Positions 1 to 64,000 of a stretch of 64,000 nt of DNA are shown here, one piece after another (positions within the stretch are counted from its first letter, which is position 1; each line of letters begins with the position of its first letter). The stretch spans positions 86,859 through 150,858 of IMG/VR virus record IMGVR_UViG_3300029922_000013; one strand, given 5' to 3'. Made by a program: the position numbers and the translations under genes. The notes under the pieces were generated by a model. It was not told the origin of the DNA. It did no database searches and was given only the letters and a program-made list of their open reading frames with translations. Source of the DNA: a virus.

Positions 1-408
1 AGTTATACAAAAGAAGATTTGAATCTTTCAAAAAAAGAAAGAATCGTCAGAGCTTGTGTAAATCCTTTCTACAAAAACGCTAAGCTTAAGCCATGGATGG
101 CGCTTAACATGGATCTTTTGGAAAAAGCCATAGATTTACATTATCCTGTAATGGAGATTGAAGAAGCCATACTAACTCCTGAACAGGATGCTAAACTCGA
201 TAATATGAAACGAAGAGCTGAGGAAACTAAAGCTCTGAGAACTGCAGATAATTCTGAGTCCGAATATAATGACGGGACAATTGATTTAGCACAAAGTTTG
301 CCAAATATGGGCGATGAAATAGAGCTTACACAGGAGATGTTAGACGCTATGGATGGTCCGGACGTAGTCTACGATGAAGATTTCGAAAAGAAATTAGGAC
401 TCAAATAG
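1..408 (+). CDS. Hypothetical protein, 5'-truncated, upstream of helicase
   Basis: The frame is open to the first base of the window, so the start lies outside. A TTG at 19 is possible but has no convincing SD. The visible 136 residues are charged, with an acidic C-terminal half rich in Glu and Asp. The stop at 406-408 is followed directly by the ATG of the helicase, so the two are translationally coupled. The position next to a DnaB-type helicase would suit a replication accessory protein or loader, but no motif shows this. I do not recognise the family. Confidence 0.75.
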   Translation, partial: SYTKEDLNLSKKERIVRACVNPFYKNAKLKPWMALNMDLLEKAIDLHYPVMEIEEAILTPEQDAKLDNMKRRAEETKALRTADNSESEYNDGTIDLAQSLPNMGDEIELTQEMLDAMDGPDVVYDEDFEKKLGLK

Positions 409-1566
409 ATGAGTCAAGATGTTAATAAGCCCAAAAGTGAAGCTCTTCAGAAGTTACAAGAAGTTCTGGAACGAGATAAAGAACTCGATCTAAGAAAAAA
501 AGAACTTCAGGAAAAAAAATTGTTAGTCGAAACCTATAGGTATACTAACGAACTTGAAAAAATTACTAAAAATGAAGCCGACGTTAATCGGACAGATAAA
601 GTCAATGTCGGTATAATGTCCGATGAAGAAATCGAAGTCATTAAAAATAAAAATCGTGCTTATTTAGAAAATGCAAAAAATGGTATGGACTTTCTAAATG
701 CATGCTTTCGTAAACCGGTCCCATGTTGGGCCGGTAATGTTATTCTGGTGGGTGGCAGAACCGGAGGTGGCAAATCATCAGCATCTGCCAATTTAATTTA
801 CACTACGATTAAACAAGTGAATCTGGTGACAGGTAAAAATCGGAAGGCTCTTATAATAAGTTGTGAAGAAGACACTCTTCAAGTTTTCAATAGACTTACC
901 TGTCTCGTTCATGGTTGGGATTTTAATAACATTGAAGAATTTACAGACGAACAAAAGGAAACACTGATTGAATTTTCTGGTAAATGGCCTAAAATGGGTG
1001 TCACTGTTATCGGAAAAGACGACCACGGGAGAACTGATAGTTTGGAAGGTATTCAGTCAATTTTTCAAAATCTACTGTCCTCTGGAGAACAGTATGACAT
1101 GATCCTGGTGGATTATATTCAGAAGATTGTAAATAGTAAGAAACACATGAACATGCAGCAATTTACAGTCATTAAAGAAGTTATGGGTGTTTTCGATTAT
1201 TATAAAGATTTGTATCCAGCTGTCATTGTCGTAATGTCTCAGCTATCTTCTGCTAAGGCAGGAGATCCAGAAAATGAGATGGATTTTCAAGATCGGTTAA
1301 GAGGTTGCAAAGACATTATTACACCGTGTACCGTGGCTTTAGAAATGGTTCCCGACTATCAAAAACTTAGCACTAAGTGGATTATTAGAAAAAATCGTTA
1401 TAAGGGGCATACCGTAGGTACATTCGTAGAAACAGCCTATGATAGGGGTATGTTTAAGCCAATAAATGATCAGTGGCGAAAGGATGTTGCCGATGCCGCA
1501 GAAAAAGCTAGTCGTTATAACACCATCGGAAAACTTATTGAAGAGCCTAAGAAAGAAGAAAAGTGA
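409..1566 (+). CDS. Replicative DNA helicase, DnaB/RecA-fold
   Basis: This 385-residue protein has a charged, probably coiled-coil N-terminus (about 1-60) and one RecA-fold ATPase domain. The Walker A loop GGRTGGGKSS is at about 115-124, a Walker B strand MILVDY at 231-236, a sensor-like segment VMSQLSSA at 275-282, and a basic RKNRYKG segment near 327 that is the usual place for an arginine finger. This is the pattern of phage DnaB-C/gp41-type helicases, which unwind the fork as hexamers. It is shorter than bacterial DnaB (about 470) and lacks a recognisable DnaB N-terminal domain. The primase-like gene at 2317 supports a replication role. Confidence 0.85.
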   Translation: MSQDVNKPKSEALQKLQEVLERDKELDLRKKELQEKKLLVETYRYTNELEKITKNEADVNRTDKVNVGIMSDEEIEVIKNKNRAYLENAKNGMDFLNACFRKPVPCWAGNVILVGGRTGGGKSSASANLIYTTIKQVNLVTGKNRKALIISCEEDTLQVFNRLTCLVHGWDFNNIEEFTDEQKETLIEFSGKWPKMGVTVIGKDDHGRTDSLEGIQSIFQNLLSSGEQYDMILVDYIQKIVNSKKHMNMQQFTVIKEVMGVFDYYKDLYPAVIVVMSQLSSAKAGDPENEMDFQDRLRGCKDIITPCTVALEMVPDYQKLSTKWIIRKNRYKGHTVGTFVETAYDRGMFKPINDQWRKDVADAAEKASRYNTIGKLIEEPKKEEK

Positions 1567-1865
1567 TGGAAATAACTTTTAAAGAAATCGAAATAGTTAA
1601 ACTTGACTTAAAACCAGGAGATATCTTGTTGGTTAAAGTTAAAAGCGATGATATAGATGAATCAGTATTAGATCATCTGAAGAAAGGCCTTAAAAGTGCG
1701 TTGCCTGGCATAAAGGTGGCTTTATTTGGGATGTCTCTATTAGATGATATGGATTTTTCCATAGTCAGAGAAGACTCCGTGGAGTGTGGCACTCAAAGTT
1801 ATTGCACAGATTGTAGTTGTGGTAAGAAAGAGCAAAACGAAGCAAAGGGAGAAGAAAATGTATAG
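1566..1865 (+). CDS. Hypothetical small protein with Cys-rich tail
   Basis: The ATG overlaps the helicase stop (TGATG). An in-frame GTG three bases earlier is an alternative start. The 99-residue product has an alpha/beta-looking N-terminal domain (strands around EIVKLDL and DILLVKV) and a C-terminal cysteine cluster (C-x5-C-x2-C-x-C) that could bind a metal. The family is not recognised. It is probably co-transcribed with the helicase. Confidence 0.7.
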   Translation: MEITFKEIEIVKLDLKPGDILLVKVKSDDIDESVLDHLKKGLKSALPGIKVALFGMSLLDDMDFSIVREDSVECGTQSYCTDCSCGKKEQNEAKGEENV

Positions 1866-2271
1866 CAGAGAAACTATCAATGAGCTAAATCAGTTGTCCA
1901 AGGATGTGTACGGAGCTTCTAGCAAATGGCGAAAATTGGTCGAAAGGGGAGAAGTAAGACTTCTTACAGAAGAAGAAGTTCAATACGATTCTGAAGCTAA
2001 TAATGGGGAGGGTGAAAGAAAAAATATCACGGTACCCGTTATTTATCATGGACCTAATGGCGGAAAACTTCGTCAAAGTTATATGCACCGTTATGATGAA
2101 AAAACTGTAAAAGAGCATATGCTTAATATTAAAGATCAACGAGATAAGTTCATGGAAATGATTAAGAAACAGCAAGCAGATGCTCAAGCAGCTGATGTAG
2201 CCAAGAAAGTAGAAGAAGCCAACGCGGCTGTAGCAGAGGCTGTTTCAGCAGTTTCTGGTAGTGCAGTCTGA
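1858..2271 (+). CDS. Hypothetical protein, helical C-terminus
   Basis: I start it at ATG 1858, preceded by AAAGGGAGAAGAAA, rather than at the longer upstream option that runs inside the previous gene. The 137-residue product has a mixed N-terminal half and an Ala/Glu/Lys-rich helical C-terminus from about residue 80. It overlaps the previous gene by eight bases. No known domain is recognised. Confidence 0.7.
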   Translation: MYSRETINELNQLSKDVYGASSKWRKLVERGEVRLLTEEEVQYDSEANNGEGERKNITVPVIYHGPNGGKLRQSYMHRYDEKTVKEHMLNIKDQRDKFMEMIKKQQADAQAADVAKKVEEANAAVAEAVSAVSGSAV

Positions 2272-2316
2272 TATTTAGCTTGACTTATAATTATATTGGG
2301 TCTAGGATGGTGACAG

Positions 2317-3168
2317 ATGCAAGATCTAAAAAGCCTCCTAGACCTAATGTTTTTACCAGAAGATACGGTGGTTGTTAGTAATAATAAATTCGCTACTCAT
2401 AGTGTTTCAATAGAAACCGTTTTGTCTGGAGAAGTTACCTTAGTAAGCTCTAATCAAAAGGTTTCTAATCAAATTGTTAAAACATCTGAACTAATTTTTT
2501 TAGCTATCAATCCTATCAAAGGATTTCGTTTAGATTCAAATGCTTACAGACTCCAGAATTTTCTTTTAGAATGCGATACTGGGTCCATAACTTCTCAAGT
2601 AGAGTACCTAAAAAATCTAGGTATACCATATTCTGCAATCATATTTAGCGGTTCCAAGTCAGCCCACATTCTAGTGGCTTTAGACACTCCTCTTGATGAA
2701 AAAACCTACAGACTTTTATATGTGTGGATACTACGTATCGGCACACTTTTTGATCAAAATTGCAAAAATCCTTCAAGATGTATTCGTATACCGGGCGCTA
2801 CACGCCCAGAAACTGGAAAACAGCAGACTCTTTTAGAACTTAAAGAAAAGGTGAAACTAGAAGACTTGATGGTGTGGCTAAATCTATATGAGCATCTAAG
2901 ACCTAAAGAGCGTGAACGAAAAAGCTTGACAAACGGAGCAGACCATGACAAACTAAGTCCATGGGTAAAAACTGCACTAAAATATGGTATAAAATTCGAT
3001 AAAGGAAGAAATCACACGTGGCATAGTATATTTTGCGACTTCGCTTTAGCTGGTTATCCTAAAGATCAAGCTATCGACTTTCTAAGTGTCTACTTCGTGG
3101 AGGAATTCGATTTTAAAGAAAAAGAATGGCTTAGAATAGCACAGAGCGCATACGACAAGCATGGATAA
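2317..3168 (+). CDS. DNA primase, archaeo-eukaryotic (AEP/PrimPol) type
   Basis: The 283-residue protein shows the order of AEP primase motifs. An acidic pair in LLECDTGS (about 83-90) is motif I, SGSKSAH (111-117) matches the sxH motif II, and FDQ followed by SRCIRIPGATRPETGKQQ (145-170) matches the motif III region plus the RIPG-x-x-R/H segment common to phage AEP primases. The C-terminal helical region (about 205-283) resembles a PriCT-like accessory domain. It would synthesise primers for the fork opened by the helicase two genes upstream. A TTGACT...TAGGAT pair lies at 2280-2308 but would leave almost no leader, so promoter status is uncertain. Confidence 0.72.
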   Translation: MQDLKSLLDLMFLPEDTVVVSNNKFATHSVSIETVLSGEVTLVSSNQKVSNQIVKTSELIFLAINPIKGFRLDSNAYRLQNFLLECDTGSITSQVEYLKNLGIPYSAIIFSGSKSAHILVALDTPLDEKTYRLLYVWILRIGTLFDQNCKNPSRCIRIPGATRPETGKQQTLLELKEKVKLEDLMVWLNLYEHLRPKERERKSLTNGADHDKLSPWVKTALKYGIKFDKGRNHTWHSIFCDFALAGYPKDQAIDFLSVYFVEEFDFKEKEWLRIAQSAYDKHG

Positions 3169-3180
3169 AAGGAGGGTATC

Positions 3181-3675
3181 TTGAAAAGAGATGAAGAATT
3201 GAAAAGATTAGTCAAGTACGCTCAAGCTATGAACGTACGCGTATCTTTTAAGCCCCAGCATAACGTGGATGCCGACGCTGATTGGACAACCGATGGAAAA
3301 GAAATAAATATCTATGATTCTTCTAAAAAATCTAAGGTATTTTTAATTTTGTGTCTAATTCATGAGATTGGTCACCATTGTCAATTTATTCACGGGAACG
3401 ATAGAAAAGTAGATGCGAAATTAGATGAAGCGTTAGCTTCAGAAGAAGAGAAAAAATCTTATAGAAAAAGAATTTATGATTGGGAAGTAAAAGGGACTGG
3501 TTGGTGGGAATCTATTTACAAAGACGCTGACTTAAAATTTCCGATCTATAAACTTTATATCGAACGTGATTCCGATCTTTGGATGTACCAAACTTATTAT
3601 GAAACTGGAAAGTTTCCAACAAAGAAAGACAAAAGAGAGAAACGAAAAGAATTAAAAAGGAAATATAGACCATGA
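3181..3675 (+). CDS. Putative zinc metallopeptidase (HExxH)
   Basis: It starts with TTG behind a very strong SD (AAAGGAGGG). Residues 58-66 read CLIHEIGHH, the HExxH zinc-peptidase signature after a hydrophobic helix. A downstream Glu in YIERDSD (about 129) could be the third zinc ligand. At 164 residues it is a minimal zincin-like domain with a basic tail and no signal peptide, so it probably acts in the cytoplasm. The substrate is unknown. It sits in the replication block and overlaps the CYTH gene by four bases. Confidence 0.6.
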   Translation: MKRDEELKRLVKYAQAMNVRVSFKPQHNVDADADWTTDGKEINIYDSSKKSKVFLILCLIHEIGHHCQFIHGNDRKVDAKLDEALASEEEKKSYRKRIYDWEVKGTGWWESIYKDADLKFPIYKLYIERDSDLWMYQTYYETGKFPTKKDKREKRKELKRKYRP

Positions 3676-4247
3676 GTCAAGAAAAGAAGTATCTTGAAAT
3701 TGAAAGTAAGTATTCTGCTGATAACATCAGTAGGCTCGATTTTAAGTCACTTCTTTCGACATTGAATCCCAAGAACTTTCTCTATGTAGAATCTAAAGAC
3801 GTGTACTACACCAAGGGTGAGAATGAGTTTCTTAGGCATAGGAACCGCCCCAATTTTGGGAGCGATGAGCGTTCTGAACTTACCTTTAAAAAGAAACACA
3901 TAAGCACGAACAACATTGTCAGGACTGAAGTAAATTTGAGAGTGGACAAAAATAGTGCAGAATTAGTAGAAGCTTTTTGTAAGGGATTGGGATATGAAAA
4001 GAACTTCTCGGTGGAGAAATTTTGTGATATTTACTACTTTGATGATGGGGACGTAGTGTACTATAGTGTTATAGATGAAGAAGGTAAAACCGCTAGTTTC
4101 TTAGAAATTGAATGCGATGAAGACGCTGATCTAACGGAAGACCAAGCTAGAGAGGTCATCTCTAAATACGAAAAGCTTCTGGCTCCCATAGGAATTACTC
4201 CACAGAAAAGAATGAAGCTGAGTTTATTTGAAAGGTATAGAAAATGA
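3672..4247 (+). CDS. CYTH-domain triphosphate tunnel metalloenzyme
   Basis: The N-terminus contains EIESK (residues 9-13), the ExExK signature of CYTH proteins (CyaB adenylate cyclase/thiamine triphosphatase/triphosphatase superfamily). Alternating charged strands follow, including FLRHRNR, ELTFKKK, RTEVNLR and FLEIECD, as expected for the eight-stranded tunnel that binds triphosphate and metal. The length of 191 residues is normal for the family. Known members make cAMP or hydrolyse thiamine triphosphate, tripolyphosphate or RNA 5'-triphosphates; the sequence does not decide which. ATGA overlaps on both sides place it in the same operon as the primase and metallopeptidase. Confidence 0.78.
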   Translation: MSQEKKYLEIESKYSADNISRLDFKSLLSTLNPKNFLYVESKDVYYTKGENEFLRHRNRPNFGSDERSELTFKKKHISTNNIVRTEVNLRVDKNSAELVEAFCKGLGYEKNFSVEKFCDIYYFDDGDVVYYSVIDEEGKTASFLEIECDEDADLTEDQAREVISKYEKLLAPIGITPQKRMKLSLFERYRK

Positions 4248-4492
4248 CTCCTGAAGAAATTGTAGGTTTAATAGGAAATATAGCCAATCGTCAAGATATT
4301 CGCGAGATTCAAGAACGACAGATTGAAGAAATTTACAGTCTCGTCAAAGAATTTGAAGATATTGCTAAGGAATGGCGAAAAGGCTATCTTGATCTAGAAA
4401 TAAAACATAAAGTAAAGGTTGCCAATTTAGAGCAAACTATCGAAGAACTTGAAAAAGATTTTAAGGATCTTAAAATGGATTGGGATGAATAA
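4244..4492 (+). CDS. Small coiled-coil protein
   Basis: The 82-residue product is almost entirely helical, with heptad-like Leu/Ile/Val spacing and many Glu/Lys residues from about residue 15 to the end. The ATG overlaps the CYTH stop. No family is recognised; it may be an oligomerising partner of a neighbour. Confidence 0.65.
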   Translation: MTPEEIVGLIGNIANRQDIREIQERQIEEIYSLVKEFEDIAKEWRKGYLDLEIKHKVKVANLEQTIEELEKDFKDLKMDWDE

Positions 4493-4746
4493 TGGAAGAT
4501 GAACAAAATAGTATATATAGAATAGCGGCCAAGGTGAAAAACTTGGCTAGAGGTGATGACGCTCATCTCACGCCCGTAGGTGAAGCTATGTGTAACTACT
4601 ATATTATAGTATTAAAAGATTTTTATGATTTCGCGGAAGATCTGCCAGGATCGTATAAACAAGAGCTAATAGCCTTGATAGAGCATCACTACGATATGCC
4701 TGGTAAGTTGATTAGAGCTGTAAAGCCTAAAAAATCAACTAGCTAA
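4492..4746 (+). CDS. Hypothetical small protein
   Basis: This 84-residue product is the last gene of the plus-strand replication block. It overlaps the preceding stop by one base. It looks helical and ends with a basic tail (KPKKSTS). The family is not recognised. Confidence 0.6.
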   Translation: MEDEQNSIYRIAAKVKNLARGDDAHLTPVGEAMCNYYIIVLKDFYDFAEDLPGSYKQELIALIEHHYDMPGKLIRAVKPKKSTS

Positions 4747-4794
4747 AGCGTCAAAGACAAATTTAACTAGCATGTATATTTCCATATAAAATAC

Positions 4795-4820
4795 TCCTAG
4801 GAGCATCATAACTCCTAGGA
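4795..4820 (-). terminator. Intrinsic terminator of the fibre genes
   Basis: TCCTAGGAG (4795-4803) and CTCCTAGGA (4812-4820) form a perfect nine-pair stem with an eight-base loop. Read on the minus strand the stem is followed by GTATTTTAT, a T-rich tract, so it best serves the minus-strand fibre gene ending at 4841. It may also stop read-through of the convergent plus-strand operon, but there is no T tract on that side. Confidence 0.65.
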
Positions 4821-4840
4821 ATGCTAATCCGCGATTCACA

Positions 4841-7800
4841 TTAGTTACCGATTCTGTAGATGCTTATGGTTGCGGCTACTGGAGCAATAGTAACTGAGCT
4901 ATTTTGGAAAAGAGAAACTGTATCCCCAGCATTTAGTTTTAAAATCGTACCGCCTTGAGCGTATCTATTCACTGCTTGCGTAGTTTCGGCTCTAGAACCA
5001 CCCAAGAGATTGGTAGTCGGTGTAGCTCCACCAGCATTAACTGAAGCGTATCCCTCATAATTTCCATTCACAGCAAAAGCAGTCGCACTAGAAATCAAAG
5101 TACCGTCTGCATGATAAGTGCCACTTTGTGGACAAGTCCAAACGCCAGTGCTCGTATTATACGAATTGGTGGTATCCTCGATCTTGTTCGTAAGGATAAT
5201 TATTCCCGCACTCACGGAAGAACTCGTCGTGTTATACTTCATGGCTACTGTATTGGACCCTGAAGAAGAACTTGAAGACGATCCTCCACCAGAAATGAGT
5301 TCAAACGTTACATAGTTATTCGTAGATGTATTATCTAGAGTAATCGTGTTGCCGGTGCCGTTAGTAACTGTAAGCCACAATAAATCTCCGGCCTGAGCGT
5401 AGAAGGTCGTAGACCCATTAGGGAAAGCTCCAACTGCTGACGTAGTTTGAGCAGAGAATTCCCCAAGTGTAGATGTCGTAGAAACAGACCCAGACTGATT
5501 GGCGGTGAGCTTTATTTGCTGAGACACGGTCATAGTCCCAGTGTTTTGAGTTGTGACAATACCGGTGACCTTCCAATAACCCGTGATCGGAACCGTATAT
5601 TTACCAGTACTAGTCGAATATCCTGCGTTCGTATCGTAAACAGAAGCAGAAAATATAACATTGGTTGTTGCAGTTGTGGCAATGGAAGTATTCGAAGTTG
5701 TGGCTTTTGCAGCTATAGCCCCACTTCCGGAACCTCCCCCACTGCTTCCGCCAGTACCTGCACCGTAGAATTCTTCCACGATGATGATACCTGCAGCTCC
5801 AGTACCCCCAACATATCCAGATCCAGCACCACCACTACCGTTAGTGCCACCTGAACCAATGGCCATCGTATATGTGGGCAATGGATTTGACACAATAGCG
5901 ACAGTCATACCACCGCCACCACCACCTGCTCCCGCCGCGAAGCCAGCCACGTTAGCGAGTGCACCGCTACCACCACCGCCGCTATTAGCGGTGGCATTTA
6001 AGCCGTGCCCAGTAACTGCACTAGAATTTAGTCCACCGCCAGCATAAAGTGGTGAACTACCACCTATACCTCCAGATAAAACGGGTACTGAACCTGATGT
6101 TATCACTTGTTTAGCGCCGCCAACTTGACCACTGAGATTTAAATAACCACCGGTTCCTGCACCGCCAGCTCCGCCATCGTTTGTTCCAGCAGCACTTCCG
6201 CCCGTAGCTGATAACGAAACAGTTCCGCCAGAAAACGTACTGGTACCGCCTCCAGAACCGCCCACCGTTGATGTTGTGCCTGATCCGCCACCGCCACCAC
6301 CACCGCCGACCACAGTAACCCTCAGGTAAGAAGGCGAAGGATTGGATGGGGCCGTATAGGTAGTCCCAGACGTAAGAACTTGAACTGTTGGAGCTTGTGA
6401 GGCAGATGCGGCAGCACTAGTTCCAGGACCAACGTAGAAATCGTCAAGATACAGAGCGAATCCGCCAGCGGGACCAGCTGTTGGATTATAAACTGCTATC
6501 TGAAAACTACCCATATTTGCTGGAGTTTGGAATGATCCCGTACAATAGCCTACACCAGAAATTTGAGTGAAATTGAATACTCCTACGGGAATGATCCAAG
6601 CATTATTTTGGAGATCGTAAATGGCTACCCCAAAAGTATTGCTAGAAGTTCCGGAAAAATTTGTGCCAGTGGAGGTCACGGCACTGTATGCAAAACTAAA
6701 CTGCAAAGTTTTGGATTGATCACAAATGTTTATAGCGACAGCCGGAGAAATGTACATATCCCCAGCATTGGTAGCTCCCGAGGCAGAAAAAGACATGGAA
6801 TATTGACCAGAAAGCTGGCCAGAACTTACAACTGCAGGGGCGTGAGTGTTGGCATTCGCACCAGATCCACCATTAGAAGCAGAAAAGGCAGCATTCCCCG
6901 TTCCCACAGAAGTGGGTAGATTTGTAGAACTAAGAGAGGAATGGGCCAAAGTCCATCCACTGACGTTGTCGTCTTCGAAAGTATTTCCGATAGCCAAATA
7001 GTTTCTACCCAAAACTGGTAAGTTCAACAACTGCCAGTTCCCAGCTTGATAATCGGCTTCAAAACTTACTGAGGAAGAAGTGAACGAAGAAGTTAGAGCG
7101 ATCCAAACATCTTTGTTATAGGTGACACAATTTCCGATAACGTACGGGAAACTTGCAGCCCAAGGATTTAATCCCCCGCTACTTCCTGAACCACCAGTCA
7201 GCAACCAGGCCCCATTTCCGCTATCAGCAGCAGTATCATACGTAAAGATGAAGGTACTGCCCACTGGCATTGTTACGTTTGCCCCGGTTCCAGTTAAAAT
7301 GTTGGTCGGACCAGTAGGAGAATGGTTATTTACGATGGTAGCAAGATTAGAACTTTGATTTGAAATAGTGATCGTTTGTCCATTGGTACCGGTAGGAATG
7401 CCGCTAAAAGTTGTTCCAGATGCAACAGTAGTCAAACGAACAAAGTTGTAGTTCTGGTCCCCAGAAGTTAGGGTCTGATTGGTTCCGCTATAGGAAGTAG
7501 CATCAGTAAAGGCATTGATAATAGTGGAAGCAAGAGCTACCCAAACGCCATTAGTGGTCGTGTTACTTTCCAGTTTTACTATGATAGATGCGCTAGGTTT
7601 TACGGTAAAAAGAGTGGTACCGCCATTATTGTTGATAGTCAAAATTCCAGTTGAAGTATTGTAGAATTCAAACTTTGCCCCACCTGGATTGCCGGAAGGG
7701 GCAGTTGGAAGAGAAAAGGTTGTAGCGTCTGGCAACTGAAATATTTGGGTTGTTGATCCCGTTAGAATCTCAATCTGCGGAGAAAAGTTAGTAAGGGTTG

Positions 7801-7867
7801 TGGTACCTGCTGCTGCGGTAATAGTTGTAATTCTCTCGATCAGACCGCCATATTGAAAAGTTGCCAT
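4841..7867 (-). CDS. Tail fibre with glycine-rich and C1q-like domains
   Basis: This is a 1008-residue beta-rich fibre. Residues about 1-230 are Ser/Thr/Asn-rich fibre repeats. A jelly-roll-like segment follows (about 290-480), then a long glycine-rich region (about 515-705) with runs of Gly and GGxG repeats as in polyglycine-sandwich adhesins. Two C-terminal modules of about 120 residues resemble C1q/TNF-like trimeric heads: each has the pattern Y-x-T-S-T-G-x-(Y/V)-T followed by G-x-(W/Y). Glycine-rich and C1q-like ends usually contact the receptor. The ATG has SD AGGAG and a GCAATCTTTA motif 27 bases upstream; a terminator follows. Confidence 0.8.
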   Translation of the reverse strand: MATFQYGGLIERITTITAAAGTTTLTNFSPQIEILTGSTTQIFQLPDATTFSLPTAPSGNPGGAKFEFYNTSTGILTINNNGGTTLFTVKPSASIIVKLESNTTTNGVWVALASTIINAFTDATSYSGTNQTLTSGDQNYNFVRLTTVASGTTFSGIPTGTNGQTITISNQSSNLATIVNNHSPTGPTNILTGTGANVTMPVGSTFIFTYDTAADSGNGAWLLTGGSGSSGGLNPWAASFPYVIGNCVTYNKDVWIALTSSFTSSSVSFEADYQAGNWQLLNLPVLGRNYLAIGNTFEDDNVSGWTLAHSSLSSTNLPTSVGTGNAAFSASNGGSGANANTHAPAVVSSGQLSGQYSMSFSASGATNAGDMYISPAVAINICDQSKTLQFSFAYSAVTSTGTNFSGTSSNTFGVAIYDLQNNAWIIPVGVFNFTQISGVGYCTGSFQTPANMGSFQIAVYNPTAGPAGGFALYLDDFYVGPGTSAAASASQAPTVQVLTSGTTYTAPSNPSPSYLRVTVVGGGGGGGGSGTTSTVGGSGGGTSTFSGGTVSLSATGGSAAGTNDGGAGGAGTGGYLNLSGQVGGAKQVITSGSVPVLSGGIGGSSPLYAGGGLNSSAVTGHGLNATANSGGGGSGALANVAGFAAGAGGGGGGMTVAIVSNPLPTYTMAIGSGGTNGSGGAGSGYVGGTGAAGIIIVEEFYGAGTGGSSGGGSGSGAIAAKATTSNTSIATTATTNVIFSASVYDTNAGYSTSTGKYTVPITGYWKVTGIVTTQNTGTMTVSQQIKLTANQSGSVSTTSTLGEFSAQTTSAVGAFPNGSTTFYAQAGDLLWLTVTNGTGNTITLDNTSTNNYVTFELISGGGSSSSSSSGSNTVAMKYNTTSSSVSAGIIILTNKIEDTTNSYNTSTGVWTCPQSGTYHADGTLISSATAFAVNGNYEGYASVNAGGATPTTNLLGGSRAETTQAVNRYAQGGTILKLNAGDTVSLFQNSSVTIAPVAATISIYRIGN

Positions 7868-7894
7868 TTTATTCTCCTAAACCTTTATATATCA

Positions 7895-7904
7895 TAAAGA
7901 TTGC
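7895..7904 (-). promoter_or_regulatory. Putative late promoter core (GCAATCTTTA)
   Basis: On the minus strand this reads GCAATCTTTA, 27 bases upstream of the fibre start at 7867. It is one of nine intergenic copies, all oriented toward late genes. An A-rich AAACCG segment precedes it, as in several other copies. Confidence 0.6.
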
Positions 7905-7956
7905 CGGTTTATCTTTTAACGCTAAATTGCTTACTTTACTAAATAAATTCACATAC

Positions 7957-9054
7957 TTATGGTTGATAACTTGCCAACTGCCACGAAAGTTTGTAATTGG
8001 AGGTGTCTAGTGGCATATTCCAGTCAACTGTAAAAAAGGAAGAGCTTTTGTTCCTAATCAAAATAGGTTGAAATTGTGGGTTGCTATCTGTACTATTTGT
8101 GAATTCTGCCAAAACCACATAATCTCCTGTGGCTAGAGGGGTAGGCAGAGAAATGGTAAGCGTTGTCGCTCCACTTCCTATAGGATACTCCCCTATTTGA
8201 GATATAGCTGCGCTTACCACATAATCTATCGCGTAATCTCCGGTATTTGTAGGATAGTTCCAGGTAGCCGTAAAGCTACTAGTAAGATGTCCAGAGGTCT
8301 TAGCGGTTATGGTAATAGGCTGGTATTCCACTCCGCTGAAAGGATCTAAAAGATTCGTGAATTGGGCCAATACTACAAAACTATTACTGATTTGGTCCAC
8401 CGATAGTGGCACTGTCACGGAAGTAGCACCTAGGCCAACTGGGAAAGTACCGGCTACCCTAGCTGGGGTAACTGAAGTCCCGCTTGAGCTACCACCACCG
8501 ACCAATTGTGTTATGTTACTTTGAGTTAGACCTGAGACCGTTCCAGCATTGTTGAATACGGTTATGTATGCAAATGGAAGAGTATTTGCCGTTGGGAGAG
8601 GTAGTTCAGAAGTTTCATTAACTGCAGCTGCGAGAGAGCCAGCCGAAAAAGAAGGCCCGACAGATATTCCCACGTTAGAGGAAGTATCCAACCACAGTAA
8701 AACCTGCTGATATTGGCCACTAGTAACTGACAGGGCTACGCTAGCACCAGTAGAAGTGGTAACATTTCCAGTAGGTGAAGTTGGTATTGTTGCAGTTGCT
8801 GACGATAAAAAAGGTACCGTATTATTAATGTAAGAGATGCTTCTCTGGATATTTGAATCTGGATTAGAAGGTAGACTCGTGGCTATAAGAACTTCGTGAC
8901 CCAGGTTTATAAAGGGGACCACATTTAGAGGTGGCTCTAATTGAAAATTAATAGAAGTAAGAACTTCTTGAAGAGTCAAACCTGCAGTCGCGGCTATTTC
9001 TGAGAGAAGACCTCTTAATACTATTTGGCGACTATCGATTGGTTTAAATGCCAT
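7957..9054 (-). CDS. Tail fibre/receptor-contact protein with repeated C-terminal domain
   Basis: This is a 365-residue Ser/Thr-rich beta protein. The last 55 residues (QFQPI...WNMPLDTSNYKLSW) closely match the C-terminus of the adjacent 1276-residue fibre (QFQPI...WNMPTDTANYVLSW). A second diverged copy lies internally around 210-275 (YQPITI...WNYPTNTGDY). A duplicated terminal beta domain shared by two fibres suggests a receptor-binding or tip module. It lies 11 bases downstream of the next fibre gene and is probably co-transcribed with it. Confidence 0.7.
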   Translation of the reverse strand: MAFKPIDSRQIVLRGLLSEIAATAGLTLQEVLTSINFQLEPPLNVVPFINLGHEVLIATSLPSNPDSNIQRSISYINNTVPFLSSATATIPTSPTGNVTTSTGASVALSVTSGQYQQVLLWLDTSSNVGISVGPSFSAGSLAAAVNETSELPLPTANTLPFAYITVFNNAGTVSGLTQSNITQLVGGGSSSGTSVTPARVAGTFPVGLGATSVTVPLSVDQISNSFVVLAQFTNLLDPFSGVEYQPITITAKTSGHLTSSFTATWNYPTNTGDYAIDYVVSAAISQIGEYPIGSGATTLTISLPTPLATGDYVVLAEFTNSTDSNPQFQPILIRNKSSSFFTVDWNMPLDTSNYKLSWQLASYQP

Positions 9055-9065
9055 ATATTACCCTA

Positions 9066-12000
9066 TTAATTATTCAGTATTGCTGTCCAAGACAAGACAT
9101 AATTTGCCGTATCCGTTGGCATATTCCATTTCAAAGTAAATCCAGTAGTAGCCTGAGCTGTTACGTCGATAGGTTGGAATTGCGGATTCGTATCCGTGGT
9201 ATTTAAGAAATTGGCAGTCACAGAATAGGCGGTACTAGCGTATGCCGTACTGAGCGTGATAGCCTTACTGGTTGCACCACTCGTCAAAGTCGTTTTACCA
9301 CTAAATATCCCTAACATCGTTAGAACTTGAGCAGCAGTTAGATCTGCAGCATTAGCCGTACTACCAGTATTGTTACCTTTGATAGTATCAGCCGGCATTT
9401 GAGCCAAGTTAGTATTGGTAATGACGTTGGTTCCAGATACACTTGCAGCAGTCCCAGACGTATTCGCCGCGTTATTCGGAATGTCCCCCGAAGCTAAAGC
9501 TCCCCATGCTGGAGCGGCAGATACCGATCCCGTTCCAGTTTGAGTTAGGAATTGTTTTGTGGCCGTGGTATTACCTGCAAGTCTGGCTGGTGCTGGAGTT
9601 GCATTTTCATATATAATATCACCCAATGTGGTCATTGGGTTAGTGAACGGAGTAGACCAAGTCATGGCCGTTGAACCGCCAGCCTGGGATGTTAGGACTT
9701 GGCCAGCACTACCAACGGTTGTTGGGAGATTGAAATTGTATGCGGAAGTTGCACCACCGTTTTGTACGGTGATGGATGCTCCACCTACTCCTGTAACAGC
9801 GAAACTAAGTTGACCTGTTTGGACAGCATTGATACCTAAAGTAGGAGTTGCTGTAAACGAAGGATCTGAACTAGTTCCTTGACCAGCAAGAAGTGTTCCA
9901 GCAGCAGCCGCAGCCAGTTGAGTAATGGCAGAGGTTCCAGCACCAATCAGGACACCGTGATTTGTCAGTGTCGTTTGGCCAGTACCGCCATGATTCACAG
10001 CGATGGTGGTAGCATTCCACGTACCAGTTGTGATAGTTCCAACGGACACCAGAGCCGAAGCCGTAGTTAGCCCACTAAGAGTGGTAAGGGTGGAATTAGT
10101 AGTCGCTACTAGTGAAGTTACCCCAGTATTCGAGATGGTCACGTCTCCAGTTACAGCAGTTGCTGTAGCAACATTTGATCCATTACCGAGCAAGATATCC
10201 GCACTTGGAAGAGATGCTAATTTGGAGAAAGCAATTGCTGCAGAGCCAGATACCTGAGTATTTGTAATTCCACCAGCCTTGACTTCTAGCTGATCACTGC
10301 CATTGATATCTATAGTAGAATTATCAACATTAACTGAAATTTTTGTACCACTTCCACCTGAAATAGCGCCGGTAGTGGAGAATGCAGTGGAAGCGATTTG
10401 TGTTTCAGTAATTCCCGCATTTTTAACGGAGAAAACTCCACTTACTAATTGAAGTGTTATTCCATCTGCCGAGTATGCTCCTGCTGAAGAAAACTGGACC
10501 CAAGTGATAGCAGTCGTGCCAAGTGTCCCGCCTGGTTGGGAAGTGCAGACAAAACCTAAATCGGCATTGACAGTACCTTCTTGTACAAATACAGCAGCCG
10601 CTGGGACTTCAGCCCAAGTATTCATATCTGAAGAACGTGCCCACGCTCCAGAAGCGGAAACGTATATCCCGTTATTTGCTGCTGTGGACTGATTTTTAAC
10701 TAAAACACGAGAAGAGCTTGTGGTGAACCCATCAATTGTTTGCTCACCGGACAGGGTAATGTTAGCCGTAGTAGCTACCAAAACTGCATTTTTCCAAGAA
10801 GTAGCGTTGATAAAATTGTCAACATAGCTTTTGTTGACCAAATCATTTGGATTAACAGGAGTGCTACTATTTGTAGGTGTAAATCCGCCAAGATTGATAG
10901 CGCCAGACATCGTTCCACCAGCAAGAGGTAGATATATAGCCGACAAGCTTGGAATGTCTGCGGAAACGAGAGACCTAAAGGTAGGCTGAGCTGCCGATCC
11001 AGTAGATGGCCCCGCAAACACAGTATTGGCAGTTTGAGTACTAAGGGTAAAAGTTAAAGTTCCGGAACTAGTTACCGGACTTCCAGAAATAGAATAAATG
11101 GGTGTTGAACTTCCGTCCGAGAGGGCGACAGAAGTAACGGTACCACTAGTGGCAGGACTTGCCCAAGATGGGATTCCGCCAGACACTGTAAGTATTTGTC
11201 CTGTGGAACCAATGCCCAACTTGGACAACACGTTGGTCGCGCTAGCGTACAAAGTGTCACCAGTTGTGTACGAACTTAGTCCGGTACCACCATGTGTTGG
11301 TCCTATTGCAGTTCCATTCCACACACCGGTCGTAATGGTTCCGATAGACGCAAGACTAGAAGCTGTGGTAAGAGCAGACAGACTAGTGAGAGTTCCGTTA
11401 GAAGTAGCCACTAAACTGGTAGCTAATGACCCAGCAGTAGTCGTTACGTCACCAGTTAATGTTGGGAATTGACCTGCTTGCAAAGTTCCAGATGCTTGTG
11501 TTGTAAGAGAAACTGTGCCAGAAAGTTGAGAAGTTGGCAGACTCAAAGAAGAAAGGGTGGTTAGCGTGGAATTGGAGGTAGCTGTGATATTAGCAGCATT
11601 CCCAGAAATATTTCCAGATACTTGCGATCCAGGCAAAGAAAGGCTTGAAAGAGTAGTAAGGGTACTGTTACTAGTAGCAGTGATATTGGCAGCTGTACCC
11701 GTTGTATTTTGATTTAACGTAGGAATATCAGCTACAACAATAGTTCTAAATGTAGGTGCTCCTGATGATCCATTAGGTGCAGCCAAAAACGTATTTGCGG
11801 CTTGATTTTGAAAACTAGAAAGAGTTAGGTTACCAGTGCTAGTAATCGGAGTATTTGTAACATTAAACAATCCAGTAGAATCAACTAACCCAACTGAAGT
11901 GACCCCAGTACTTGGAATCGAATAGTAACCTAACGTTCCCGAACCGTTCGTACCATAATATTTCGTATTACCTGGGGTTGCGGAATCGTTAACTAAAGTT

Positions 12001-12896
12001 ACCGTTCCACCAGTATTTACTAAAGAATCTGAGAAGACTAATGCCGAACCGCCTGCTTGCCAGGTAGGAAGGGCTCCGGGACCGTTTGAAGTGAGAACAT
12101 ATCCGCTAGTACCTAAACCTGAAACCTGCTGTAGGGCGCCTGTAGAAGTCAACCCACCTGCTAGTACCGCGTAAGGTGTAAAAGAAGTGTTTCCAGTACC
12201 GCCTTCAGAAACTGAAGCTGGATTTGGACCAGCGCCACTTGGGACGTTCCCAACACCCATCATTTGGCCATCGATCCAAATTTGAGTAGTGCTCATCACT
12301 ATACCAATTTTTAGATCGGATTCGTTAGTACCAGTTGGGGCAGTCGTACTAAAAGCTCCTGCGGAAGTCAGCCAAACTGGCTTGCCGATATCGCCTGTGG
12401 CAAAATCAGTATCACTGGAGCCTAGAGTGTAAGAACCGAATGAGTAAACCGTTATGCCTTGTCCAGCGGATACGCTGGTGGTAGAGAAAGCTATACCAAT
12501 CGCCCAAAACTCGTCTGCCGTAACAGTATTGTAATCGGCTTTGTAAACTTCATCTGTTGATTCTGAGAGAGAGTTCATTCCCCATCGAACAATGTAAGAA
12601 GTATCTGCCGTGAAAGATTCACCAGCAATAAAAGTATTTGATATTGCAGAAGAAGTGGCCACTGAAGACCAACTTAAGTTCCCAGAGCCATCGTTTTTAA
12701 GAAATGTCCCGGCTGTTCCCTGGGCATTTGGCCAGAACACAGCATAGCTGGTAGTAGTGGCGGAAGCAAATTGGGTAAGATTTCCAGAAGTAGCTCCGTC
12801 AACTTGTAATCCCAACACACTTAGGGTGTTGAGAGATAGATCTACAGTTCTAGGGGCACCGTTTTGGAGTTGTAGAAATTTCGAATAAACACTCAT
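9066..12896 (-). CDS. Large modular tail fibre
   Basis: This is a 1276-residue fibre. The N-terminus (YSKFL-x-L-x-NG-x2-R-T-x-DLS-x-NTL) is shared with the fibre encoded at 13065-15377 and probably anchors both to the same baseplate site. Next comes a domain of about 120 residues (about 90-210) that is the C-terminal domain of that other fibre. The shaft is built of repeats such as SVGTITTGTWN...HGGTGQTT and ATSNSTLTTLSSLSLP. The C-terminal 55 residues match those of the 365-residue protein downstream. A GCAATCTTTA motif lies 61 bases upstream of the ATG. Confidence 0.82.
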   Translation of the reverse strand: MSVYSKFLQLQNGAPRTVDLSLNTLSVLGLQVDGATSGNLTQFASATTTSYAVFWPNAQGTAGTFLKNDGSGNLSWSSVATSSAISNTFIAGESFTADTSYIVRWGMNSLSESTDEVYKADYNTVTADEFWAIGIAFSTTSVSAGQGITVYSFGSYTLGSSDTDFATGDIGKPVWLTSAGAFSTTAPTGTNESDLKIGIVMSTTQIWIDGQMMGVGNVPSGAGPNPASVSEGGTGNTSFTPYAVLAGGLTSTGALQQVSGLGTSGYVLTSNGPGALPTWQAGGSALVFSDSLVNTGGTVTLVNDSATPGNTKYYGTNGSGTLGYYSIPSTGVTSVGLVDSTGLFNVTNTPITSTGNLTLSSFQNQAANTFLAAPNGSSGAPTFRTIVVADIPTLNQNTTGTAANITATSNSTLTTLSSLSLPGSQVSGNISGNAANITATSNSTLTTLSSLSLPTSQLSGTVSLTTQASGTLQAGQFPTLTGDVTTTAGSLATSLVATSNGTLTSLSALTTASSLASIGTITTGVWNGTAIGPTHGGTGLSSYTTGDTLYASATNVLSKLGIGSTGQILTVSGGIPSWASPATSGTVTSVALSDGSSTPIYSISGSPVTSSGTLTFTLSTQTANTVFAGPSTGSAAQPTFRSLVSADIPSLSAIYLPLAGGTMSGAINLGGFTPTNSSTPVNPNDLVNKSYVDNFINATSWKNAVLVATTANITLSGEQTIDGFTTSSSRVLVKNQSTAANNGIYVSASGAWARSSDMNTWAEVPAAAVFVQEGTVNADLGFVCTSQPGGTLGTTAITWVQFSSAGAYSADGITLQLVSGVFSVKNAGITETQIASTAFSTTGAISGGSGTKISVNVDNSTIDINGSDQLEVKAGGITNTQVSGSAAIAFSKLASLPSADILLGNGSNVATATAVTGDVTISNTGVTSLVATTNSTLTTLSGLTTASALVSVGTITTGTWNATTIAVNHGGTGQTTLTNHGVLIGAGTSAITQLAAAAAGTLLAGQGTSSDPSFTATPTLGINAVQTGQLSFAVTGVGGASITVQNGGATSAYNFNLPTTVGSAGQVLTSQAGGSTAMTWSTPFTNPMTTLGDIIYENATPAPARLAGNTTATKQFLTQTGTGSVSAAPAWGALASGDIPNNAANTSGTAASVSGTNVITNTNLAQMPADTIKGNNTGSTANAADLTAAQVLTMLGIFSGKTTLTSGATSKAITLSTAYASTAYSVTANFLNTTDTNPQFQPIDVTAQATTGFTLKWNMPTDTANYVLSWTAILNN
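11521..11710 (-). repeat. Tandem coding repeat in fibre shaft
   Basis: Within the 1276-residue fibre the segment NITATSNSTLTTLSSLSLP occurs twice in tandem, separated by about 17 residues. Related ATSNGTLTSL and ATTNSTLTTL segments occur elsewhere in the shaft. Such repeats can change fibre length by unequal recombination. Confidence 0.6.
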
Positions 12897-12957
12897 GTTA
12901 TCTTCCTCTTAACTGCATTAATCTTTTTTGAGAAATTCGTCATCTATCAACCCTAGT

Positions 12958-12967
12958 TAAAGATTGC
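12958..12967 (-). promoter_or_regulatory. Putative late promoter core (GCAATCTTTA)
   Basis: The minus strand reads GCAATCTTTA preceded by AAAACG, 61 bases upstream of the 1276-residue fibre start. It lies between the terminator of the upstream fibre gene and this gene's leader, which supports a separate transcription unit. Confidence 0.6.
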
Positions 12968-13007
12968 CGTTTTCGAGGCGTTCAAAGGGTTTATATCATA
13001 ATAAAAA

Positions 13008-13034
13008 GGGTTGACCACCAATGGCAGTCAACCC
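13008..13034 (-). terminator. Intrinsic terminator after fibre gene 13065-15377
   Basis: GGGTTGAC (13008-13015) and GTCAACCC (13027-13034) form a perfect eight-pair stem with an 11-base loop. Read on the minus strand it is followed by TTTTTATT. This is a classic Rho-independent terminator 31 bases past the fibre stop. Confidence 0.8.
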
Positions 13035-13064
13035 CTTAATATCATTAATTAATTGGGGTAAATG

Positions 13065-15377
13065 TTAATTTATTCCCATAGTTTGAACTTGGACCATGAT
13101 GTTATTGGCATCTTTAACCATACCAACCTTAACAACAGCCGAAAGAGTTGCTGTAGGAGCGGTAGTGGTACAAGCGCCAGATGCACCCAGATAGAGTGGA
13201 AGTCCTGGGGTGAATCCATGCGAAGGTACATTGATATAACCTTCTTCGGTCACAGTGACTGCTCCACCAGCAGAAACTGCACCTGCTGGGTAAGCTAGAC
13301 CGATAACGTAGAAGTTATCGTTAGTGGTGGTATCGTTATCAGCTTTCCACATATGGCCAGCAGTGCCGCCGCCATCAGTTGTACGTTCATATCTCAAGGC
13401 ATACAAAGTACTTGCCGACAAAGCCTGATCTGAAATTTCAGAAGTGGCATTTTTAGGAGAAGACAACACTTCGATAGTGCTTCCAGCTCCATTTTGATCG
13501 GTAGTAATTCCGTCCGTGACAGCGCCGAGTTTAGCAGCAGTTACGGCAGCATTGTTGATCTTAGAAGTAGTAACAGCATTTGCAGCAATCGTAGTTGCAA
13601 AACTACCAGTACCGGAACCAGTTACATCACCAGTCAAGGTGATCGTTTGGTCGCCAGTGTTGGTTCCGCTTGAACTTCCGGAGAAGTTAGAAGCAGAAAT
13701 TGCACCAGAGAAGTTCGCAGCAGCAGCCGTAATGGTTCCAGTGAGAGTAGGGCTTGCACTGAAAACAACGTTTCCAGTACCAGTCGTACCGGTAACCGTG
13801 TTACCTTGGATGGCTGCGATAGTAGCAGCTTCAGATTGCGACTGAGTAGCAGCAGAAGTCGTAACGTCACCAGTTAACTGATTGATAGCGTTAACAGTAA
13901 CAGCGCCAGTTGCACCGTTTACGGAAACAACGCCGTCAGCAAGAGGGGAACGCTGCCAAATAGTGCCATTGTAGATGACGAAATCGCCAACATAGTAGCT
14001 TTGTGAACCGCTACCAAGATTTTGGGTACCAGCGACAGATACGCGATAAACCCAACCAGCAGTTCCGGTGCCGTCAGCAAGAGTTGGAGTGTTGGTAGAA
14101 GCATCCCATGCTCCTTTGTACTCCATGACGCTAGAAGGCAATTGGCTAAGAGGAACTTTACCGGAACCATCCAAAGAAGCTACGCCGTTAGCAGAACCAA
14201 CTTCGGTTTGGGTTACGTAAGTAGCAGACAAATCTGGGATATCTGCAGAAACCAAAGATCTGAATCCTGGTTGAGCAGCAGATCCGCTAGATGGACCAGC
14301 AAATACTTTATTTGCAGACTGAGTGTTAAGAGTAAAGGTCAGATTACCAGTGCTGGTAACAGGACTGTTAGAGATGGTGTAGATTGGTGTACTAGAACCA
14401 TCAGCTAAACCGACAGAAGTTACGGTACCGCTCGTTGCAGGGGCTACCCACGATGCGGTCGACCCATTGGAAGTAAGAACGTACCCAGAAGTACCTATAG
14501 CAAGGTTGCCGTAAGTATTGGTACCGGTTCCTAAGATCAATCCACCAGTTGCAGTAGCTGGGGCAAGTGCGTTAAATGCAGCTGCAGCTGAAGTCTGGCC
14601 AGTACCGCCGTTTGCTATTGCAATCGTAGTACCATTCCAAGTACCGCTGGTGATTGTCCCAACGGAAGTTAAGCTGGAAGAGAGTACGTTAGATGCCAAA
14701 GTAGAGCCAGTGAGAGTTCCAGCAGGAGCAACTACGGCATTACCGCTAGCAGCAGTGATCAATCCCTTAGCATTTACAGTAAAGGTGGGAATGGATGTTG
14801 AAGAACCGAAACTGCCCACATTTAGGTTGACAGTCGCCAAAGTAAAGGCAGCGGCTCCCGGACCACTCGCTGTGCCATCTCCGGTCAAGCTAGTGATAGC
14901 ACTCGTGGAAAGGTTGGCGAGGGCGTTATCGATACCAGCCAATGCGCCCATGACTGTTGGAGCAGTAGGGGTGAAAAAGTTATAAGTAGCCGTATCTCCA
15001 ATGAGAGAAGACCCTGCATCAACCCCACTAGTAAGAGTGGTTGTTCCTGCAGTTGGGGTTTGTGACCCACTACCGCTAGTCAGGGTGGCCATGTTGTTGG
15101 AGTGTGCTAGGTTCCAAGCAGCGATTTGAGCTGCAATCGTAGTCGAACCATTGAACACTAGGGCAATTGAGTTGCCGGCTGCTCCAGGGTTATTTGCCGT
15201 AATCGTTACGGAAGTAGACGTTCCAGGAATCGTCCCAGTAAAGGAGCTATAGGCTCCTGTTTGTGAGAGAAGTGTTGTTCCAACTTCGAGAGCTTGGACC
15301 TGGAGAGTATTTGCTGACAAGTCAATAGTTCGTGCTACGCCATTGACTAATTCTAAAAACTTACTGTAAGTAGACAT
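13065..15377 (-). CDS. Modular tail fibre, paralogue of the next fibre
   Basis: This is a 770-residue fibre whose N-terminal 30 residues are clearly homologous to those of the 1276-residue fibre. The shaft contains SVGTITSGTWNGTT and NGGTGQTS repeats and a LTGDVT-type region. The C-terminal 120 residues (LYALRYERT ... NNIMVQVQTMGIN) correspond to a domain that sits near the N-terminus of the 1276-residue fibre, so modules have been shuffled. A motif variant (ATAATCTTTA) lies 35 bases upstream and a strong terminator follows. It is probably a side or long tail fibre. Confidence 0.8.
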   Translation of the reverse strand: MSTYSKFLELVNGVARTIDLSANTLQVQALEVGTTLLSQTGAYSSFTGTIPGTSTSVTITANNPGAAGNSIALVFNGSTTIAAQIAAWNLAHSNNMATLTSGSGSQTPTAGTTTLTSGVDAGSSLIGDTATYNFFTPTAPTVMGALAGIDNALANLSTSAITSLTGDGTASGPGAAAFTLATVNLNVGSFGSSTSIPTFTVNAKGLITAASGNAVVAPAGTLTGSTLASNVLSSSLTSVGTITSGTWNGTTIAIANGGTGQTSAAAAFNALAPATATGGLILGTGTNTYGNLAIGTSGYVLTSNGSTASWVAPATSGTVTSVGLADGSSTPIYTISNSPVTSTGNLTFTLNTQSANKVFAGPSSGSAAQPGFRSLVSADIPDLSATYVTQTEVGSANGVASLDGSGKVPLSQLPSSVMEYKGAWDASTNTPTLADGTGTAGWVYRVSVAGTQNLGSGSQSYYVGDFVIYNGTIWQRSPLADGVVSVNGATGAVTVNAINQLTGDVTTSAATQSQSEAATIAAIQGNTVTGTTGTGNVVFSASPTLTGTITAAAANFSGAISASNFSGSSSGTNTGDQTITLTGDVTGSGTGSFATTIAANAVTTSKINNAAVTAAKLGAVTDGITTDQNGAGSTIEVLSSPKNATSEISDQALSASTLYALRYERTTDGGGTAGHMWKADNDTTTNDNFYVIGLAYPAGAVSAGGAVTVTEEGYINVPSHGFTPGLPLYLGASGACTTTAPTATLSAVVKVGMVKDANNIMVQVQTMGIN

Positions 15378-15412
15378 GTTGTGTTACCTCTTTTTTTAAT
15401 TATGTGTTGCTT

Positions 15413-15422
15413 TAAAGATTAT
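15413..15422 (-). promoter_or_regulatory. Putative late promoter core (ATAATCTTTA)
   Basis: The minus strand reads ATAATCTTTA, keeping the AATCTTTA core but not the GC before it. It is preceded by TATAAAACAAGGG. A similar TATAAAACAAAT precedes the copy at 18722-18731. It lies 35 bases upstream of the fibre start at 15377. Confidence 0.5.
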
Positions 15423-15464
15423 CCCTTGTTTTATAAACCAATACAATTTATTGATATTAAAGGA

Positions 15465-15911
15465 CTATAATTCACCGAAGACTTGCGAGAGTATCTGAAG
15501 GTCTTGATTTGATGGATTAACTATGTTTGGGACAATTGTCCCACAAAACACTATAAAATCGCCCATCCCAAAACCTGTGACACCATCATCTGGACGAACA
15601 TTCTGGAGTGATCCAGATATGCTCATGTAAATAGGATCTCCTAGACTAAAACTATATCCGGTCAAATTTTCTAACCGACCACCCGAAATGACTGGTCCGG
15701 TAGCATTCGCGGCAATCCGGACTTGCGCGTAACCAACAAAACTGGCCACAGAAACGTCGCTACTCACATTGGTGGGATAAACAAAGCTACCAGTTATGCT
15801 TAATGGGGTTCCTTGCGGAATAGCTGTAGGATTACCATTAGTATAGTTAGTCACAAGTGCTATACTTGATCCATTCGCTTGGCTACCAACAAAATTTGGA
15901 TTATAGCTCAT
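15465..15911 (-). CDS. Small virion structural protein (fibre-associated)
   Basis: The 148-residue beta-rich protein has no signal peptide or membrane segment. Its composition (Ser, Asn, Gly, Val) matches the neighbouring fibres. The segment GDPIYMSISGSLQNVRP...GMGDFIVFCGTI resembles the GLPLYLGASG...VVKVGMV domain of the fibre encoded next to it, suggesting a free-standing version of the same beta module. It is transcribed with the 908-residue gene 18 bases upstream. Confidence 0.6.
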   Translation of the reverse strand: MSYNPNFVGSQANGSSIALVTNYTNGNPTAIPQGTPLSITGSFVYPTNVSSDVSVASFVGYAQVRIAANATGPVISGGRLENLTGYSFSLGDPIYMSISGSLQNVRPDDGVTGFGMGDFIVFCGTIVPNIVNPSNQDLQILSQVFGEL

Positions 15912-15929
15912 ATTATAAGATTCCCCTCA

Positions 15930-18656
15930 TTAGAAGAGGTACCAACCAGTTCCAGTGCTAATTATTGAGAATGATTCGTATTGAACCATAGTGGATACGG
16001 TGCTCAGACCGTCAATCAAGTCTCCGCCGTTACCCTGAATAACCATCGCATTGGCTGAAGAATCGATTTTTTTCATATAAAAAATCCTCCCTGTGTTGCC
16101 GCTCGCTGTAGGTAACGTAAATGTCAGAGTTCCAGTTGTCGCATCTGCTGCTAAGAAACAGTCCGTGGTTAAAACAGAGTATGAACTGGTCTTAACAGAA
16201 ACTGGCACGGGACCGCCAGCTGCATTAAAGCCAGGCGCACCCGTAGGACCGGCGACTCCTGGAGGACCTTGAGGACCGGGAGTGCCTCCGCCACCAGCTC
16301 CACCGCCACCACCACTTAATCTAAGTTCAAGCTCATCGCCCACCACAAGACCGTAATGGATCTGAATTTCGTTACTTGGAGCATCTAATGTGCCGACTTC
16401 GGTATAGGCGCCGCTCTCTAAGTCTAGGAACTGGCCATTTAAGAAAACTTGTAGAGTTCCTTTTCCTACCGTGTAATACTGGACTGCATTGGATTCTCTA
16501 GTATTGTTCGGAAGGAAAATATTCGTGCCAGGGGTAACTGGACCAGTTATAGATGTTGGGGGAGTAGCTCCTGAAGCAACGATCTCTACTACTTCGTCAT
16601 AAGTAGGATTATCTAGCGATTCTATAATGCTTGATATTTCTTGATCTAACTTTTTAATAGCTAGAGTTAGATTATCACCATCTTGAATGATGAAGTTTCC
16701 AACACCAGTTCCGGATGTGGAAACAAAAATTGCAAACGGAGGGCCAATATTAAAATCGGCTGGAGAAAACGTAGTACCAGCAGAGTTGTTGGTAATAGTA
16801 ACTGCGTTAGCAATGTTAGTTGCAGTGAAATCTTTGAAAAAAGTTCCATTTAAAGCTGTGACCAACGCGGCAGCGGTTTGAGTAGATGTTTGCCCAGTAG
16901 CTACATCCCACTCAATTCCAGTGGCGTTGGCAACTGGCATTGGATTTATGCCGGTTCCATCTTTGTTAACCCAAACGTAATACTCTCTGCCGCCAGCAGA
17001 ATAAATTAAGAAATACTGATCAGATGTCAATGTACTAGCATCGCCAGTTGTAACGTCGGTAACTTGTTTTGAGACCGTAGGACCGTTACCTTCATATATA
17101 TTGTAGGCAGATACGTAAAAAGGAGTAGTGGAAGACTCAATTTGGCTACCAACGTAGGTCAAGACATTTTGGAGCTGTGGACCAGAAATTTCTTCGGAAT
17201 CACCTTGTTGAAGATCAGTTCCTAGCCATTTAACATAAACTCTAGGAATTGCTCCGCCATCATCTTCTCGAACAAATAGCCAGAAGGTGCTTGGGCTGAT
17301 TGGTACCGCACCGCGACCTGCAAGTTGAATATCTCTCAAGCCACCCGTAACGCCTGGCAAAGTATATGAGCCGTAGGCGTACAAAGAGGGAGCACCTGAA
17401 GAGCTTGTACTAGATCCTGTAAATACTTGAGTTAAAGTTACTTGAGAAGAAGAGTTAATGGTTTGAATCTGGTAATATCCAGCATGAGTGCTAGAAGCCA
17501 GACGAATCCAATCACCAAATCCATTTGCTGTGACGCTATAAAGTCCAGAAGTCCAAGCAACATTTCCAACCGAAGTTACGACAGCGCTTGAGTTGGTCCA
17601 AATCAGATTTGGCGCAACGGGAACATCTCTGGTAAGTTCTATGTAGGCTACTTCATTATCACTTAAAGTGACAGTAGTACCAGAAGGATTGGTTGCGATT
17701 TGATAACTTAAATTTGCACCAATTATCTTCAGATTTATTGGACTAGACCAGTTTATGAGGCCGGCTGTAGTAGCGCTATGAGTGATGGCACCAGTTCCAG
17801 TCATTACAGTTGCTGTAGCATCTTCTCTAAGAAGAGGAACCGACCCAACGTTACTGGATGTGAATGAGTACCAATAAGGGCCACCATTAAGGCCCAGCAA
17901 TTGGGTCATTACGGCGTCCATCCAATCCTTGAGATCTGTTATGCCTTTATCGCCACCAAAAAATGGATTGCTGGAATTGGAAGTAGTGGTAGTGTTATTT
18001 TCGGTCTGACCTTCAGGCCATGGAAACGTGTGGAATGGGTTTGGACTTGCTCCACCAGTTCCTAAGCGTAATAGAAGTGGTCTTGAATCAGTAATAGAAA
18101 CGACGTTATTGCTAGAATCTGTTTGGATTATAGCCAAAGGCAAAACATTTGTTGCCCAAAGGGTGGCCGTGATCACGAACTTGTAGTTCATGGTTATGGC
18201 CGCTGGAGCTATACCCTCGTCTTCTTCGTCACTGGTGGGGTCCCAAAAATAACGCTGAGTATCGGTCGTAGCATCTTGAAAACGGTAATAGTCTATCCCA
18301 ACATAGTTGTTGGCATTAGGGACAAAAGACCCAATCACGTTGGCGACTGTGGCAGCATTCAGGGTGACATTAGGAGTACCAGTTGGGACTAGAAAGAAAG
18401 TACCTGATTGAGAAGCGGTGGTATGTAGTAGTGAGCTATTGGCAACGATGACCTGCAAATTAGAGGCGGCGCCCGTAATAGGGGCAGCAGACATGTTTAT
18501 AGCGAAACCATTGATAATATAGGGGGTATCTGGTCCAGATATGAGAGCCTCTGCGACTAGATCAAAGTCTGCAGACGCAGCGCTTTCGATCGCACGCATG
18601 TCCGAGACTTCTTCTCGCATTTGAGAAAGCTGATTAACTCTCCTAATAATAGCCAT
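15930..18656 (-). CDS. Tail fibre/baseplate-connecting protein with collagen-like stretch
   Basis: This 908-residue protein has a helical, charged N-terminus (about 1-40) followed by beta-rich regions. Around residues 785-815 there is a Gly-rich linker followed by collagen-like G-x-x triplets (GPQGPPGVAGPTGAPG), typical of trimeric phage fibres. A short beta C-terminal domain ends in Trp-Tyr-Leu-Phe. An N-terminal region that is not repeat-like suggests attachment to the baseplate. It is the first gene of its unit, with an AATCTTTA motif 65 bases upstream. Confidence 0.72.
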   Translation of the reverse strand: MAIIRRVNQLSQMREEVSDMRAIESAASADFDLVAEALISGPDTPYIINGFAINMSAAPITGAASNLQVIVANSSLLHTTASQSGTFFLVPTGTPNVTLNAATVANVIGSFVPNANNYVGIDYYRFQDATTDTQRYFWDPTSDEEDEGIAPAAITMNYKFVITATLWATNVLPLAIIQTDSSNNVVSITDSRPLLLRLGTGGASPNPFHTFPWPEGQTENNTTTTSNSSNPFFGGDKGITDLKDWMDAVMTQLLGLNGGPYWYSFTSSNVGSVPLLREDATATVMTGTGAITHSATTAGLINWSSPINLKIIGANLSYQIATNPSGTTVTLSDNEVAYIELTRDVPVAPNLIWTNSSAVVTSVGNVAWTSGLYSVTANGFGDWIRLASSTHAGYYQIQTINSSSQVTLTQVFTGSSTSSSGAPSLYAYGSYTLPGVTGGLRDIQLAGRGAVPISPSTFWLFVREDDGGAIPRVYVKWLGTDLQQGDSEEISGPQLQNVLTYVGSQIESSTTPFYVSAYNIYEGNGPTVSKQVTDVTTGDASTLTSDQYFLIYSAGGREYYVWVNKDGTGINPMPVANATGIEWDVATGQTSTQTAAALVTALNGTFFKDFTATNIANAVTITNNSAGTTFSPADFNIGPPFAIFVSTSGTGVGNFIIQDGDNLTLAIKKLDQEISSIIESLDNPTYDEVVEIVASGATPPTSITGPVTPGTNIFLPNNTRESNAVQYYTVGKGTLQVFLNGQFLDLESGAYTEVGTLDAPSNEIQIHYGLVVGDELELRLSGGGGGAGGGGTPGPQGPPGVAGPTGAPGFNAAGGPVPVSVKTSSYSVLTTDCFLAADATTGTLTFTLPTASGNTGRIFYMKKIDSSANAMVIQGNGGDLIDGLSTVSTMVQYESFSIISTGTGWYLF

Positions 18657-18721
18657 TATTTCACCAACTTATGTAAGTTTATTAGAAAAGACATACTAGC
18701 CCTCTAGGATACACTCTAAGG

Positions 18722-18731
18722 TAAAGATTCC
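18722..18731 (-). promoter_or_regulatory. Putative late promoter core (GGAATCTTTA), leftward
   Basis: The minus strand reads GGAATCTTTACC, 65 bases upstream of the 908-residue gene. With the plus-strand copy at 18756-18765 it forms a ten-base inverted repeat (GGTAAAGATT/AATCTTTACC) between divergent genes: each gene has its own copy facing it. Confidence 0.65.
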
Positions 18732-18755
18732 TATTTGTTTTATATCACTTGACTT

Positions 18756-18765
18756 CCAATCTTTA
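18756..18765 (+). promoter_or_regulatory. Putative late promoter core (CCAATCTTTA), rightward
   Basis: The plus strand reads CCAATCTTTACC, 19 bases upstream of the start at 18785. It is one of only two plus-strand copies seen, and both face plus-strand genes. A TTGACT at 18749 overlaps it, but no correctly spaced -10 box follows. Confidence 0.6.
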
Positions 18766-18784
18766 CCTATGATAGAGTCAAGAC

Positions 18785-19177
18785 ATGAGGTATTCCACAG
18801 TGGGGAAATCCAAGGACCGTACTGGTGAAATTAGTAGGGAACAGAGATTTGTTAAGGAAAATCAAGCACTTAAGCGTGAAAATAGTCGCCTTCGTAAACT
18901 ATTAGCTCGCATAGATCTAGATCGTTATGATCAAGTACGTGAAATCATAGAAGAACATTATTCCGAAAGGAAAAATGAGGGACAAGAGATTCTTGATAAA
19001 ATGAAAGAAGAGTGGCGTTGCCACCAGTGTAGAACCGGTTTGTTGGAGATTTTTCTATTTAATAAAATAAATGAAACCTATTATTATCGTAAATGTAATG
19101 GTTGCACAAATCGTACCAAAAGCAAGAAATACACTCCGAGTGTTCGTGGGATCATAAAGAAAGAAGAAAGTAAATAA
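18785..19177 (+). CDS. Coiled-coil zinc-ribbon protein, possible DNA/RNA-binding regulator
   Basis: The 130-residue protein has a basic N-terminus, a coiled coil (about 20-70) and a C-terminal ribbon with CHQC (79-82) and CNGC (about 104-107), four cysteines spaced as for one zinc. Its tail is Lys-rich. This architecture is common in small nucleic-acid-binding regulators. It is driven by its own AATCTTTA motif, opposite the tail genes. A role in late transcription is possible but not shown. It overlaps the next gene by one base. Confidence 0.65.
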   Translation: MRYSTVGKSKDRTGEISREQRFVKENQALKRENSRLRKLLARIDLDRYDQVREIIEEHYSERKNEGQEILDKMKEEWRCHQCRTGLLEIFLFNKINETYYYRKCNGCTNRTKSKKYTPSVRGIIKKEESK

Positions 19178-19395
19178 TGGAATTTGTAGAAGGCCAAGTT
19201 GTTATTTGTGGAACAGGACAATGTGGAACTATAGCCCAAAAATCGGGCAAAGAGATCTGGATATTATTGAGAAACGGAGACCTTTTTGTAGGTCAGGACT
19301 ACCAAATCAGGGTTCCTCAATCCCAAGAAGATCTAGATTCCTGCCCTTTAAACGTAGATCGTGTTGAGACCAAAAGAGAAACTAGGGAGCGTTAA
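19177..19395 (+). CDS. Hypothetical small SH3-like protein
   Basis: The 72-residue product begins with short beta strands (GQVVICGTGQCGTIAQK...EIWILLRNGDLFVG) that look like an SH3/KOW-like barrel, followed by an acidic/basic tail. It overlaps the convergent minus-strand gene by four bases. No family is recognised. Confidence 0.55.
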   Translation: MEFVEGQVVICGTGQCGTIAQKSGKEIWILLRNGDLFVGQDYQIRVPQSQEDLDSCPLNVDRVETKRETRER

Positions 19396-20144
19396 GTCAC
19401 CCACCACTTCGAATACGGATTTTGGTCCAATCCTTTAGGATTGTAGTAGATCGCAGCCACATCGTTCATCTTATTGGGGTAATCCTTAGCCAGTCTGCGA
19501 AGCCATATCAAAGAAGCTAACAAACACATAAAGCTAGTTTTCTTAGTGTTGTTTTGCAAATGCCATGCTAAACGTCTAGAATCGGTATCTCCAGTAGGAG
19601 TTCCTATGCAAGAAATGGCAATAGAACCTGCAGCTACAAAGTAAACTGGAAAAGACAGGATTCTAATCAACCAGTGAAAAGGATTTAGCAATGATGGGAA
19701 AGCTGCAGATACCATAGCAGCCACCAACTGCGGCTGTCTAACAAGAAAACTTTGCAAAGTCTTCGTTCCAGGATTCACATTATTCAAAAAACCTAGGTAT
19801 TTTATGCAAGCCCAAAATAGTGTTCTGGGGATATCGGTATTTTTTAATTCAATGCAACCATTAAGTACCGCTAAAATATTATCTGGACCGTCTTGACCGT
19901 CATTTTGACCTACAGGAACACGATTGAGCAAACCTTCAGGCCCAATACACCTATCTATCATATGTTCAAAGCTAAGTTCGTCTGATACAGTAAGTTGACC
20001 ATTTTTCTTAAGAATAATATACATCTCAGAGGTATACATTGTACCATTATCTGACCCACTTTGATTTGATGCCCAAGATCCGGGCTGGGGCGAATTTAGT
20101 CCATTACCGTCAATATAGCTCTTAAAATCATCTATAATATCCAT
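19392..20144 (-). CDS. Hypothetical late protein with hydrophobic segment
   Basis: The 250-residue product has a polar Ser/Asn/Gly-rich N-terminus and a hydrophobic segment around 155-180 (FHWLIRILSFPVYFVAAGSI), and ends in KWWVT. The ATG lies only five bases after a GCAATCTTTA motif, and no SD is visible. If the motif is a promoter the message is nearly leaderless, or the true start is further in. It lies between fibres and baseplate genes, so it is probably virion- or lysis-related. The family is not recognised. Confidence 0.6.
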   Translation of the reverse strand: MDIIDDFKSYIDGNGLNSPQPGSWASNQSGSDNGTMYTSEMYIILKKNGQLTVSDELSFEHMIDRCIGPEGLLNRVPVGQNDGQDGPDNILAVLNGCIELKNTDIPRTLFWACIKYLGFLNNVNPGTKTLQSFLVRQPQLVAAMVSAAFPSLLNPFHWLIRILSFPVYFVAAGSIAISCIGTPTGDTDSRRLAWHLQNNTKKTSFMCLLASLIWLRRLAKDYPNKMNDVAAIYYNPKGLDQNPYSKWWVT

Positions 20145-20149
20145 ATCTG

Positions 20150-20159
20150 TAAAGATTGC
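20150..20159 (-). promoter_or_regulatory. Putative late promoter core (GCAATCTTTA)
   Basis: The minus strand reads GCAATCTTTA preceded by AAAAGC. It ends five bases before the ATG at 20144, unusually close for a promoter of a gene with a normal leader. Confidence 0.5.
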
Positions 20160-20168
20160 GCTTTTTTG

Positions 20169-20197
20169 TTGACTTTTTGCTAGAAGCTTGGTAGTCT
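20169..20197 (+). promoter_or_regulatory. Sigma70-like promoter for transglycosylase
   Basis: TTGACT (20169-20174) and TAGTCT (20192-20197) are separated by 17 bases. The predicted start would leave a leader containing AGGAGG just before the ATG at 20216. Confidence 0.5.
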
Positions 20198-20215
20198 GGT
20201 TATAGGAGGATACAT

Positions 20216-20683
20216 ATGACCTATTTATCCATTATGGCAGCGGCAGCAAAGGCAGCTCATGTATCAACAACACTACTTTATGCAATTTGTGCACACGAAT
20301 CCAAAGATTTTTCATTAGATTTCGCAGAATACGACAATGGTAGCCCATCGTATGGGGTGTGCCAAGTTAAAGAAGACACAGCTAGATTTTTAGGTTTTAA
20401 AGGAAAATCTATGGAACTTAGAAATCCTATGATTGGAGCAAAGTACGCCGCTCTATATTTAAAATATCAACTAGATCGTTATAGCGGAAATGTATATAAA
20501 GCAGTTGCGGCCTATAACGCAGGTTCGTTTATTGAAAGCAAGAAACGTCCTGGTTTTGCTGCGAATCATAAATACATCAATCTCGTAAAACAAAAGCTTG
20601 ACAAACGTCTGCAACACGTACTAGATAGTAACAACACGAATTATTTTATTGACAAAATGGAGTTAAGCTATGAAAGTCGTTAA
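20216..20683 (+). CDS. Lytic transglycosylase, SLT (goose-lysozyme-like) fold
   Basis: The 155-residue protein carries the SLT signature: catalytic Glu28 in AICAHES, a SYGVCQVKEDTA segment (about 45-56) matching the SxGxxQ-(I/V/M) motif, and AVAAYNAGS (96-104). Such enzymes cleave the MurNAc-GlcNAc bond of peptidoglycan with formation of 1,6-anhydroMurNAc. There is no signal peptide, so it could be the endolysin or a virion-associated wall enzyme released with a holin. The SD AGGAGG is strong. It lies in a plus-strand pair inside the leftward tail operon. Confidence 0.85.
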   Translation: MTYLSIMAAAAKAAHVSTTLLYAICAHESKDFSLDFAEYDNGSPSYGVCQVKEDTARFLGFKGKSMELRNPMIGAKYAALYLKYQLDRYSGNVYKAVAAYNAGSFIESKKRPGFAANHKYINLVKQKLDKRLQHVLDSNNTNYFIDKMELSYESR

Positions 20684-21044
20684 ATTAACTAAAAAAATGC
20701 TTGCTATGTATCCGGACGATCTGCTAGTTAAACTAGGAGCAGTTAATAATAGCAAAACAGTCGTGTATCCGTGTCATGTTTATTTTTCTGAGAAGGACTA
20801 TGAAACTTTGAAAAATTCTTTAAAGAAAAAAATAAAAAAGGAAATGGTTTGGGCTACTGAAAAACATATCAAGACCGTTGTAGAATTTGAGCTACTTAAT
20901 GTTGGTCCAAACGAAGGGTTGAAAAAAGCTATCAAACCTGGATTTGCTATTATAGATGTGGAATCTATTAGAAATGAAAATATGGACAAAGAATTGACTA
21001 AATCTCTAGAATATTATAAAAGAGAAAATAGTGAAATTCAATAA
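20670..21044 (+). CDS. Hypothetical protein
   Basis: This 124-residue Lys-rich alpha/beta protein overlaps the transglycosylase end by 14 bases and is probably expressed with it. It ends directly against the convergent tube-like gene. It has no membrane segment, so it is not an obvious holin or spanin. The family is not recognised. Confidence 0.6.
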   Translation: MKVVKLTKKMLAMYPDDLLVKLGAVNNSKTVVYPCHVYFSEKDYETLKNSLKKKIKKEMVWATEKHIKTVVEFELLNVGPNEGLKKAIKPGFAIIDVESIRNENMDKELTKSLEYYKRENSEIQ

Positions 21045-21470
21045 TTAAGAACGGTCTAGTGCAAAATACGGAACGATGCCCTTAAATGAAAAGTTAAGGC
21101 GATAAGTCCCCTTTGTAGGAACGGTATGATCTTCAGAAGTAACCTTGCACTGTGGAATAAATACGATATCTTCTGCCGTGCTACGATCGGTGACTCTTAA
21201 ACTGACGTAAGGTGCAGCTGACACATCAGTAAAAAGGGGGCGTAGAGTTTTACCTTGAAGGCCACCACTCATCTTTAAACGAAAGCCGCGAATATTTCCG
21301 CTAACTGAGATTTTACCACCGGCAATTTCTTGAGGATACGGACTATCGATACCCCAAATCTCTTCCTCCCCATACGATATGGTAAAAGAAACGTCGGCTA
21401 CTTCTTTATATAAAGCATTATTCCAATAAATGGTGATTAATGCCCCTGTTATCGTTACTGGCGCTGCCAT
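21045..21470 (-). CDS. Tail tube-like or baseplate structural protein
   Basis: The 141-residue all-beta protein has an N-terminus (MAAPVTITGALITIYWN) and a central GKISVSGNIRGF segment reminiscent of tail-tube/Hcp-fold proteins, and ends with KGTYRLNFSFKGIVPYF. A 140-residue beta-sandwich between wedge genes could be the tube or a tube-initiator of the baseplate. The assignment rests on fold impression and context only. Confidence 0.5.
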   Translation of the reverse strand: MAAPVTITGALITIYWNNALYKEVADVSFTISYGEEEIWGIDSPYPQEIAGGKISVSGNIRGFRLKMSGGLQGKTLRPLFTDVSAAPYVSLRVTDRSTAEDIVFIPQCKVTSEDHTVPTKGTYRLNFSFKGIVPYFALDRS

Positions 21471-21481
21471 ATTAAATCCCT

Positions 21482-23425
21482 TTACGTACTAAATTGTGGC
21501 CAAATCAAATTGTTCCCGGCTACAGGATCTGCGCCGTACAGATAGGCTATTTCCGAATACTGTGTCCCAGCTTTTCCCGTGCCAATATCATTGGGGTACA
21601 AAATGGTAAACACAATCGAGATACCAGCTGCGGTTATTTGGCGTATCAAATCTTGTGCATAAACTCTGCCATCAGCTACATTGGTGAGGAAGAACTCGTA
21701 ATCCGTCCCATTTAGAGCCAGACTAACGGGTGCTTTTTTAGACACTAGTCTTATTTCTTGTCCTGCGGGGTGATCAAATTGCAAGTTATTTACCGGACTT
21801 AAAAGTATAGTTGTACTTGAAGGAACTACTATATAGCTAGCGATTTCTTGAGTAGGTCCGCCGTAATCAAATACCACGTAACCAGGGCTATTGGGGAATC
21901 CCACGCTATTTTCTACTTGGATGAGATCTCCAGTGGAAGCATTGAAATCTTGCTCAATCGTAGAATGTTCAGCACCAACCGTGAAAGATTGAGTTGTGTC
22001 GTAAACATAAGGACCAGGCTGGTTGGGCTCCAGTGAAATATTGGACCCTAAAGGACCGCTAGCCGTTATGCCAGCTATGCCGGTGTAAGAAACTGTGAGC
22101 GTATTTGACAAGGCGTTATTTTGGATATAAACAGTGTCAACACCATTTACAACGTTCGTCAATCCAACTAGACCGGTGTTCGTGGCGTTTATAGCTGCTG
22201 CCATATTGGCGACCGTTTGTGGTATCGTCGCCCCAATAACAAAGTTCGTTCCAGCAACTAATGTTATAAGCGATGTTACGGCAAATTGATCACCTGAATT
22301 AGGTTGAGAGTTGAAACCATACGTTCCACTGGGTGGATCGTGTAGGTGAGCTGATCCAGCTCTTCCCCGTCTAATAACTGTCGTGGTAGCCGGCAAGAAT
22401 ATGTGAATTACGTTGGTAGTAGTTTGATATAGAGCCGCGTAATACCCGTTACTTTGGATAGTTCTCTTGATTGGACTAAAGAATAGGACTGCCGTATTAC
22501 TTCCTTGAGTCACAATTCCCGTGGTTCCCAAAGGATTGTAGACTTCAAAGTAAGAACTGCCGATCACTCCACCTTGAGAATCTGTCACCGTATAAGTGCC
22601 CACATTAGAAGAAGAAGAGAATCCTCCTCCATAAATGTTGACATAATCGTTTGGTATTAATTTGCCTAAGTTTGGATTTGCTCCGCCAGACCAAGTAAAT
22701 CTAATTTTACCAGCGGATTGTACGCTAAGGGTCCATTGGGTTGAGGCATTTCCACCGGCTGCTGCTGGGGAGGGGAAGATCAGTACGTTTTGGGCGCTAC
22801 CACCCAATACGGTAACAGAGGATCTGGGTCCTATGGTATTACTTACAAGTTCTACATAATTACCAGAACCATCATTTTTTATTGTGGCCAGCCCAGTTAG
22901 ATTTTGGCTAGTCAAATAAGCAACGATAGCATCGGCAACCTCGATAGCTTTGGCGCTATTTATATTTGTGAAGCTTGCGGCCTGAAAAGGAATAGTAACC
23001 GTTTTACCACCATCAAAATTCACAATTAACGTATCGCCATCCTGGAGATTGTATGGCTCAATCATCGTACAAGAATCGGTTGCCTTACAGAATTCATCTC
23101 CAAAAATGATGTCGAGAAGATTATTTATAAGATCCCTAACTTGCTTACGATTCTTGACTTGAAGACCAATTTCTCTGAACACATCGTCACCCAAACCAAG
23201 GCTGGGCGGGCGAGTTATTCCGTATTGGGCCAACAAAAGATCGAGATATTGAGCGGAAGCGGTAGTAATGAAAAGGTTTTGATTTACGGCGTAAACTGAA
23301 TTGACCAAATAACTGGTAGAACTTGCAATAGAATTTAAGACAGCATCAGTATTTTTCCCATGGATGGCAGGATTTAGATAACTGCGAAGTCTTTCATATT
23401 CGGACTGTTGTGTTGCTATTGCCAT
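21482..23425 (-). CDS. Baseplate wedge protein
   Basis: In this 647-residue protein the N-terminal 110 residues are helical and contain YLDLLLAQYGITRP...DDVFREIGL, a pattern shared with baseplate J/gp6-type wedge proteins. Inserted beta domains follow (about 115-480). The C-terminus ends in a mixed domain (RVYAQDLIRQITAAGI). It is 11 bases from the next gene and translated together with the tube-like protein, which fits a wedge subunit. Confidence 0.62.
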   Translation of the reverse strand: MAIATQQSEYERLRSYLNPAIHGKNTDAVLNSIASSTSYLVNSVYAVNQNLFITTASAQYLDLLLAQYGITRPPSLGLGDDVFREIGLQVKNRKQVRDLINNLLDIIFGDEFCKATDSCTMIEPYNLQDGDTLIVNFDGGKTVTIPFQAASFTNINSAKAIEVADAIVAYLTSQNLTGLATIKNDGSGNYVELVSNTIGPRSSVTVLGGSAQNVLIFPSPAAAGGNASTQWTLSVQSAGKIRFTWSGGANPNLGKLIPNDYVNIYGGGFSSSSNVGTYTVTDSQGGVIGSSYFEVYNPLGTTGIVTQGSNTAVLFFSPIKRTIQSNGYYAALYQTTTNVIHIFLPATTTVIRRGRAGSAHLHDPPSGTYGFNSQPNSGDQFAVTSLITLVAGTNFVIGATIPQTVANMAAAINATNTGLVGLTNVVNGVDTVYIQNNALSNTLTVSYTGIAGITASGPLGSNISLEPNQPGPYVYDTTQSFTVGAEHSTIEQDFNASTGDLIQVENSVGFPNSPGYVVFDYGGPTQEIASYIVVPSSTTILLSPVNNLQFDHPAGQEIRLVSKKAPVSLALNGTDYEFFLTNVADGRVYAQDLIRQITAAGISIVFTILYPNDIGTGKAGTQYSEIAYLYGADPVAGNNLIWPQFST

Positions 23426-23435
23426 ATATATCCCT

Positions 23436-26400
23436 TTACGTAATCAAAGAGACTGAAATATTCTGGCTTGGGTCCAAAATAAAAGTTTGTTCACTAGGCT
23501 GTACTACGATCAAATCGTTGTTCTCATTATAAAGTGGACTAGAAATTGCAACACTTATAACCCCAGGTATCGTAGTGCATACAGCTATTATATTTGATAT
23601 CGCTATGGATTGCCCAACGGGATTTGAGCTTATCAAAGCAGCCACGTTATTTCTAACTTGTTGTGAAATGGATGAGAATGGAGCCCCAGTTTGAAGTCTC
23701 ACTTCCAAAGCCAGATTAACTACCAGCGCTAAAGGCTCTCTCACAAACACATCAGTTCCGGCAGCGACTACTCCGGGAAATGTCAAAGGATCTGTAGGAT
23801 CTCCATATAAAATTCTATTGGCTTCCTGAATGAGTCCAGTATTATACTTATATCCATCCAATCCCTGGCTAACCGTAGTCGGGAAGTTTAGCTTGTCTAG
23901 AGAGGTTACTACTACTCCGGCAGCCTGATTTATCTTTTCGTATTGAGCAACTGTATCAAAAAGAATCTCGTTTAAAGCAGGTGATCCAGGTTGTGGCGCT
24001 ACTAGATAGGTATGCTTGTAACCAGAGTAGGGAACGCCTTCTTCGATATAGAAGGACGATAACAAGCCAGTAAGATTTACCGTGCTGGCAGCTGTTAGGA
24101 CACCTTTGACAATGATGTTATTTTCATCGATTAGTTGGGTGACCGGATAAGTCCCAGCATTGGAAGTGCCTATGGAACTTGTAAAAGCAGTAAAAGTAAT
24201 GGTTGCATCTCCGGTACCGCTAGTTTTTGTCAAAGTACCCGTATTCGTTGGAGTTCCAGTACCCGCAGTCACCAACGTATTGGCGCCCGCGATGGTATTA
24301 GTTACCACAAAAGTCTGACTATTGTTTGTGTAAGTAGCCCCTTCAGTAGCACTCGCCGTGGTCACCGTGAAAGTGTATTGTTGACCATCAAAAGCCGTGC
24401 CAGATATGACCAAATCGTCCCCTACTACAGTATCTTCATATTCATAAAAAGTAAGAGATCCGGAACTCAATACGACTTCTTCTTCTAAAGCGTCGGCATT
24501 TTGAATCCAGAAACTATCATTGAACGTTCTTATAACTCTGTAAGATCCCTGATTAGGTCCTGAGAACGGGCCAGCTACTACTACCGTATCACCTTCCATA
24601 ACACCAGTAGAAGCCTGAAAAGTAACCCCAGCAGTTACCATTTCAGCTCCCGTAGCCACGGCATTAGGGTTGGTTACCTGTAATATATTGGAACTAACCC
24701 CAGTTACAATAAAAGTACCGCTGTTAGGAGCTGATGATGGCATATCTATCGTAACCAATTCGCCGATCGATAAGCCGCTAAAAACAGTACTGCCCAGTAA
24801 AATAGTGTATTTAGAATCATTAGTTCCAGGAACCAAGGCTACATTAAAAATGTCTCCATTTGTACTATTAAAATTGACTGGAACTGTCAAAAACTGAGGA
24901 CTACTAGTAGAACCTACATAGCTAAAACAAACTAAATTCCCCTGATTTTCTACCCTGAATGTAAGTCCTGTCAATCCACTAATCACACGGGGCTGTCCAA
25001 AGTATCTCTGAGTTGAGTTTATTCCAGACAAAGAAATTTGACTAAATCCAGCAGATGGCGTATTAGGTAGAATTGTTACATCAGTATTGTTGCCAAACAA
25101 AGTGTCTTTTTGTTGTGTGTACGTAGCTTGTAACCTAAACCATTGGTCGCTTAGCACATAACCAGAAGGAATGATGGATGCCGATATCGCTGCGTAAGTA
25201 TTATCTATATTTAAAGCGCCGTTGATAACAGGGAAAGTATATCCATTTGCAGCACCTCCAACAACATCTACGTATCCACCAGAACCGAAGGTATCAGAGG
25301 ATATTTCTAGTTCGGAATCTCTATTGGCTGTATTGATAAGGCTCGTCGTTGTTATTCCGCTTACGGGAAGAACATTCACAAATTGATATACTTGATCTAT
25401 GGTAGTAGGCGAGAACATGATAGTTTCGCCATTATTGAAAGCGTATCCCACATCTGTCGGCAAAGAAAGCGGATTCTTCAATACAAACTGAGGTGAGCCG
25501 GTATTCACAAACGTTAGTGTAGTTTGAGTATTGTTACCAGTAGCAGCTGGAGAAATAGTAACAGCAGGCCCATTAACACTCACTACTGTTGTGCCGCCTG
25601 AAATGCCAGCACCGGATACTGCGGCACCAGGCCTAATTCCATTGGTTGGAGATATGTCAGTTAAAATGTTGCTACCAGTAGAAGTGGTTCCATCGACAAC
25701 AGTAGTATTATTGATTAAATTGCTATACAAAAGCCAATTCATGCCATCGAGGAGCTGAGCACTTGCGTTAGCCGTGATGATACCTGCTCCCGGTGTTCCT
25801 CCAGAACCATCGTCAACAACAGTAGCCGTAATATATGTGGGCAAATTAGTGGTTACATATGCTGCAACTGCTGTAGCCGTAGTGGCGGGTGGGACAGTAA
25901 TCGTAATATTTACAGTATTTGTTATAGTGACAGAATTGGTAATAGAACTTGCGGCACCATTGAAAATATAGCTGACTATAATTTCTTGACCCGTTGTGCC
26001 CCATGGAACGGACCTATACAAGATAGAGCTTTGTTGGGTAGTGCTACTCAAAGTTTTCTTGGCTTGCATCAAAACTCTGTAGTTATTGAAAACAAAATTT
26101 GGACCAAAGGAAGTGGCGAAGTTACCGGTTGGTGCGTAATCCTTATCGTAAGCATTGAAATTGTGGGAATTAACCGCATAAGAGGTGTTGGTTAAAGCTC
26201 TTCTGTAGAGAGGTACCTGGAACGTATTGTTGACTGGGTTATTGTCAATAATAGCTACCAACGAGTCATTGTTCCCAAATGACAGCGGGTTGGACAAGAA
26301 ATACCGATCATTAGTTCTGAGTCTTCTTACGTCTGGATCGTAAGTAATAGAAATCGATGTTCCGGCTATGACCGTTTCTTGAACCACTTCATTATCGGGC

Positions 26401-29159
26401 TGCTCATCATCTATGCCACCGTATGGGTTAAGAAAAGTGACTATTTCGTCTGGTTCTCTGCCAGCAACGCTGATTTGAGACGTAAATGTTGTAAGGGAAG
26501 TATCAGGTGGATAGGCAACGGTATCAGATGTGATCTTGCTATGGAAGAAAGCAGGCAAATAAGCACTTGCTGTGTCTTGATGAGCTATGATAGGATAGCT
26601 ACTAGTGCTAGTTTGAGCTACGGTAAAGCCTAGTTGACCCCCAACATTATCGAAAGTAACTACGGTAACAGAACCGTCCGTATTAAGAGTGTTAGTTCCA
26701 ATTAATAGGAACTGCTCTGCATAAACGCTGAAGTTCAAAGAATCGGTTTGTAGCTGTAGATATGCCGCAATAGCATCCAAAGTCAGGGTGCCTGCAGGAA
26801 CATTGAATTTTTGAGGTACATAGGACGTTCTAACTATTACAAAACCAGCCTTGTACAAAACGTTAGTTTGAGGGACCACAGCTGCTGCTTCGGCAGCAGT
26901 AACTAGAACGGTCAGAGTATCATTAGTTAGTGTGGTAGTAGAGATAGAATGAACTCTACCTTCCAATCTATTGGGGGCGTCCAACTCCAAGGACCAGACG
27001 ATCAGGTAGTCTCCGGGATTTACATTTGAAAAAGAATTTGCTATAGATGAGGTGTAACTAACTGTATGCGCACCCGTATTGGCAGTTACGGACAATAGTC
27101 CTCCAGGAGAAGCCCCAGAAGGAATAAATGTTACGGGTTCATCTATAGAAAGCCAGATATATCCTTCGGAAGCAAGGGTCACTGAAGAGCCTGCAAAAGA
27201 AGAGCTTTCTATGGTACCCTTAGTATTGGTGCTCCCAGCAACGAGATTGTCACCGGCAACCAAAGGGGTGGCTAATTGTATTTGTGCAGTATTTCTGTCA
27301 AGTGTATAATCTGCTGCTGCGCCGTGAGAAGACAGGGCTTGGGAACCACCGAACATGCTTTTGGTAACTAAAGTAGAACCGGAACCTATAGTAACTTGGG
27401 CTCTATTATTCTTGCCGAGATTGCTCGACAATTCGATTTCTGTGCCTACTACGGTAGCCGTTACGCCTGTAATTTTGTTATTGAAAACTTCTGCCCACGA
27501 AGCCAACGAATTGGATGGGCTCACCGTGGTGTATAAACCAGTAGCGATAAAATCGGTATCCAAAATAGTGTAGGTGATCGGTGCAGTTCCGTCCACTGAA
27601 ACAATCAGGGTATCGCCATTGGCGATGGAATTAGACCACAACCCTTGTGGCTGAGAAAACACAGAGGCCGTATTCCCATCTTCGCTAAGAAGTGTGCTAT
27701 TTTTGTAAAGTCTTAGTGTCTCATTCAATGTTGTAGGAAATCCTAAGAAATTATTCGCGTCTGTGAGGGTAGAGGGATCTGGAGTTGCGATTTGAATTTC
27801 TTCATTTGATTCTGCTATCGCTCTTATGACTACATAGGCTCCACTTCCAGCAGTAGTAGCTTCGTAATTCAAATTAAAATCAGCATTTATAGAGGCACAA
27901 ATTTCGTATGCCGTAGCAGCACCAGGAGCCTGGAAGTCACTGGTCAAAAATGTATGTTGAGTGGTGACTCCACCAACTGTTACCGCTAGAACATATCCCC
28001 CTAGAACGGCAAATGGACTTGCATCTGTTGATTGCAAAAAAGCTTTTGCAACTGGGGCTTGGGTACCGCCTGTAGCCAATTGAAAGTAATCCTCTCCTCC
28101 AATAGCGGAATCTATGATGTGCTCGATAGCTACACCTGCCGTCTTAGCTTCATAAGGAAGACTAGATCCCGTATTAATGAATACCGTAGAAGATCCATCT
28201 GCATTTGTAATCAGGGAATCTGATGCAATTGTAGCGGATTCTTCTGTAGAACTAGCGCCTATAAGCGAATTTTTAATTGCAGTAGCCGTACCGAGTCCAA
28301 TTGATGATAAAACTAGTTTAATTTGAGTTCTGAGCTGATCGGCTGTTTCTGGATCTTTTCCGCCGCTAGTCGCAAGTGAATTTGTAACTACGGCGCCGTT
28401 AAATGGGGCACTTGAAAAAGTGCTAATAGCAGAAGGAGAGACATTCCCGTTGGCACCTGGAACGAGAGCTGTGATAGGCACGTTATTTACCGTGACTTCA
28501 CCGTCTAATATTACGCCTTGCTGTGTAACTGAATACTGGGTATCTGGCTGCAAACCATTTGAAGGAGCGATAACTACGGTGTTAACTCCAACAATCCGAT
28601 TACCTCCCTGCGATAAAATAATGGATTCGTTTACATTATGAAATTTTTGGGTAGGACTTGAAAGATTAAATTGAAAATAGTTACCAATCGGTACGATGGA
28701 GGTGTAAGGAAGTGGGCCTTCTGAGTCATTCGTTCCTCTACCAACATAAATACTGCCCGTTGCGGGAAAACCTACATTTGACCCTGCATAAACTATGACA
28801 GATCCTTGGTTAACAGCAGCTGCGCCAGGGTAAACTGAGGTTGAAACTTTTAGGAAGGAAGAGTCCGTAACATTTACGAACCCAGTGGCCGGTTGTTCAA
28901 TGGTGGGAGTTATACCAAACTCAGCTGCTATGGCTTGAAGCGAATTTCCCGTGGCATAATCAATACTTGCATTCAATATGGTCTGAAAAACGTCACCGCT
29001 TGAACGACTAACAGCAAGAGCCACGGTTTCCAATAGTGAAAGGGAGGCGGACCCAACTGATACGGAAGGGATTCCGGTCTTACTAGCGAATGTTGCCAGC
29101 ATTGCTCCCAAAATTGCATCGTATGACTGTGGCTGTGGGAGAGTAGGTGTCGTTGCCAT
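23436..29159 (-). CDS. Giant baseplate J-like wedge protein
   Basis: This is a 1907-residue protein. The N-terminal region (about 1-300) has the baseplate-J order: helical start, SLQAIAAEFGI, then beta strands ending in TSGGKDPETADQLRTQIK, the diagnostic GGxDxE-x-(D/E)-x-LR segment. The C-terminal 150 residues (REPLALVVNLALEVRL...ISSNPVGQSIAISNI...GVISVAI) match the J/gp6 C-terminal domain. Between them more than 1300 residues of repeated beta domains are inserted, making it four to five times the length of a typical P2 gpJ (about 300-400). It would form the wedge ring that holds the fibres. Confidence 0.8.
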   Translation of the reverse strand: MATTPTLPQPQSYDAILGAMLATFASKTGIPSVSVGSASLSLLETVALAVSRSSGDVFQTILNASIDYATGNSLQAIAAEFGITPTIEQPATGFVNVTDSSFLKVSTSVYPGAAAVNQGSVIVYAGSNVGFPATGSIYVGRGTNDSEGPLPYTSIVPIGNYFQFNLSSPTQKFHNVNESIILSQGGNRIVGVNTVVIAPSNGLQPDTQYSVTQQGVILDGEVTVNNVPITALVPGANGNVSPSAISTFSSAPFNGAVVTNSLATSGGKDPETADQLRTQIKLVLSSIGLGTATAIKNSLIGASSTEESATIASDSLITNADGSSTVFINTGSSLPYEAKTAGVAIEHIIDSAIGGEDYFQLATGGTQAPVAKAFLQSTDASPFAVLGGYVLAVTVGGVTTQHTFLTSDFQAPGAATAYEICASINADFNLNYEATTAGSGAYVVIRAIAESNEEIQIATPDPSTLTDANNFLGFPTTLNETLRLYKNSTLLSEDGNTASVFSQPQGLWSNSIANGDTLIVSVDGTAPITYTILDTDFIATGLYTTVSPSNSLASWAEVFNNKITGVTATVVGTEIELSSNLGKNNRAQVTIGSGSTLVTKSMFGGSQALSSHGAAADYTLDRNTAQIQLATPLVAGDNLVAGSTNTKGTIESSSFAGSSVTLASEGYIWLSIDEPVTFIPSGASPGGLLSVTANTGAHTVSYTSSIANSFSNVNPGDYLIVWSLELDAPNRLEGRVHSISTTTLTNDTLTVLVTAAEAAAVVPQTNVLYKAGFVIVRTSYVPQKFNVPAGTLTLDAIAAYLQLQTDSLNFSVYAEQFLLIGTNTLNTDGSVTVVTFDNVGGQLGFTVAQTSTSSYPIIAHQDTASAYLPAFFHSKITSDTVAYPPDTSLTTFTSQISVAGREPDEIVTFLNPYGGIDDEQPDNEVVQETVIAGTSISITYDPDVRRLRTNDRYFLSNPLSFGNNDSLVAIIDNNPVNNTFQVPLYRRALTNTSYAVNSHNFNAYDKDYAPTGNFATSFGPNFVFNNYRVLMQAKKTLSSTTQQSSILYRSVPWGTTGQEIIVSYIFNGAASSITNSVTITNTVNITITVPPATTATAVAAYVTTNLPTYITATVVDDGSGGTPGAGIITANASAQLLDGMNWLLYSNLINNTTVVDGTTSTGSNILTDISPTNGIRPGAAVSGAGISGGTTVVSVNGPAVTISPAATGNNTQTTLTFVNTGSPQFVLKNPLSLPTDVGYAFNNGETIMFSPTTIDQVYQFVNVLPVSGITTTSLINTANRDSELEISSDTFGSGGYVDVVGGAANGYTFPVINGALNIDNTYAAISASIIPSGYVLSDQWFRLQATYTQQKDTLFGNNTDVTILPNTPSAGFSQISLSGINSTQRYFGQPRVISGLTGLTFRVENQGNLVCFSYVGSTSSPQFLTVPVNFNSTNGDIFNVALVPGTNDSKYTILLGSTVFSGLSIGELVTIDMPSSAPNSGTFIVTGVSSNILQVTNPNAVATGAEMVTAGVTFQASTGVMEGDTVVVAGPFSGPNQGSYRVIRTFNDSFWIQNADALEEEVVLSSGSLTFYEYEDTVVGDDLVISGTAFDGQQYTFTVTTASATEGATYTNNSQTFVVTNTIAGANTLVTAGTGTPTNTGTLTKTSGTGDATITFTAFTSSIGTSNAGTYPVTQLIDENNIIVKGVLTAASTVNLTGLLSSFYIEEGVPYSGYKHTYLVAPQPGSPALNEILFDTVAQYEKINQAAGVVVTSLDKLNFPTTVSQGLDGYKYNTGLIQEANRILYGDPTDPLTFPGVVAAGTDVFVREPLALVVNLALEVRLQTGAPFSSISQQVRNNVAALISSNPVGQSIAISNIIAVCTTIPGVISVAISSPLYNENNDLIVVQPSEQTFILDPSQNISVSLIT

Positions 29160-29196
29160 TTAGATATCCTCTTATTTACCTTTATATATCATTACT

Positions 29197-31845
29197 TTAA
29201 GCAGCCAACTGGAATGAAACCGGAAGAGTTCCTTGCATATTTGGCAATGAAACTCCTAACGATATCGTTAGGTTAGGTGGATTAGCTTGAATTTGCAAAG
29301 AAGTAACGCTCGCGAACCTCGGATCTTGAGTAACCTGACTATTTATTTGCTTAAATAATTCTTGAACATTAAGATCGCTGATGGAAGTTCCTGGTTGCAC
29401 GCCAAGACCATACTCTGGGTGTATTAGAAAAGAATTCAGAGTAGTTGTAAATAAAATTCTTAATGCTTGGATAAGATTAGTCAACCCATAACTAATTAAA
29501 AAATCACCGTAGCTATTCAATGCCAAATCGCCGTCGTCTGTAAGTAGCAGATCGGTTCCCGACAATCCTGTCAAAGGGTCGGAAGCGGCAACAGAAGGTG
29601 GTAAAATATTCAATTGCCCAGGATAAGTCGGGGGGGCCAAATCCGATGGAATGAAAATCTTTTGCTGAGAATTGGTTGTATTAGGAAGATAGGCTTGTAC
29701 ATAAGCCCCATCAGCAGTTACAAAAATACCTAGATTAGGTTCTCCGTTTAATGTTAACAAATAGCCATTGCCATTGGGTAGAGGGGTAATGTTCGTAATA
29801 TTTCTAGCAACCTGAATCTGAGTAGAACTTTTTAAAATAACAGTTTGCCCCAAATATAGGTTTGCGTTACTGGAAACTATTACCTGTCTACCTATAGCAT
29901 TGCTGAGCAATGTCAACTGAAAGCCATTTTCATCTATATACGGTTCTTCTAGATTATTCAAAGTCGCAATCTCTAACCATCTAGTCGCATCTCCCAAATA
30001 ACGGGCCGCTATTTGTTCAATATTTGCATTATAGGGGACTGGAACTATTACCTTAGATGTTGGAATATTGAAAGTTATATTGGATTGATTAGCTAATCCT
30101 GCAATAAACTCTAAAGAATTTTGCAATGCCACATCAGTTACTTGAGTAGTGGCCGTTAAAAAATTTATCCCCTGAATAGCTTCATAAAGAACATCAAGAA
30201 TTAAATACTGATTGATTGTCATGGGCTGAATCAATGTAGGTGGAGGGGTTAGTCCATATGTGCTGTTGTACAGAGCGTTGCCAGCTCCATAGTAGTCGCT
30301 CAACTGAACCGTTAATGTCAACAGAACGTTGGCGTTATTTTTAAGTTGAGTAACAGTCAATGACGTATTAGATAAAATCTGATTTAATTTCTTCTGTTGT
30401 GCTGCGTTTAAAGCTAACTCATTAACGGGAACTTGATCGAATAAATCAACATTTGAGTTGGGATTATTAGTAACTGAAGTAGCATTGCTAACTTGCTGAG
30501 CATTAGCTGCTGTTGGTCCGAGCGCACCACCCGAAACGGCGGTGGTAGAAAGTCCATTATTTCTGTTTGAGCCTGACTTAATAGCTATTGCAGCGGCAGC
30601 ACCAGCAGCAGTAGTGACGGCTCCTAGAATCGTTGCAGCATTTTGAGCAGTGTAGGCTTGGGTAGCAGAAGCAAAATCTTGCTGAATACTAGACGGCAGA
30701 TCAGAAGCGGTGGCTATTACACCCAGCGCATCTTTTACAAAGAGAGCTGTTTGTCTTAATACATTGAAAACGCCGTCTACGTCTGATCTAACAGCTCCGA
30801 TAACCGCTATAGCAGAACTACAAATCAGCCTAGCTTCCATGATACTGGCCAGAACTCTTTGTAAGATACCTGGAGTCACGGTGTACGCTTGAGCTGGAGA
30901 AGGTTTTTGCGGAACTTCGTTTAGATTTATTCTTCTCCAAGCCTTGAACTGCATTTGATAAGTAATTTCCATAGGTCTGTTCACGGACTGTTGCCACGTA
31001 AACTGCATTGGAGTTACTACGAAGGATTGGTTTTGCTTAGGGATATCAAAAACTAAACGCCAACCATAGTTTTTAGGATCTTTCTTTGCTTCTGCATATT
31101 GTTCCAAAAATTGCTGGAGATACATGGCTTGATAATAGCCAGTGCTGCTTCCGCCAAACTGAGATCCCAAATCGGTTGGGCTAATCGTGGATGGTTTACT
31201 AACTGGATAGTTATTCGTAAAACTATTCACAGTAGTAACAACTTGACTAATCAATCCTGATGCAGCCTGAATCGTTCCACCTAGTACAGATTGCAGAATC
31301 CCTGCGCTACCAGGAGCTTTGGATACGCTTTCTCTGTAGGGCCACACACCCATAGTTCCAGAAGCGCTAATCATCTTAAATTTGATGCCATTATGCTCTT
31401 CTACCACTCCTCTTAGGGTGGCGGAAGTGTTTATCGCAAATTGATCAACAATACTCATCTGTTGTGGAGTTATGGGTAAATTAAATACCCAATTATAGCC
31501 TAGTGGCTCGAAAATTAACGTGGGAGTTCCTTGCCCAACTGGGGTGACTATTTTAACGGTACTATTTGTACTAAAGTTACCCACCAGCCTATTACCTTGG
31601 CTAGTATCGATCACCAATAGTCTGTAGGGGTAAAGCTGATTCCATCTGTTTGGATCTATGTCAACATAAGTATAAAATGGACTATTGACCGGAAATCCAC
31701 CCGCTGCACTCCAAGGTACTGGGTTAGGACTTTTAACAGTTTGTAAACCGGAAATGATCTGTGCTCCGTTTTTAGCAGCATTAGATAAGCTGTCTACAAC
31801 GTCTCCATACCCCAAATTTCCAGTGCCATTGTCAAAAATTCCCAT
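29197..31845 (-). CDS. Baseplate protein fusing LysM-like and gp25-like domains
   Basis: I start it at ATG 31845 (MGIFDNG), with GAGGG 6-7 bases upstream. Longer starts run through the putative promoter at 31861. The product has 882 residues. A tail-initiator-like beta domain (about 60-320) is followed by an Ala-rich helical region. A LysM-like segment (VPVPYNANIEQIAARYLGD, about residue 610) is followed by beta strands. A C-terminal gp25/lysozyme-like wedge domain (ALRILFTTTLNSFLIHPEYGLGV, then LFKQINSQVTQDPRF) ends it. In most myoviruses these are separate proteins. Confidence 0.75.
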   Translation of the reverse strand: MGIFDNGTGNLGYGDVVDSLSNAAKNGAQIISGLQTVKSPNPVPWSAAGGFPVNSPFYTYVDIDPNRWNQLYPYRLLVIDTSQGNRLVGNFSTNSTVKIVTPVGQGTPTLIFEPLGYNWVFNLPITPQQMSIVDQFAINTSATLRGVVEEHNGIKFKMISASGTMGVWPYRESVSKAPGSAGILQSVLGGTIQAASGLISQVVTTVNSFTNNYPVSKPSTISPTDLGSQFGGSSTGYYQAMYLQQFLEQYAEAKKDPKNYGWRLVFDIPKQNQSFVVTPMQFTWQQSVNRPMEITYQMQFKAWRRINLNEVPQKPSPAQAYTVTPGILQRVLASIMEARLICSSAIAVIGAVRSDVDGVFNVLRQTALFVKDALGVIATASDLPSSIQQDFASATQAYTAQNAATILGAVTTAAGAAAAIAIKSGSNRNNGLSTTAVSGGALGPTAANAQQVSNATSVTNNPNSNVDLFDQVPVNELALNAAQQKKLNQILSNTSLTVTQLKNNANVLLTLTVQLSDYYGAGNALYNSTYGLTPPPTLIQPMTINQYLILDVLYEAIQGINFLTATTQVTDVALQNSLEFIAGLANQSNITFNIPTSKVIVPVPYNANIEQIAARYLGDATRWLEIATLNNLEEPYIDENGFQLTLLSNAIGRQVIVSSNANLYLGQTVILKSSTQIQVARNITNITPLPNGNGYLLTLNGEPNLGIFVTADGAYVQAYLPNTTNSQQKIFIPSDLAPPTYPGQLNILPPSVAASDPLTGLSGTDLLLTDDGDLALNSYGDFLISYGLTNLIQALRILFTTTLNSFLIHPEYGLGVQPGTSISDLNVQELFKQINSQVTQDPRFASVTSLQIQANPPNLTISLGVSLPNMQGTLPVSFQLAA

Positions 31846-31860
31846 TAAAACCCTCATAGC

Positions 31861-31870
31861 TAAAGATTGC
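31861..31870 (-). promoter_or_regulatory. Putative late promoter core (GCAATCTTTA)
   Basis: The minus strand reads GCAATCTTTA preceded by TAAACT, 15 bases before the ATG at 31845. It lies between divergent genes and faces the baseplate gene. Confidence 0.6.
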
Positions 31871-31902
31871 AGTTTAGGGATTATGATATAAATATAGGTA
31901 AT

Positions 31903-32472
31903 ATGACTAATTTTCTTACCGTAGTGTTTGTTTTTATTGGATTTTTTTGTGGAGCGCACTTGCTCTCCCATCAAAATCGACCTAAAAAAGCTCCAGAATA
32001 CGTAGGGGTCGCTCCAGCCGCTAAACCATACTATGATGAGTATAAAAGGCTAGCCAAAAATGAGGGCATAACTTTTAAACATGATATAACTATTGGATTT
32101 AAAAGGATTAATATGGGAGATGCGATAGGGCTAACCACTTATGGAAGAAACTGGAGAGAAATAGACGTAGACAGTGACTATTGGGAAGATGCAACTGACG
32201 AGTCCAAAACCATGGTTCTGTACCACGAACTCACACATGCTTTTTGTGACAGAGGCCACGACTATGGGGACGGCGTGCCGTATCCAGTAAGCGAGGAAGC
32301 CAGGAGTGACCAAAAAAAGAAATGCCGGAAGGAAAGCTGCATAACTCCTGGATATTATAAAGATGAGTGCCCTTTATCTCTTCTATATCCCGCTATTTTT
32401 GACGATTACTGTTTCTTAATTCATCGCGACGATTATTTAAAAGAAATGTTTCAAAGGTGTATCCCATACTAA
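31903..32472 (+). CDS. Membrane-anchored HExxH metallopeptidase-like protein
   Basis: I choose ATG 31903, with AGG six bases upstream. The 189-residue product begins with a hydrophobic segment (FLTVVFVFIGFFCGAHLL) that may be a signal or anchor. Residues around 108-114 read YHELTHA, an HExxH motif. A cysteine-rich C-terminal half (several Cys in CRKESC...YKDEC...DDYC...RCIPY) suggests an exported, disulfide-bonded domain. It could act on the envelope during lysis or entry. It is encoded against the tail operon, with a TATAAATA sequence at 31887-31894. Confidence 0.6.
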   Translation: MTNFLTVVFVFIGFFCGAHLLSHQNRPKKAPEYVGVAPAAKPYYDEYKRLAKNEGITFKHDITIGFKRINMGDAIGLTTYGRNWREIDVDSDYWEDATDESKTMVLYHELTHAFCDRGHDYGDGVPYPVSEEARSDQKKKCRKESCITPGYYKDECPLSLLYPAIFDDYCFLIHRDDYLKEMFQRCIPY

Positions 32473-32473
32473 A

Positions 32474-32833
32474 ATGCTAACTACAGAACAAATTAAAAAT
32501 ATCACTTACGTTTACAATAAACTCATGGAAACCGAAGACAAAGGTTGGGATACTGTAGACGATCTATTGGAAATAATGGAGTGGCTAAGCGACGACCAGC
32601 TTTATAGAGAATGCGAGGTACTATATTCTTATCACAAAAGTAAAAATATGGGCTGTCCTCATATGCATAAGCCAAGCACTGCGTGTTTTGTAGAAAATAT
32701 ACTAGAAGCGGTCGAATCAATCCTGGAACTTTATGAAGAAACTAACAATCTGCACACCAAAAATAGGTACATACTAGACTATTATGTAGTGCTTTGTCAA
32801 AATGGGTATATAGTAGAATCACTGAATCCGTAA
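32474..32833 (+). CDS. Hypothetical protein
   Basis: The 119-residue product starts one base after the metallopeptidase stop. It is helical and acidic with a Cys/His pair (GCPHMHKPSTAC). It overlaps the convergent small minus gene by 15 bases at its 3' end. The family is not recognised. Confidence 0.55.
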   Translation: MLTTEQIKNITYVYNKLMETEDKGWDTVDDLLEIMEWLSDDQLYRECEVLYSYHKSKNMGCPHMHKPSTACFVENILEAVESILELYEETNNLHTKNRYILDYYVVLCQNGYIVESLNP

Positions 32834-33082
32834 CGAAAAAACCCTAAAAGTAGACAAGCATTTTATCGCGTCTCTCTTTTGTTTATCAGTCCCATTGCTG
32901 ATGGCGTACAGAATTTTATTCAATATACTATTGTAGTATTTGTTGACCTGACTTTCACTAAATGTAAAATTTCCATCCTTATTGTAAAAGTCATTCCCAA
33001 GCTGGATGACAAAAGAATTCCTTTCAATCTTAAGTACTTCTTCTACGGTAAACCCTTTAAATGGACTTTTTTGTTTTATCAT
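32819..33082 (-). CDS. Hypothetical small late protein
   Basis: The 87-residue protein follows the 179-residue structural gene by three bases. It is basic and helical, and no SD is obvious. Its position at the end of the hub/spike unit fits a small baseplate or chaperone protein, but nothing in the sequence shows this. Confidence 0.5.
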   Translation of the reverse strand: MIKQKSPFKGFTVEEVLKIERNSFVIQLGNDFYNKDGNFTFSESQVNKYYNSILNKILYAISNGTDKQKRDAIKCLSTFRVFSLRIQ

Positions 33083-33085
33083 AAA

Positions 33086-33625
33086 TTATTGTGCCGATAT
33101 AGGTATTGGGATAGGGGTTAGTGCAGGTGGGGCCGCTAAACCAATACAAAGAAAGGTGAACGCAAGGGTAGCGTCTCTAATCGATGTAGCAAATTGAAGT
33201 GTTTTGTCGCTGGCAGTGGGAACGCTCACTAATCCAGCACTGAGCGCCGCTGTTGCAGCTGGGATTGTGATAATTGTGGCCGCAGCCGTAGGGAGTGTGT
33301 TGGAGTCCAAGCTTGCTGATCCTATCCATATAGGGTTCATTACGGTGCCGGGAGTTATAATACTAGCGGTTACAGCAGTGGTCCAATTAGTGACAAAAAT
33401 TGGTATCCAAGAATTGTCCGGTACTGGTAGCATGGCTAGCATTAAGGGAATCATTACGGCATTATTAAATGTAAATATACCGGGACTTCCTGTGCTTCCT
33501 GCCTGTGTTTGATTCATGAATCCAGCTAAAGCTCCAACAAAAGCTGCGGCCCCCGATGCTGGATCAGTTGTTGGGCTTAAAGCTAGTAGTTGACTTTTAA
33601 AGTCAGCAGCAGTGGATAACGTCAT
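33086..33625 (-). CDS. Hypothetical Ala/Pro-rich structural protein
   Basis: The 179-residue product is rich in Ala, Thr, Ile and Pro, with long stretches of low charge (around 110-160) and a proline-rich end. The hydrophobic character could reflect a buried virion position or membrane contact. Its ATG overlaps the spike stop (ATGA). It lies within the hub/spike unit, so it is probably a virion component. Confidence 0.6.
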   Translation of the reverse strand: MTLSTAADFKSQLLALSPTTDPASGAAAFVGALAGFMNQTQAGSTGSPGIFTFNNAVMIPLMLAMLPVPDNSWIPIFVTNWTTAVTASIITPGTVMNPIWIGSASLDSNTLPTAAATIITIPAATAALSAGLVSVPTASDKTLQFATSIRDATLAFTFLCIGLAAPPALTPIPIPISAQ

Positions 33626-34584
33626 TCAGTAAATACCTTTGTACTCAATGTATTAGGAGGCATAGGAACTATAGGAGGAGAGCTGGGTCCTAAAACTGTG
33701 GCATGTGTATGTGTATTAAAATAGGCCATAAAAGAAGTACCCTTAATCACAGACTCTACCGCGTTAGCACCTAAATCTATTAGAGTCCCGTCTATCACAG
33801 TATTGCCGCTGGAAGTGATGCTAGTGTTTCCGGTAGTTGTAATCGTAGTATTGCCTTGTGCAGTGATATTGATATTGCCTTGTACGGTAAGTGTCCAATC
33901 CCCAGCAGAAGTTACATTGACTTCTTGATTGGTATTGTCCAGCTTAAACATAATTGCATTATTGGTAATTGTGAAGGTCCCGTCTACATCTATGGCCAGG
34001 ACGGTGGTTCCATGAGAATCGTCTATTACCTTGCCGTCATTATCGGTAGCGCTATTCCACGTAAGGGCCGTAGAACCATCGCTATTGACTACTATATTGA
34101 CACCGTTATATTCACCCTCAAGATGAGGATCGGTATCTTTTAATGTAGTATCCCTGTCAGGATGTGGATAGCCACCCAGAATAACAGCTTTGTTAGTAAA
34201 ACCATCCAAACAAAGGATAAGAACTATAGCGCCGTTCTGATCTGATGTATTTGCTTCACCATTTTTATTATTGTCTTGGATCTGATAACGCAAATTCTTT
34301 TCAAAAAAATCAGCTACAGAACCCAGTCCATCTGATGAAAGACAGTTTCTGTAGATAATATTGGTGCAGCTAATATTTTCATTTTGTTCAAAAACTTGTA
34401 CATCATATTCGGTTGACAAACGAGAGAAATTATTGGGATCACCCACTGCGTAAGACTTCAGGACCACACCCATTCTCATTTGTGTATTTTTATAGGATTT
34501 ATTAAAAGCAGCCGTTTCGGACTCTACATCTAGTCCCAAAACTCCAAACGGCAAAACTGTTCCATTTTCAAGATGATTGCTCAT
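33622..34584 (-). CDS. Baseplate central spike (gp5/gpV-like)
   Basis: The 320-residue protein starts with an OB-fold-like region (about 10-150). A repetitive beta-helix follows (about 215-275: NINITAQGNTTITTTGNTSI), characteristic of membrane-piercing spikes. The C-terminus has FNTHTHATVLGP, the HxH metal-binding tip of gpV-type spikes, then a Pro-rich tail. It is encoded between the hub and a small structural gene, the usual place. No lysozyme domain is present. Confidence 0.82.
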   Translation of the reverse strand: MSNHLENGTVLPFGVLGLDVESETAAFNKSYKNTQMRMGVVLKSYAVGDPNNFSRLSTEYDVQVFEQNENISCTNIIYRNCLSSDGLGSVADFFEKNLRYQIQDNNKNGEANTSDQNGAIVLILCLDGFTNKAVILGGYPHPDRDTTLKDTDPHLEGEYNGVNIVVNSDGSTALTWNSATDNDGKVIDDSHGTTVLAIDVDGTFTITNNAIMFKLDNTNQEVNVTSAGDWTLTVQGNINITAQGNTTITTTGNTSITSSGNTVIDGTLIDLGANAVESVIKGTSFMAYFNTHTHATVLGPSSPPIVPMPPNTLSTKVFTE

Positions 34585-34586
34585 TT

Positions 34587-36482
34587 TCAGCTCTCTGGGT
34601 CAGTGGGTTGAGGAAAGGGAAAGTTTTTAATTTGGCTAGGATCTATATCAATATTATTGCTTCTATCAAGAACATCCTGCGATTCAGATACCCCAGGCAG
34701 TATTTGGTCCAAATTGTTGTAGTCATTTTGTCTGTCTAAGTAGCCACTAGTATTAGTCATTTCAGAGTATTGTGTCACACTGCTAGGACTATCCAAGGCC
34801 ACTCCTTGGCTTAATTTCAAAGTAGTCTTGAATCTTTTTATACCGCTACTTGGGTCTATGTTACAAGAATGAATGATGCTTTCTATATGAAACACAACGC
34901 CTTCAAATTGTAAGTTATCCCCAATGCAGATTGGTTGGGACACGCCAAGCATTTCTATGGTGCCGTTCAATTTGAGCTGACCACCTATGGTGGCATCCCC
35001 CATAATTTTGGCCCACGACGGGCTAAGTGGGCCTGTTTGTACATAAGGATCGAACATGTTGCTTACTATTGACGGTCTTAGACCACTTCTGGTTACATCT
35101 TCGGAATCAAATGCGTAATTACCAGCACCCACTTCTTGGGCCGGTCCCGATCCCTGTTTGTCATTTATGGCAGCTCTGGAATAATACTGATAAAAATTGA
35201 TTCTAGCCACCTCGTCTCTTCCAATATCGTAACTATAAACCAAAGCAGAGTCCACTTTCCAGCGTGGGATCGTTAAAAATTGTGTCACAGGTATGGTAAC
35301 ATTTGTTCTAGCTTTAAAATCTTGAGTAGTGAACGGAATTTGTCTAAAAACTACAGTAGGGTAAATCTTATTATCTGTTCCTAATTTATAGCAAGTAAAA
35401 ATTTCATTAAGCGGTGCATTAGTATATTGATTGAGAATGGACCAAGCTTTTACGGAATTCCAATACTCTGGCATGAAAAATGACAGACCCTGCAGTTGGG
35501 TAGGAGTAAAATGAAAGCCAGGACCACTGAAATTAGAGTTGAATTTTGGATTCAAGCCTTGGGCCATTGTCTGGTTACTGCTTCCCGAATACCCCTGAAC
35601 TCCAAAATTGTAGTTGTAGATATCTTTTGCGGCTTTTGCGTTAGATATTCCCATTAGCTTGCCTACCAAAGCAGGTATTAAAAATTGCGTGTTGGCTGTA
35701 GGTAAAAAAGCTTTAAAATCATCACTGTAATTTGTGGTGTTTATTCCATTTCCGATAAAACTGGTGATCAGAAGGGCTACTATATCACGTAATTGAAAAT
35801 AACCTTTACTATTAGCCAACTGAGCCCAATCAGAAGATAGCTTTCTTATGAAGATACCAAAATTAGACTCTGACCCTGATGCCAGTAGATTTTGATTGAA
35901 ATAGATGGTATTATTAAATTCTGTAAAACCATAACCATCTATTTTATAGATGACTTGTTTAGTGCCCGATTGCTCGTTAATAGAAATATTTTTACTGACT
36001 CTTTGTATCTTGTAAAGACCCTTAAAACCATCATCTGGTCCATTTATTGGAGAACCATTTCTGGCATTTTGGGCTACTCTGCGGGCATCAGACTCCCAGT
36101 TTAGGATGTTTACGAATACAAAGTCACCTGGGGCTACAGCGGTCAGATAATTGACATCGGTTTCTTTGAATGTAGCTTCCATAGAAGGAGTCAAAGTGCC
36201 TTTATTCATACCTGTTGTTACAGCTATGCAATCACTTTCAATGACTAAAGGATCGTTTTGTTTAACTTCTAGAGCCGAATTGTTATTATTTCTAAAAGTG
36301 TCTCTATTCTCAAATCTAATGAAGGTTAGAACCCAAGTAGGACTGCTTTGGTTCACAAATGATTCAGGATCATTAGATGTAGAATCGTTTGAAAAATTAG
36401 GATTGATGGCCGAATCAACCACAGCTTGCTGGGAATTAGGCAGTAAGTCTACGGTGTATGCACTTACTCCATTCATTACCAT
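34587..36482 (-). CDS. Baseplate hub protein (gp27/gpD-like)
   Basis: The 631-residue protein lies between tape measure and spike. Beta strands near 90-190 (including GDFVFVNI and GLYKIQRVSK) and a C-terminal block (GTIEMLGVSQPICIGDNLQF, then VVFHIESIIHSC) have the look of hub proteins that cap the tube and hold the spike. The C-terminal 60 residues are a polar, likely disordered tail. The start overlaps the tape-measure stop; GGTGG precedes the ATG. Confidence 0.72.
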   Translation of the reverse strand: MVMNGVSAYTVDLLPNSQQAVVDSAINPNFSNDSTSNDPESFVNQSSPTWVLTFIRFENRDTFRNNNNSALEVKQNDPLVIESDCIAVTTGMNKGTLTPSMEATFKETDVNYLTAVAPGDFVFVNILNWESDARRVAQNARNGSPINGPDDGFKGLYKIQRVSKNISINEQSGTKQVIYKIDGYGFTEFNNTIYFNQNLLASGSESNFGIFIRKLSSDWAQLANSKGYFQLRDIVALLITSFIGNGINTTNYSDDFKAFLPTANTQFLIPALVGKLMGISNAKAAKDIYNYNFGVQGYSGSSNQTMAQGLNPKFNSNFSGPGFHFTPTQLQGLSFFMPEYWNSVKAWSILNQYTNAPLNEIFTCYKLGTDNKIYPTVVFRQIPFTTQDFKARTNVTIPVTQFLTIPRWKVDSALVYSYDIGRDEVARINFYQYYSRAAINDKQGSGPAQEVGAGNYAFDSEDVTRSGLRPSIVSNMFDPYVQTGPLSPSWAKIMGDATIGGQLKLNGTIEMLGVSQPICIGDNLQFEGVVFHIESIIHSCNIDPSSGIKRFKTTLKLSQGVALDSPSSVTQYSEMTNTSGYLDRQNDYNNLDQILPGVSESQDVLDRSNNIDIDPSQIKNFPFPQPTDPES

Positions 36483-38833
36483 TTACCACCAGATGGCCCA
36501 ATCATGGGTGAGCTTTTGCCAGCAGATGAAGAATTGGCTTGAGGCTGAGATTTGCCCAGTTTAGCTGCCATGGCATTGTAGTCTTCGGCTTTCATTTTTC
36601 CTTCTTTAACGGCTGCTGCGGCGGCGCCCAACGTAAGTATAGATACAGTAAGTTTGTCTACATCTGTGGCTGTTGGAACTAAATTTTTACCGAAAGATTC
36701 GAAATTTTGTATAAATTTTAATTGACCTGCCGCTATGGCAGCATTCTCTTGATCCGCCAATTTGGGCGTTTTAGGTTCTTCTGGAGCTAGTGGGCGAGGG
36801 AAGAAACCCTTACCTTTTGGAGTAAGAGATGCACCAGCCGCATTCATTTCCTGTGCTTTAGTTATTTCTGGAGCAGCGCCTGTACCGGTAGCCGTATACC
36901 ACAAACCTGTTTGTCTGGCAGCAGATTCTATTTCGGCAGGAATATCGGCTCCCAAACGTTTAGCCTCAGACATAGAGTTGTATCCGGCTTTTTCTAACCA
37001 GGATCTAACTGCCTTGGCATTCTCTTGTGTATGTCCCGTGATATCTGAACCGGCAGCAGTTGTGGAATCCTTCATTCCCATTATATCTTGTGCCGTGACT
37101 TGCTTGCCACCGCGCTTATTGAGCTGATACATGGCTTCCTGAACAACTGGATGCTGTTCTGTTAAATCTGCTGGTGATATCTTTTTCAACTGCTCAAATA
37201 GCATGGCCCCTTCGTCGCCCATGCCCGCTAGGCGTCTGCCTACAGGATTTCTCAACATCGCAGCTCTTTGCATTACGCTAAAAGGACCACCCTGCTGACT
37301 ACCGAGTTTTTGATAAGCCTCATAAGCAGTCTTTGCGGCTTCCATACCTGCAGACGTATTTTCTACAAATCCTCTGCCGAATTGCTCGCTAATGCGAGAA
37401 ACATCTCCTGGGGTTTTAGCACCACTTCTAGATACATATTCACTAGTAGTTTGCGTAAAATCTCTTAATAAGTCAACTAAGTCGCTATCATTCAGACCTA
37501 TCTTAAAAGCTTCTCCGATAATCTTGGCGGAAGCTTCTTTAGTCTCTTGTGCTCCACCCATAGTCTTACTAATATTGGCCAGCATCTGGGGAGCGTTAGT
37601 TAAATTATAATCTTTTTGCAACTGAAGCCCGTAACCCGATTCTCTGCCAACTCTAGCAGATCCACCAGCTCCCATTATAGCTTGCTGCATTTGAGTAACT
37701 TGCTCTTCAGTAAATTGAGTAGTTCCCCCATATGACATATTTCTTTGCAGGAAACCACTCTTACCCATAAAACCTTGATCAGAAAGGCCTAACCCTCTTT
37801 GAGCACCAAGATTTCTTTGATAATTATGAGCATTATACTCTGCAGCCGCTTTTTTAAGAGGGTCAGCATTCTCTTCGGCTTCTTGCGACCGTTTTACGAA
37901 CTCGGCTAAATCCTGAGAGGAAAGCTTTTCATAAGATTCCGTATCGCCGAGTGTCTTGGCTCTTTGTTTCGAATCGAGCAATTTCATGCCAATACCGCCA
38001 GCGGCTACTCCTAGGCCGCCTGCCACCAATCCTGCTGGAATCCCTACGCCAGTTGCACCTAAAAGTCCCGCAGCTCCCAAGCCGACTGCACCTGCCCCTA
38101 CCAAAGCATTTCCAGCCCACTGTTGGGCGGTGTCGAAAGTTCTTTGGCCTTGCCAAGCCTTCCTAGCATTAGCCATTGCTGCCGCTCTTTCAGGCATAAA
38201 AGCTAAGTGATAAGGATCAGCGGCGGCTTTTAATTGATCGCCAACAAGCGCATTGTTGGAACTCCCCATAGCAGAAGCCGCATCTAATGGAAGCCTACTT
38301 ATTCCAGCCACAGCAGCCCCAACACCAGTGATTATGGCAGCTATCGCGGCTCCCATTTTAGGTATATCTGCCGCAGAATTTCTAATTTTTTTATTGGATT
38401 CTTCATCCATACTAGCAATTCTTGTTGTAATAGCAGCAGCTTTAGCCATTGTCTCCGTTATTTGTTCTTGTATCTTCAGCTTTTTTTCATCGTTGCCCAA
38501 AGCCTGCTTCGCTTCGTAACTCATCTCCTTTTCTTTTTGGAGAATCTTGTTTTTTTCATTCAAAAGTTCAGTATACTTGCCCTTAGTTAAATTGAGATCT
38601 TTAACCAAATCATCTCTATATTTCTTCTGAGATTGTTCGTATTGCTGTTGAGAAGGGGCTCCAGGCATCGTACCTAGCCCATGCTGTTGCATTTTTTGCG
38701 ATATTTGCCTAAGTTGGGTCATTTGCTGAGGACCAGAATACATTTGATTCAGCTGTTCCTGCATTTTTTTGATAGTAGCATTGAACTGCTTATCGTCTAG
38801 ATCAAGTGATATTTTGAGTTTTTTCTCAGCCAT
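36476..38833 (-). CDS. Tail tape measure protein
   Basis: In this 785-residue protein the N-terminus (KLKISLDLDDKQFNATIKKMQEQL) is typical of tape measures, followed by coiled coil to about 155. Hydrophobic helical segments lie at about 155-185 and 240-285 (Gly/Ala-rich), and a largely helical Gln/Ala-rich remainder follows. At the usual ratio of about 0.15 nm per residue this predicts a tail of roughly 120 nm. It is the first gene of the hub/spike unit, with a GGAATCTTTA motif 52 bases upstream. Confidence 0.8.
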   Translation of the reverse strand: MAEKKLKISLDLDDKQFNATIKKMQEQLNQMYSGPQQMTQLRQISQKMQQHGLGTMPGAPSQQQYEQSQKKYRDDLVKDLNLTKGKYTELLNEKNKILQKEKEMSYEAKQALGNDEKKLKIQEQITETMAKAAAITTRIASMDEESNKKIRNSAADIPKMGAAIAAIITGVGAAVAGISRLPLDAASAMGSSNNALVGDQLKAAADPYHLAFMPERAAAMANARKAWQGQRTFDTAQQWAGNALVGAGAVGLGAAGLLGATGVGIPAGLVAGGLGVAAGGIGMKLLDSKQRAKTLGDTESYEKLSSQDLAEFVKRSQEAEENADPLKKAAAEYNAHNYQRNLGAQRGLGLSDQGFMGKSGFLQRNMSYGGTTQFTEEQVTQMQQAIMGAGGSARVGRESGYGLQLQKDYNLTNAPQMLANISKTMGGAQETKEASAKIIGEAFKIGLNDSDLVDLLRDFTQTTSEYVSRSGAKTPGDVSRISEQFGRGFVENTSAGMEAAKTAYEAYQKLGSQQGGPFSVMQRAAMLRNPVGRRLAGMGDEGAMLFEQLKKISPADLTEQHPVVQEAMYQLNKRGGKQVTAQDIMGMKDSTTAAGSDITGHTQENAKAVRSWLEKAGYNSMSEAKRLGADIPAEIESAARQTGLWYTATGTGAAPEITKAQEMNAAGASLTPKGKGFFPRPLAPEEPKTPKLADQENAAIAAGQLKFIQNFESFGKNLVPTATDVDKLTVSILTLGAAAAAVKEGKMKAEDYNAMAAKLGKSQPQANSSSAGKSSPMIGPSGGKW

Positions 38834-38885
38834 TTCAAGACCTTACGTTTAGTAAACAATTAATAAAAATAGGAACATCCTAGGT

Positions 38886-38895
38886 TAAAGATTCC
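38886..38895 (-). promoter_or_regulatory. Putative late promoter core (GGAATCTTTA) inside a hairpin
   Basis: The minus strand reads GGAATCTTTAACC, 52 bases upstream of the tape measure. The copy lies within an inverted repeat: GGTTAAAG and CTTTAACC pair perfectly over eight bases around a seven-base loop, with flanking CTAG on both sides. Confidence 0.55.
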
Positions 38896-38957
38896 GACTT
38901 TAACCCTAGATATCCCTATTATATCATTAAACTAAATAAGTCTATAAAATCACGTAT

Positions 38958-39131
38958 CTACAAACGAAACCAAATTCTAAGGGGGCCTCCCAGAGCTGCC
39001 ACAAATCCTATGTAAAGAAAATATAAAGGGGCGAATTCCTGCTGGAACGCGAGCGCAAAGATAAGATAAAAAAAGCCTAAAAAGCTCAATATATAGTATA
39101 ATGCTCCGAAATAGGCTCTTAAAAAATTCAT
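38958..39131 (-). CDS. Small two-TM membrane protein
   Basis: The 57-residue protein starts at ATG 39131 overlapping the preceding stop (ATGA). It has two hydrophobic segments (about 8-28 and 35-50) separated by FQQEFAP, and ends WFRL. It is the last gene of the minus-strand accessory operon before the tape-measure promoter. The size and two-helix form would suit a holin or envelope protein, but this is inference. Confidence 0.6.
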   Translation of the reverse strand: MNFLRAYFGALYYILSFLGFFYLIFALAFQQEFAPLYFLYIGFVAALGGPLRIWFRL

Positions 39132-39313
39132 ACACCCTCTTTTAGTCTACTCTCAAGTTTCTTTAATTGACCCCTAAACAGTAAATCCAGAGGAGAGTCA
39201 TCGTTAGTAATATTTCTTTTCGTTAATTCTATCATGGCCATTATATGAAGAGTTTCATTGGAAGGTTTTGGAGTTAGTTTCTTTTTAGACTTTTTGATTT
39301 TCTTTTTAGTCAT
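39128..39313 (-). CDS. Small basic hypothetical protein
   Basis: The 61-residue product has an extremely Lys-rich N-terminus (KKKIKKSKKKLTPK) followed by a helical region. It lies three bases after the PagL-like gene and overlaps the small membrane protein gene. A nucleic-acid or membrane-binding role would be a guess. Confidence 0.5.
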   Translation of the reverse strand: MTKKKIKKSKKKLTPKPSNETLHIMAMIELTKRNITNDDSPLDLLFRGQLKKLESRLKEGV

Positions 39314-39316
39314 ATC

Positions 39317-39805
39317 CTACCATTTCATACTTAGTTGCAACGTTAAAAAGTCTCTACCCACATTTTGATCAAATATACCGGCACTTGATGTGTGACTGTA
39401 ATCCAACCCAATCCCATTTCCGTGCCTATCTCTAACACCAGCGTAAAAATCTGTACTGAATTGTGGAAATCTACCCCCAAGATAGCTGTCTGGGCTGGAG
39501 ATAATAGTCAACCCAGAACCACTCCTAAGTTCTACTGGATGGAGATCGACTTCCAATCCAATTCCTGATGACGCGTAAAGACTACTACTTCTAGTTGGAT
39601 CATTGCTTCCGTCTTTCCAGAAACCTATTTTGTTTTGCCAATAAAGTCCATCCCACAAAAAATTTCTTAGTCCAAGTTCTGCCACTTTAGTTTCGGCGAA
39701 GAAAGTTGAAGCGCTAGGACCCATTCCTACGCCATAACCAACGAATCCTTCGTCTGATTGGCATATAGTAGAAAACAATAGCAAAAGACATATAAATAAC
39801 TTCAT
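39317..39805 (-). CDS. PagL-like outer-membrane lipid A deacylase homologue
   Basis: The 162-residue protein has a signal peptide (MKLFICLLLLFSTICQS) and alternating strands of an eight-stranded barrel, and ends in Trp (LQLSMKW), the outer-membrane insertion signature. Near the C-terminus YSHTSSAGIFDQNVGRDF resembles the PagL catalytic motif HxSNxGxxxxNPG, with His138 and Ser140 in the right relation. PagL removes the 3-O acyl chain from lipid A. The Asn-to-Ser and Pro-to-Val changes leave activity uncertain. Lipid A change or receptor masking by a phage would be plausible. Confidence 0.5.
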   Translation of the reverse strand: MKLFICLLLLFSTICQSDEGFVGYGVGMGPSASTFFAETKVAELGLRNFLWDGLYWQNKIGFWKDGSNDPTRSSSLYASSGIGLEVDLHPVELRSGSGLTIISSPDSYLGGRFPQFSTDFYAGVRDRHGNGIGLDYSHTSSAGIFDQNVGRDFLTLQLSMKW

Positions 39806-39808
39806 TTA

Positions 39809-39955
39809 TTACCGACGATTATAGTTATAGTTTGGCAATTCTTCACATTCGTATAAATCGTTACCAATGGCCACGCAATTCTTTGCTTTGATCTTTGTCA
39901 CACTAGAACAAGCAACTACAAAAAGTAGTGCGATAAAAATAATAACATTTTTCAT
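39809..39955 (-). CDS. Small lipoprotein
   Basis: I start it at MKNV (39955), behind AAAGGA, instead of a longer frame. The 48-residue product has a lipoprotein signal (MKNVIIFIALLFVVACSS) with Cys16 as lipidation site, leaving about 32 mature residues. Size and position are compatible with an outer-membrane spanin, but it is not proline-rich and no clear inner-membrane partner is adjacent. Confidence 0.6.
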   Translation of the reverse strand: MKNVIIFIALLFVVACSSVTKIKAKNCVAIGNDLYECEELPNYNYNRR

Positions 39956-40329
39956 ATTTTTTCCTTTTCTATAACACCGTCTAAAATCCACTGATTGAAA
40001 AGCTCTTTTTTAACTCTTCTAGGTTGAGATCGGTGCATCCATTGTCCCGATAATGTGTTGGTTACATATAAATCATTCGTTGCTTTACAAAAGACTTCTG
40101 CTTCACAAACATAGTACGTTACAGCGTCCAGTTGTATTCTGAGTCGATAACAATCATTACTGGGGACTGGAGTCAAAACAGATACTCCATTTCTATCTTT
40201 TAATGAATGGAGCACTTGTTCAAATCCTCTACCAATCACAAAATGAAGCGGATTTCCGTAATAGATTTCTCCCTTTTTAGGGGGTACAAGCAACAATTTG
40301 ATCTTATTTATCCACTTAAAAGACATCAA
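39952..40329 (-). CDS. Hypothetical protein
   Basis: The 125-residue basic product starts MMSFKWINKIKLLLVPPKKGEIYYG, a short SH3-like opening, and contains several Cys in a beta-rich middle. It overlaps the Rrf2-like gene by four bases and the lipoprotein start by four. The family is not recognised. Confidence 0.6.
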   Translation of the reverse strand: MMSFKWINKIKLLLVPPKKGEIYYGNPLHFVIGRGFEQVLHSLKDRNGVSVLTPVPSNDCYRLRIQLDAVTYYVCEAEVFCKATNDLYVTNTLSGQWMHRSQPRRVKKELFNQWILDGVIEKEKI

Positions 40330-40664
40330 ATCACCGTATTGGTGTAGGCATCCACAATAGATTGGCGAAGTTTGTTGAGTGAGCTAAGGTCACCAGCATC
40401 AAGCCCTTCGGTGAGCTTATTCAAAGCCCTGGCTACTGCATAGGTTGTAACAGAACCATTATCCTTATTCAGGATAAGACCACCTCCGCGCCCACGCCTC
40501 ACATTCACAAGTCCTGCAAGACGCAGTTTACGTGTGATCTGTTGAAGAAAATGAAAGGAAACGTTTAGCTTCCTAGAAATCTCTACAACTGTCACTGGAT
40601 TTTCCTTGTCCTTAAGATAACTTACTGTTTCTACTGCAATTTCCAAATCTCGTCCCAATTTCAT
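40326..40664 (-). CDS. Rrf2-family winged-helix regulator
   Basis: The 112-residue protein follows the Rrf2 pattern: helix-turn-helix with VTVVEISRKLNVSFHFLQQITRKLRLAGLV (about 23-52) and the wing VRRGRGGGLIL. The three cysteines that hold an iron-sulfur cluster in IscR/NsrR-type members are absent, so cluster sensing is unlikely. It has SD AAAGGAGAA and a TTGACA-17-TAGAGT promoter upstream (40697-40725). It probably controls phage or host promoters. Rrf2 proteins are usually 130-165 residues, so this is a short version. Confidence 0.78.
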   Translation of the reverse strand: MKLGRDLEIAVETVSYLKDKENPVTVVEISRKLNVSFHFLQQITRKLRLAGLVNVRRGRGGGLILNKDNGSVTTYAVARALNKLTEGLDAGDLSSLNKLRQSIVDAYTNTVI

Positions 40665-40696
40665 ACTATTCTCCTTTGTTTAATTACCTATCTCAC

Positions 40697-40725
40697 ACTC
40701 TACTTGGTCTTTTTCAAGATGTCAA
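40697..40725 (-). promoter_or_regulatory. Sigma70-like promoter for the Rrf2-like gene
   Basis: On the minus strand TTGACA (40725-40720) and TAGAGT (40702-40697) are 17 bases apart, inside the end of the HAD gene. The leader AGTGTGAGATAGGTAATT could hold an operator. Confidence 0.5.
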
Positions 40726-41107
40726 GGGATTTCTTTACATCTGATTCGGTTAGTCCAATAAAAGAATTCGTTTGAACTAGATGATCTAGCACTTTATCCA
40801 TATCTGCCTTGTTGTCTAGGATAACGAAAGCTTCTGGCTTATGGTCCTTGATCCATCTTTCGATGTGATGCCCTCTGTTGTTTCTTTTTGCTCCATCTGT
40901 GGTGTCAACGACTCGTTCTGAATCTACACCCTGTTTTTCCAACATCCCTTTGCAGAATTTCAAACCTCTATGGCGCCAACTAGAGGAAACGACGATCTTA
41001 AGATCAGGTTCCTTCTTAAGAAGCCTATTTAGATTCTTTATAGCAGATGGAGAAAACTTGTCTCCGATTCGTAGGACACCGTCAAAATCACAGAAGCATA
41101 TTTTCAT
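40700..41107 (-). CDS. HAD-superfamily phosphatase, HAD_SAK-like
   Basis: The 135-residue protein has the HAD motifs: FCDFDGVL (4-11) with nucleophile Asp6 and acid/base Asp8, SSSW (42-45) as motif II, a Lys in DGAKRNN (about 74), and VILDNKAD (motif IV, about 94-101). The form matches the HAD domain found in 'Swiss Army knife' RNA-repair proteins, which removes 3' phosphates from nucleic acids. With the RNA-repair set at 44433-47563 it may act on RNA ends, but small-molecule substrates are equally possible. Confidence 0.72.
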   Translation of the reverse strand: MKICFCDFDGVLRIGDKFSPSAIKNLNRLLKKEPDLKIVVSSSWRHRGLKFCKGMLEKQGVDSERVVDTTDGAKRNNRGHHIERWIKDHKPEAFVILDNKADMDKVLDHLVQTNSFIGLTESDVKKSLDILKKTK

Positions 41108-41367
41108 ATCGCATCTCCAGGGTAAGTGTCGGGTTTTCCCAAAACCTCAGTGTATTTGTAAAATTGTACCATTCTAGCTATGGTGTTCAAGGTCTCTGGA
41201 GACCATCCATCCACTTCACCGATCCAAAAAGCAACCACTATAATTGGAGTGTGAATGGCCGTGGCTATAATAGAAGCTGCTTCTGCAGGTTTTCCGTTCC
41301 CTTTTTCCAAATACCACTTTTGAACGAAAGCTCTTCCTACCTTATAATCATCGATATTAACTTTCAT
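41104..41367 (-). CDS. Hypothetical small protein
   Basis: The 87-residue product contains a hydrophobic helix (AASIIATAIHTPIIVVAFWIGEV) and a C-terminal helical part. It has ATGA overlaps with both neighbours (the HAD gene and the GMP-reductase-like gene). The family is not recognised. Confidence 0.6.
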   Translation of the reverse strand: MKVNIDDYKVGRAFVQKWYLEKGNGKPAEAASIIATAIHTPIIVVAFWIGEVDGWSPETLNTIARMVQFYKYTEVLGKPDTYPGDAI

Positions 41368-42509
41368 GACTTCTTTCCATGCGGTGTTCCTTCGAAATAT
41401 CCCGCACCAGAAACTCTTACAAATTGTGCCTTTTCTTGGAACTCCTTCAAATTGGTCGCTCCCACATAAGAGAACGCGCTTCTTAGTCCACCCTCAATAT
41501 TCTGGAGTATGTCCTTAACAGATCCTTTATAAGGTACATAAAAAGCTTCACCTTCAGCAGTACGCCATTGAGCTTCCTTCCCTTGTGCTTCATAGGATTC
41601 CTTGGAGGCTGATCCACGGTATTTCTTGAAAGCTGGCAGATCAATCGGGTAGGTTTTATCCAAAACTTGCAGGCCATCAGTCATTCTTACTGGGTACACC
41701 GACTTTTCAGGATAATAGAAACCTTTGCTTTTCCAAACTTTCTCTCCAGGACTCTCGTCAGTCCCAGCAAAGAAAGAGCCGCTCATAACCATGTGAGCAC
41801 CTGCGGCTAGGGCTTTTGCAACATCCCCAGAATTTTTCATTCCTCCGTCAGCGATGACAGAAATATTGGTATCAAAAAGTACTTCAGAAATTTCCAAAAT
41901 TGCACTCAATTGGGGATATCCGCAGCCAGTCTGAGTGCGTGTAGAACAGGCGCTTCCTGGTCCGATACCAACTTTTATCCCTTCAATCTCATATCCACCG
42001 TCTAAATGGTGCATGAAATCTTCCACGCTATCTGCGGTGGCAAAATTACCGACAATAATGGACAAATCTTTTTTAAAAAGTTTTCGAAGCTCTTTAACCT
42101 GATTCACCACGCTCATACTCGCTCCATGAGCCACATCAATCACCACAGTATAAGCTCCGGCATGAGATAAAGCTTCAGCTCTTTCAAGCTCCGCATTGCC
42201 CAATCCAATCGAAACCATGGGTAATTGAGGTCCCATACGATCACGGGGCTCTACTAGATAGCTGTCCTTGAACATTGTTACATTGTCTTCTATAGAACAG
42301 AATCTATGAAGACATCCAATTCCACCGCCCTTTAGCATCGCTCTCGCCATTTCCGGGCCTGTTACAGAATCCATGTTAGCTGAAATGATTGGCAATCTCA
42401 AGTAGGGCAATCCATCTGGACTAGAGGTTAAATCCACGTCTTTTCGGCTAGTAATGGTAGAAAATTTAGGTGTAATCAGAACATCGTCAAAAGTCAATAG
42501 TTCTTTCAT
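41364..42509 (-). CDS. IMP dehydrogenase/GMP reductase family enzyme, GMPR-like
   Basis: I start it at MKELLTFDDVL (42509), with GAGG nine bases upstream. The 381-residue TIM barrel has the family opening TFDDVLITP, the catalytic loop GPGSACSTRTQTGCGYPQ with Cys188, and the phosphate-binding ADGGMKNSGDVAKAL. No CBS domains are present. The RQTGxGYPQ-like loop and the lack of the IMPDH flap Arg-Tyr (DRYFQ) favour GMP reductase (GMP + NADPH to IMP + NH3). The YRGSASK...VPYKG end is intermediate. It would shift purine pools during infection, beside RNR and dUTPase. Confidence 0.85.
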   Translation of the reverse strand: MKELLTFDDVLITPKFSTITSRKDVDLTSSPDGLPYLRLPIISANMDSVTGPEMARAMLKGGGIGCLHRFCSIEDNVTMFKDSYLVEPRDRMGPQLPMVSIGLGNAELERAEALSHAGAYTVVIDVAHGASMSVVNQVKELRKLFKKDLSIIVGNFATADSVEDFMHHLDGGYEIEGIKVGIGPGSACSTRTQTGCGYPQLSAILEISEVLFDTNISVIADGGMKNSGDVAKALAAGAHMVMSGSFFAGTDESPGEKVWKSKGFYYPEKSVYPVRMTDGLQVLDKTYPIDLPAFKKYRGSASKESYEAQGKEAQWRTAEGEAFYVPYKGSVKDILQNIEGGLRSAFSYVGATNLKEFQEKAQFVRVSGAGYFEGTPHGKKS

Positions 42510-42561
42510 TAAGTAATCCTCATATATCAACATTTACATATTAAATCGAATTTGTCAAGAA

Positions 42562-42909
42562 CTATTTCCAGGGCATGCTCCACTTGAGATTCAAGCTGTA
42601 GGAATTGGTAGTTATCCTGTTGCTAGCAGACTCGCAAACTCCAAATGTGGGTAGCCTGAACTCTATACTACGGTCTCTGACTACTTTATAGACATAAGCT
42701 ACACTACCAATAGCCCCAACGGTTTCTTGCCCCAGATACTTTACAGATGTCTTGGTAGCATAGTTAGTCATGTAGTTTTCAAGTTTTTCATCAGTTTGAA
42801 ACAACTGAACTTGTTTAGTACTAGCTTCTAAAGCTTTGGAGCACGCATCCATGTGCCCAGGACTCAGATCGGTGCACGCTAAGCTGATGGCCACAGCTAC
42901 TAAAGACAT
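42562..42909 (-). CDS. Secreted or periplasmic hypothetical protein
   Basis: This 115-residue product has strong SD AGGAGG. A hydrophobic N-terminus (MSLVAVAISLACTDLSP) resembles a short export signal, possibly with a lipobox-like Cys12. The mature part has two or three more Cys and ends with beta-like LNLKWSMPWK. The function is unknown. A TTGACA at 42553-42558 just past its stop may serve the GMPR-like gene. Confidence 0.55.
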   Translation of the reverse strand: MSLVAVAISLACTDLSPGHMDACSKALEASTKQVQLFQTDEKLENYMTNYATKTSVKYLGQETVGAIGSVAYVYKVVRDRSIEFRLPTFGVCESASNRITTNSYSLNLKWSMPWK

Positions 42910-43133
42910 TAGTCCTCCTGGAATACTTCTTCGTCAAGATCATCCAAATAAAGGGATTCCGAATCTTCAGACCATTCTTTGTACGTATCGCCTTTACTTA
43001 CAATACGCTCAGATAACTCGAATAGGTGCTGTCTGTTGTCATCATTTTCGTCTTGGATTGTTTCTCCAATAGCTCTAAAAGCCTCTTTATCAGTCATTTT
43101 TCCAAGTTGCCACTCCGAGCAAATTTTACACAT
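42909..43133 (-). CDS. Small acidic hypothetical protein
   Basis: The 74-residue product begins CKICSEWQLGKM (a CxxC pair) and ends in a strongly acidic tail. It abuts the zinc-ribbon gene upstream without a gap. The family is not recognised. Confidence 0.6.
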   Translation of the reverse strand: MCKICSEWQLGKMTDKEAFRAIGETIQDENDDNRQHLFELSERIVSKGDTYKEWSEDSESLYLDDLDEEVFQED

Positions 43134-43373
43134 TCAGTCATTCCCCATATTCCAAGACATACCCTTCATTCTCATATCTTCTGGATCATCTTCTTCACTT
43201 TTCGTAAAAGGAGGAGCGCCGGCATAAGTGTCTATTTTCGTTTTAGAAAGATCCTTAACAGACATTTCCTTGTCACCACACACGCTGCACTTAATGCCTT
43301 CTAAAGAAGCAGCGCTATAGATGTGCTTTTCAGTTCTATGGCCACAATACTTACAAATAATTTCTACATCCAT
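43134..43373 (-). CDS. Small zinc-ribbon protein
   Basis: The 79-residue protein has CKYC (7-10) and CSVC (about 31-34), spaced as one zinc ribbon, followed by a charged tail. It is in the same unit as its neighbours (shared ATG/stop bases with the upstream gene). The target is unknown. Confidence 0.62.
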   Translation of the reverse strand: MDVEIICKYCGHRTEKHIYSAASLEGIKCSVCGDKEMSVKDLSKTKIDTYAGAPPFTKSEEDDPEDMRMKGMSWNMGND

Positions 43374-43708
43374 TAGTTTTCACCATAGACTATGTCGCTA
43401 AAAAGGGCAACAATATTAGCGGACAAGGTTCTAACCAAAAGATTGAAAGTTGGGTCTTCCTGAGTTTGTATCTTGATCTCTCTATCAAAATAGGTAGGAC
43501 ATACCTTAACTGCTTTATCGAGTAGGTCTCTTCCTTTATCTTCATCTCCCATAGCATACCAGTCTGCAGCAAGGCAGACGTATCCTTTGGCCATCAAATC
43601 ACTCGGAAAAGTAACAGCCTTAGATTCAAAATATTCTTCAAGTCCAATGAGTTCTTCAGCTATTTTGAGATGCTCTTCTGGTACATCACCGTGTAGTTTA
43701 TGCTTCAT
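43373..43708 (-). CDS. Hypothetical helical protein (TPR-like)
   Basis: I prefer the start MKHKLHGD (43708), which overlaps the preceding gene by 11 bases; longer starts lie inside that gene. The 111-residue product is helical, with AKGYVCLAADWYAMGDEDKGRDLLDKAVKV resembling a tetratricopeptide repeat. The family is not recognised. Confidence 0.55.
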   Translation of the reverse strand: MKHKLHGDVPEEHLKIAEELIGLEEYFESKAVTFPSDLMAKGYVCLAADWYAMGDEDKGRDLLDKAVKVCPTYFDREIKIQTQEDPTFNLLVRTLSANIVALFSDIVYGEN

Positions 43709-44027
43709 ATGGGAGCTTCTCAAGCTTATAAAAACCACCCTCAGTCTCAAAAGTGATCGTATCGCTAGTGGCATCCAGAACTTTCACAATAGGACTGGTT
43801 CGAATGTAATCCGTATAATTCCGACTATTCACTTTAACACCTGGCAGTCCCAATTCCTTGACATTTACGATTTGAAGCGATCCAGTCATAGTATCGCCAT
43901 CTGAAACATAGAAGTTGTATAGTTTACTTCCTGTTTTGGTCAACTTATAAGTCGCGTCAGCTGGCAAGTTCTTAAATTCTGTAGGTGTTACATCTAGAAC
44001 TGCTTCGTGAATCTTAATTGTACTCAT
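43698..44027 (-). CDS. Hypothetical beta-rich protein
   Basis: I start it at MSTIKIHE (44027), behind GAAGGGATAAT. The 109-residue product is mainly short beta strands (YKLTKTGSKLYNFYV, SLQIVNVKELGLPGVKV). The family is not recognised. Confidence 0.6.
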   Translation of the reverse strand: MSTIKIHEAVLDVTPTEFKNLPADATYKLTKTGSKLYNFYVSDGDTMTGSLQIVNVKELGLPGVKVNSRNYTDYIRTSPIVKVLDATSDTITFETEGGFYKLEKLPYEA

Positions 44028-44028
44028 A

Positions 44029-44274
44029 TTATCCCTTCTCGATTTCCATTTGGTCCATAGCAACAACTTTGCCATTAATATTTGTGACTAGCAAATCTAT
44101 CCAGTACCCATCCATGGGATCTGGATTCTCCTTCGTGTAAGTTTCTACGAAAGAGAGAGCTTTTTTAAGGTCTTTAAACACTTTTACTTTTTGAATGCTG
44201 TTGTCAACATATACGACAATATTCTTACCGCTTGGCTTTATTGTCTTTTTTGCTTTTAGCTTTTTCTTTGCCAT
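44029..44274 (-). CDS. Hypothetical small protein with basic N-terminus
   Basis: The 81-residue product begins MAKKKLKAKKTIKPSGK and continues as a small alpha/beta domain (NIVVYVDN...KVFKDLKKALSFVETYT). It overlaps the upstream gene by 50 bases; both overlapping frames are Lys-rich. A GGA lies nine bases before the ATG. Confidence 0.55.
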   Translation of the reverse strand: MAKKKLKAKKTIKPSGKNIVVYVDNSIQKVKVFKDLKKALSFVETYTKENPDPMDGYWIDLLVTNINGKVVAMDQMEIEKG

Positions 44275-44461
44275 CTTTATTTTCCTTCGGTTTGATCAAC
44301 TTCTTATTTTTGTCGAAAAACTTTAAAGTGAGAGTCTTATCCTCATTTATATCTAAAGAGTAATATACTACTTTGGAAATGTCAATCAGATTTTTGAACT
44401 TACTCAGAAGAACTTTTCCGGTGGAGGGTACTTTAATGGTTGTCGCTATTGGTTTTGTCAT
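44225..44461 (-). CDS. Hypothetical small protein with Lys-rich tail
   Basis: I start it at MTKPIATT (44461), with AGGA eight bases upstream inside the end of the RNA ligase gene. The 78-residue product has a beta-rich body (KVLLSKFKNLIDISKVVYYSLD) and a highly Lys/Glu-rich tail. It overlaps the ligase by 29 bases. Confidence 0.55.
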   Translation of the reverse strand: MTKPIATTIKVPSTGKVLLSKFKNLIDISKVVYYSLDINEDKTLTLKFFDKNKKLIKPKENKDGKEKAKSKKDNKAKR

Positions 44462-45563
44462 CCAAATAATCCTCACTTATCCACTTCAAAGCCTTCTTGT
44501 TGCCCTCAATACTATAATCAGTGGCAGCCTTAATTACAATACCTTCCCTGACCTTGGTATTAGGGTCGTATACGCTAGGACCTTTGGTTAACCCATAGGC
44601 AAGTTCCTTGTTGTACGGACCTTTGTGCAGGACTGGAACGTACTCAAACCCACGTTCTTTAGCAAAGACTTCTACGTCCCCTGGATTAAGCCAGGTTTGC
44701 TTGCCATCTGGTTGAAGTACTTTGACATCAAACAGCACAAAATGGTATTCCTTGAGGCTATAGTCGTAATTGGCCTGAATCCCTGGCCCAATAATCTCTC
44801 CGTAGACCGTTTCACCTAGTTTAAGTTTACTAAACACGTCAATTGATCTGAACGTTTGTCCCCAAACATCTTCTGAATAGAAATGCTTATTGTCGCGACC
44901 TACAGCTTTTTGGACATTATTAGACCCATAACATTGTTCCTGTTTAGGGGCCAGACCAAGGAACTTAACTATCTTACGCCACAGAGTGTTGGTTTGGTAA
45001 GGCAGTAAGGATGCCCGTGCATTCGTACCGTGCAATTTGCACTGAATAACGACTTCTTCACCTTCTTTAAACAAATTAGGTAGCCAGCGTATGGAATCAA
45101 GCCCGTTATATTTGTGGAATAATGGGTGTTCGTAAGGCTTATTCCTTTGCTTATCTTTACCTATAGTTGTTGAAGGACCCTTAACTGGAGGTTCGTACTT
45201 GATAACACCCAAAGCTTCTGCTAAGTTGTCTTCGAAACGAACCTTCTTAAAATCTACCTTATCTCTTACATCAGTAGTGTCCAGCAGCATTCCTTGCGAA
45301 GCGAGCCCTCTCAACCGTATCTGACGCACCCTGCTTCCATTTAATTTTACTTTAGATTCTGGGGGGAAGATTCGATCCTCTAGCCATTTCGGGAGCACAG
45401 AGTCAATCGGAATTAGAATTACGCTATCTCCCACTTTATATTGGGACTTTCTGACTACAATCTGGAATCCGTACACAACTGCGACCTCAAGTTTTTCCGC
45501 GTTATTATGCGGGTTAATTTCCAAAATCTTGGTCAATGGTACTTTAAAATCAGTTTCAGACAT
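44433..45563 (-). CDS. ATP-dependent RNA ligase (DraRnl/Rnl5-like)
   Basis: In this 376-residue protein the N-terminal 110 residues look like the OB-fold module preceding the ligase core in Deinococcus Rnl-type enzymes. The nucleotidyltransferase motifs follow: motif I CKLHGTNAR with the AMP-accepting Lys176, motif III VYGEIIGPGIQ, motif IIIa FVLFDVKV, motif IV REGIVIKA and motif V ALKWIS. These enzymes seal 3'-OH/5'-phosphate breaks in RNA. Together with the kinase/phosphatase at 45688 and the nucleotidyltransferase at 46583 it forms an RNA-repair set. Gene order suggests one leftward transcript. Confidence 0.85.
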   Translation of the reverse strand: MSETDFKVPLTKILEINPHNNAEKLEVAVVYGFQIVVRKSQYKVGDSVILIPIDSVLPKWLEDRIFPPESKVKLNGSRVRQIRLRGLASQGMLLDTTDVRDKVDFKKVRFEDNLAEALGVIKYEPPVKGPSTTIGKDKQRNKPYEHPLFHKYNGLDSIRWLPNLFKEGEEVVIQCKLHGTNARASLLPYQTNTLWRKIVKFLGLAPKQEQCYGSNNVQKAVGRDNKHFYSEDVWGQTFRSIDVFSKLKLGETVYGEIIGPGIQANYDYSLKEYHFVLFDVKVLQPDGKQTWLNPGDVEVFAKERGFEYVPVLHKGPYNKELAYGLTKGPSVYDPNTKVREGIVIKAATDYSIEGNKKALKWISEDYLDDKTNSDNH

Positions 45564-45598
45564 ATTTGCTCCTATTCAACATTCTAACATCATTTTTA

Positions 45599-45681
45599 CG
45601 TGGGCCGGTTTGAGATCCCTCCAGGCATGTCAACCAGCCATGTCCATCAACGGGATTGCGCCACGGGAAGGACTACCTTCC
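45599..45681 (-). ncRNA. Nested RNA hairpin between RNA-repair genes
   Basis: The 124-base gap between kinase stop and ligase start folds on paper into two hairpins. One is GGAAGG/CCTTCC (45666-45681, loop of four). The other is an extended stem of three tiers: CGTGG/CCACG (45661-45665 with 45599-45603), ATCCC/GGGAT (45652-45656 with 45615-45619, in plus coordinates), and GGCATG with CATGTCC (one bulge, 45624-45645). No T tract follows on the minus strand, so it is not a simple terminator. It could be a processing or autoregulatory site, or an RNA made from the operon. Confidence 0.45.
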
Positions 45682-45687
45682 AATTCT

Positions 45688-46551
45688 TTAGAAATTACCT
45701 TCTGCTACTTGAAAAACCGTTAGCCCACGTTGACGTAACATTTTAACTACTTGGTTTCGATCATCTAAACAAAAATAAACATCGAAGCGGGTCAACACTT
45801 CAAAATCAAGCATTATTTCCTTCACAATATTATCCGGCCTAGAATCACTTCTAGGCCGCATAAACAAAAGACCATGCGGAGCGCTATTATCTTTTAGCCA
45901 ATCTTGCGTCTGCTTACGCCAGTTATCCGGTCTACCAGAGCAATATACAACTCCGTGGCTCTTAGAAAAGTTCTTTAGTAGGTCCATTACAGGCCAATTT
46001 ACTGTGTCGTCTGCCATTCCTTTAAAAAAACCGTTCCAGTCTTTTTTGCATTCTCCTCGAACAAAATGACGTCTATGTTCCACATCGCATAGAGTCCCGT
46101 CTAAATCTGACCAAATCACTGGTTCTTTAAAACCCTCAGGCCACACCCTAGTCACGGTGTCCGCTTCCGAATCTTGCACGCGCTCATACTTGGAAAAGAA
46201 CATGTTTAGAGCATTGCTAGCATCAGCTTCTACTTTAATCGTTTCATGGTCCTTACGGGCTAGACAACGATCAAAGCAGGTCTTAAAAGACTCATGGAGA
46301 ACGATAATTTCAGTCTGATAGCCCTTTCCTTTGGCTGGATTAAGATAGCGATCTCTCTGGATTTTATTAAAGTTGAGCCTATCGATCACAATATCTTTGC
46401 CGTCTTGGATGGCTTGATGGAATAGAACCAGATGTTCTTTTTGTTGGGAATCTTGATTGATGTAGATATAGCCTTCGTTGCGAGCTAGGGCTTTAGCCTT
46501 AGAACTCTTACCGCTGCCAGGTGGGCCTACCATTAGGATTAACTTGCTCAT
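45688..46551 (-). CDS. Polynucleotide 5'-kinase/3'-phosphatase (T4 Pnkp-like)
   Basis: I start it at MSKLILMVG (46551), with AGGA eight bases upstream; a start at 46569 is possible. The 287-residue product has an N-terminal P-loop kinase (GPPGSGKSS, about 9-17, and VIDRLNFNKIQRDRY) and a C-terminal HAD phosphatase (WSDLDGTLCD, nucleophile about Asp149; YCSGRPDNWR; YFCLDDRNQVVKM). The order kinase then phosphatase and the length match T4 polynucleotide kinase (301). It would heal 2',3'-cyclic phosphate/5'-OH RNA ends for the ligase encoded next. Confidence 0.88.
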   Translation of the reverse strand: MSKLILMVGPPGSGKSSKAKALARNEGYIYINQDSQQKEHLVLFHQAIQDGKDIVIDRLNFNKIQRDRYLNPAKGKGYQTEIIVLHESFKTCFDRCLARKDHETIKVEADASNALNMFFSKYERVQDSEADTVTRVWPEGFKEPVIWSDLDGTLCDVEHRRHFVRGECKKDWNGFFKGMADDTVNWPVMDLLKNFSKSHGVVYCSGRPDNWRKQTQDWLKDNSAPHGLLFMRPRSDSRPDNIVKEIMLDFEVLTRFDVYFCLDDRNQVVKMLRQRGLTVFQVAEGNF

Positions 46552-46582
46552 ACATACCATCCTACCCAAACTTTTATAAAAG

Positions 46583-47563
46583 TCAACCTCTTTTTACGAT
46601 ATCTGAATAAACTTCATAAATAAAGTTGTCGGCCCATTCCTTGTCTGGTGTGTCGCGGAGGGTAGATTTTAGCTGAGTTTCTTTAAGTAGTTCTAGACCG
46701 TTCTCAATGATTTCTGCAGTTTCTTTATATGGAATCTGTCCCAATTTAACCTTGAGCAAAAGTTCTCTATCTGGTCTAGGGAACGTAATATGTCCTGTCT
46801 GGAGTAGTTCCAAAGCTTCACTATTTACACGAATGGCATGACTACACGCTTTTTGATCCACGCCCTGGTTGTTCTCAGCGAGTAGCGCTCTCTTGCCGTA
46901 TTCATCAAATTTACGTTGAATTTGTGATTTCACATACTTCACGCTAGCATGATAGGGATACTTTTTATCACATACCTCTAGATGAGGCTCTAGAGTTCCA
47001 TTAGGTGCTTTACATTGTGTTACCTTTATGTACTCATTCTGGCAAGTTTTAATAAAGTTATCTACGTCAGTTGCGCCTAATTCCATATATTCTGGGAGAT
47101 CTTTTAGCCATTCTAGGGTGGCTCTAAGTGCATGAATTCTAAAGCCTTTTAGCCCATATTTTTGAGCTTGAGTTTTCGCGTAACCGATGAAAGCACAAAC
47201 GTTTCTAGTCAGAAGCTTTTCTCTATTTTCATAGATAGGAGAAATTATGAAAGAATTGGCTCCTATGGAGCTATATTTAGAAGCTCTAAATTCTGGAGAA
47301 AACAAAACATCCAGGGCTACGGTTTGGCCTTCCATTAATAATTCTAAAAAACGATCTAAGCTAAAGATCTCAATATCAATGTCGTCTTTCGTATTACGCT
47401 CACAATCAGCTTTTGGTCGAGTTTTTTGAATGGTCTTCTTATAGTTTCCTAATACGATTTCTCTTGGACTTGGAAGGTATATAGCTTTGTAGTCCAAATC
47501 GGATTCTGGGGTATCTGTCCCGTAAAGATGACTGCCGAACTTAATGCGTAATATTTCATTCAT
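46583..47563 (-). CDS. RlaP-like predicted nucleotidyltransferase
   Basis: I start it at MNEILRIKFG (47563), whose ATGA overlaps the RNR stop. The 326-residue protein opens with the polymerase-beta-type signature KFGSHLYGTDTPESDLDYKAI (GS-x3-G-x8-D-x-D) and has a further acidic strand DIDIEIFSL as third carboxylate. The long helical C-terminus matches COG3541-type proteins, which are often linked to RNA ligases (RlaP). The reaction is probably nucleotide transfer to RNA ends. It lies 31 bases upstream of the kinase/phosphatase. Confidence 0.75.
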   Translation of the reverse strand: MNEILRIKFGSHLYGTDTPESDLDYKAIYLPSPREIVLGNYKKTIQKTRPKADCERNTKDDIDIEIFSLDRFLELLMEGQTVALDVLFSPEFRASKYSSIGANSFIISPIYENREKLLTRNVCAFIGYAKTQAQKYGLKGFRIHALRATLEWLKDLPEYMELGATDVDNFIKTCQNEYIKVTQCKAPNGTLEPHLEVCDKKYPYHASVKYVKSQIQRKFDEYGKRALLAENNQGVDQKACSHAIRVNSEALELLQTGHITFPRPDRELLLKVKLGQIPYKETAEIIENGLELLKETQLKSTLRDTPDKEWADNFIYEVYSDIVKRG

Positions 47564-49185
47564 ATCCCACAAACCCCGTTAACACAACTATTTTCCATTT
47601 CCTCAAACACCTTGCCTTCATCTTGAAGAGCTTCTTCCAGAGTAACTCGTGTCAATGGCTGTCCACCACGGCATCCATCTGGATAAACGGTGAATCCCCT
47701 AAGACGCTTAGCGTACTTCAGAAGAACATTAGCATTCTTCTCATAGTTATCTTCATTATTAGTCTCAGATCCCCATGACGGCATGTTACAAGTACTAGAA
47801 ATAGACATATCCACATAGTTTTGAACATCGGCCTGGAACTTAACCCGTTGCTTAAATGTCAAGTCGTAAGAATCCTTGATATTTTCAAGTTTGACACCTT
47901 GTTCTAGGAGCCTCTTGACAGATCCGTCCACTACATATTGATACATCCACTTGTTGTCCTTGAAGTAACGCCTCTTATAAGCCTTACAGAAGAGTGGTTC
48001 AATCCCTGTAGTAGATTCTGCAATGATCCCGATGGTTCCTGTTGGAGCGATTGCACGAACCCCCTTTGGCACAGATACTCCCAATTGCTTAGCTCCAATG
48101 AAGGCTGCGGAGTCTGATTCTTGTTCATAAATAGACAGCCACTTGTGGAGTTCTGGGCTTACTTCATATCCCAAACCTCTGGCCATGAGCCATTCATGGA
48201 TTCCACCTAGACCCAATCCAATGCGGTTGTTCTTAACGCCCACTTCCTTAATCTTGGCTGTAGGAACGTCACTGTAGATACCACCACAAAGCAAGAACAA
48301 GGTAGCGTACTTAACGGTTTCTGCAAGATCCTTCTTATCCTTAATCCTATTAATCCAAACTGTTCCTAGATTACACTTATCAGAATCATCTTCGCTCGTC
48401 ACTTCCGTACATGCATTTCTCAATGATTCCGCATCCTTACGGAAGTTAAAGCTCATGCCTGGTTCAGCAGAAGAAAATGCTTGCTTACAATTTTCCAACC
48501 AAACCTTCTTGGCCAGTTGGTGCTTGTCGTGGTTCTCGTTCTCTATAGCAATGAAGAATTCCGTATCATAGACCACAGAAATATTGGTGAGTTCCATTGG
48601 GAGTGGGAACGTTAGGTCTGATAGTTTAGCCTGCTTAAGGAAATCCGTGTAGTCCTTGAGGTGGATAAATTTAAAAACATCCTTATGTGACCAATTGAGT
48701 CCAGCCCAGATTGCAGATCTACGTTGTCCTCCCTGCATAATATAGCGCCCAGACTCGTTAACCATTTTCATCAAGGCAATCGGTCCTGTAGAAGTCCCAC
48801 CTGTTCGAGCGATCTTTTCGCCTTCGCCACGCAACTTAGAGTATTCTACTCCAATACCACCACCAGTCATCAACGCTGCAGTAACCTTGTGTTGAACTTC
48901 AGCCCAGGACTCTCTGGAATCTTCTGCTCTGAATAGAAAGCAATTATTAACTTGATGGAACTCTCTTCCGGCAGCGTACAGGTAGCGTCCACCTGGAATG
49001 AATTTACGATCTAGGATGATATTGTAGATCTTTTCTTTAGTCTTGGCATCAAGTAACTGAGAACAAACTGCTTCAGTTACTCGTTTGGCTGTATCAGCCC
49101 ATGTTTCAACTCCGTCTTTGGAGTATTTTTGCAGATAAATGTCTTGTGAAAACTTAGACGAAAAAACATCGAACGAACTCTTCAT
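47560..49185 (-). CDS. nrdJ: Class II (cobalamin-dependent) ribonucleotide reductase
   Basis: This 541-residue single-chain reductase has the RNR cysteines: Cys82 in VNNCFLF, the catalytic NACTE (Asn257, Cys259, Glu261), Cys271 in DKCNLGTV as partner of Cys82, and the C-terminal shuttle pair CVNGVC (534 and 539). GGQRRSAIWAGL and the absence of an ATP-cone and of any small-subunit gene nearby point to the adenosylcobalamin class. It is shorter than most NrdJ proteins (700 or more) but close to compact phage forms. It would make deoxynucleotides. SD is GAGGA. Confidence 0.85.
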   Translation of the reverse strand: MKSSFDVFSSKFSQDIYLQKYSKDGVETWADTAKRVTEAVCSQLLDAKTKEKIYNIILDRKFIPGGRYLYAAGREFHQVNNCFLFRAEDSRESWAEVQHKVTAALMTGGGIGVEYSKLRGEGEKIARTGGTSTGPIALMKMVNESGRYIMQGGQRRSAIWAGLNWSHKDVFKFIHLKDYTDFLKQAKLSDLTFPLPMELTNISVVYDTEFFIAIENENHDKHQLAKKVWLENCKQAFSSAEPGMSFNFRKDAESLRNACTEVTSEDDSDKCNLGTVWINRIKDKKDLAETVKYATLFLLCGGIYSDVPTAKIKEVGVKNNRIGLGLGGIHEWLMARGLGYEVSPELHKWLSIYEQESDSAAFIGAKQLGVSVPKGVRAIAPTGTIGIIAESTTGIEPLFCKAYKRRYFKDNKWMYQYVVDGSVKRLLEQGVKLENIKDSYDLTFKQRVKFQADVQNYVDMSISSTCNMPSWGSETNNEDNYEKNANVLLKYAKRLRGFTVYPDGCRGGQPLTRVTLEEALQDEGKVFEEMENSCVNGVCGI

Positions 49186-49200
49186 TTACGGTGTCCTCTA

Positions 49201-49500
49201 TTATTCTTGTGGTTCAAGTATCTTGTTAATTTCTTCTACCAGCTTAGCATTTCCCTTACGAAAGTCAAGCCTAATTTGCAGTACAAACATGATTCCGTTT
49301 AGGAAGCTTGAAACAGTAACAAAGGCTTCGGAATTCAAATATTTAAAATTTAAATATCCAATTAAAATCGTGGCGGCTACTAGTAAACTAAAATTCTTGA
49401 ATGCTATCCAGGCTCCATTCCAAATGGCCCAACGGCTCAGCCTTTTCAATTTGGTCTTCTGCTCATCGGTAATATCTAGATCATCGATATTAAATCCCAT
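49201..49500 (-). CDS. Small two-TM membrane protein
   Basis: The start MGFNIDD (49500) overlaps the preceding stop (ATGA). The 99-residue protein has two hydrophobic helices (about 37-52 and 62-77) flanked by charged cytoplasmic-looking ends. It could be a holin or an envelope modulator; there is no lysin next to it. It lies just upstream of the RNR. Confidence 0.6.
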   Translation of the reverse strand: MGFNIDDLDITDEQKTKLKRLSRWAIWNGAWIAFKNFSLLVAATILIGYLNFKYLNSEAFVTVSSFLNGIMFVLQIRLDFRKGNAKLVEEINKILEPQE

Positions 49501-50150
49501 CAGTCCCACCATTTTCTTGCGTGCGCTTTAAGTATATGTGCCAGCTTATCAACGTCGTTCAAATAATCCTGATCAGCTTTTTTATACATCTCCTGACGCT
49601 CTTCCATTTCTTGATTCTTGACTTCTTCGGTTGCATTTAGGGTACCGGAACGCCAAGATTCCCATTTAAAGAGAGTGGGCTCTCCATTCTTATCGAACTT
49701 TTCAGGAATAGTCTTAGTTTCAAGCTTACCCCAGCGTCTCTCGTGCTGGCGATAATACTTATCTTCATATCTACCTCTTTGAAGCCTCCAAGTGATCTTA
49801 ATTAGATCGCTCAACGCTTTCATATCCTCGTCTTCTTGAACAGCATGGCCGTTCTCTAGCGCCTTACGGATTCTCTTAAGCTTAAAATTAAGAAGATCAT
49901 AAGCGCAAGCAAAATCGAAATCGTAGTTTTTCCATCCAAAACGAGCGTAATCCCAAGCTCTGCGAGTTCTATCTATCTTTACATCAAAAAAGCTTTCAAT
50001 TGGATAAACAACCTTAAACATAATGAACTGTAGAACATGGTGAAGCCCCTTCTGGAACAAATTACAATCAGTATCAACTCCCATTGGGCAACCACAATCC
50101 ATTGCGAGCCAGCGGGGCTTGCGTTCTTTTAGAGCTTTAGAATTTAACAT
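49500..50150 (-). CDS. Conserved-looking phage hypothetical protein
   Basis: The 216-residue protein is rich in Trp, Tyr, Lys and Asp. An N-terminal segment MDCGCPMGVD is followed by a helical region with AWDYARFGWKNYDFDFACAYDLLNFKLKRIRKAL. This composition resembles a protein seen in several large phages next to nucleotide-metabolism genes, but I know no function. The start overlaps the previous gene by 14 bases. Confidence 0.6.
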   Translation of the reverse strand: MLNSKALKERKPRWLAMDCGCPMGVDTDCNLFQKGLHHVLQFIMFKVVYPIESFFDVKIDRTRRAWDYARFGWKNYDFDFACAYDLLNFKLKRIRKALENGHAVQEDEDMKALSDLIKITWRLQRGRYEDKYYRQHERRWGKLETKTIPEKFDKNGEPTLFKWESWRSGTLNATEEVKNQEMEERQEMYKKADQDYLNDVDKLAHILKAHARKWWD

Positions 50151-50442
50151 CTTGACTCCTCAAAGTGGTAAGTTGGGATCTGAGTTCTACATTTTCTCTA
50201 ATTAGTTCTGAATTCAAAAGCTCAGCTCTACTCAACTTTGTCCATCTCTCGGCCAATGCCTTCTGCATCTGGCGGAGTTGAGCCCTACGACTCTTGCCTC
50301 TTCGCTCTTTGGGTTCATCAGTTTCACTTGCCAAGACCCAATCGCCTATCGTTGGTCGATCTGATTCGTAGTAGCCCCAGCAAACATCTACAGGATTTCC
50401 ACTTCCTTCATCAATCTGTACCCAAAAGCTTCGTTTACTCAT
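50137..50442 (-). CDS. Hypothetical protein with coiled coil
   Basis: In this 101-residue product a short N-terminal beta region (SFWVQIDEGSGNPVDVCWGYYE) is followed by a basic linker and a C-terminal coiled coil (about 60-100). The ATG overlaps the stop of the 58-residue gene upstream (ATGA). Confidence 0.58.
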   Translation of the reverse strand: MSKRSFWVQIDEGSGNPVDVCWGYYESDRPTIGDWVLASETDEPKERRGKSRRAQLRQMQKALAERWTKLSRAELLNSELIRENVELRSQLTTLRSQDVKF

Positions 50443-50615
50443 TTCTTCATCCTTTGTATCAATTTATCGATTAGAATAACCATGTCCGTAGGATCGACGC
50501 GTTCCATAATCATCAAATCAGCGAATCTTTCAACTGCTTTTTCGGGGTCTAGTTCCATGGTATGCTCCATGACGAAATCTATCTGCTTTTTTGTAAGTCT
50601 AATTCTGTCGCTCAA
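50439..50615 (-). CDS. Small helical hypothetical protein
   Basis: The 58-residue reading frame starts with TTG at 50615 behind a good SD (GAGGTG) and ends overlapping the next ATG. The product is helical and charged (TKKQIDFVMEHTMELDPEKA). The reading frame, spacing and overlap support a real gene despite its size. Confidence 0.58.
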   Translation of the reverse strand: MSDRIRLTKKQIDFVMEHTMELDPEKAVERFADLMIMERVDPTDMVILIDKLIQRMKK

Positions 50616-50623
50616 ATATCACC

Positions 50624-50839
50624 TCAATCTGTCAGCACTAGCATTCTGTAGACACCATCTTCATCCAAAAGTACGACATGTCCTGTTTTTTGGTTCACCT
50701 TAACATATTTTTCAATGCCCTTTTGGTCTGCCCTGCCAATTTCAACCCAATGACCGCGACCATCCTGATTAGTCCTACGGCGATCTACCTTCTTTAGGAA
50801 GGGATGACCAAATCGATCTGAGTGTATTTCAAACACCAT
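50624..50839 (-). CDS. Hypothetical small beta protein
   Basis: The 71-residue basic protein has beta strands (GHWVEIGRADQKGIEKYVKV and GHVVLLDEDG). It overlaps the upstream gene by 11 bases. The family is not recognised. Confidence 0.55.
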   Translation of the reverse strand: MVFEIHSDRFGHPFLKKVDRRRTNQDGRGHWVEIGRADQKGIEKYVKVNQKTGHVVLLDEDGVYRMLVLTD

Positions 50840-51071
50840 TGTAAAGTTCCTCGTTATGATCTTCTAAAAAGTTAATAAGCGAATGGTAGACCTGTTCTTC
50901 TAGGTGTTTCATTGTTGCTCCTGGAAAGCCTCTGTGTTCATGGTGATAATAGTCTTTATCCCATTCTTTCCTGTATTCAACTCTAATCATGCCGTTGAAA
51001 TCGCTGCAGAATTGAACTTCATAGTCTAATTGGGTGATGTCATGCAGTAGTTCGGTGATGGTTCTAGTCAT
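50829..51071 (-). CDS. Hypothetical small protein
   Basis: The 80-residue product has a short beta core (YEVQFCSDFNGMIRVEYRK), a His-rich HHEHRG segment and a C-terminal helix. The ATG overlaps the dUTPase stop (ATGA), indicating co-translation. The family is not recognised. Confidence 0.55.
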   Translation of the reverse strand: MTRTITELLHDITQLDYEVQFCSDFNGMIRVEYRKEWDKDYYHHEHRGFPGATMKHLEEQVYHSLINFLEDHNEELYNGV

Positions 51072-51508
51072 AGGCCAGTGCTCCCGAATCCGCCAGTAGA
51101 ACGTTCTGTTTCACTTAGATAGTCTACCACCTCAATATCAGCTTGGACTACGGGGCAAACCACACCTTGAGCAATGCGGTCACCCTTTTTAATAGTGTAA
51201 GAAATGGTTCCATAGCTGTTTGCGGCTAGATGCATAATGGCACAAACCTCGCCGCGAAACGACGAATCAACCGTTCCTGGACTGTTGGCCACACGCAGTG
51301 AGGTTTTCAATGAAAGTCCAGATCTAGGTCTTACTTGGAGTTCATACCCGTAGCCCACATCAAAAGCCAGGCCTGTGCGAACTAGTTTAGTTTCTCCTAC
51401 AGCAATTGTCACGTCTTCTAGGGCATAAAAATCGAATCCGGCGTCCCCTGGCATAGCATACTTAGGAATTACCGCGTCTTCGTGCAACTTCTTAATTCTG
51501 ATCTTCAT
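51068..51508 (-). CDS. dut: dUTPase (trimeric)
   Basis: The 146-residue protein has all five conserved dUTPase motifs in order: motif 1 PGDAGFDFYA (20-29), motif 2 RPRSGLS, motif 3 GTVDSSFRGEV with the catalytic Asp, motif 4 RIAQGVV, and the C-terminal motif 5 RSTGGFGSTG that closes over substrate. It hydrolyses dUTP to dUMP and pyrophosphate, keeping uracil out of phage DNA and feeding dTMP synthesis. The length is normal. It overlaps the 76-residue gene upstream by 17 bases. Confidence 0.95.
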   Translation of the reverse strand: MKIRIKKLHEDAVIPKYAMPGDAGFDFYALEDVTIAVGETKLVRTGLAFDVGYGYELQVRPRSGLSLKTSLRVANSPGTVDSSFRGEVCAIMHLAANSYGTISYTIKKGDRIAQGVVCPVVQADIEVVDYLSETERSTGGFGSTGL

Positions 51509-51722
51509 TCTTAACTCCTTCTGTCAAACTATAGTTACCGTCGTACCTTGGCCTTAGCACTATCAAATTTCTATACCCAAGCGGCTGATCACCTTTATAA
51601 ATAATACATTCCTTTGGATCTACATTGTAGAGATCCATAAGCTGCCGAGCGTTTACGTAATGAACATTCCCATCATTCTTAGACGCCACCTTACCGGGCA
51701 TAACCAAATATCTTTTGGCCAT
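51492..51722 (-). CDS. Hypothetical small protein
   Basis: The 76-residue basic/beta product (KRYLVMPGKVASKNDGN...HYVNARQLMDLYNV...ECIIYKG) is of a type common in phages near nucleotide genes. It starts one base before the stop of its upstream neighbour. The function is unknown. Confidence 0.6.
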   Translation of the reverse strand: MAKRYLVMPGKVASKNDGNVHYVNARQLMDLYNVDPKECIIYKGDQPLGYRNLIVLRPRYDGNYSLTEGVKNEDQN

Positions 51723-52135
51723 TACTTCTTCCCCAAGTCATAATCTGGCATCATAGAACTTCGGTCTTCTGTGCCTATCAAATCAAAAGCTCCTACTACT
51801 TCTTCTGACTGCGAATAAGTAATTACATGCTTTAATATACGAGTTTCAAAGAAAACTGAGTCAAACACTAAACTAGCATGGAACCACCAACGCAAAGCCT
51901 GCGCTGCGGAATAACTCAGAAGACCAAGTTCTTTGGCTCTATTACAAAATATTTGATTTGGAACCCCAACTTTTGCTTCTTCAAAAGTGACCCTTTTCCA
52001 TTCTTTGTGGAAAATAACTCCACCTACTTCTTTGGGTTCCCTAAAGTTTACACGAGCTTCTACCGAATAGGCTGGCGTAGTTCCAGATGACGATGACTGC
52101 TTTTTGGGAAATTCAGGAGCTTCTTCTTTTGTCAT
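51722..52135 (-). CDS. Hypothetical protein
   Basis: In this 137-residue product the first 25 residues are polar and low-complexity (Lys, Ser, Pro). A folded part follows with WKRVTFEEAKVGVPNQIFCNRAKELGLLSYSAAQALRWWFHA, probably helical. The start overlaps the preceding stop. The family is not recognised. Confidence 0.58.
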   Translation of the reverse strand: MTKEEAPEFPKKQSSSSGTTPAYSVEARVNFREPKEVGGVIFHKEWKRVTFEEAKVGVPNQIFCNRAKELGLLSYSAAQALRWWFHASLVFDSVFFETRILKHVITYSQSEEVVGAFDLIGTEDRSSMMPDYDLGKK

Positions 52136-52299
52136 TCCTCGTCCACCTCTTCTGAGTTCTCATCATCCAGTGAAAAATCAAGGTCATCCTCCTCGATACA
52201 GCCTTCAAGGTAGTCAAAAAGACGATATTTAAGATCATCCAAATCTGTGGGATCTCCTTTAAGTTCTACTTCAATTTTAACTTTAAGCATCTTAAGCAT
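52132..52299 (-). CDS. Small acidic protein
   Basis: This 55-residue reading frame starts at ATG 52299 behind AGGAG and has a good promoter (52319-52347). The first half is a beta-alpha unit (KVKIEVELKGDPTDLDDLKYRLF) and the second half is almost all Asp/Glu. Such small acidic phage proteins often bind host proteins or mimic DNA, but nothing here shows that. Confidence 0.58.
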   Translation of the reverse strand: MLKMLKVKIEVELKGDPTDLDDLKYRLFDYLEGCIEEDDLDFSLDDENSEEVDEE

Positions 52300-52300
52300 C

Positions 52301-52591
52301 TTATGATCTCCTATTTAAATAGTATAAGGTATTCTTTGAAAAGTCAACCTTTTTTGGAAATAACTTGTATCGCCAAATTACAAGTAAAAATACAAGGTTA
52401 GCACTATAATTAAACACCAAGTAAGCGAAACTAGCATCTTTTAGAACCGCCAATAACGTAAAAAGTTCACCTAGAGTCCACAATATCAAGAAAGTGGGAT
52501 CTAATCCCTTAGCATGTCCATCCCTGTAGGCTCTTAAAGCCTGAGGGCAGGCACAAAATGCAAGTGCGATGGAACCTAACCATCCAATCAT
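52301..52591 (-). CDS. PQ-loop/SWEET-like small membrane protein
   Basis: The 96-residue protein has three hydrophobic helices. The first is followed by CPQALRAYRDGHAKGLDP, matching the PQ-loop repeat (P-Q-x-x-(R/K)-x-x-(K/R)-x-K-x-(A/S)-x-G) of MtN3/SWEET and cystinosin-type transporters. A single three-helix repeat corresponds to a SemiSWEET, which dimerises to form a channel for small solutes. The substrate is unknown. The ATG overlaps the stop of the upstream gene. Confidence 0.7.
   Translation of the reverse strand: MIGWLGSIALAFCACPQALRAYRDGHAKGLDPTFLILWTLGELFTLLAVLKDASFAYLVFNYSANLVFLLVIWRYKLFPKKVDFSKNTLYYLNRRS
52319..52347 (-). promoter_or_regulatory. Sigma70-like promoter for the gene at 52132
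   Basis: On the minus strand TTGACT (52347-52342) and TACTAT (52324-52319) are 17 bases apart and lie at the end of the PQ-loop gene. The resulting leader of about 13 bases contains the AGGAG SD of the acidic protein. Confidence 0.58.
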
Positions 52592-53202
52592 ACTAGGCTA
52601 GCCTTATCGCACCAATTCGAATGAAGTCCTGCTACTTTGTCGGCTCCACAAGTGCATTTGTCTTTGACCCCAGGATTTTTAATGCTAATGGTTACGGGCA
52701 CATCAGTAATTCCATATGAAGTTATTGGAACACTTCCATAGGTAACTTTGTATTTATAGGTTGCTGAAGCAGCTGTAGGCAAAGTGTAGCCCGTTGCGGT
52801 TGGATTGTAGCTATTAGGTGAAGGATGTGCAGGCTGGGAGGGTGTCGGAGGTCCTAAACTAGTGTTGTGGTTATGAGCATTCCCAACAGTAGCGCCACCC
52901 GGAGGATCGATTATAGTAATGCCCTGAAAAGTATTAAATTGCTTCAAAAACCCGTTAATAGGAATGACGTGTCTTTTCCAATTACCTTCGATCTCGGTTC
53001 CATCTGCAAAGTCATCGTTTTCGGCTTCTACTTTATACACTTTGGACAATGAAATAGTTGGCATATCTTCAATATTAGTTATACGAGTTTCTCCTGGCAA
53101 AGAATTTATCATTTGCTGCAACTCCTTAAAAGGAACTCCGGCATCGCCGGCCACAAATCCGAGTGTGTGCGACACTCTAAAAATCATAAAAATCTTACCC
53201 AT
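52588..53202 (-). CDS. Hypothetical protein with HxH/Pro-rich middle and Cys tail
   Basis: The 204-residue product starts behind AGGAG. The middle (about 108-130) reads AHNHNTSLGPPTPSQPAHPSP, resembling the HxH-x-x-LGP-Pro tip of the spike encoded at 33622. The C-terminus carries CTCGADKVAGLHSNWC, a likely metal site. The N-terminus is a small alpha/beta domain. It might be a virion or surface protein placed away from the tail module, but the function is unknown. Confidence 0.55.
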   Translation of the reverse strand: MGKIFMIFRVSHTLGFVAGDAGVPFKELQQMINSLPGETRITNIEDMPTISLSKVYKVEAENDDFADGTEIEGNWKRHVIPINGFLKQFNTFQGITIIDPPGGATVGNAHNHNTSLGPPTPSQPAHPSPNSYNPTATGYTLPTAASATYKYKVTYGSVPITSYGITDVPVTISIKNPGVKDKCTCGADKVAGLHSNWCDKASLV

Positions 53203-53209
53203 AAATCTC

Positions 53210-53440
53210 CTACTTCTTGATTAGACTTGTCAAACTAAAATAGTTCAAATAATGTACATGACTATGACTACTAAACACACTCAAGATGGCCGAAACTATC
53301 AAGGCTGTTTTAAGCGTTGGCCAAATATTCTGTGGCGCTGGCAAACCTGAGTTGTAGATGGTGCAGCCAAAACCAAAAACTACCCAGAGCCCAAAGTGTA
53401 CTAAATATACGTGGAACCACTGGCTTAGGTAGTGGATCAT
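53210..53440 (-). CDS. Small membrane protein
   Basis: I start it at MIHYLSQW (53440), whose ATGA overlaps the upstream stop. The 76-residue protein has two hydrophobic segments (about 10-30 and 42-57), with His-rich connecting parts. The function is unknown. Confidence 0.58.
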   Translation of the reverse strand: MIHYLSQWFHVYLVHFGLWVVFGFGCTIYNSGLPAPQNIWPTLKTALIVSAILSVFSSHSHVHYLNYFSLTSLIKK

Positions 53441-53787
53441 ACTTCTACACCCACAGATTTGAGGGCTGCGCGACAAATAGCCTCCGTTACTGTTGTGGCT
53501 TTTGCATTCACAAATTTATCCGAATAAGGTCCTTGGGGAGTTGCTAATCTAACTACCCAGCCATCCGACACCGATCCAATATCCCAAACACCATACACAT
53601 GCCCAACTACCACCCAAGCGTACTCAATATCTTCCCAAAAATTGGGCAGTGGATTAAACAAAATCGACTCTCCGCGATCATCATAATAATCCGCCTCACC
53701 TAGGCTCCAATCACCTTTTTTATTGCGAACTACTTCTAGTCCCAATACTTTTTCTGCGACTAGGGCGTTTATTTCTTGGTTAGTCAT
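53437..53787 (-). CDS. Phage ABA-sandwich-domain-like protein
   Basis: The 116-residue protein has the pattern of the phage ABA sandwich family: an N-terminal helix, WEDIEYAWVVVGHV, a strand GWVVRLATPQG, and the C-terminal helix TVTEAICRAALKSV. Such small alpha-beta-alpha proteins are widespread in phages and have no established function. It has ATGA overlaps with both neighbours. Confidence 0.65.
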   Translation of the reverse strand: MTNQEINALVAEKVLGLEVVRNKKGDWSLGEADYYDDRGESILFNPLPNFWEDIEYAWVVVGHVYGVWDIGSVSDGWVVRLATPQGPYSDKFVNAKATTVTEAICRAALKSVGVEV

Positions 53788-53981
53788 TTTATTTCCTTAC
53801 CGTGCCACAGATTTGGGCTACACACGCAAATTCCTCTGTAAGGACTTCCGGTATAAAAATCCATATCACGGGCGAGACTTTCACACAAGTCACTACAGCC
53901 CTCTACAGTGCAATAATCACTATTGCATCTATTTGCTGTAGAACAACCTGTAAATATTAGGAGTAGAAGCAAGTATTTCAT
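53784..53981 (-). CDS. Cys-rich small lipoprotein
   Basis: The 65-residue protein has a lipoprotein signal (MKYLLLLLIFTGC, Cys13) and seven further cysteines in the short mature part, suggesting a compact disulfide-bonded periplasmic or outer-membrane domain. It could alter the envelope (exclusion of other phages) or act in lysis. The ATG overlaps the 50-residue gene upstream. Confidence 0.62.
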   Translation of the reverse strand: MKYLLLLLIFTGCSTANRCNSDYCTVEGCSDLCESLARDMDFYTGSPYRGICVCSPNLWHGKEIK

Positions 53982-54130
53982 TCGAGTTCATCCATAATAT
54001 GGAGATAGTTGTATTCAATCAATTGCGTAATAATATAAACTAAACAAGTACCATCAGAATTGTGGGTTGCGAACCAGTACCCTGCAGAATATATTGCTGC
54101 TGAAACCGAAGAAACTAAAAAGTTTTTCAT
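53978..54130 (-). CDS. Very small hypothetical protein
   Basis: This 50-residue reading frame starts at ATG 54130 with GGAG ten bases upstream and overlaps the lipoprotein start. The N-terminus (MKNFLVSSVSAAIYSAGYWF) is mildly hydrophobic and could be a weak signal or membrane segment. Its position and overlaps support it. Confidence 0.5.
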   Translation of the reverse strand: MKNFLVSSVSAAIYSAGYWFATHNSDGTCLVYIITQLIEYNYLHIMDELE

Positions 54131-54131
54131 T

Positions 54132-54413
54132 TTATACTCCTAGGTCGAATCCAGCTTCTTGAGCTTCCTTCTTACTTAGAACAGTTCCACCCTTTTCACC
54201 CGGTAAAGCTGTGCGCTTGTAATCCAAGTCTGAATAATAAACGAATCTGCCGTTAGGCTTTACGATCTTATAAACTACCAAAGTAGCTGGGTCTTGGATA
54301 TAAGACCCTTCCTTAAGATCTACCATGACGGCGTGAAGTTCCTTTTTCCTTGCCACTAAGAGTTCTTCGTATCGTTCAATTTCATAAGCTAAAGCTAAAA
54401 ATTTCTCGTTCAT
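54132..54413 (-). CDS. Hypothetical small protein
   Basis: The 93-residue product has a helical N-terminal half (about 5-35), then a beta segment (GSYIQDPATLVVYKIVKPNG) and a charged end. The start overlaps the preceding stop (ATGA). The family is not recognised. Confidence 0.58.
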   Translation of the reverse strand: MNEKFLALAYEIERYEELLVARKKELHAVMVDLKEGSYIQDPATLVVYKIVKPNGRFVYYSDLDYKRTALPGEKGGTVLSKKEAQEAGFDLGV

Positions 54414-54589
54414 TCGTCATCTCCCCAAATACTACTAAGTGCGTCACCATAACCATCCCAATTATCTACTCCTTGCGCTCTAAGAGCATTCAGAAATTCC
54501 GAATCTTTTACAAGTTCTTCGTACTCTTTCTTGGTAATGGTAACCACTTCACCCGTTACTGGAATCGTGTCTTGTACTTCAAAAACCAT
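54410..54589 (-). CDS. Hypothetical small protein
   Basis: This 59-residue reading frame starts at ATG 54589 behind an excellent SD (AAGGAGGAAGT). The product is acidic, with a strand (IPVTGEVVTITKKEYEELV) and a C-terminal IWGDDE. The family is not recognised. Confidence 0.6.
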   Translation of the reverse strand: MVFEVQDTIPVTGEVVTITKKEYEELVKDSEFLNALRAQGVDNWDGYGDALSSIWGDDE

Positions 54590-54598
54590 ACTTCCTCC

Positions 54599-54826
54599 TT
54601 AATCTAGTACGGGTCCGCGACCCTTATAGTTTGTATACCCATTTAGAATCCTATTCTTACCTTGGTCCAGTAAGAAATTCGCTTCAGTGTCGCTTTGATT
54701 AAAAGCAAAACACTCTACATGGTTACCATCGGTTAGCACCAAAACGGCCTTAATGTTCTTATTTGTTAGCAATGCAGCCAACTCTTTGGGGACTGTTGTT
54801 AAAAGATCACTTGGAATAAAATACAT
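54599..54826 (-). CDS. Hypothetical small protein, first gene of the minus-strand operon
   Basis: The 75-residue alpha/beta product (KELAALLTNKNIKAVLVLTDGN) has SD AAGGAG. It is the first gene downstream of the promoter at 54929-54957 and of a structured leader (54843-54912), so its translation or downstream transcription may be controlled by that RNA. The family is not recognised. Confidence 0.6.
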   Translation of the reverse strand: MYFIPSDLLTTVPKELAALLTNKNIKAVLVLTDGNHVECFAFNQSDTEANFLLDQGKNRILNGYTNYKGRGPVLD

Positions 54827-54842
54827 ACATTCTCCTTAAATT

Positions 54843-54912
54843 GCAGGGCGGCCACTTTGGCCTGGGCATTGTGCAGGCGCGTTTAAAGTAGTGTTTCAGA
54901 GCTACTCCCTGC
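54843..54912 (-). ncRNA. Structured leader RNA of the minus-strand operon
   Basis: Between promoter and first gene a 70-base stretch is closed by GCAGGG/CCCTGC. Inside are AGTAG/CTACT (ten-base loop) and two mutually exclusive hairpins, GGCCA/TGGCC (54850-54862) and GCCTG/CAGGC (54860-54878). Two alternative stems next to the SD are typical of regulatory leaders. The length is near that of a tRNA, but the T-loop sequence and stem sizes do not fit one. Confidence 0.45.
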
Positions 54913-54928
54913 TCATAGCCATTGAAGT

Positions 54929-54957
54929 AGTCTATAGAAGGTTAATAGAAATGTCAA
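54929..54957 (-). promoter_or_regulatory. Sigma70-like promoter of the minus-strand operon
   Basis: On the minus strand TTGACA (54957-54952) and TAGACT (54934-54929) are 17 bases apart; a TATAGA two bases closer is an alternative -10. It directs transcription into the structured leader and the run of minus-strand genes down to about 39 kb. Confidence 0.58.
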
Positions 54958-55067
54958 TAGAAAATATTAGGGGAAAGAACTAAGAAGTCCTAATATTAGG
55001 ATCTGGAGCTAATATTGATAAATTGATGTTAGAAATCAAATAGATAGATACTTATGGCATAAATAAT

Positions 55068-55077
55068 GCAATCTTTA
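55068..55077 (+). promoter_or_regulatory. Putative late promoter core (GCAATCTTTA), rightward
   Basis: The plus strand reads GCAATCTTTA preceded by AATAAT, ending four bases before the ATG at 55082. It is the only copy in the right half of the window and faces an Ig-like, probably structural gene. Confidence 0.55.
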
Positions 55078-55081
55078 AGGT

Positions 55082-55801
55082 ATGACATTCCCAATTGCTT
55101 ACCCCTTTCCGACCCTGACCTATACTCCAAACCCATCATTCTTTCAAATGGGTCAAGCAACAGTCATTTCTCCGGTGCCAGGAACAGGCGGGAGCAACTT
55201 TGCTATAGCTTCTGGGAGTTTACCAGCTGGATTGACTTTGAATCCAACCACAGGAGTGATTTCGGGTACACCAACGGCTCTGGTTGTTTCTAACGTGGTC
55301 ATTAGCGATACCTTACCAGATACTACGGTGCTGACTTGTTCTCTTATCATTACCATTACTGATATCCCTACAGTAGCCCCTGTATCTAATACCACCTCAG
55401 CTACCGACTTGGTTGCTTTGATGAACTTCTACGAGAAGAATTTTGTAGCTGCCACAACACAGATGATCGCAAATAATCAACAACTCGGAATGTACTGGGT
55501 GGACGTTGACTTGCCCCTACGCGCGAACCCTAAGACAATGCGTGCTTATTTCGAAGCTTTGGGTTACCAGTTCTACGCGGTGAACTGGCGCGATTACCAG
55601 ACTAACTACGACTATTTTTGGGGTACTGGCGACTTCTTTAATCGGGGTTACTACGGTCAGGGCTGGGGTTTGCTCAACCCTGGCTACGGTAGGAACAAAC
55701 CTGGCTATCCTTGTGCACCTGTAAACAAACCTAGGATCAGAATTAGTTGGTTCGGAAATCCCGTAATTTGTGTTAAAACTTACGAAATAGACGAGCCTTA
55801 A
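55082..55801 (+). CDS. Putative Ig-domain late structural protein
   Basis: In this 239-residue product residues about 25-95 contain SGSLPAGLTLNPTTGVISGTPT, the hallmark of putative-Ig (He_PIG/cadherin-like) domains in phage and bacterial surface proteins. The C-terminal half is rich in Tyr, Trp, Asn and Gly (NWRDYQTNYDYFWGTGDFF) and has three Cys. A virion decoration, fibre tip or adhesion role is likely. It stands alone on the plus strand, overlapping the convergent gene by four bases. Only a weak AAGG lies before the ATG. Confidence 0.65.
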   Translation: MTFPIAYPFPTLTYTPNPSFFQMGQATVISPVPGTGGSNFAIASGSLPAGLTLNPTTGVISGTPTALVVSNVVISDTLPDTTVLTCSLIITITDIPTVAPVSNTTSATDLVALMNFYEKNFVAATTQMIANNQQLGMYWVDVDLPLRANPKTMRAYFEALGYQFYAVNWRDYQTNYDYFWGTGDFFNRGYYGQGWGLLNPGYGRNKPGYPCAPVNKPRIRISWFGNPVICVKTYEIDEP

Positions 55802-56043
55802 TAGGGCGATATGATATCCAGCGGTACCCAATGTAAGCTTGCTGGTTCAACCATGTCGATCTTTTCTCCATTCGATAACCAATAACTTACGTAATTCATG
55901 TAGGGTCCATACAAACAGGCTTTGTATGTGAGATGATGTCCGTTTGCTAGGGCGTCAAGTAGCATCTCTTGAGCCTCTTTATTGGCAACTTCATGCTCAT
56001 CCATGAGCTTCTGTCTGTAACGGAATGGTTCTAAACTACTCAT
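55798..56043 (-). CDS. Hypothetical small protein
   Basis: The 81-residue product is helical at the start (RYRQKLMDEHEVANKEAQEMLLDAL), then has aromatic strands (YGPYMNYVSYWLSNGEKIDMV). It is the last gene of the leftward group and overlaps the DUF1003-like gene start by four bases. Confidence 0.55.
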   Translation of the reverse strand: MSSLEPFRYRQKLMDEHEVANKEAQEMLLDALANGHHLTYKACLYGPYMNYVSYWLSNGEKIDMVEPASLHWVPLDIISPY

Positions 56044-56345
56044 TCGCTCTCCTTCAACAAAATATCCAGCTTAGCATGCAATCCGGCCACATTCTCTCTA
56101 TCCCGGTCAACTTGACGATTTTGAGACATCATAATAATTGGACTCTGCATGGTACTTACAACAGTCAAAAATAAGTTAAGTAAAATAAACGGATATTCAT
56201 CAAACTTGTGGAATAGTACCAAGCAGGTGTTAAGTAGTACCCATACGAAAATGCCTAGGGAGAACCAAAATACGAACCCCCATGAACCGCAAAATTCTGC
56301 GATATGATCGGACCAACGCTGAGCTAAAGTTCTTTTGTCTTCCAT
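56040..56345 (-). CDS. DUF1003-like membrane protein
   Basis: I start it at MEDKRTLAQRWSD (56345) behind GAGGAAG. The 101-residue protein matches the DUF1003 pattern: AQRWSDHIAEFCGSWGF, two membrane helices (about 25-45 and 55-73), and the strongly conserved YPFILLNLFL...SPIIMMSQNRQ...DR. The family is widespread in bacteria, with no established function. In a phage it may act on the inner membrane. Confidence 0.8.
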   Translation of the reverse strand: MEDKRTLAQRWSDHIAEFCGSWGFVFWFSLGIFVWVLLNTCLVLFHKFDEYPFILLNLFLTVVSTMQSPIIMMSQNRQVDRDRENVAGLHAKLDILLKESE

Positions 56346-56346
56346 A

Positions 56347-56553
56347 TTATTCTTCCTCATCCCACCGATATCCTGATCCACCATCGCGCCACACTTTCTG
56401 GTGGATTTCATGGCTGAAGGGCGGAAGCATTCCATGGTCTTCCAGTTTTTGGAGAACTTTAGAATATATTTCATAATCTGTATTACAGCACATGCAATTC
56501 ATATGTTCTACAGTCTCAGACCAAAGAATTTGGACCATTTCGTCACGCTTCAC
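56347..56553 (-). CDS. Hypothetical small Cys-containing protein
   Basis: The 68-residue product has a CMCC cluster (about 20-23) within a helical body, and ends in an acidic WDEEE tail. It overlaps the upstream gene by four bases. Confidence 0.55.
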   Translation of the reverse strand: MKRDEMVQILWSETVEHMNCMCCNTDYEIYSKVLQKLEDHGMLPPFSHEIHQKVWRDGGSGYRWDEEE

Positions 56554-56816
56554 AAGTCTTCCTCCGGATCAAATTTACCACCCCGTTGAACTATCTCCGA
56601 GTCTTCTAGAATACCTTCGCTATTAGCACAAGCCCGTAATCGATAGGTATGACCGCAGTGGCTTAGCGAGTTACCTGTAAAATATCCTTCGTTGTCAATT
56701 CTAACCCACTTATACATGTAAACCTTCTTCCTTCGCAGAGCGGCTACATAATGGAATACCTTGAGAACGTCGTATTCTTTAATTTCCCGACCTTTTTTAT
56801 CAAAGAATTTATTCAT
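56550..56816 (-). CDS. Hypothetical small protein
   Basis: The 88-residue product opens MNKFFDKKGREIKEYDVLKVFHYV, a pattern seen in small YopX-like/SH3-type phage proteins, and continues with beta strands and an acidic tail. Its ATGA overlaps the upstream stop. The function is unknown. Confidence 0.58.
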   Translation of the reverse strand: MNKFFDKKGREIKEYDVLKVFHYVAALRRKKVYMYKWVRIDNEGYFTGNSLSHCGHTYRLRACANSEGILEDSEIVQRGGKFDPEEDL

Positions 56817-57169
56817 ACCTTCTTCAAGCTCCGCTCAGACACATAAGTCCTATACTTACCATAGCGCATCTTGAACTCAACATAAACGTTGTTTAGGTCT
56901 TTCGCATCAACCCATTTGTTGGGGTCTTCCTTGGAGGGTTCAATATCAGCAGCTCCATAGGCTAATACTTTGCCTACAGGCATCTTTTTGGTCAAGTAAT
57001 GAGATAGCCAATTGGCTACGTCCCCGTAGTCTTTTTCCATGAGTTCCGTGTGTCCTGGAACTAGATTCAACTCATTAAGATGTTCTACGTACCACTTAAC
57101 CAATTCTGGTTTGGCCTGAACCTTATCTTCAACCTTCAACTTATTCTTCTTACCCTTTTTATAAACCAT
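56813..57169 (-). CDS. Hypothetical protein
   Basis: I start it at MVYKKGKKNKLK (57169); the longer frame lies in the neighbouring gene. The 118-residue product has a basic N-terminus, a helical middle (PELVKWYVEHLNELNLVPG) and a beta end. The family is not recognised. Confidence 0.58.
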   Translation of the reverse strand: MVYKKGKKNKLKVEDKVQAKPELVKWYVEHLNELNLVPGHTELMEKDYGDVANWLSHYLTKKMPVGKVLAYGAADIEPSKEDPNKWVDAKDLNNVYVEFKMRYGKYRTYVSERSLKKV

Positions 57170-57170
57170 A

Positions 57171-57434
57171 TCAATTCCCCTTCTTAGTCGTTGGCGTAGT
57201 GGTAACACCTGTTTTAAGTTGTTCTACGATACCTAAAGTTGACATATGAAATCCAATCTCATGGATGCTGAAGCAATTATCGCATGCCAAACACACGGCA
57301 TCATTCCCAGCATAGTAATCCCTTGGGCCTTGTTCCTCATACACTTCTCTGGTGCCACACATAGGACAATAATACTCTGTCTTTTCCCATACTTCTTCGT
57401 AATGATGCGTTGAATATTCTCTAATGACTTTCAT
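57171..57434 (-). CDS. Small zinc-ribbon protein
   Basis: The 87-residue protein has CPMCG (19-23) and CLACDNC (about 48-54), a likely four-cysteine zinc site, with an aromatic-rich loop between. The tail is basic. The function is unknown. It overlaps the previous gene stop by four bases. Confidence 0.62.
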   Translation of the reverse strand: MKVIREYSTHHYEEVWEKTEYYCPMCGTREVYEEQGPRDYYAGNDAVCLACDNCFSIHEIGFHMSTLGIVEQLKTGVTTTPTTKKGN

Positions 57435-57811
57435 CCTATTTCCTTTCCAAGTTTAGCCAGAACTTTCAGGGTGATCTTATGTCCGTCACAGTAACCCCAT
57501 TCTTTGCCGTCCCAAGTGCAAGCACATCCCATCTCAAATTCTGCACAAACAAGGGCTGGGTCATTCCAAATCTTAAGGGCGCTCTCCGCTTCTTTTAAAA
57601 GCCCTCTCAGCTGATCTCTATCCCACAAAGCGTTTTTGAGAGCAGCATCGTATTGTTCTGCAATAAATTTACCTGCATTTTCGAGATCTTGGCACTTGGC
57701 CTTTAGCTCAGCATTCTCATCTGCCAACGTTTTAGGGTGGTAGTATTCGTCCAGTGATTGGGCGCAAATCGAACAAACACCCACGATATCTTTGTTATGG
57801 AAGCAACTCAT
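57431..57811 (-). CDS. Coiled-coil protein with Cys/His motifs
   Basis: The start MSCFHNKDI (57811) overlaps the upstream stop (ATGA). The 126-residue product begins with a CFH-x9-C-x2-C motif, followed by a coiled coil (about 35-75) and a Cys-rich segment (FEMGCACTWDGKEWGYCDGH). It resembles the upstream 207-residue protein in layout (Cys motif then coiled coil). Confidence 0.6.
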   Translation of the reverse strand: MSCFHNKDIVGVCSICAQSLDEYYHPKTLADENAELKAKCQDLENAGKFIAEQYDAALKNALWDRDQLRGLLKEAESALKIWNDPALVCAEFEMGCACTWDGKEWGYCDGHKITLKVLAKLGKEIG

Positions 57812-58431
57812 TCTTTCTCCTTTGGACACAATACTTTCTCCAGAACCTTATAAGCCAAAGCGCCGTCCTGAGAATCGTTATCCACAATATCAAAGGCCTC
57901 TCTAGCCGCCTTATTTAAAAGGCTAAGTTGTTTAGCAAGTTCTCTATTCTCCTCATCTTTATTGGCAATTTCAACCCGATAAGCCCGCAGTTCCTTCCTG
58001 AGATAGGAGTGAGCCTCATTTTCATCTGCAAACTTTTGGCCAGCTAGCGTTTCTGGTACCCAGCGCCAGTTCTTGACTTCTTTTTGGGCTTTTTCGCACT
58101 TTTCTTTCCAAGCCAAGGCCAAACCAATTTGAACTTCGAGCTGATTCTTGAGATCTTCATTTTCTTGAGCAAACTTTACATTGGTTTGTTCCAATTCCCC
58201 TTGGCGACCTTTGTGAGTCAAGGCTTCGATCTCTTGATTGAGTCGGTCAACTTCTTGTTTATGATCATCAATAGTTGCTTCGTGTATGCTTACTCCCATA
58301 ACTCTAAACCTCCTATTGAGTTCCTGCATTTTAGCCATCGTGTTTAGTGCCTTGGCTTCTTTGCAACACATGCATCTTTCATCGAAGGATATTCCATGAT
58401 CACTGCACCAATGACTTACTTCTGTGCTCAT
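57808..58431 (-). CDS. Long coiled-coil protein with N-terminal zinc-like motif
   Basis: The 207-residue product has an N-terminal C-x3-H-x6-C-x-C-C cluster (within the first 25 residues), then almost continuous coiled coil from about 45 to 180. Together with the next gene it may form a paralogous pair, differing in coiled-coil length. The function is unknown. Confidence 0.6.
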   Translation of the reverse strand: MSTEVSHWCSDHGISFDERCMCCKEAKALNTMAKMQELNRRFRVMGVSIHEATIDDHKQEVDRLNQEIEALTHKGRQGELEQTNVKFAQENEDLKNQLEVQIGLALAWKEKCEKAQKEVKNWRWVPETLAGQKFADENEAHSYLRKELRAYRVEIANKDEENRELAKQLSLLNKAAREAFDIVDNDSQDGALAYKVLEKVLCPKEKE

Positions 58432-58704
58432 CTAAAACCCCTGAAATTCTTCGAGTTTTTCATATTCACATCGTTTGATCTCAACCCGAGTTACTGTGTA
58501 CTGCGTACCTACATCCATTTGTTGGATCATTTCGAATACACCTTCTGCATTGGTTTCCAGATAAGAGTCTTCGTCATTGGATATACGCCAAGCAGGAATT
58601 ACGGCGTAATAATAGTCTTCGTAACAATGCAAATGACAGCCACCCTGTTGGACCATTTGACCAGGCATCTCTTCCTTACAATGGTGACAGTGAAATTCAA
58701 GCAT
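58432..58704 (-). CDS. Small LIM/zinc-finger-like protein
   Basis: The 90-residue protein starts MLEFHCHHCKEEM and has GGCHLHCYE about 15 residues later: a C-x2-C...C-x3-C set with additional His, as in LIM-like or zinc-ribbon folds. The C-terminal half is a beta/alpha domain. It overlaps the next upstream gene by eight bases. Confidence 0.6.
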   Translation of the reverse strand: MLEFHCHHCKEEMPGQMVQQGGCHLHCYEDYYYAVIPAWRISNDEDSYLETNAEGVFEMIQQMDVGTQYTVTRVEIKRCEYEKLEEFQGF

Positions 58705-58909
58705 CTTCGCTCACTACCAATGTGAGAGGTTCGTACTTTTCTTTAAGTTTGTCATACTCACGCATCCAGGATATGCAAAGGGTTTCCAGCTCCTCATTAT
58801 TTTGGTTAAGTACTTTAATTTCCTTTAGCAAATCTCCAATCATATTGTACTCCATCGAGTCATTAAAGGATGTATTACGGTAGTAATGTTCAATTTGTTC
58901 AGTAGTCAT
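58697..58909 (-). CDS. Hypothetical small protein, first gene of leftward group
   Basis: I start it at ATG 58909 (MTTEQIEHYY) rather than at a TTG 27 bases earlier. The 70-residue product is helical (LLKEIKVLNQNNEELETLCISWM). A TTGACT at 58939-58944 could be a -35 box, but the spacing leaves almost no leader. Confidence 0.55.
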   Translation of the reverse strand: MTTEQIEHYYRNTSFNDSMEYNMIGDLLKEIKVLNQNNEELETLCISWMREYDKLKEKYEPLTLVVSEDA

Positions 58910-58958
58910 ACCCCCATATTCCACTAAGTGAACCAAAAAGTCAAGCTTAAAATAAAGG

Positions 58959-58987
58959 TTGACAAATGCAACATATAAGGATATCCT
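58959..58987 (+). promoter_or_regulatory. Sigma70-like promoter of the rightward operon/structured RNA
   Basis: TTGACA (58959-58964) and TATCCT (58982-58987) are separated by 17 bases. The expected start near 58994 coincides with the first base of the closing helix of the structured RNA. Confidence 0.62.
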
Positions 58988-58993
58988 GTACTA

Positions 58994-59181
58994 GAGATGA
59001 GCGGAATGTTAGATGTGAGAGCGGGACGGCGTTAAAGAGGTTAAAGCCCTCAGGTTCAAGAGTAATTACTTGACGGCCGTAAACAGCTCACTGGAAATAC
59101 TCACCGGCCATTGTCGGCGATAGGGAATAATTGGCGCCTACTGAATACCTATCAAAGCTAGCGTAGCGACTAGCCCATCTC
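58994..59181 (+). ncRNA. Long structured RNA (leader or free ncRNA)
   Basis: About 190 bases without an open frame fold on paper into a closed multi-helix structure. The outer stem is GAGATG/CATCTC (58994-58999, 59176-59181). A nested arm has GTGAG/CTCAC (59015, 59087), ACGGC/GCCGT (59026, 59076), GAGG/CCTC (59037, 59048) and TCAAG/CTTGA (59056, 59069). A second arm is GATAGG/CCTATC (59119, 59148), and a third hairpin is GCTAG/CTAGC (59157, 59170). CGCTTTT follows the closing stem. It starts at a good promoter and ends 18 bases before the next ATG. I do not recognise a known class. Confidence 0.62.
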
Positions 59182-59199
59182 GCTTTTAAAGGAAGAAAC

Positions 59200-59454
59200 A
59201 TGACCCTAATAGAAATTTTGGAAGAGCTTACAAATTACTGTGCCCTGAACACTTCTGAACGAATAGAATTAGATCTTCTCTTACCTGGAACAGTTTTGGA
59301 AGCCTGGAATCACAGTATGCGTCCTATAATGATCTATAATCCTGGAACTCCTTCTGATATGACTCCTACGATATCGGGCACTATCTACGGAACAGGCGGA
59401 ATCGTCAGACTCCACAGACAAGAATTCGTGGAAGTTAGAGATAAAAATAGTTGA
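59200..59454 (+). CDS. Hypothetical small protein
   Basis: The 84-residue product has GGAAG ahead of its ATG. It has a helical start (TLIEILEELTNYCALNTSERIELDLLLPG) and a Gly/Thr-rich beta end. It is the first gene after the structured RNA. The family is not recognised. Confidence 0.6.
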   Translation: MTLIEILEELTNYCALNTSERIELDLLLPGTVLEAWNHSMRPIMIYNPGTPSDMTPTISGTIYGTGGIVRLHRQEFVEVRDKNS

Positions 59455-59478
59455 CTTTTAAAAATAGTATGGTATCGT
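59451..59478 (+). promoter_or_regulatory. Sigma70-like promoter
   Basis: TTGACT (59451-59456) overlaps the stop of the preceding gene; TATCGT (59473-59478) follows after 16 bases. It drives the hairpin element and the gene at 59569. Confidence 0.55.
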
Positions 59479-59509
59479 AGTTTTGTGATCATGGAAGACC
59501 ACAACAAAG

Positions 59510-59560
59510 CAGCGGATGTCCTTGGCCCGCATCCTTGGGTGTCCGCTGTGTAAATTTTTG
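59510..59560 (+). terminator. Attenuator-like hairpin or small-RNA terminator
   Basis: CAGCGGATGTCC (59510-59521) pairs with GGGTGTCCGCTG (59537-59548) over 12 positions including three G-U pairs, with a 15-base loop. It is followed by TGTAAATTTTT. Lying between a promoter and the gene at 59569, it would release a transcript of about 75 bases, or act as an attenuator. The T tract is interrupted by AAA, so efficiency is uncertain. Confidence 0.55.
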
Positions 59561-59568
59561 GAGGTAGT

Positions 59569-59934
59569 ATGTCTAATCTAGTCAAACATGCAGAACAAGA
59601 AATGCGAATCGCTGGCCTTTATGATGAAGGCGCTGATTATGATGGCATGATTCCAGATGCTGTCGTAGAAATTGTCAAGGTATTCGCAGCTCAAGGACAT
59701 TCCGGCATGTCTGCTTCTATTGTAACTTCCATTCTAGAAAGAGTCCTAAGATATAAGGTTCTTGAACCCATCAATTCAGATCCTCAATATTGGATGGAAG
59801 TTTCTGCTGAACAAATGGGCAGAGCGGGAGTTTGGCAATCCACTAGAGATCCTGGCTTCTTCTCAGAGGACGGTGGAACTACATTTTACAGTTTGGATGA
59901 CCCAGAAAAGAAGAATTGGCCAAAGAGGTTCTAA
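59569..59934 (+). CDS. Conserved phage hypothetical protein
   Basis: The 121-residue product has SD GGAGG. Its sequence MSNLVKHAEQEMRIAGLYDEGADYDGMI...VFAAQGHSGMSASIVTSILERVL belongs to a type I know from many unrelated phages, with the invariant 'AQGHSGMSA' helix. The second half is variable. No function is established. It lies downstream of an attenuator-like hairpin. Confidence 0.7.
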   Translation: MSNLVKHAEQEMRIAGLYDEGADYDGMIPDAVVEIVKVFAAQGHSGMSASIVTSILERVLRYKVLEPINSDPQYWMEVSAEQMGRAGVWQSTRDPGFFSEDGGTTFYSLDDPEKKNWPKRF

Positions 59935-59935
59935 T

Positions 59936-60166
59936 ATGACAAAAAATGACTTTACTATGTTTTTAGGGAATATCTTCAAGAAATGGTCCGTAACTGAGAA
60001 TCAGAAGACTAATACTATTACAGTTAAAGTGGATGGACCTATGCTAGCCCACGACGTTATCTATTTAACAGGTTTTGCTCCAGCTAGCGTGCGCGTGGAG
60101 TTCTGTACCATGAACTGGTTCGAGCGACGTTTCACTGAAAACAGGAGCTGGAAGGTTAAGAAATGA
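59936..60166 (+). CDS. Hypothetical small protein
   Basis: I start it at ATG 59936 (MTKNDFTMF), one base after the preceding stop. The 76-residue product has two beta strands (TNTITVKVDGP, ASVRVEFCTM) and a basic tail. The family is not recognised. Confidence 0.58.
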   Translation: MTKNDFTMFLGNIFKKWSVTENQKTNTITVKVDGPMLAHDVIYLTGFAPASVRVEFCTMNWFERRFTENRSWKVKK

Positions 60167-60360
60167 CCAGCATCTTAGACCAACTACAGAAGCTTAATCT
60201 GATGCAAACTATAGCAGATATAGAGAATATGGACAAGCAACCTTCTTTGTGGTATGGTCACTTTAAGTCAATAAATGGCAGAGAGCCTACCCAAGAAGAA
60301 ATTGATTTGGAATTAGCTGGATTATACGATACCTTAAACTGGCTAGACACACATGAGTGA
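60163..60360 (+). CDS. Hypothetical small protein
   Basis: The 65-residue acidic, helical product (LDQLQKLNLMQTIADIENM) has ATGA overlap with its upstream neighbour and an eight-base overlap with the next gene. Confidence 0.55.
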   Translation: MTSILDQLQKLNLMQTIADIENMDKQPSLWYGHFKSINGREPTQEEIDLELAGLYDTLNWLDTHE

Positions 60361-60559
60361 AGAAGACCAAATCCTTCTAGAAGTTAGAGAGCTTATGGGT
60401 TGGACAAAGAGATATGCAGAGCTTTGGTATACTTTACCTAATTCGAATTTTGGAAATGTTAGTCCAAAACAGATGGTTGATGTGGGACGTGCGCACAAAG
60501 TATTTCAGTTCATATCAGCCGCAAGAGAAGAAAACTTTCCTCCGAAGGATTCAAAATGA
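60353..60559 (+). CDS. Hypothetical small protein
   Basis: The 68-residue helical product (EEDQILLEVRELMGWTKRYAELWY) is embedded in the operon by overlaps at both ends. The family is not recognised. Confidence 0.55.
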   Translation: MSEEDQILLEVRELMGWTKRYAELWYTLPNSNFGNVSPKQMVDVGRAHKVFQFISAAREENFPPKDSK

Positions 60560-60804
60560 CCCAAGAAGACCTAAAGTTTCTAGAAGAAGTGATCTCCAAG
60601 GCATCTCCTAAATTTGGACCTTACACGTCTAATTACCCTTTCTATGCGGACGTTACCAAACCTGCTCCTAGCATGTCCAAGCACGACCACGAAAGACCTA
60701 CGTACTGGCGTATAGAAGACGCTGTGTTTATAGCTGTCGCCCGTGAGTTCCTACCGAAATTGGTAGAAGAAGTTAAAAGGCTTCAAAAGGTAGAGAATGC
60801 CTAG
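60556..60804 (+). CDS. Hypothetical small protein
   Basis: The 82-residue product has a Pro/Tyr-rich middle (GPYTSNYPFYADVTKPAPSM) and a C-terminal helix (FIAVAREFLPKLVEEVKRL). It overlaps the following 58-residue gene by eight bases. Confidence 0.55.
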   Translation: MTQEDLKFLEEVISKASPKFGPYTSNYPFYADVTKPAPSMSKHDHERPTYWRIEDAVFIAVAREFLPKLVEEVKRLQKVENA

Positions 60805-60973
60805 ACTCGTGTATACTCAAGAAGACTTGGGTAAGATGGACCATGAAGTATATGAACACTTAATGTTCGCCATCAATACTCGTTTTTGGCATATGCTAGG
60901 GATTGACTGGAAAACGTATATAGAGTACTACCAAGACCCGGTAACCAAAGAAATGGTGATTGAATGGGAATGA
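60797..60973 (+). CDS. Very small hypothetical protein
   Basis: The 58-residue frame starts at ATG 60797 with AGAG upstream. The product is helical with several aromatic residues (FWHMLGIDWKTYIEYY). It overlaps genes on both sides. Confidence 0.52.
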   Translation: MPRLVYTQEDLGKMDHEVYEHLMFAINTRFWHMLGIDWKTYIEYYQDPVTKEMVIEWE

Positions 60974-61098
60974 AAGTACATAAACACTTGACTTCTGGAA
61001 TAACTCATTGTATGCTGGGCTTAGGAACAAAGCCAATTTGGATTACTCTTCATTGGACCAACGTAACGTGTAAGAAGTGTCTTGGGAGGAAGAAATGA
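60970..61098 (+). CDS. Very small protein with CxxC tail
   Basis: This 42-residue frame starts at ATG 60970, overlapping the previous stop (ATGA); an ATG six bases earlier is in frame. It is rich in His, Trp and Thr (HKHLTSGITHCM, WITLHWTNVTCKKC) and ends with CKKCLGRKK, which could complete a zinc site with the internal His/Cys. Confidence 0.5.
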   Translation: MKVHKHLTSGITHCMLGLGTKPIWITLHWTNVTCKKCLGRKK

Positions 61099-61337
61099 AT
61101 AAACTAATTTTGTTTATTATTTTAGTGTCTATGCCGGTTCTTGCCGAAGAACGATACTACCACTACATGGACTGTGTTAAGGTTGTGAGTGGATTTTTTG
61201 AAGGATGTAAAGGCAAAACGGTAAGTTGGCGCTATGTGGGTGAAGTTACCTACAGTGTAGAGTTGCAGTGCAAAGGACATTCCACAATTGAAAGTTTTAT
61301 AAGTTTGGATCTTAGGCCAGCTAAAGGATGTTTATAA
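61095..61337 (+). CDS. Secreted Cys-containing small protein
   Basis: I start it at MNKLILFII (61095), behind GGGAGGAAG. The 80-residue product has a clear signal peptide with a cleavage site after PVLA. The mature part of about 63 residues has four cysteines and is beta-rich, so it is probably a disulfide-bonded periplasmic protein. The function is unknown. Confidence 0.62.
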   Translation: MNKLILFIILVSMPVLAEERYYHYMDCVKVVSGFFEGCKGKTVSWRYVGEVTYSVELQCKGHSTIESFISLDLRPAKGCL

Positions 61338-61340
61338 TAT

Positions 61341-61487
61341 ATGAAAACACTAGTAATTGCGACACAAGGTATTTTGTTAGGCGTAGGTATTCAGGGTCTA
61401 TTCGAGTCAAATCCTCGCTTATGGCTAGCTATTATAATTCTAAATCCAGTGCTGACATGCGTATATTCGCTGTTGGATAGGAAATAG
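61341..61487 (+). CDS. Small membrane protein
   Basis: The 48-residue frame starts at ATG 61341. It has two short hydrophobic segments (about 3-19 and 27-44) and ends DRK. It is tightly spaced between neighbouring genes. It could be a small holin-like or envelope peptide. Confidence 0.5.
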   Translation: MKTLVIATQGILLGVGIQGLFESNPRLWLAIIILNPVLTCVYSLLDRK

Positions 61488-61489
61488 AT

Positions 61490-61702
61490 ATGGCCAAAAC
61501 AACAACCGCAAAAGAACTTCTTGACTTTTTAGAACAAGTAGTACATGATGGTTATGGTGAAGCGGAAGTCCTGCTCGATACTGAAGCTAGAACTTTTGAT
61601 TATCATATGGCTAAAGTAGGTAGAGCTTACGTAAATAACGAAACCGATCCAGAGTATCCATTCGTAAGTTTACATGAACAAAGAAACATTAAAGGAGAAT
61701 AA
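61490..61702 (+). CDS. Hypothetical small protein
   Basis: The 70-residue acidic alpha/beta product (TTAKELLDFLEQVVHDGYGEAEVLLDTE) resembles small phage proteins with a helix then a strand carrying V-L-L-D. It starts two bases after the previous stop. The function is unknown. Confidence 0.58.
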   Translation: MAKTTTAKELLDFLEQVVHDGYGEAEVLLDTEARTFDYHMAKVGRAYVNNETDPEYPFVSLHEQRNIKGE

Positions 61703-61703
61703 A

Positions 61704-61949
61704 ATGGCACGCAGATACAACTTTCCAAATCGTAAAGAAGCCCGTAAAGCATCAGCACAAACTAGACAAGAAGCCTCAGATAAGCTCACTACAGAACAAA
61801 AGCTGGCTAAAGCTACTCCTGGTTCTAGGGAGTACAATAGGCTTCTAACCAAGGTAGGGACGGTGCCTAAGCCTAACAAGAAGTCTAAGAATAAGGCTTT
61901 AGACGCACTTGCAGTAGAAACCGAAAATCTAGGTGTGGAGTTTAAGTAA
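61704..61949 (+). CDS. Small basic hypothetical protein
   Basis: I start it at MARRYNFPN (61704), behind AAAGGAGAA. The 81-residue product is highly basic and polar, with a Lys/Asn-rich stretch (PKPNKKSKNKAL). It could bind nucleic acid. The family is not recognised. Confidence 0.6.
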   Translation: MARRYNFPNRKEARKASAQTRQEASDKLTTEQKLAKATPGSREYNRLLTKVGTVPKPNKKSKNKALDALAVETENLGVEFK

Positions 61950-61950
61950 T

Positions 61951-62262
61951 ATGATCACTAACAATACACAAATGACAACTACCCCAGCTAAGCTCAGTCC
62001 GGAAAATTTTTGCTATTGGCTTCAAGGCCTATTTGAGCTGACAGATACGGTAGCATTAACCGAAAAACAAGTAAAACAAATCAAAGACCATCTTGGATAT
62101 GTATTTAACACAGTCCATGTTCCAACCACTGTAACTATTGCAACACCTCCAGCTTCTCCCTACCTTCCTGGTTATGGTGGGCCTACATCTGGTACCACTA
62201 CTATCTCTTGTGGAAATATTCTCGATAGTGGTACATTACCTTTCATCTCTACAGTTTGTTAA
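61951..62262 (+). CDS. Conserved phage hypothetical protein
   Basis: I start it at MITNNTQM (61951). The 103-residue product carries KLSPENFCYWLQGLFEL...LTEKQVKQIKDHLGYVF, a short helical motif that I have seen in proteins of many unrelated phages, followed by a variable Pro/Gly/Thr-rich tail. The function is unknown. Confidence 0.68.
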   Translation: MITNNTQMTTTPAKLSPENFCYWLQGLFELTDTVALTEKQVKQIKDHLGYVFNTVHVPTTVTIATPPASPYLPGYGGPTSGTTTISCGNILDSGTLPFISTVC

Positions 62263-62274
62263 AAAGGAGTAAAT

Positions 62275-62496
62275 ATGTCAGAACGTGCAAAGAAAGTATT
62301 CGAAAGTCGTGGGTTAGATGGTCAGGAAGAGCACATGGCTCGCATTAAAGCTGCTGCGGAAGTACTTTGGGACGAACTAGATAACATTTCTGTTTATCCT
62401 GGTAATTCTGAAGGGATGCGTTTGATTAGTTTGGCCAAGACTTCTTTGGAGCAGACTGTCATGTGGGGCGTTAAATCGCTATCGAGGAATCACTAA
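62275..62496 (+). CDS. Hypothetical small helical protein
   Basis: The 73-residue product has SD AAAGGAG. It is helical (MARIKAAAEVLWDELDNI; MRLISLAKTSLEQTVMWGVK). This type of small protein, often with Arg-Leu-x-x-Leu-Ala-x-T-x-L-E near the end, is common in phages. The function is unknown. Confidence 0.6.
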   Translation: MSERAKKVFESRGLDGQEEHMARIKAAAEVLWDELDNISVYPGNSEGMRLISLAKTSLEQTVMWGVKSLSRNH

Positions 62497-62789
62497 TGAA
62501 AGACTACGAGAACGAGCTAAGTATTGTAAGGGAAGCTCTCGCAAAAAGTATGGAGAGTTTTATAGGTGAAAAGCTTACGTCAGCAGCATTAGTAGATATA
62601 GAACACGTTATCCTAATGCAGCTTCACGACCTAATTAGTAGGGGGATCGTCTCCAATCCTAAATTGCCAGTAGTTAGGGTTAAGTCTAACAATGTGGACA
62701 GAAGCGTATCCGTAAAATTCTTCGATTCAGATACAAACGAAGAAATATCACTACAAGATTTGCTTTTAGAGGAGAAGATAGGAACATGA
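62496..62789 (+). CDS. Hypothetical small protein
   Basis: In this 97-residue product the N-terminal half is helical and the C-terminal half has strands (PVVRVKSNNVDRSVSVKFFD). It overlaps the previous stop by one base and the next start by four. Confidence 0.58.
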   Translation: MKDYENELSIVREALAKSMESFIGEKLTSAALVDIEHVILMQLHDLISRGIVSNPKLPVVRVKSNNVDRSVSVKFFDSDTNEEISLQDLLLEEKIGT

Positions 62790-63001
62790 AAGACCATGAC
62801 GAAGACTATGAGGGGCGGATTTTTACAGTTGAAGTGACCAACAATGGTTTTCTACTTGTAAACAATAACACCAATGTTACGGGCTGGAAAAGCAGACACT
62901 TCAATAATTTTACGGATCTGGTGGACAGTCTTGCAGGAGCGGTGGGCATCCTAGATTCAGGCGAAATCGTAAGTAATATACAAAATGGATATAAATTTTA
63001 A
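62786..63001 (+). CDS. Hypothetical small protein
   Basis: The 71-residue alpha/beta product (IFTVEVTNNGFLLVNNN; FNNFTDLVDSLAGAV) resembles a small double-psi or YopX-type phage domain, but the match is weak. ATGA overlap upstream. Confidence 0.55.
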   Translation: MKDHDEDYEGRIFTVEVTNNGFLLVNNNTNVTGWKSRHFNNFTDLVDSLAGAVGILDSGEIVSNIQNGYKF

Positions 63002-63002
63002 T

Positions 63003-63179
63003 ATGGCAAAAACTAAACAAAAGAAAATCATGTGTCCAGAAACCGATGTTGTTGATCAACTAACACCAGCTCAAGCAAGGGCTCTTCTTAAGGATCTTAT
63101 GGAAAAGTTAGACGAACTAGCTATGGACGATTTCTTTGGTACCGAAGGGTGGAGAGAATATCTAGGTTATGGAAGTTAA
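63003..63179 (+). CDS. Hypothetical small protein
   Basis: I start it at MAKTKQKK (63003); a start at 62985 inside the previous gene is possible. The 58-residue product has a basic beginning and a long helix (LTPAQARALLKDLMEKLDELA). Confidence 0.52.
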   Translation: MAKTKQKKIMCPETDVVDQLTPAQARALLKDLMEKLDELAMDDFFGTEGWREYLGYGS

Positions 63180-63180
63180 T

Positions 63181-63315
63181 ATGGAAATTGAAGTTCAAGT
63201 TTCAAATTGCGCGTGCACTGAAGAATCGGACGTTGGCACTCATTGGGTTAAAGACGGAGTGGTTTACAGTGAGTACTATTGTTTTAAGTGTTACAATAAG
63301 AAGGGTAATAGTTGA
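63181..63315 (+). CDS. Very small zinc-ribbon-like protein
   Basis: The 44-residue frame starts one base after the previous stop. It contains C-x-C (10-12) and C-x-x-C (34-37), enough for one zinc ion. It is directly followed by the GTG start of the metallophosphatase gene. Confidence 0.52.
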   Translation: MEIEVQVSNCACTEESDVGTHWVKDGVVYSEYYCFKCYNKKGNS

Positions 63316-63876
63316 GTGATTTACTTCAGTAGTGATTCTCATTATTTTCACCGAAACATCATTACCTATACTAATAGGCCGTTTAAAGATATCGAGCACA
63401 TGAATGAAGCTCTAATCCAAAATTGGAATTCGGTTGTGAAGCCTGAAGACGAGATCTGGGTTCTGGGAGATTTTTCGTTTGGCAAGCCAGATAAGACTGC
63501 TGAGATCGTAAAAAGACTTAATGGTTACAAGAGGCTTGTTTTGGGGAACCATGATAAAAAGAGTCATTTATGGGGATTTGACGAGGTGATTACCGGTAAC
63601 ACCTCTACTAAAATCGGCGACACTTCAGTGTTACTAAGCCACTATCCATATCCGCCTAGACCAGAAGAAAATTCTGATCAGTACGACGTAAGATATCTCG
63701 ATCGTAGGTACGAAGACAGAGGAGCCTGGTTGCTTCATGGCCATAGCCACGGCAATAACGGCAAAATGAAAAGAAAAATGATTGATGTTGGAGTAGACTG
63801 TTGGAACTATACACCGATTTCCATTGACTTCATCCAAGAACTTATGGCAAAATATCCAGAAGGATTTAAAGAGTAG
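63316..63876 (+). CDS. Calcineurin-like metallophosphoesterase
   Basis: This 186-residue product starts with GTG directly after the preceding stop. It has the metallophosphatase motifs in order: SDSHYFH (DxH, 7-13), GDFSF, GNHD, LLSHYP and HGHSHG. The two-metal site would hydrolyse phosphoesters. Phage and bacterial homologues of this length include small nucleases and nucleotide phosphatases; the substrate cannot be read from the sequence. It is the last complete gene in the window. Confidence 0.88.
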   Translation: MIYFSSDSHYFHRNIITYTNRPFKDIEHMNEALIQNWNSVVKPEDEIWVLGDFSFGKPDKTAEIVKRLNGYKRLVLGNHDKKSHLWGFDEVITGNTSTKIGDTSVLLSHYPYPPRPEENSDQYDVRYLDRRYEDRGAWLLHGHSHGNNGKMKRKMIDVGVDCWNYTPISIDFIQELMAKYPEGFKE

Positions 63877-63880
63877 CATA

Positions 63881-64000
63881 GGGGTGCAAAGCGCAATTCG
63901 TTGGGATCGCTGTTAAATGGCCTTAACCAGCCCCATTGGAAACAGGTGCCTTAAGGATGCTTAGGGTAAACGAGACGTGGACACACTATCGGCCTGTTTG
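63881..64000 (+). ncRNA. Structured non-coding region, runs off the window
   Basis: After the metallophosphatase stop there are at least 120 bases without a convincing frame. Visible stems are AGCG/CGCT (63890-63893, 63908-63911), GTTAA/TTAAC (63912-63916, 63923-63927) and CCA/TGG (63927-63929, 63937-63939), and there is a CCTTAAGG palindrome. It shares GTTAAA and a TGGAAA context with the structured RNA at 58994. The 3' end is missing, so no class can be assigned. Confidence 0.4.

Follow-up and report, generated by a model that had tools for sequence, protein, structure and literature searches.

Does an octamer that recurs between the genes of a virus mark one class of its promoters, and if so, what reads it? 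The DNA considered here, referred to as the window, is a stretch of 64,000 nt corresponding to bases 86859-150858 of a 150,858-base viral record (G000), the remainder of which was also analysed. A sequence-only reading of the window had listed nine copies of AATCTTTA, all lying between genes and oriented to the next gene, and had proposed a phage-specific late promoter. Our exact search recovered all nine in such positions, the seven on the minus strand exactly as listed and the two on the plus strand with starts at 18758 and 55070 rather than 18756 and 55068. It also returned a tenth copy (1203..1210, minus strand), which lies in antisense orientation inside a gene, contrary to the earlier impression that genes hold no exact copy, and which is a chance occurrence outside the system.

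The total number of octamers in the window (10, compared to 5.1 expected, with at least 10 in 5 of 100 shuffles) is of no significance by itself. Regarding placement, the upstream non-coding sequence of the window holds 8 octamers, versus 0.20 in dinucleotide shuffles (maximum 3 in 1000 runs) and a mean of 0.21 for the 280 anagrams of the octamer. This count misses a ninth upstream copy (31861): the longest ORF taken for the baseplate gene opens with an improbable TTG at 31974, and in-frame ATGs are present past the box. The scan of the whole 150.9-kb record bears out the concentration ahead of genes: 19 of 27 copies are located just upstream of genes and point at them, in upstream sequence that makes up 2.7% of the record positions (binomial log10 P -23.6), and AATCTTTA ranks first among all 8-mers for such placement. 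Two further copies (31861 in the window and G000:26545) count as upstream after trimming of an over-long ORF. Here, the 280 anagrams average 0.57 upstream copies and dinucleotide shuffles 0.58 (maximum 4 in 1000 runs), versus 19 for the octamer. Eight relatives were fetched whole and, together with the record itself, form a set of nine genomes with 94 upstream copies, compared to an anagram mean of 3.9. As the comparison of intergenic regions suggested by the sequence-only reading shows, the octamer ranks first for upstream placement in four of the eight relatives (G003, G012, G013, and G015), second in G014 and third in G009, and is kept at orthologous genes. Among 62 related loci from viral contigs, 134 of 250 octamers fall within the non-coding part, which represents 6.3% of the sequence.

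On the minus strand of the window, an exact AATCTTTA at 7895..7902 precedes a gene for a 1008-aa protein (4841-7867), whose start codon lies 27 nt downstream and has a Shine-Dalgarno sequence. The copy at 12958..12965 stands before a 1276-aa gene (9066-12896; start 61 nt downstream), that at 15413..15420 before the minor tail protein gene (13065-15377), and that at 18722..18729 before a 908-aa gene (15930-18656) that is 39% identical to gene 139197 of Myxococcus phage Mx1, a member of the Mx1 baseplate cluster; this box is kept in 7/8 orthologues. Back to back with it, so that each strand of a divergent gene pair has one copy, the plus-strand box 18758..18765 faces a 130-aa gene (18785-19177; start 19 nt downstream; box kept in 3/5 orthologues). 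The box at 20150..20157 (minus) precedes a 250-aa gene (19392-20144) which is probably leaderless, with its ATG 5 nt past the box, and the box at 31861..31868 (minus) precedes a baseplate assembly gene with an in-frame ATG at ~31845 and is kept in 5/8 orthologues. At 38886..38893 (minus), the box is followed after 52 nt by the start of a 785-aa gene (36476-38833) and is kept in 5/7 orthologues. Finally, the plus-strand box 55070..55077 serves a 239-aa gene (55082-55801), again probably leaderless (ATG 4 nt past the box), and is present at the one orthologue found. The targets had been described as virion or other late genes, which is true of most of them (baseplate, tail, or fibre-like), whereas the gene behind 55070, to which no function could be assigned, sits within a block of small, probably early genes. 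Tandem promoters are seen at 12958 and 38886, where a host-type extended -10 box, ATGATATA, is located 34 nt upstream of AATCTTTA; judging from such tandem boxes, part of the 'late' genes may also be read earlier.

Gene functions were assigned via comparison with Mx1 and PHROGs. The record begins with small genes, followed by tail tube and sheath, then capsid, terminase, and portal, then protease and GroEL; it continues with helicase, sigma factor, SbcD, SbcC, DNA polymerase, SSB, and RecA, followed by fibre-like and baseplate genes and again small genes. Across the whole record, 17 of the 19 upstream boxes are followed by genes of the two virion modules, one by a gene of the right small-gene block, and one by a boundary gene. 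None of the 37 replication genes and none of the 34 left small genes has an upstream box, and no exact AATCTTTA stands directly upstream of the major capsid protein operon. The box is conserved at 43 of 76 orthologues of box genes, compared to 23 of 524 orthologues of other genes (P 3e-28), and among these 23, baseplate genes are the commonest. Several genes of the record are noted here in their own right. A homing-endonuclease-like gene (G000:48781-50370, plus strand) separates, as an insertion, the major capsid gene from the terminase gene, and the replication block contains a 237-aa gene of the subtilase family (Peptidase_S8; L013:855-1568, plus strand; Pfam E 3.2e-22). An mCpol (minimal CRISPR polymerase) domain (Pfam E 1.1e-17) is present in a 559-aa gene of the tail module (L010:13208-14887, minus strand; G000:33208-34887), whose partial Mx1 counterpart (33963) has a YAATCTT promoter; a signal-nucleotide enzyme within a phage would merit separate study.

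The major capsid protein is distantly SPO1-like, and the nearest named phage is Mx1, with 52.6% identity. In Mx1 (55% GC), AATCTTTA is absent upstream of genes. Instead, 15 plus-strand genes, compared to 1.4 expected (P 9e-12), have YAATCTT in the 70 nt ahead of them; the portal, tailspike, and kelch protein genes and two baseplate genes belong to this set. None of the 164 minus-strand genes, to which the replication genes belong, has such a site. At three sites (genes 36563, 75289, and 121405) AATCTT is found exactly 6 nt ahead of the ATG. The sigma factors of Mx1 and of the record share only ~35% identity; thus, the hexamer was kept while the sigma diverged. A different sequence, TTAGACGA, was discarded as an Mx1 promoter, its copies lying mostly within the Mx1 tRNA cluster. 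The Mx1 genome paper reports no promoter analysis (PMC10720576), and a literature search for the octamer together with 'promoter' had no phage paper among the matches listed. Homologues of the sigma factor at L256, L258, L259, and L261 lie on contigs assigned to a Deltaproteobacteria MAG from a bog, which together with Mx1 gives a weak hint of Myxococcota-like hosts.

An information profile of 101 sites from the nine genomes reveals A-R-n-M-R-Y ahead of the box and no conserved -35 element; of the A-rich pattern AAA-n3-G-(C/G) previously described at this place, only the trend persists. Downstream, C is avoided at nucleotides 5 and 6 after the box (1/92 at each, leaderless sites removed). Start codons with a Shine-Dalgarno sequence lie at least 12 nt after the box, boxes in general stand about 12-60 nt ahead of starts, and nine sites constitute a leaderless class with the start codon 4-5 nt past the box. 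Measured from AATCTT in ten genomes, the distance to the start codon peaks sharply at exactly 6 nt (16 sites), falls to a trough, and rises again into a broad hump that begins at 17 nt. Because the 6-nt peak equals the spacing between a sigma70 -10 hexamer and +1, it points to leaderless mRNAs with AATCTT at -12 to -7. Host-type TGATATA/TGGTATA boxes of the same genomes provide an internal control for this argument, as their start codons peak at 8 nt, i.e., 6 nt past the hexamer TATAnn. The predicted functional core is AATCTT, not GCAATCTTTA; the trailing TA falls into the discriminator, and some relatives have lost it; the box occurs in the variants AATCTTTA, AATCTTAA, and AATCTT. The hexamer has A at -11 and T at -7. 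The host sigma70 pattern (TTGACA and TATAAT with 17-nt spacing) is not matched, given the hexamer AATCTT and a profile without a -35 signal. The sequence-only reading was right to set the box apart from both the sigma70 boxes and the T4 late box.

The same record encodes a candidate reader, which gives concrete form to the earlier suggestion that a phage factor may read the box. Just outside the window, between helicase and SbcD, lies a sigma70-family gene (G000:64796-65842) for a 348-aa protein that matches phrog_351, RNA polymerase sigma factor (E 1.8e-6), and whose Mx1 counterpart (WNM70309) bears the annotation 'putative sigma factor'. Of 26 relatives, 24 have this gene, and the other two are fragments of 52-72 kb. 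A single-protein scan of viral contigs gave no match, whereas the alignment-based scan yielded 80 loci. A 45-member profile of the sigma retrieves RpoD and SigA chains (E 3.7e-8), and some of the alignments reach from region 2 as far as the beginning of region 4. In line with this, a fold search with the AlphaFold model (pLDDT 84, pTM 0.62; residues 292-311 of low confidence) retrieved sigmaA chains of RNA polymerase complexes as the best solved-structure matches (E 5.6e-5, TM ~0.4). At the 43 loci where the end was read, the ORF stops at or within ~15 residues of 'LP..RKVLRLKG', the beginning of region 4.1, and region 4.2, the helix-turn-helix that reads the -35 box, is absent in all members with the C-terminus read. 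A Pfam search of the genome for sigma region 4 accordingly found no match, because the region is missing. By analogy with T4 gp55 and phiEco32 gp36, which share this loss, it would not exclude the protein from the sigma70 superfamily.

In most relatives the sigma gene is preceded by TGATATA or TGGTATA and not by AATCTTTA, which fits a gene made before the late phase. Searches for core RNA polymerase subunits of the cellular type found none, which makes use of the host core enzyme the most economical assumption; a search for a T7-type polymerase gave no match anywhere, which is uninformative either way. Two relatives, G020 and G016 (L104, L105), contain a second weak stretch resembling the N-terminal part of the sigma (29% over 59 aa), possibly a paralogue. 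Directly after the sigma gene follows a conserved gene of ~105 aa (L012:5887-6207, plus strand; G000:65887-66207), with a GroEL gene nearby (L012:781-2547). By eye it resembles a GroES-type cochaperonin/barrel, and it has no Pfam match; we do not claim it as a separate sigma4.

We propose that AATCTTTA is the promoter of the phage family's late regulon, consisting of a -10 element only and read by host RNA polymerase together with the phage sigma factor, a reading to which we assign a probability of about 0.88. The host core enzyme would carry the phage-encoded sigma and recognise AATCTT at -12 to -7 in the absence of a -35 element, which a sigma without region 4.2 could not read, and transcription would start ~6-7 nt after AATCTT. 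The resulting late mRNAs would have leaders mostly shorter than 60 nt and none at some genes, and the sigma itself would be made earlier, from its host-type extended -10 promoter. Orientation, placement ahead of virion-module genes, conservation at orthologues, and the start-site signature all support the phage-specific late promoter proposed at the outset. Because sigma and box occur together, region 4.2 is missing, and the geometry is that of a -10 element, we infer that the sigma reads the box, and late timing and use of the host core are likewise probable. The phage-modified polymerase that the sequence-only reading also considered would not be required.

It is improbable, and yet the best of the alternatives, that the late promoter is read by another phage activator or a modified polymerase with host sigma, and that the phage sigma serves a middle class. 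The small phage proteins are mostly of unassigned function, and a second conserved upstream motif (TTGACTT.. / TGATATA) implies more than one promoter class. However, this motif reads as a normal host sigma70 promoter (TTGAC, extended -10 TGnTATAAT), for which a phage sigma is unnecessary, and for this reason we also rejected it as a phage-specific middle promoter. Moreover, a sigma without region 4.2 suits a promoter without a -35 element, and the A, the T, and the sigma70 spacing to +1 that AATCTT retains are expected of a sigma2 reader. The host-type extended -10 boxes, TTATGATATA or TGTGGTATATT, are found in the record and its eight relatives (e.g., L012:4780-4796). At many genes they lie exactly 8 nt before the ATG (15/69 TGATATA sites) without a Shine-Dalgarno sequence, and such genes, the sigma gene included, apparently give rise to leaderless early or middle mRNAs.

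An RNA-level element of the late 5' leaders, e.g., a translation enhancer or a processing or stability site, could also be sense-oriented and lie between a transcription-unit boundary and the start codon, as the box does. It is nevertheless very unlikely, since the distance from the box to the Shine-Dalgarno sequence downstream of it varies widely, the ATG of one class follows the box after only 4-5 nt and leaves no room for such a sequence, the avoidance of C 5-6 nt downstream marks a start site, the divergent pair 18722/18758 has one copy on each strand, and the window has no Rfam match. That an AT-rich octamer is over-represented by chance in AT-rich intergenic sequence would suit the merely twofold excess of the window total, but is already refuted by anagrams and dinucleotide shuffles of upstream sequences, which give ~30-fold fewer copies, and by conservation at the relatives' orthologous genes, and retains hardly any probability.

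The proposed late promoter with its phage sigma has close parallels. In phiEco32, gp36 reads promoters of the type tAATGTAtA with a start 6-8 nt downstream, and the missing -35 element is explained by the missing region 4 (PMC8948821). Its middle/late promoters likewise show a single highly conserved element, matching AATCTTTA at 6/8 positions, and the reader is the host core with a phage sigma lacking region 4 homology; unlike the sigma described here, gp36 has 214 aa, belongs to phrog 1740 rather than 351, and comes from another phage lineage. T4 late promoters consist of an 8-bp box without a -35 element, and gp33 takes the place of sigma domain 4 (PMC2988020). Similar are the position of the box at the -10 place and the AT-rich sequence downstream in this gp55/gp33/gp45 system (PMC2988020, PMC7892883), the lack of domain 4 in gp55, and a sigma gene that shares its genome region with the SbcC/SbcD genes, whereas the box sequence differs and gp55 (185 aa) falls into phrog_234. 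No counterparts of gp33 or gp45 were identified, and a search for the bacterial beta-clamp family as a T4-like partner found none. By analogy, the system appears to work like late transcription with phiEco32 gp36 and T4 gp55, with no kinship to either detectable.

Late promoters of Kayvirus, TGTTATATTA, also have only a -10 element and no -35 (PMC7698491). They too serve virion genes of an SPO1-like contractile-tailed phage and have a long -10, and early genes use host sigma70 promoters, but their box is an extended -10 of the TATATT type, in contrast to AATCTT. SPO1 itself (gp28 middle, gp33/gp34 late) shares a distantly related capsid and the similar order helicase-x-SbcD-SbcC, and gp28 belongs to phrog_351 together with the present sigma, unlike gp34 (phrog_1025). 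SPO1 promoters are two-element promoters, in contrast to the single element described here. In hhalign comparisons, the sigma profile showed no similarity to the single gp36 and gp55 sequences and no signal with single gp28 or gp34 sequences; these negatives are of little informative value, gp28 being sigma-like too.

A late promoter class with a candidate sigma would thus be new for this phage family, although its kind is already known. Somewhat more speculatively, and at slightly less than even odds, uncultured SPO1-like myoviruses may share a separate lineage of region-4-less sigmas, in which YAATCTT is kept at ~35% sigma identity, virion mRNAs are both leadered and leaderless, and no T4-type clamp is involved. 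The finding allows early and late genes to be read off the map of a widespread phage family that is seen almost exclusively in metagenomes, and it names the likely reader of the late signal. It would add, after T4 gp55 and phiEco32 gp36, a further case where sigma region 4 and the -35 element are lost together, and, as Mx1 is a cultured phage of Myxococcus xanthus, the system is directly testable.

Follow-up and report, generated by a model that had tools for sequence, protein, structure and literature searches.

The window (64,000 nt, bases 86859–150858 of a 150,858-bp virus record; the virus is referred to as G000) contains a 290-nt spacer at 58910–59199, with a leftward gene on one side and a rightward gene, starting at 59200, on the other. 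The spacer is home to the RNA element described here, and the gene layout around it bears out the original prediction that the element lies between divergent operons. The element had also been described as free of reading frames, and this holds: the two ORFs that cross it score negative for coding, and no support was found for a short leader ORF (ATG at 58998, 12 codons). The features of the locus are collected in Table 1.

The predicted promoter is present and was the top-ranked of the 8 promoter-like sites found in a scan of 57–61 kb, although the scan overall was not above chance (7.2 sites expected). The promoter draws support from conservation in G005, a related phage, whose corresponding spacer retains the divergent promoter block; the block, which stops at the −10 box (TATCCT/TAGCCT), has 39 identical bases out of 55. 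From the promoter position, transcription is predicted to start at about 58994; no transcript has been seen. As to the claim that the transcript begins exactly at the 5′ strand of the closing helix, the helix is there and the start is predicted, not shown.

The Tad3 and Acb2/Tad1 families, both represented in the rightward operon, are known inhibitors of nucleotide-signalling defence. The evidence supports the window RNA as the part of an early anti-defence operon that is transcribed first, with the anti-defence context shown for the window phage alone. The rightward early operon is an anti-defence island, and the small genes between the Tad3 and Acb2/Tad1 genes are candidate further inhibitors. 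The stretch 59451–59568 carries a second promoter-like site (TTGACT-16-TATCGT) and a 12–13-bp hairpin (about 59509–59552) followed by TTTTT, before the Tad3 Shine-Dalgarno sequence (−25.8 kcal/mol for the 90-nt leader); this is a possible attenuator or protective leader. Outside the window, a 588-aa gene at 60781–62547 of G000 has, by its first residues alone, the look of a GroEL-type chaperonin, with homologues in the relatives G005, G006 and G002.

Table 1. Positions in the window of the RNA element, its parts and the surrounding features, with the basis of each assignment
Feature	Position	Strand	Basis
Promoter TTGACA-17-TATCCT, sigma70-type	58959–58987	+	Motif scan; kept at the syntenic G005 site
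Structured RNA element, ~188 nt	58994–59181	+	Model R1 finds G005 relatives; model R2 ranks the element first in 15–64 kb of the window
P1, 5′ strand GAGAUG	58994–58999	+	Pairs with 59176–59181; helix covaries across the family
P2, 5′ strand GAAUG	59004–59008	+	Partner 59098–59102; counterpart of family GCGUG/CACGC
Conserved internal loop, 5′ side UUAGAU (family GAAAGCU)	59009–59014	+	Alignment of P3-type members
P3, 5′ strand GUGAG	59015–59019	+	Pairs with 59087–59091; covariation of P3 across 9 members, with every cell paired
Distal P3 arm	59020–59086	+	Stems 59026–59030/59076–59080, 59037–59040/59048–59051, 59057–59060/59069–59072; energy folding only
P3, 3′ strand CUCAC	59087–59091	+	Pairs with 59015–59019
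Conserved internal loop, 3′ side UGGAAA (family URGAGA)	59092–59097	+	P3-type alignment and R1 alignment
P2, 3′ strand UACUC	59098–59102	+	Pairs with 59004–59008
Variable middle	59104–59153	+	Predicted hairpins 59104–59117, 59119–59153; energy folding only; region hypervariable in the family
P8 hairpin GCUAG-CGUAGCGA-CUAGC, signature loop GUAGCG	59157–59174	+	R1/R2 matches and family alignment
P1, 3′ strand CAUCUC	59176–59181	+	Family covariation
First rightward gene, 84 aa, unmatched in Pfam and PHROG	59200–59454	+	ORF and profile searches
Tad3-like Thoeris inhibitor gene	59569–59934	+	PF25185, E = 1.1e-31
Acb2/Tad1-like cyclic-nucleotide sponge gene (hairpin-domain protein)	62275–62496	+	PF24729, E = 2.5e-11

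Relatives of the window element

A terminase search returned seven relatives of the virus, among which G005 (164,830 bp) is the most complete and has most structural genes in common with it. A covariance model built from the window sequence alone (R1) and searched over 409 kb of virus sequence matched two places in G005, 75270–75452 on the minus strand (E = 6.9e-5) and 146–364 on the plus strand (E = 0.02). The minus-strand match belongs to a tandem array (75042–75645) with two clear copies and a third that is possible, in which a TGTGATATAA-like (promoter-like) motif stands before each member and each has its own P1 (GGCAG/CUGCC, GGCGG/CCGCC). The plus-strand copy has TTGACA..TATAAT upstream and closes with P1 GUAGAG/CUCUAC. 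The closing helix predicted for the window element is not only present but is matched elsewhere by homologous helices paired with wholly different sequences. The spacer of G005 that is syntenic with 58910–59199 carries no RNA element, the gene beginning about 25 nt later, and on this sequence comparison the element is one that was gained in one lineage or lost in the other. The first RNA of the G005 array, B1 (75476–75645; L029:15476–15645, minus), has the P1 GGCGG/CCGCC and GGAAGCC..UGGAGA motifs and was missed by the family model R2 described below; it is a candidate that may have diverged further or been rearranged.

Comparison of the element with phages and plasmids by blastn gave nothing beyond chance, and its exact 30-nt core was found in IMG/VR in the same virus only. 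A search with the flanking proteins returned, apart from this virus, G005 and a single unrelated contig that carries a Tad3 relative. Using the common 3′ hairpin as a pattern retrieved 12 IMG/VR stretches, nearly all of which share the plan by eye, and the compact forms match sequenced phage isolates. The element had been said to match no riboswitch, RNase P, tmRNA, 6S RNA or group I intron core; in Rfam 15 nothing matches it at the gathering level, and the lists at E ≤ 10 contain only chance matches. When Rfam was run on the window, the rest of G000 and 10 loci of other members, a single ordinary tRNA elsewhere was the only result, and ARAGORN and Rfam detected no tRNA or tmRNA in the window.

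The P1-P2-P8 family

An exact 18-nt probe for the compact P2 hairpin (GCGTGGAAAGCNGACACGC) was sufficient to find at least 120 viral contig stretches in IMG/VR, with conserved loops and strongly covarying stems, of an RNA that is absent from Rfam 15; a probe one base longer found 37 matches in GTDB genomes. Among the 156 matches with enough flank to be testable, 124 are followed by both P8 (5-bp stem, GUAGCG-type loop) and P1′ (at least 5 pairs), compared with 6 of 780 controls in which the downstream sequence was shuffled. The consensus runs from P1 (5–16 bp, of any sequence) through CG and P2 (GCGUG GAAAGCAGA CACGC, with the loop GAAAGC/AGA) to a variable middle (about 40–200 nt), then A and P8 (GCCGG AGUAGCGN CCGGC, with the loop GUAGCG), which directly abuts P1′. 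The P2 loop is often interrupted by a further arm, P3, which sits between GAAAGCU and URGAGA; the window element has this form, as do members in G005 and in several more phages.

Changes on both sides of the helix were observed in 9 of 10 P1 pairs and 4 of 5 P8 pairs among 56 compact members; as pairing was partly a criterion for selecting these members, the 124 of 156 above is the fair test. In nine P3-type members, including the window element, 97.6% of the cells are paired and 13 of 19 pairs show two-sided changes, against 31–46% paired in slid controls. This alignment comprises conserved segments assembled by hand, and because its helices were picked by inspection the comparison with slid controls favors them; the compensatory changes themselves are real. 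Conserved pairing of one end of the middle with the other did not exceed that of shuffles, the ACC after P1′ (considered as a CCA-like end) shows a weak bias only, and no shared sequence was seen in the flanks of the members.

Most carrying phages have one copy and some have two or three. Members occur in isolates that infect Pseudomonas aeruginosa (phage Persinger), P. syringae, Ochrobactrum and Synechococcus (among them Yong-M3-232, a phage of strain PCC 7002). A consensus-like query gave no match in E. coli genomes. In one sampled bacterial family only the starting genome among 79 carries a member, which makes the RNA a sporadic feature of chromosomes. The folded RNAs make up an uncatalogued family whose carriers, phages as well as prophages, number well over a hundred. 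No description of the sequence or the family was found in open-access papers, with subscription papers and most preprints outside the search. It is the RNA class that would be new, its mechanism being unproven, and prior description is not excluded.

To place the window element relative to this family, a second covariance model (R2) was built from the 56 members of other phages, with no G000 or G005 sequence. R2 recovers the same two G005 copies as R1 (E = 1.8e-4 and 1.1e-9) and, over 397 kb, ranks the window element third, with E = 6.7e-3 and a score of 23.5 bits; the element is also the best hit in 15–64 kb of the window (49 kb) when the filters are off (E = 8e-4). Detection relies mainly on P8 and P1′, and the 5′ end is misplaced. 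P8 of the window element is preceded by A at 59156 and fits the 5-bp hairpin with an 8-nt loop (NGUMGYGN), and a single C separates it from P1′; P2 forms 4 of its 5 pairs, with one A.C mismatch, and its loop (UUAGAU/UGGAAA) partially matches the family GAAAGC ... (G)AGA, with the P3 arm present. With P1, P3 and P8 in agreement and P2 carrying a mismatch and a differing loop, the window element is very probably a divergent, P3-bearing member, an assignment made from sequence alone.

The original prediction would have been refuted by a lack of covariation in homologues or by a significant hit to an ordinary coding sequence. Neither was encountered: many phages have homologues with compensatory changes, there is no coding hit and, in the absence of an Rfam family, a phage noncoding RNA of unknown class, made early, remains the supported description. 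A nested multi-stem fold exists, with pair probabilities of about 0.55–0.82. In energy, however, it is no different from shuffled sequences (z 0.06; −0.4 for 58994–59181), so folding alone would have established nothing. Of the at least seven nested stems proposed, P1, P3, P8 and (with its one mismatch) P2 are backed by relatives, and the other internal stems are predictions only. The energies are what would be expected if the element were non-functional intergenic DNA folding by chance, an explanation rendered barely credible by the homologues and their covariation and by a composition that is coding-free yet purine-rich and higher in G+C than the flanking spacer. Chance folding would be refuted by covariation, which is observed here, and it is homology, not energy, that rescues the structured-RNA reading.

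Genomic contexts and rival explanations

The gene downstream lies on the opposite strand in 21 of the 52 testable copies (about 40%), and 20 of the 52 lie between two same-strand genes. The neighbors are unrelated (TerL, endolysin, amidase, RecE and homing endonucleases), tandem copies and copies without a same-strand downstream gene exist, and in L059 (Persinger) and L051 a terminator-like hairpin follows the copy. The opposite-strand next genes and the differing neighbors make a trans-acting, processed RNA likelier than a leader and, together with the Persinger hairpin, favor an RNA that is cut from, or made apart from, the surrounding transcript. We consider that the family RNA probably acts in trans, with no transcript yet seen; that the window element belongs to the family and is also a trans-acting RNA, taken jointly, is held at somewhat better than even confidence on the same footing.

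A long regulatory leader for the rightward operon, the alternative originally offered, remains possible for the window copy, which ends 18 nt before the ATG with no clear terminator, and is disfavored for the family by the strand counts above and by the hairpins after the Persinger and L051 copies. The closing P1 and conserved loops look aptamer-like and, with the short gap and the copies between same-strand genes, they would suit a cis riboswitch, attenuator or translational leader of the 84-aa first gene. Across copies, however, there is no consistent downstream gene or strand, as a riboswitch would have, nor a consistent expression platform after P1′, and the tandem copies and those lacking a same-strand downstream gene are hard to reconcile with a leader, which we regard as quite unlikely. 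Antitermination in cis, with the nascent RNA binding polymerase after the early promoter and reading through early-operon terminators, is also unlikely. Its precedents are the HK022 put RNAs (putL and putR), which are ~70 nt with two stem-loops (PMC9378689) and share with the window element a position just after an early promoter and hairpins with conserved bases (PMC9378689). The window copy begins at the predicted early-operon transcript start, and the copies of PotUPM1, Orimi01 and D14H are likewise found in early regions, close to repressor or control genes. The put RNAs differ in acting in cis, with antitermination through the beta′ zinc-binding domain, and in having neither a closing stem nor the 40–200-nt variable middle, and the window element (188 nt, multi-branched) does not meet the description of two stem-loops within ~70 nt. 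The family, moreover, occurs in many genomic contexts, with copies beside TerL or lysis genes, copies followed by an opposite-strand gene and, in Persinger, a copy that ends in a terminator-like hairpin.

G005 lacks the element at the syntenic site but has copies in other places, and homing endonuclease or HNH genes adjoin some copies, which raises the question of a mobile or self-processing RNA (intron-like or ribozyme) that inserts between genes and whose conserved parts serve its spread or cleavage. As copies lie between genes and not inside them, with no common flanking sequence seen and no match to an Rfam intron or ribozyme model, this is improbable. A retron-like reading of the paired ends was rejected, as no reverse transcriptase was seen among the neighboring genes. 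The T4 stable RNAs C and D (species 1 and 2; rnaC and rnaD), a known yet unexplained class, are phage RNAs of 119–139 nt that both lie beside tRNA genes; a GUAGCG motif occurs in rnaC, which holds GAGUAGCGU twice, and an rnaD hairpin loop is complementary to GUAGCG. The match of R2 to the T4 region is not significant (7.2 bits, E = 7) and the P1-P2-P8 arrangement was not found there, so that even a distant relationship is very improbable and the kinship was rejected. Within T4 itself (L063; rnaC 1909–2047, rnaD 2054–2172), the rnaD hairpin loop GUCGCUA is complementary to the rnaC GAGUAGCGU, so that a kissing contact between the two RNAs is possible. GOLLD, ROOL and other large ornate RNAs are structured RNAs of unknown function that are often phage-borne and sometimes accompanied by tRNAs. 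Their structures have been reported (PMC12286853); they are much larger than the P1-P2-P8 RNAs, and their Rfam models give no match.

tRNA links and a possible role

The preferred reading, a trans-acting RNA of the P1-P2-P8 family, leaves its role to be inferred. To our knowledge, few phage noncoding RNAs have a defined function. The family shares the connectivity of tRNA (acceptor–2 nt–D arm–...–T arm–0 nt–acceptor): a closing stem, a 2-nt linker, an arm, a middle and a 5-bp arm abutting the closing stem. Some members have same-strand tRNA neighbors and a few have tRNA-like middles. The likeness has clear limits, as a P1 of 5–16 bp is not the length of an acceptor stem, the loops are unlike D and T loops, and no member matches a tRNA model except for the tRNA inserted in L055. 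There (7014–7179, minus), a whole predicted tRNA with no clear anticodon lies inside the variable middle. A T-arm motif is present in 10 of 131 family middles, against 1.5 expected, and tRNA density near members is about double that of the control (17 tRNAs in 118 kb of flanks versus 17 in 210 kb), a modest enrichment. Phage tRNAs counter tRNA-cutting defenses (PMC13096335).

In the mechanism that we infer, the RNA would either be excised from an operon transcript or arise from a promoter of its own, and would persist as a stable molecule acting in trans. Its conserved P2/P8 part, with tRNA connectivity, would bind a widely conserved host RNA-handling or defense component, leaving the middle unconstrained; it might serve, for instance, as a decoy or scaffold against defense that targets tRNA or RNA. 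An RNA decoy or ribonucleoprotein core with a counter-defense or takeover role is our best guess because of the signs of trans action, the tRNA links and the anti-defense operon, the last of which provides a first functional hypothesis. The decoy or counter-defense role is nevertheless held with low confidence, its mechanism being inferred. The more detailed version, in which a tRNA-topology core of P1, P2 and P8 captures the conserved host component and the middle is exchangeable, with a tRNA-like insert in some phages, is equally speculative, and it is a possibility, no more, that a new RNA class spread over phages of several bacterial phyla is a counter-defense or host-takeover factor. The RNA may be a phage weapon whose exact target has not been identified. 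Because members occur in isolated phages, its function is directly testable.

Long early-region spacers without annotated genes were noted in Pseudomonas phage Medea1 (L224:2171–2960), Aurca01 (L226:1898–2830) and phiAH14a (L225:2229–2540). They seem to carry RNA arrays whose members are each closed by a long, perfectly paired stem and, in phiAH14a, a tRNA-like sequence lies within an 18-bp stem, adjoining a family member.
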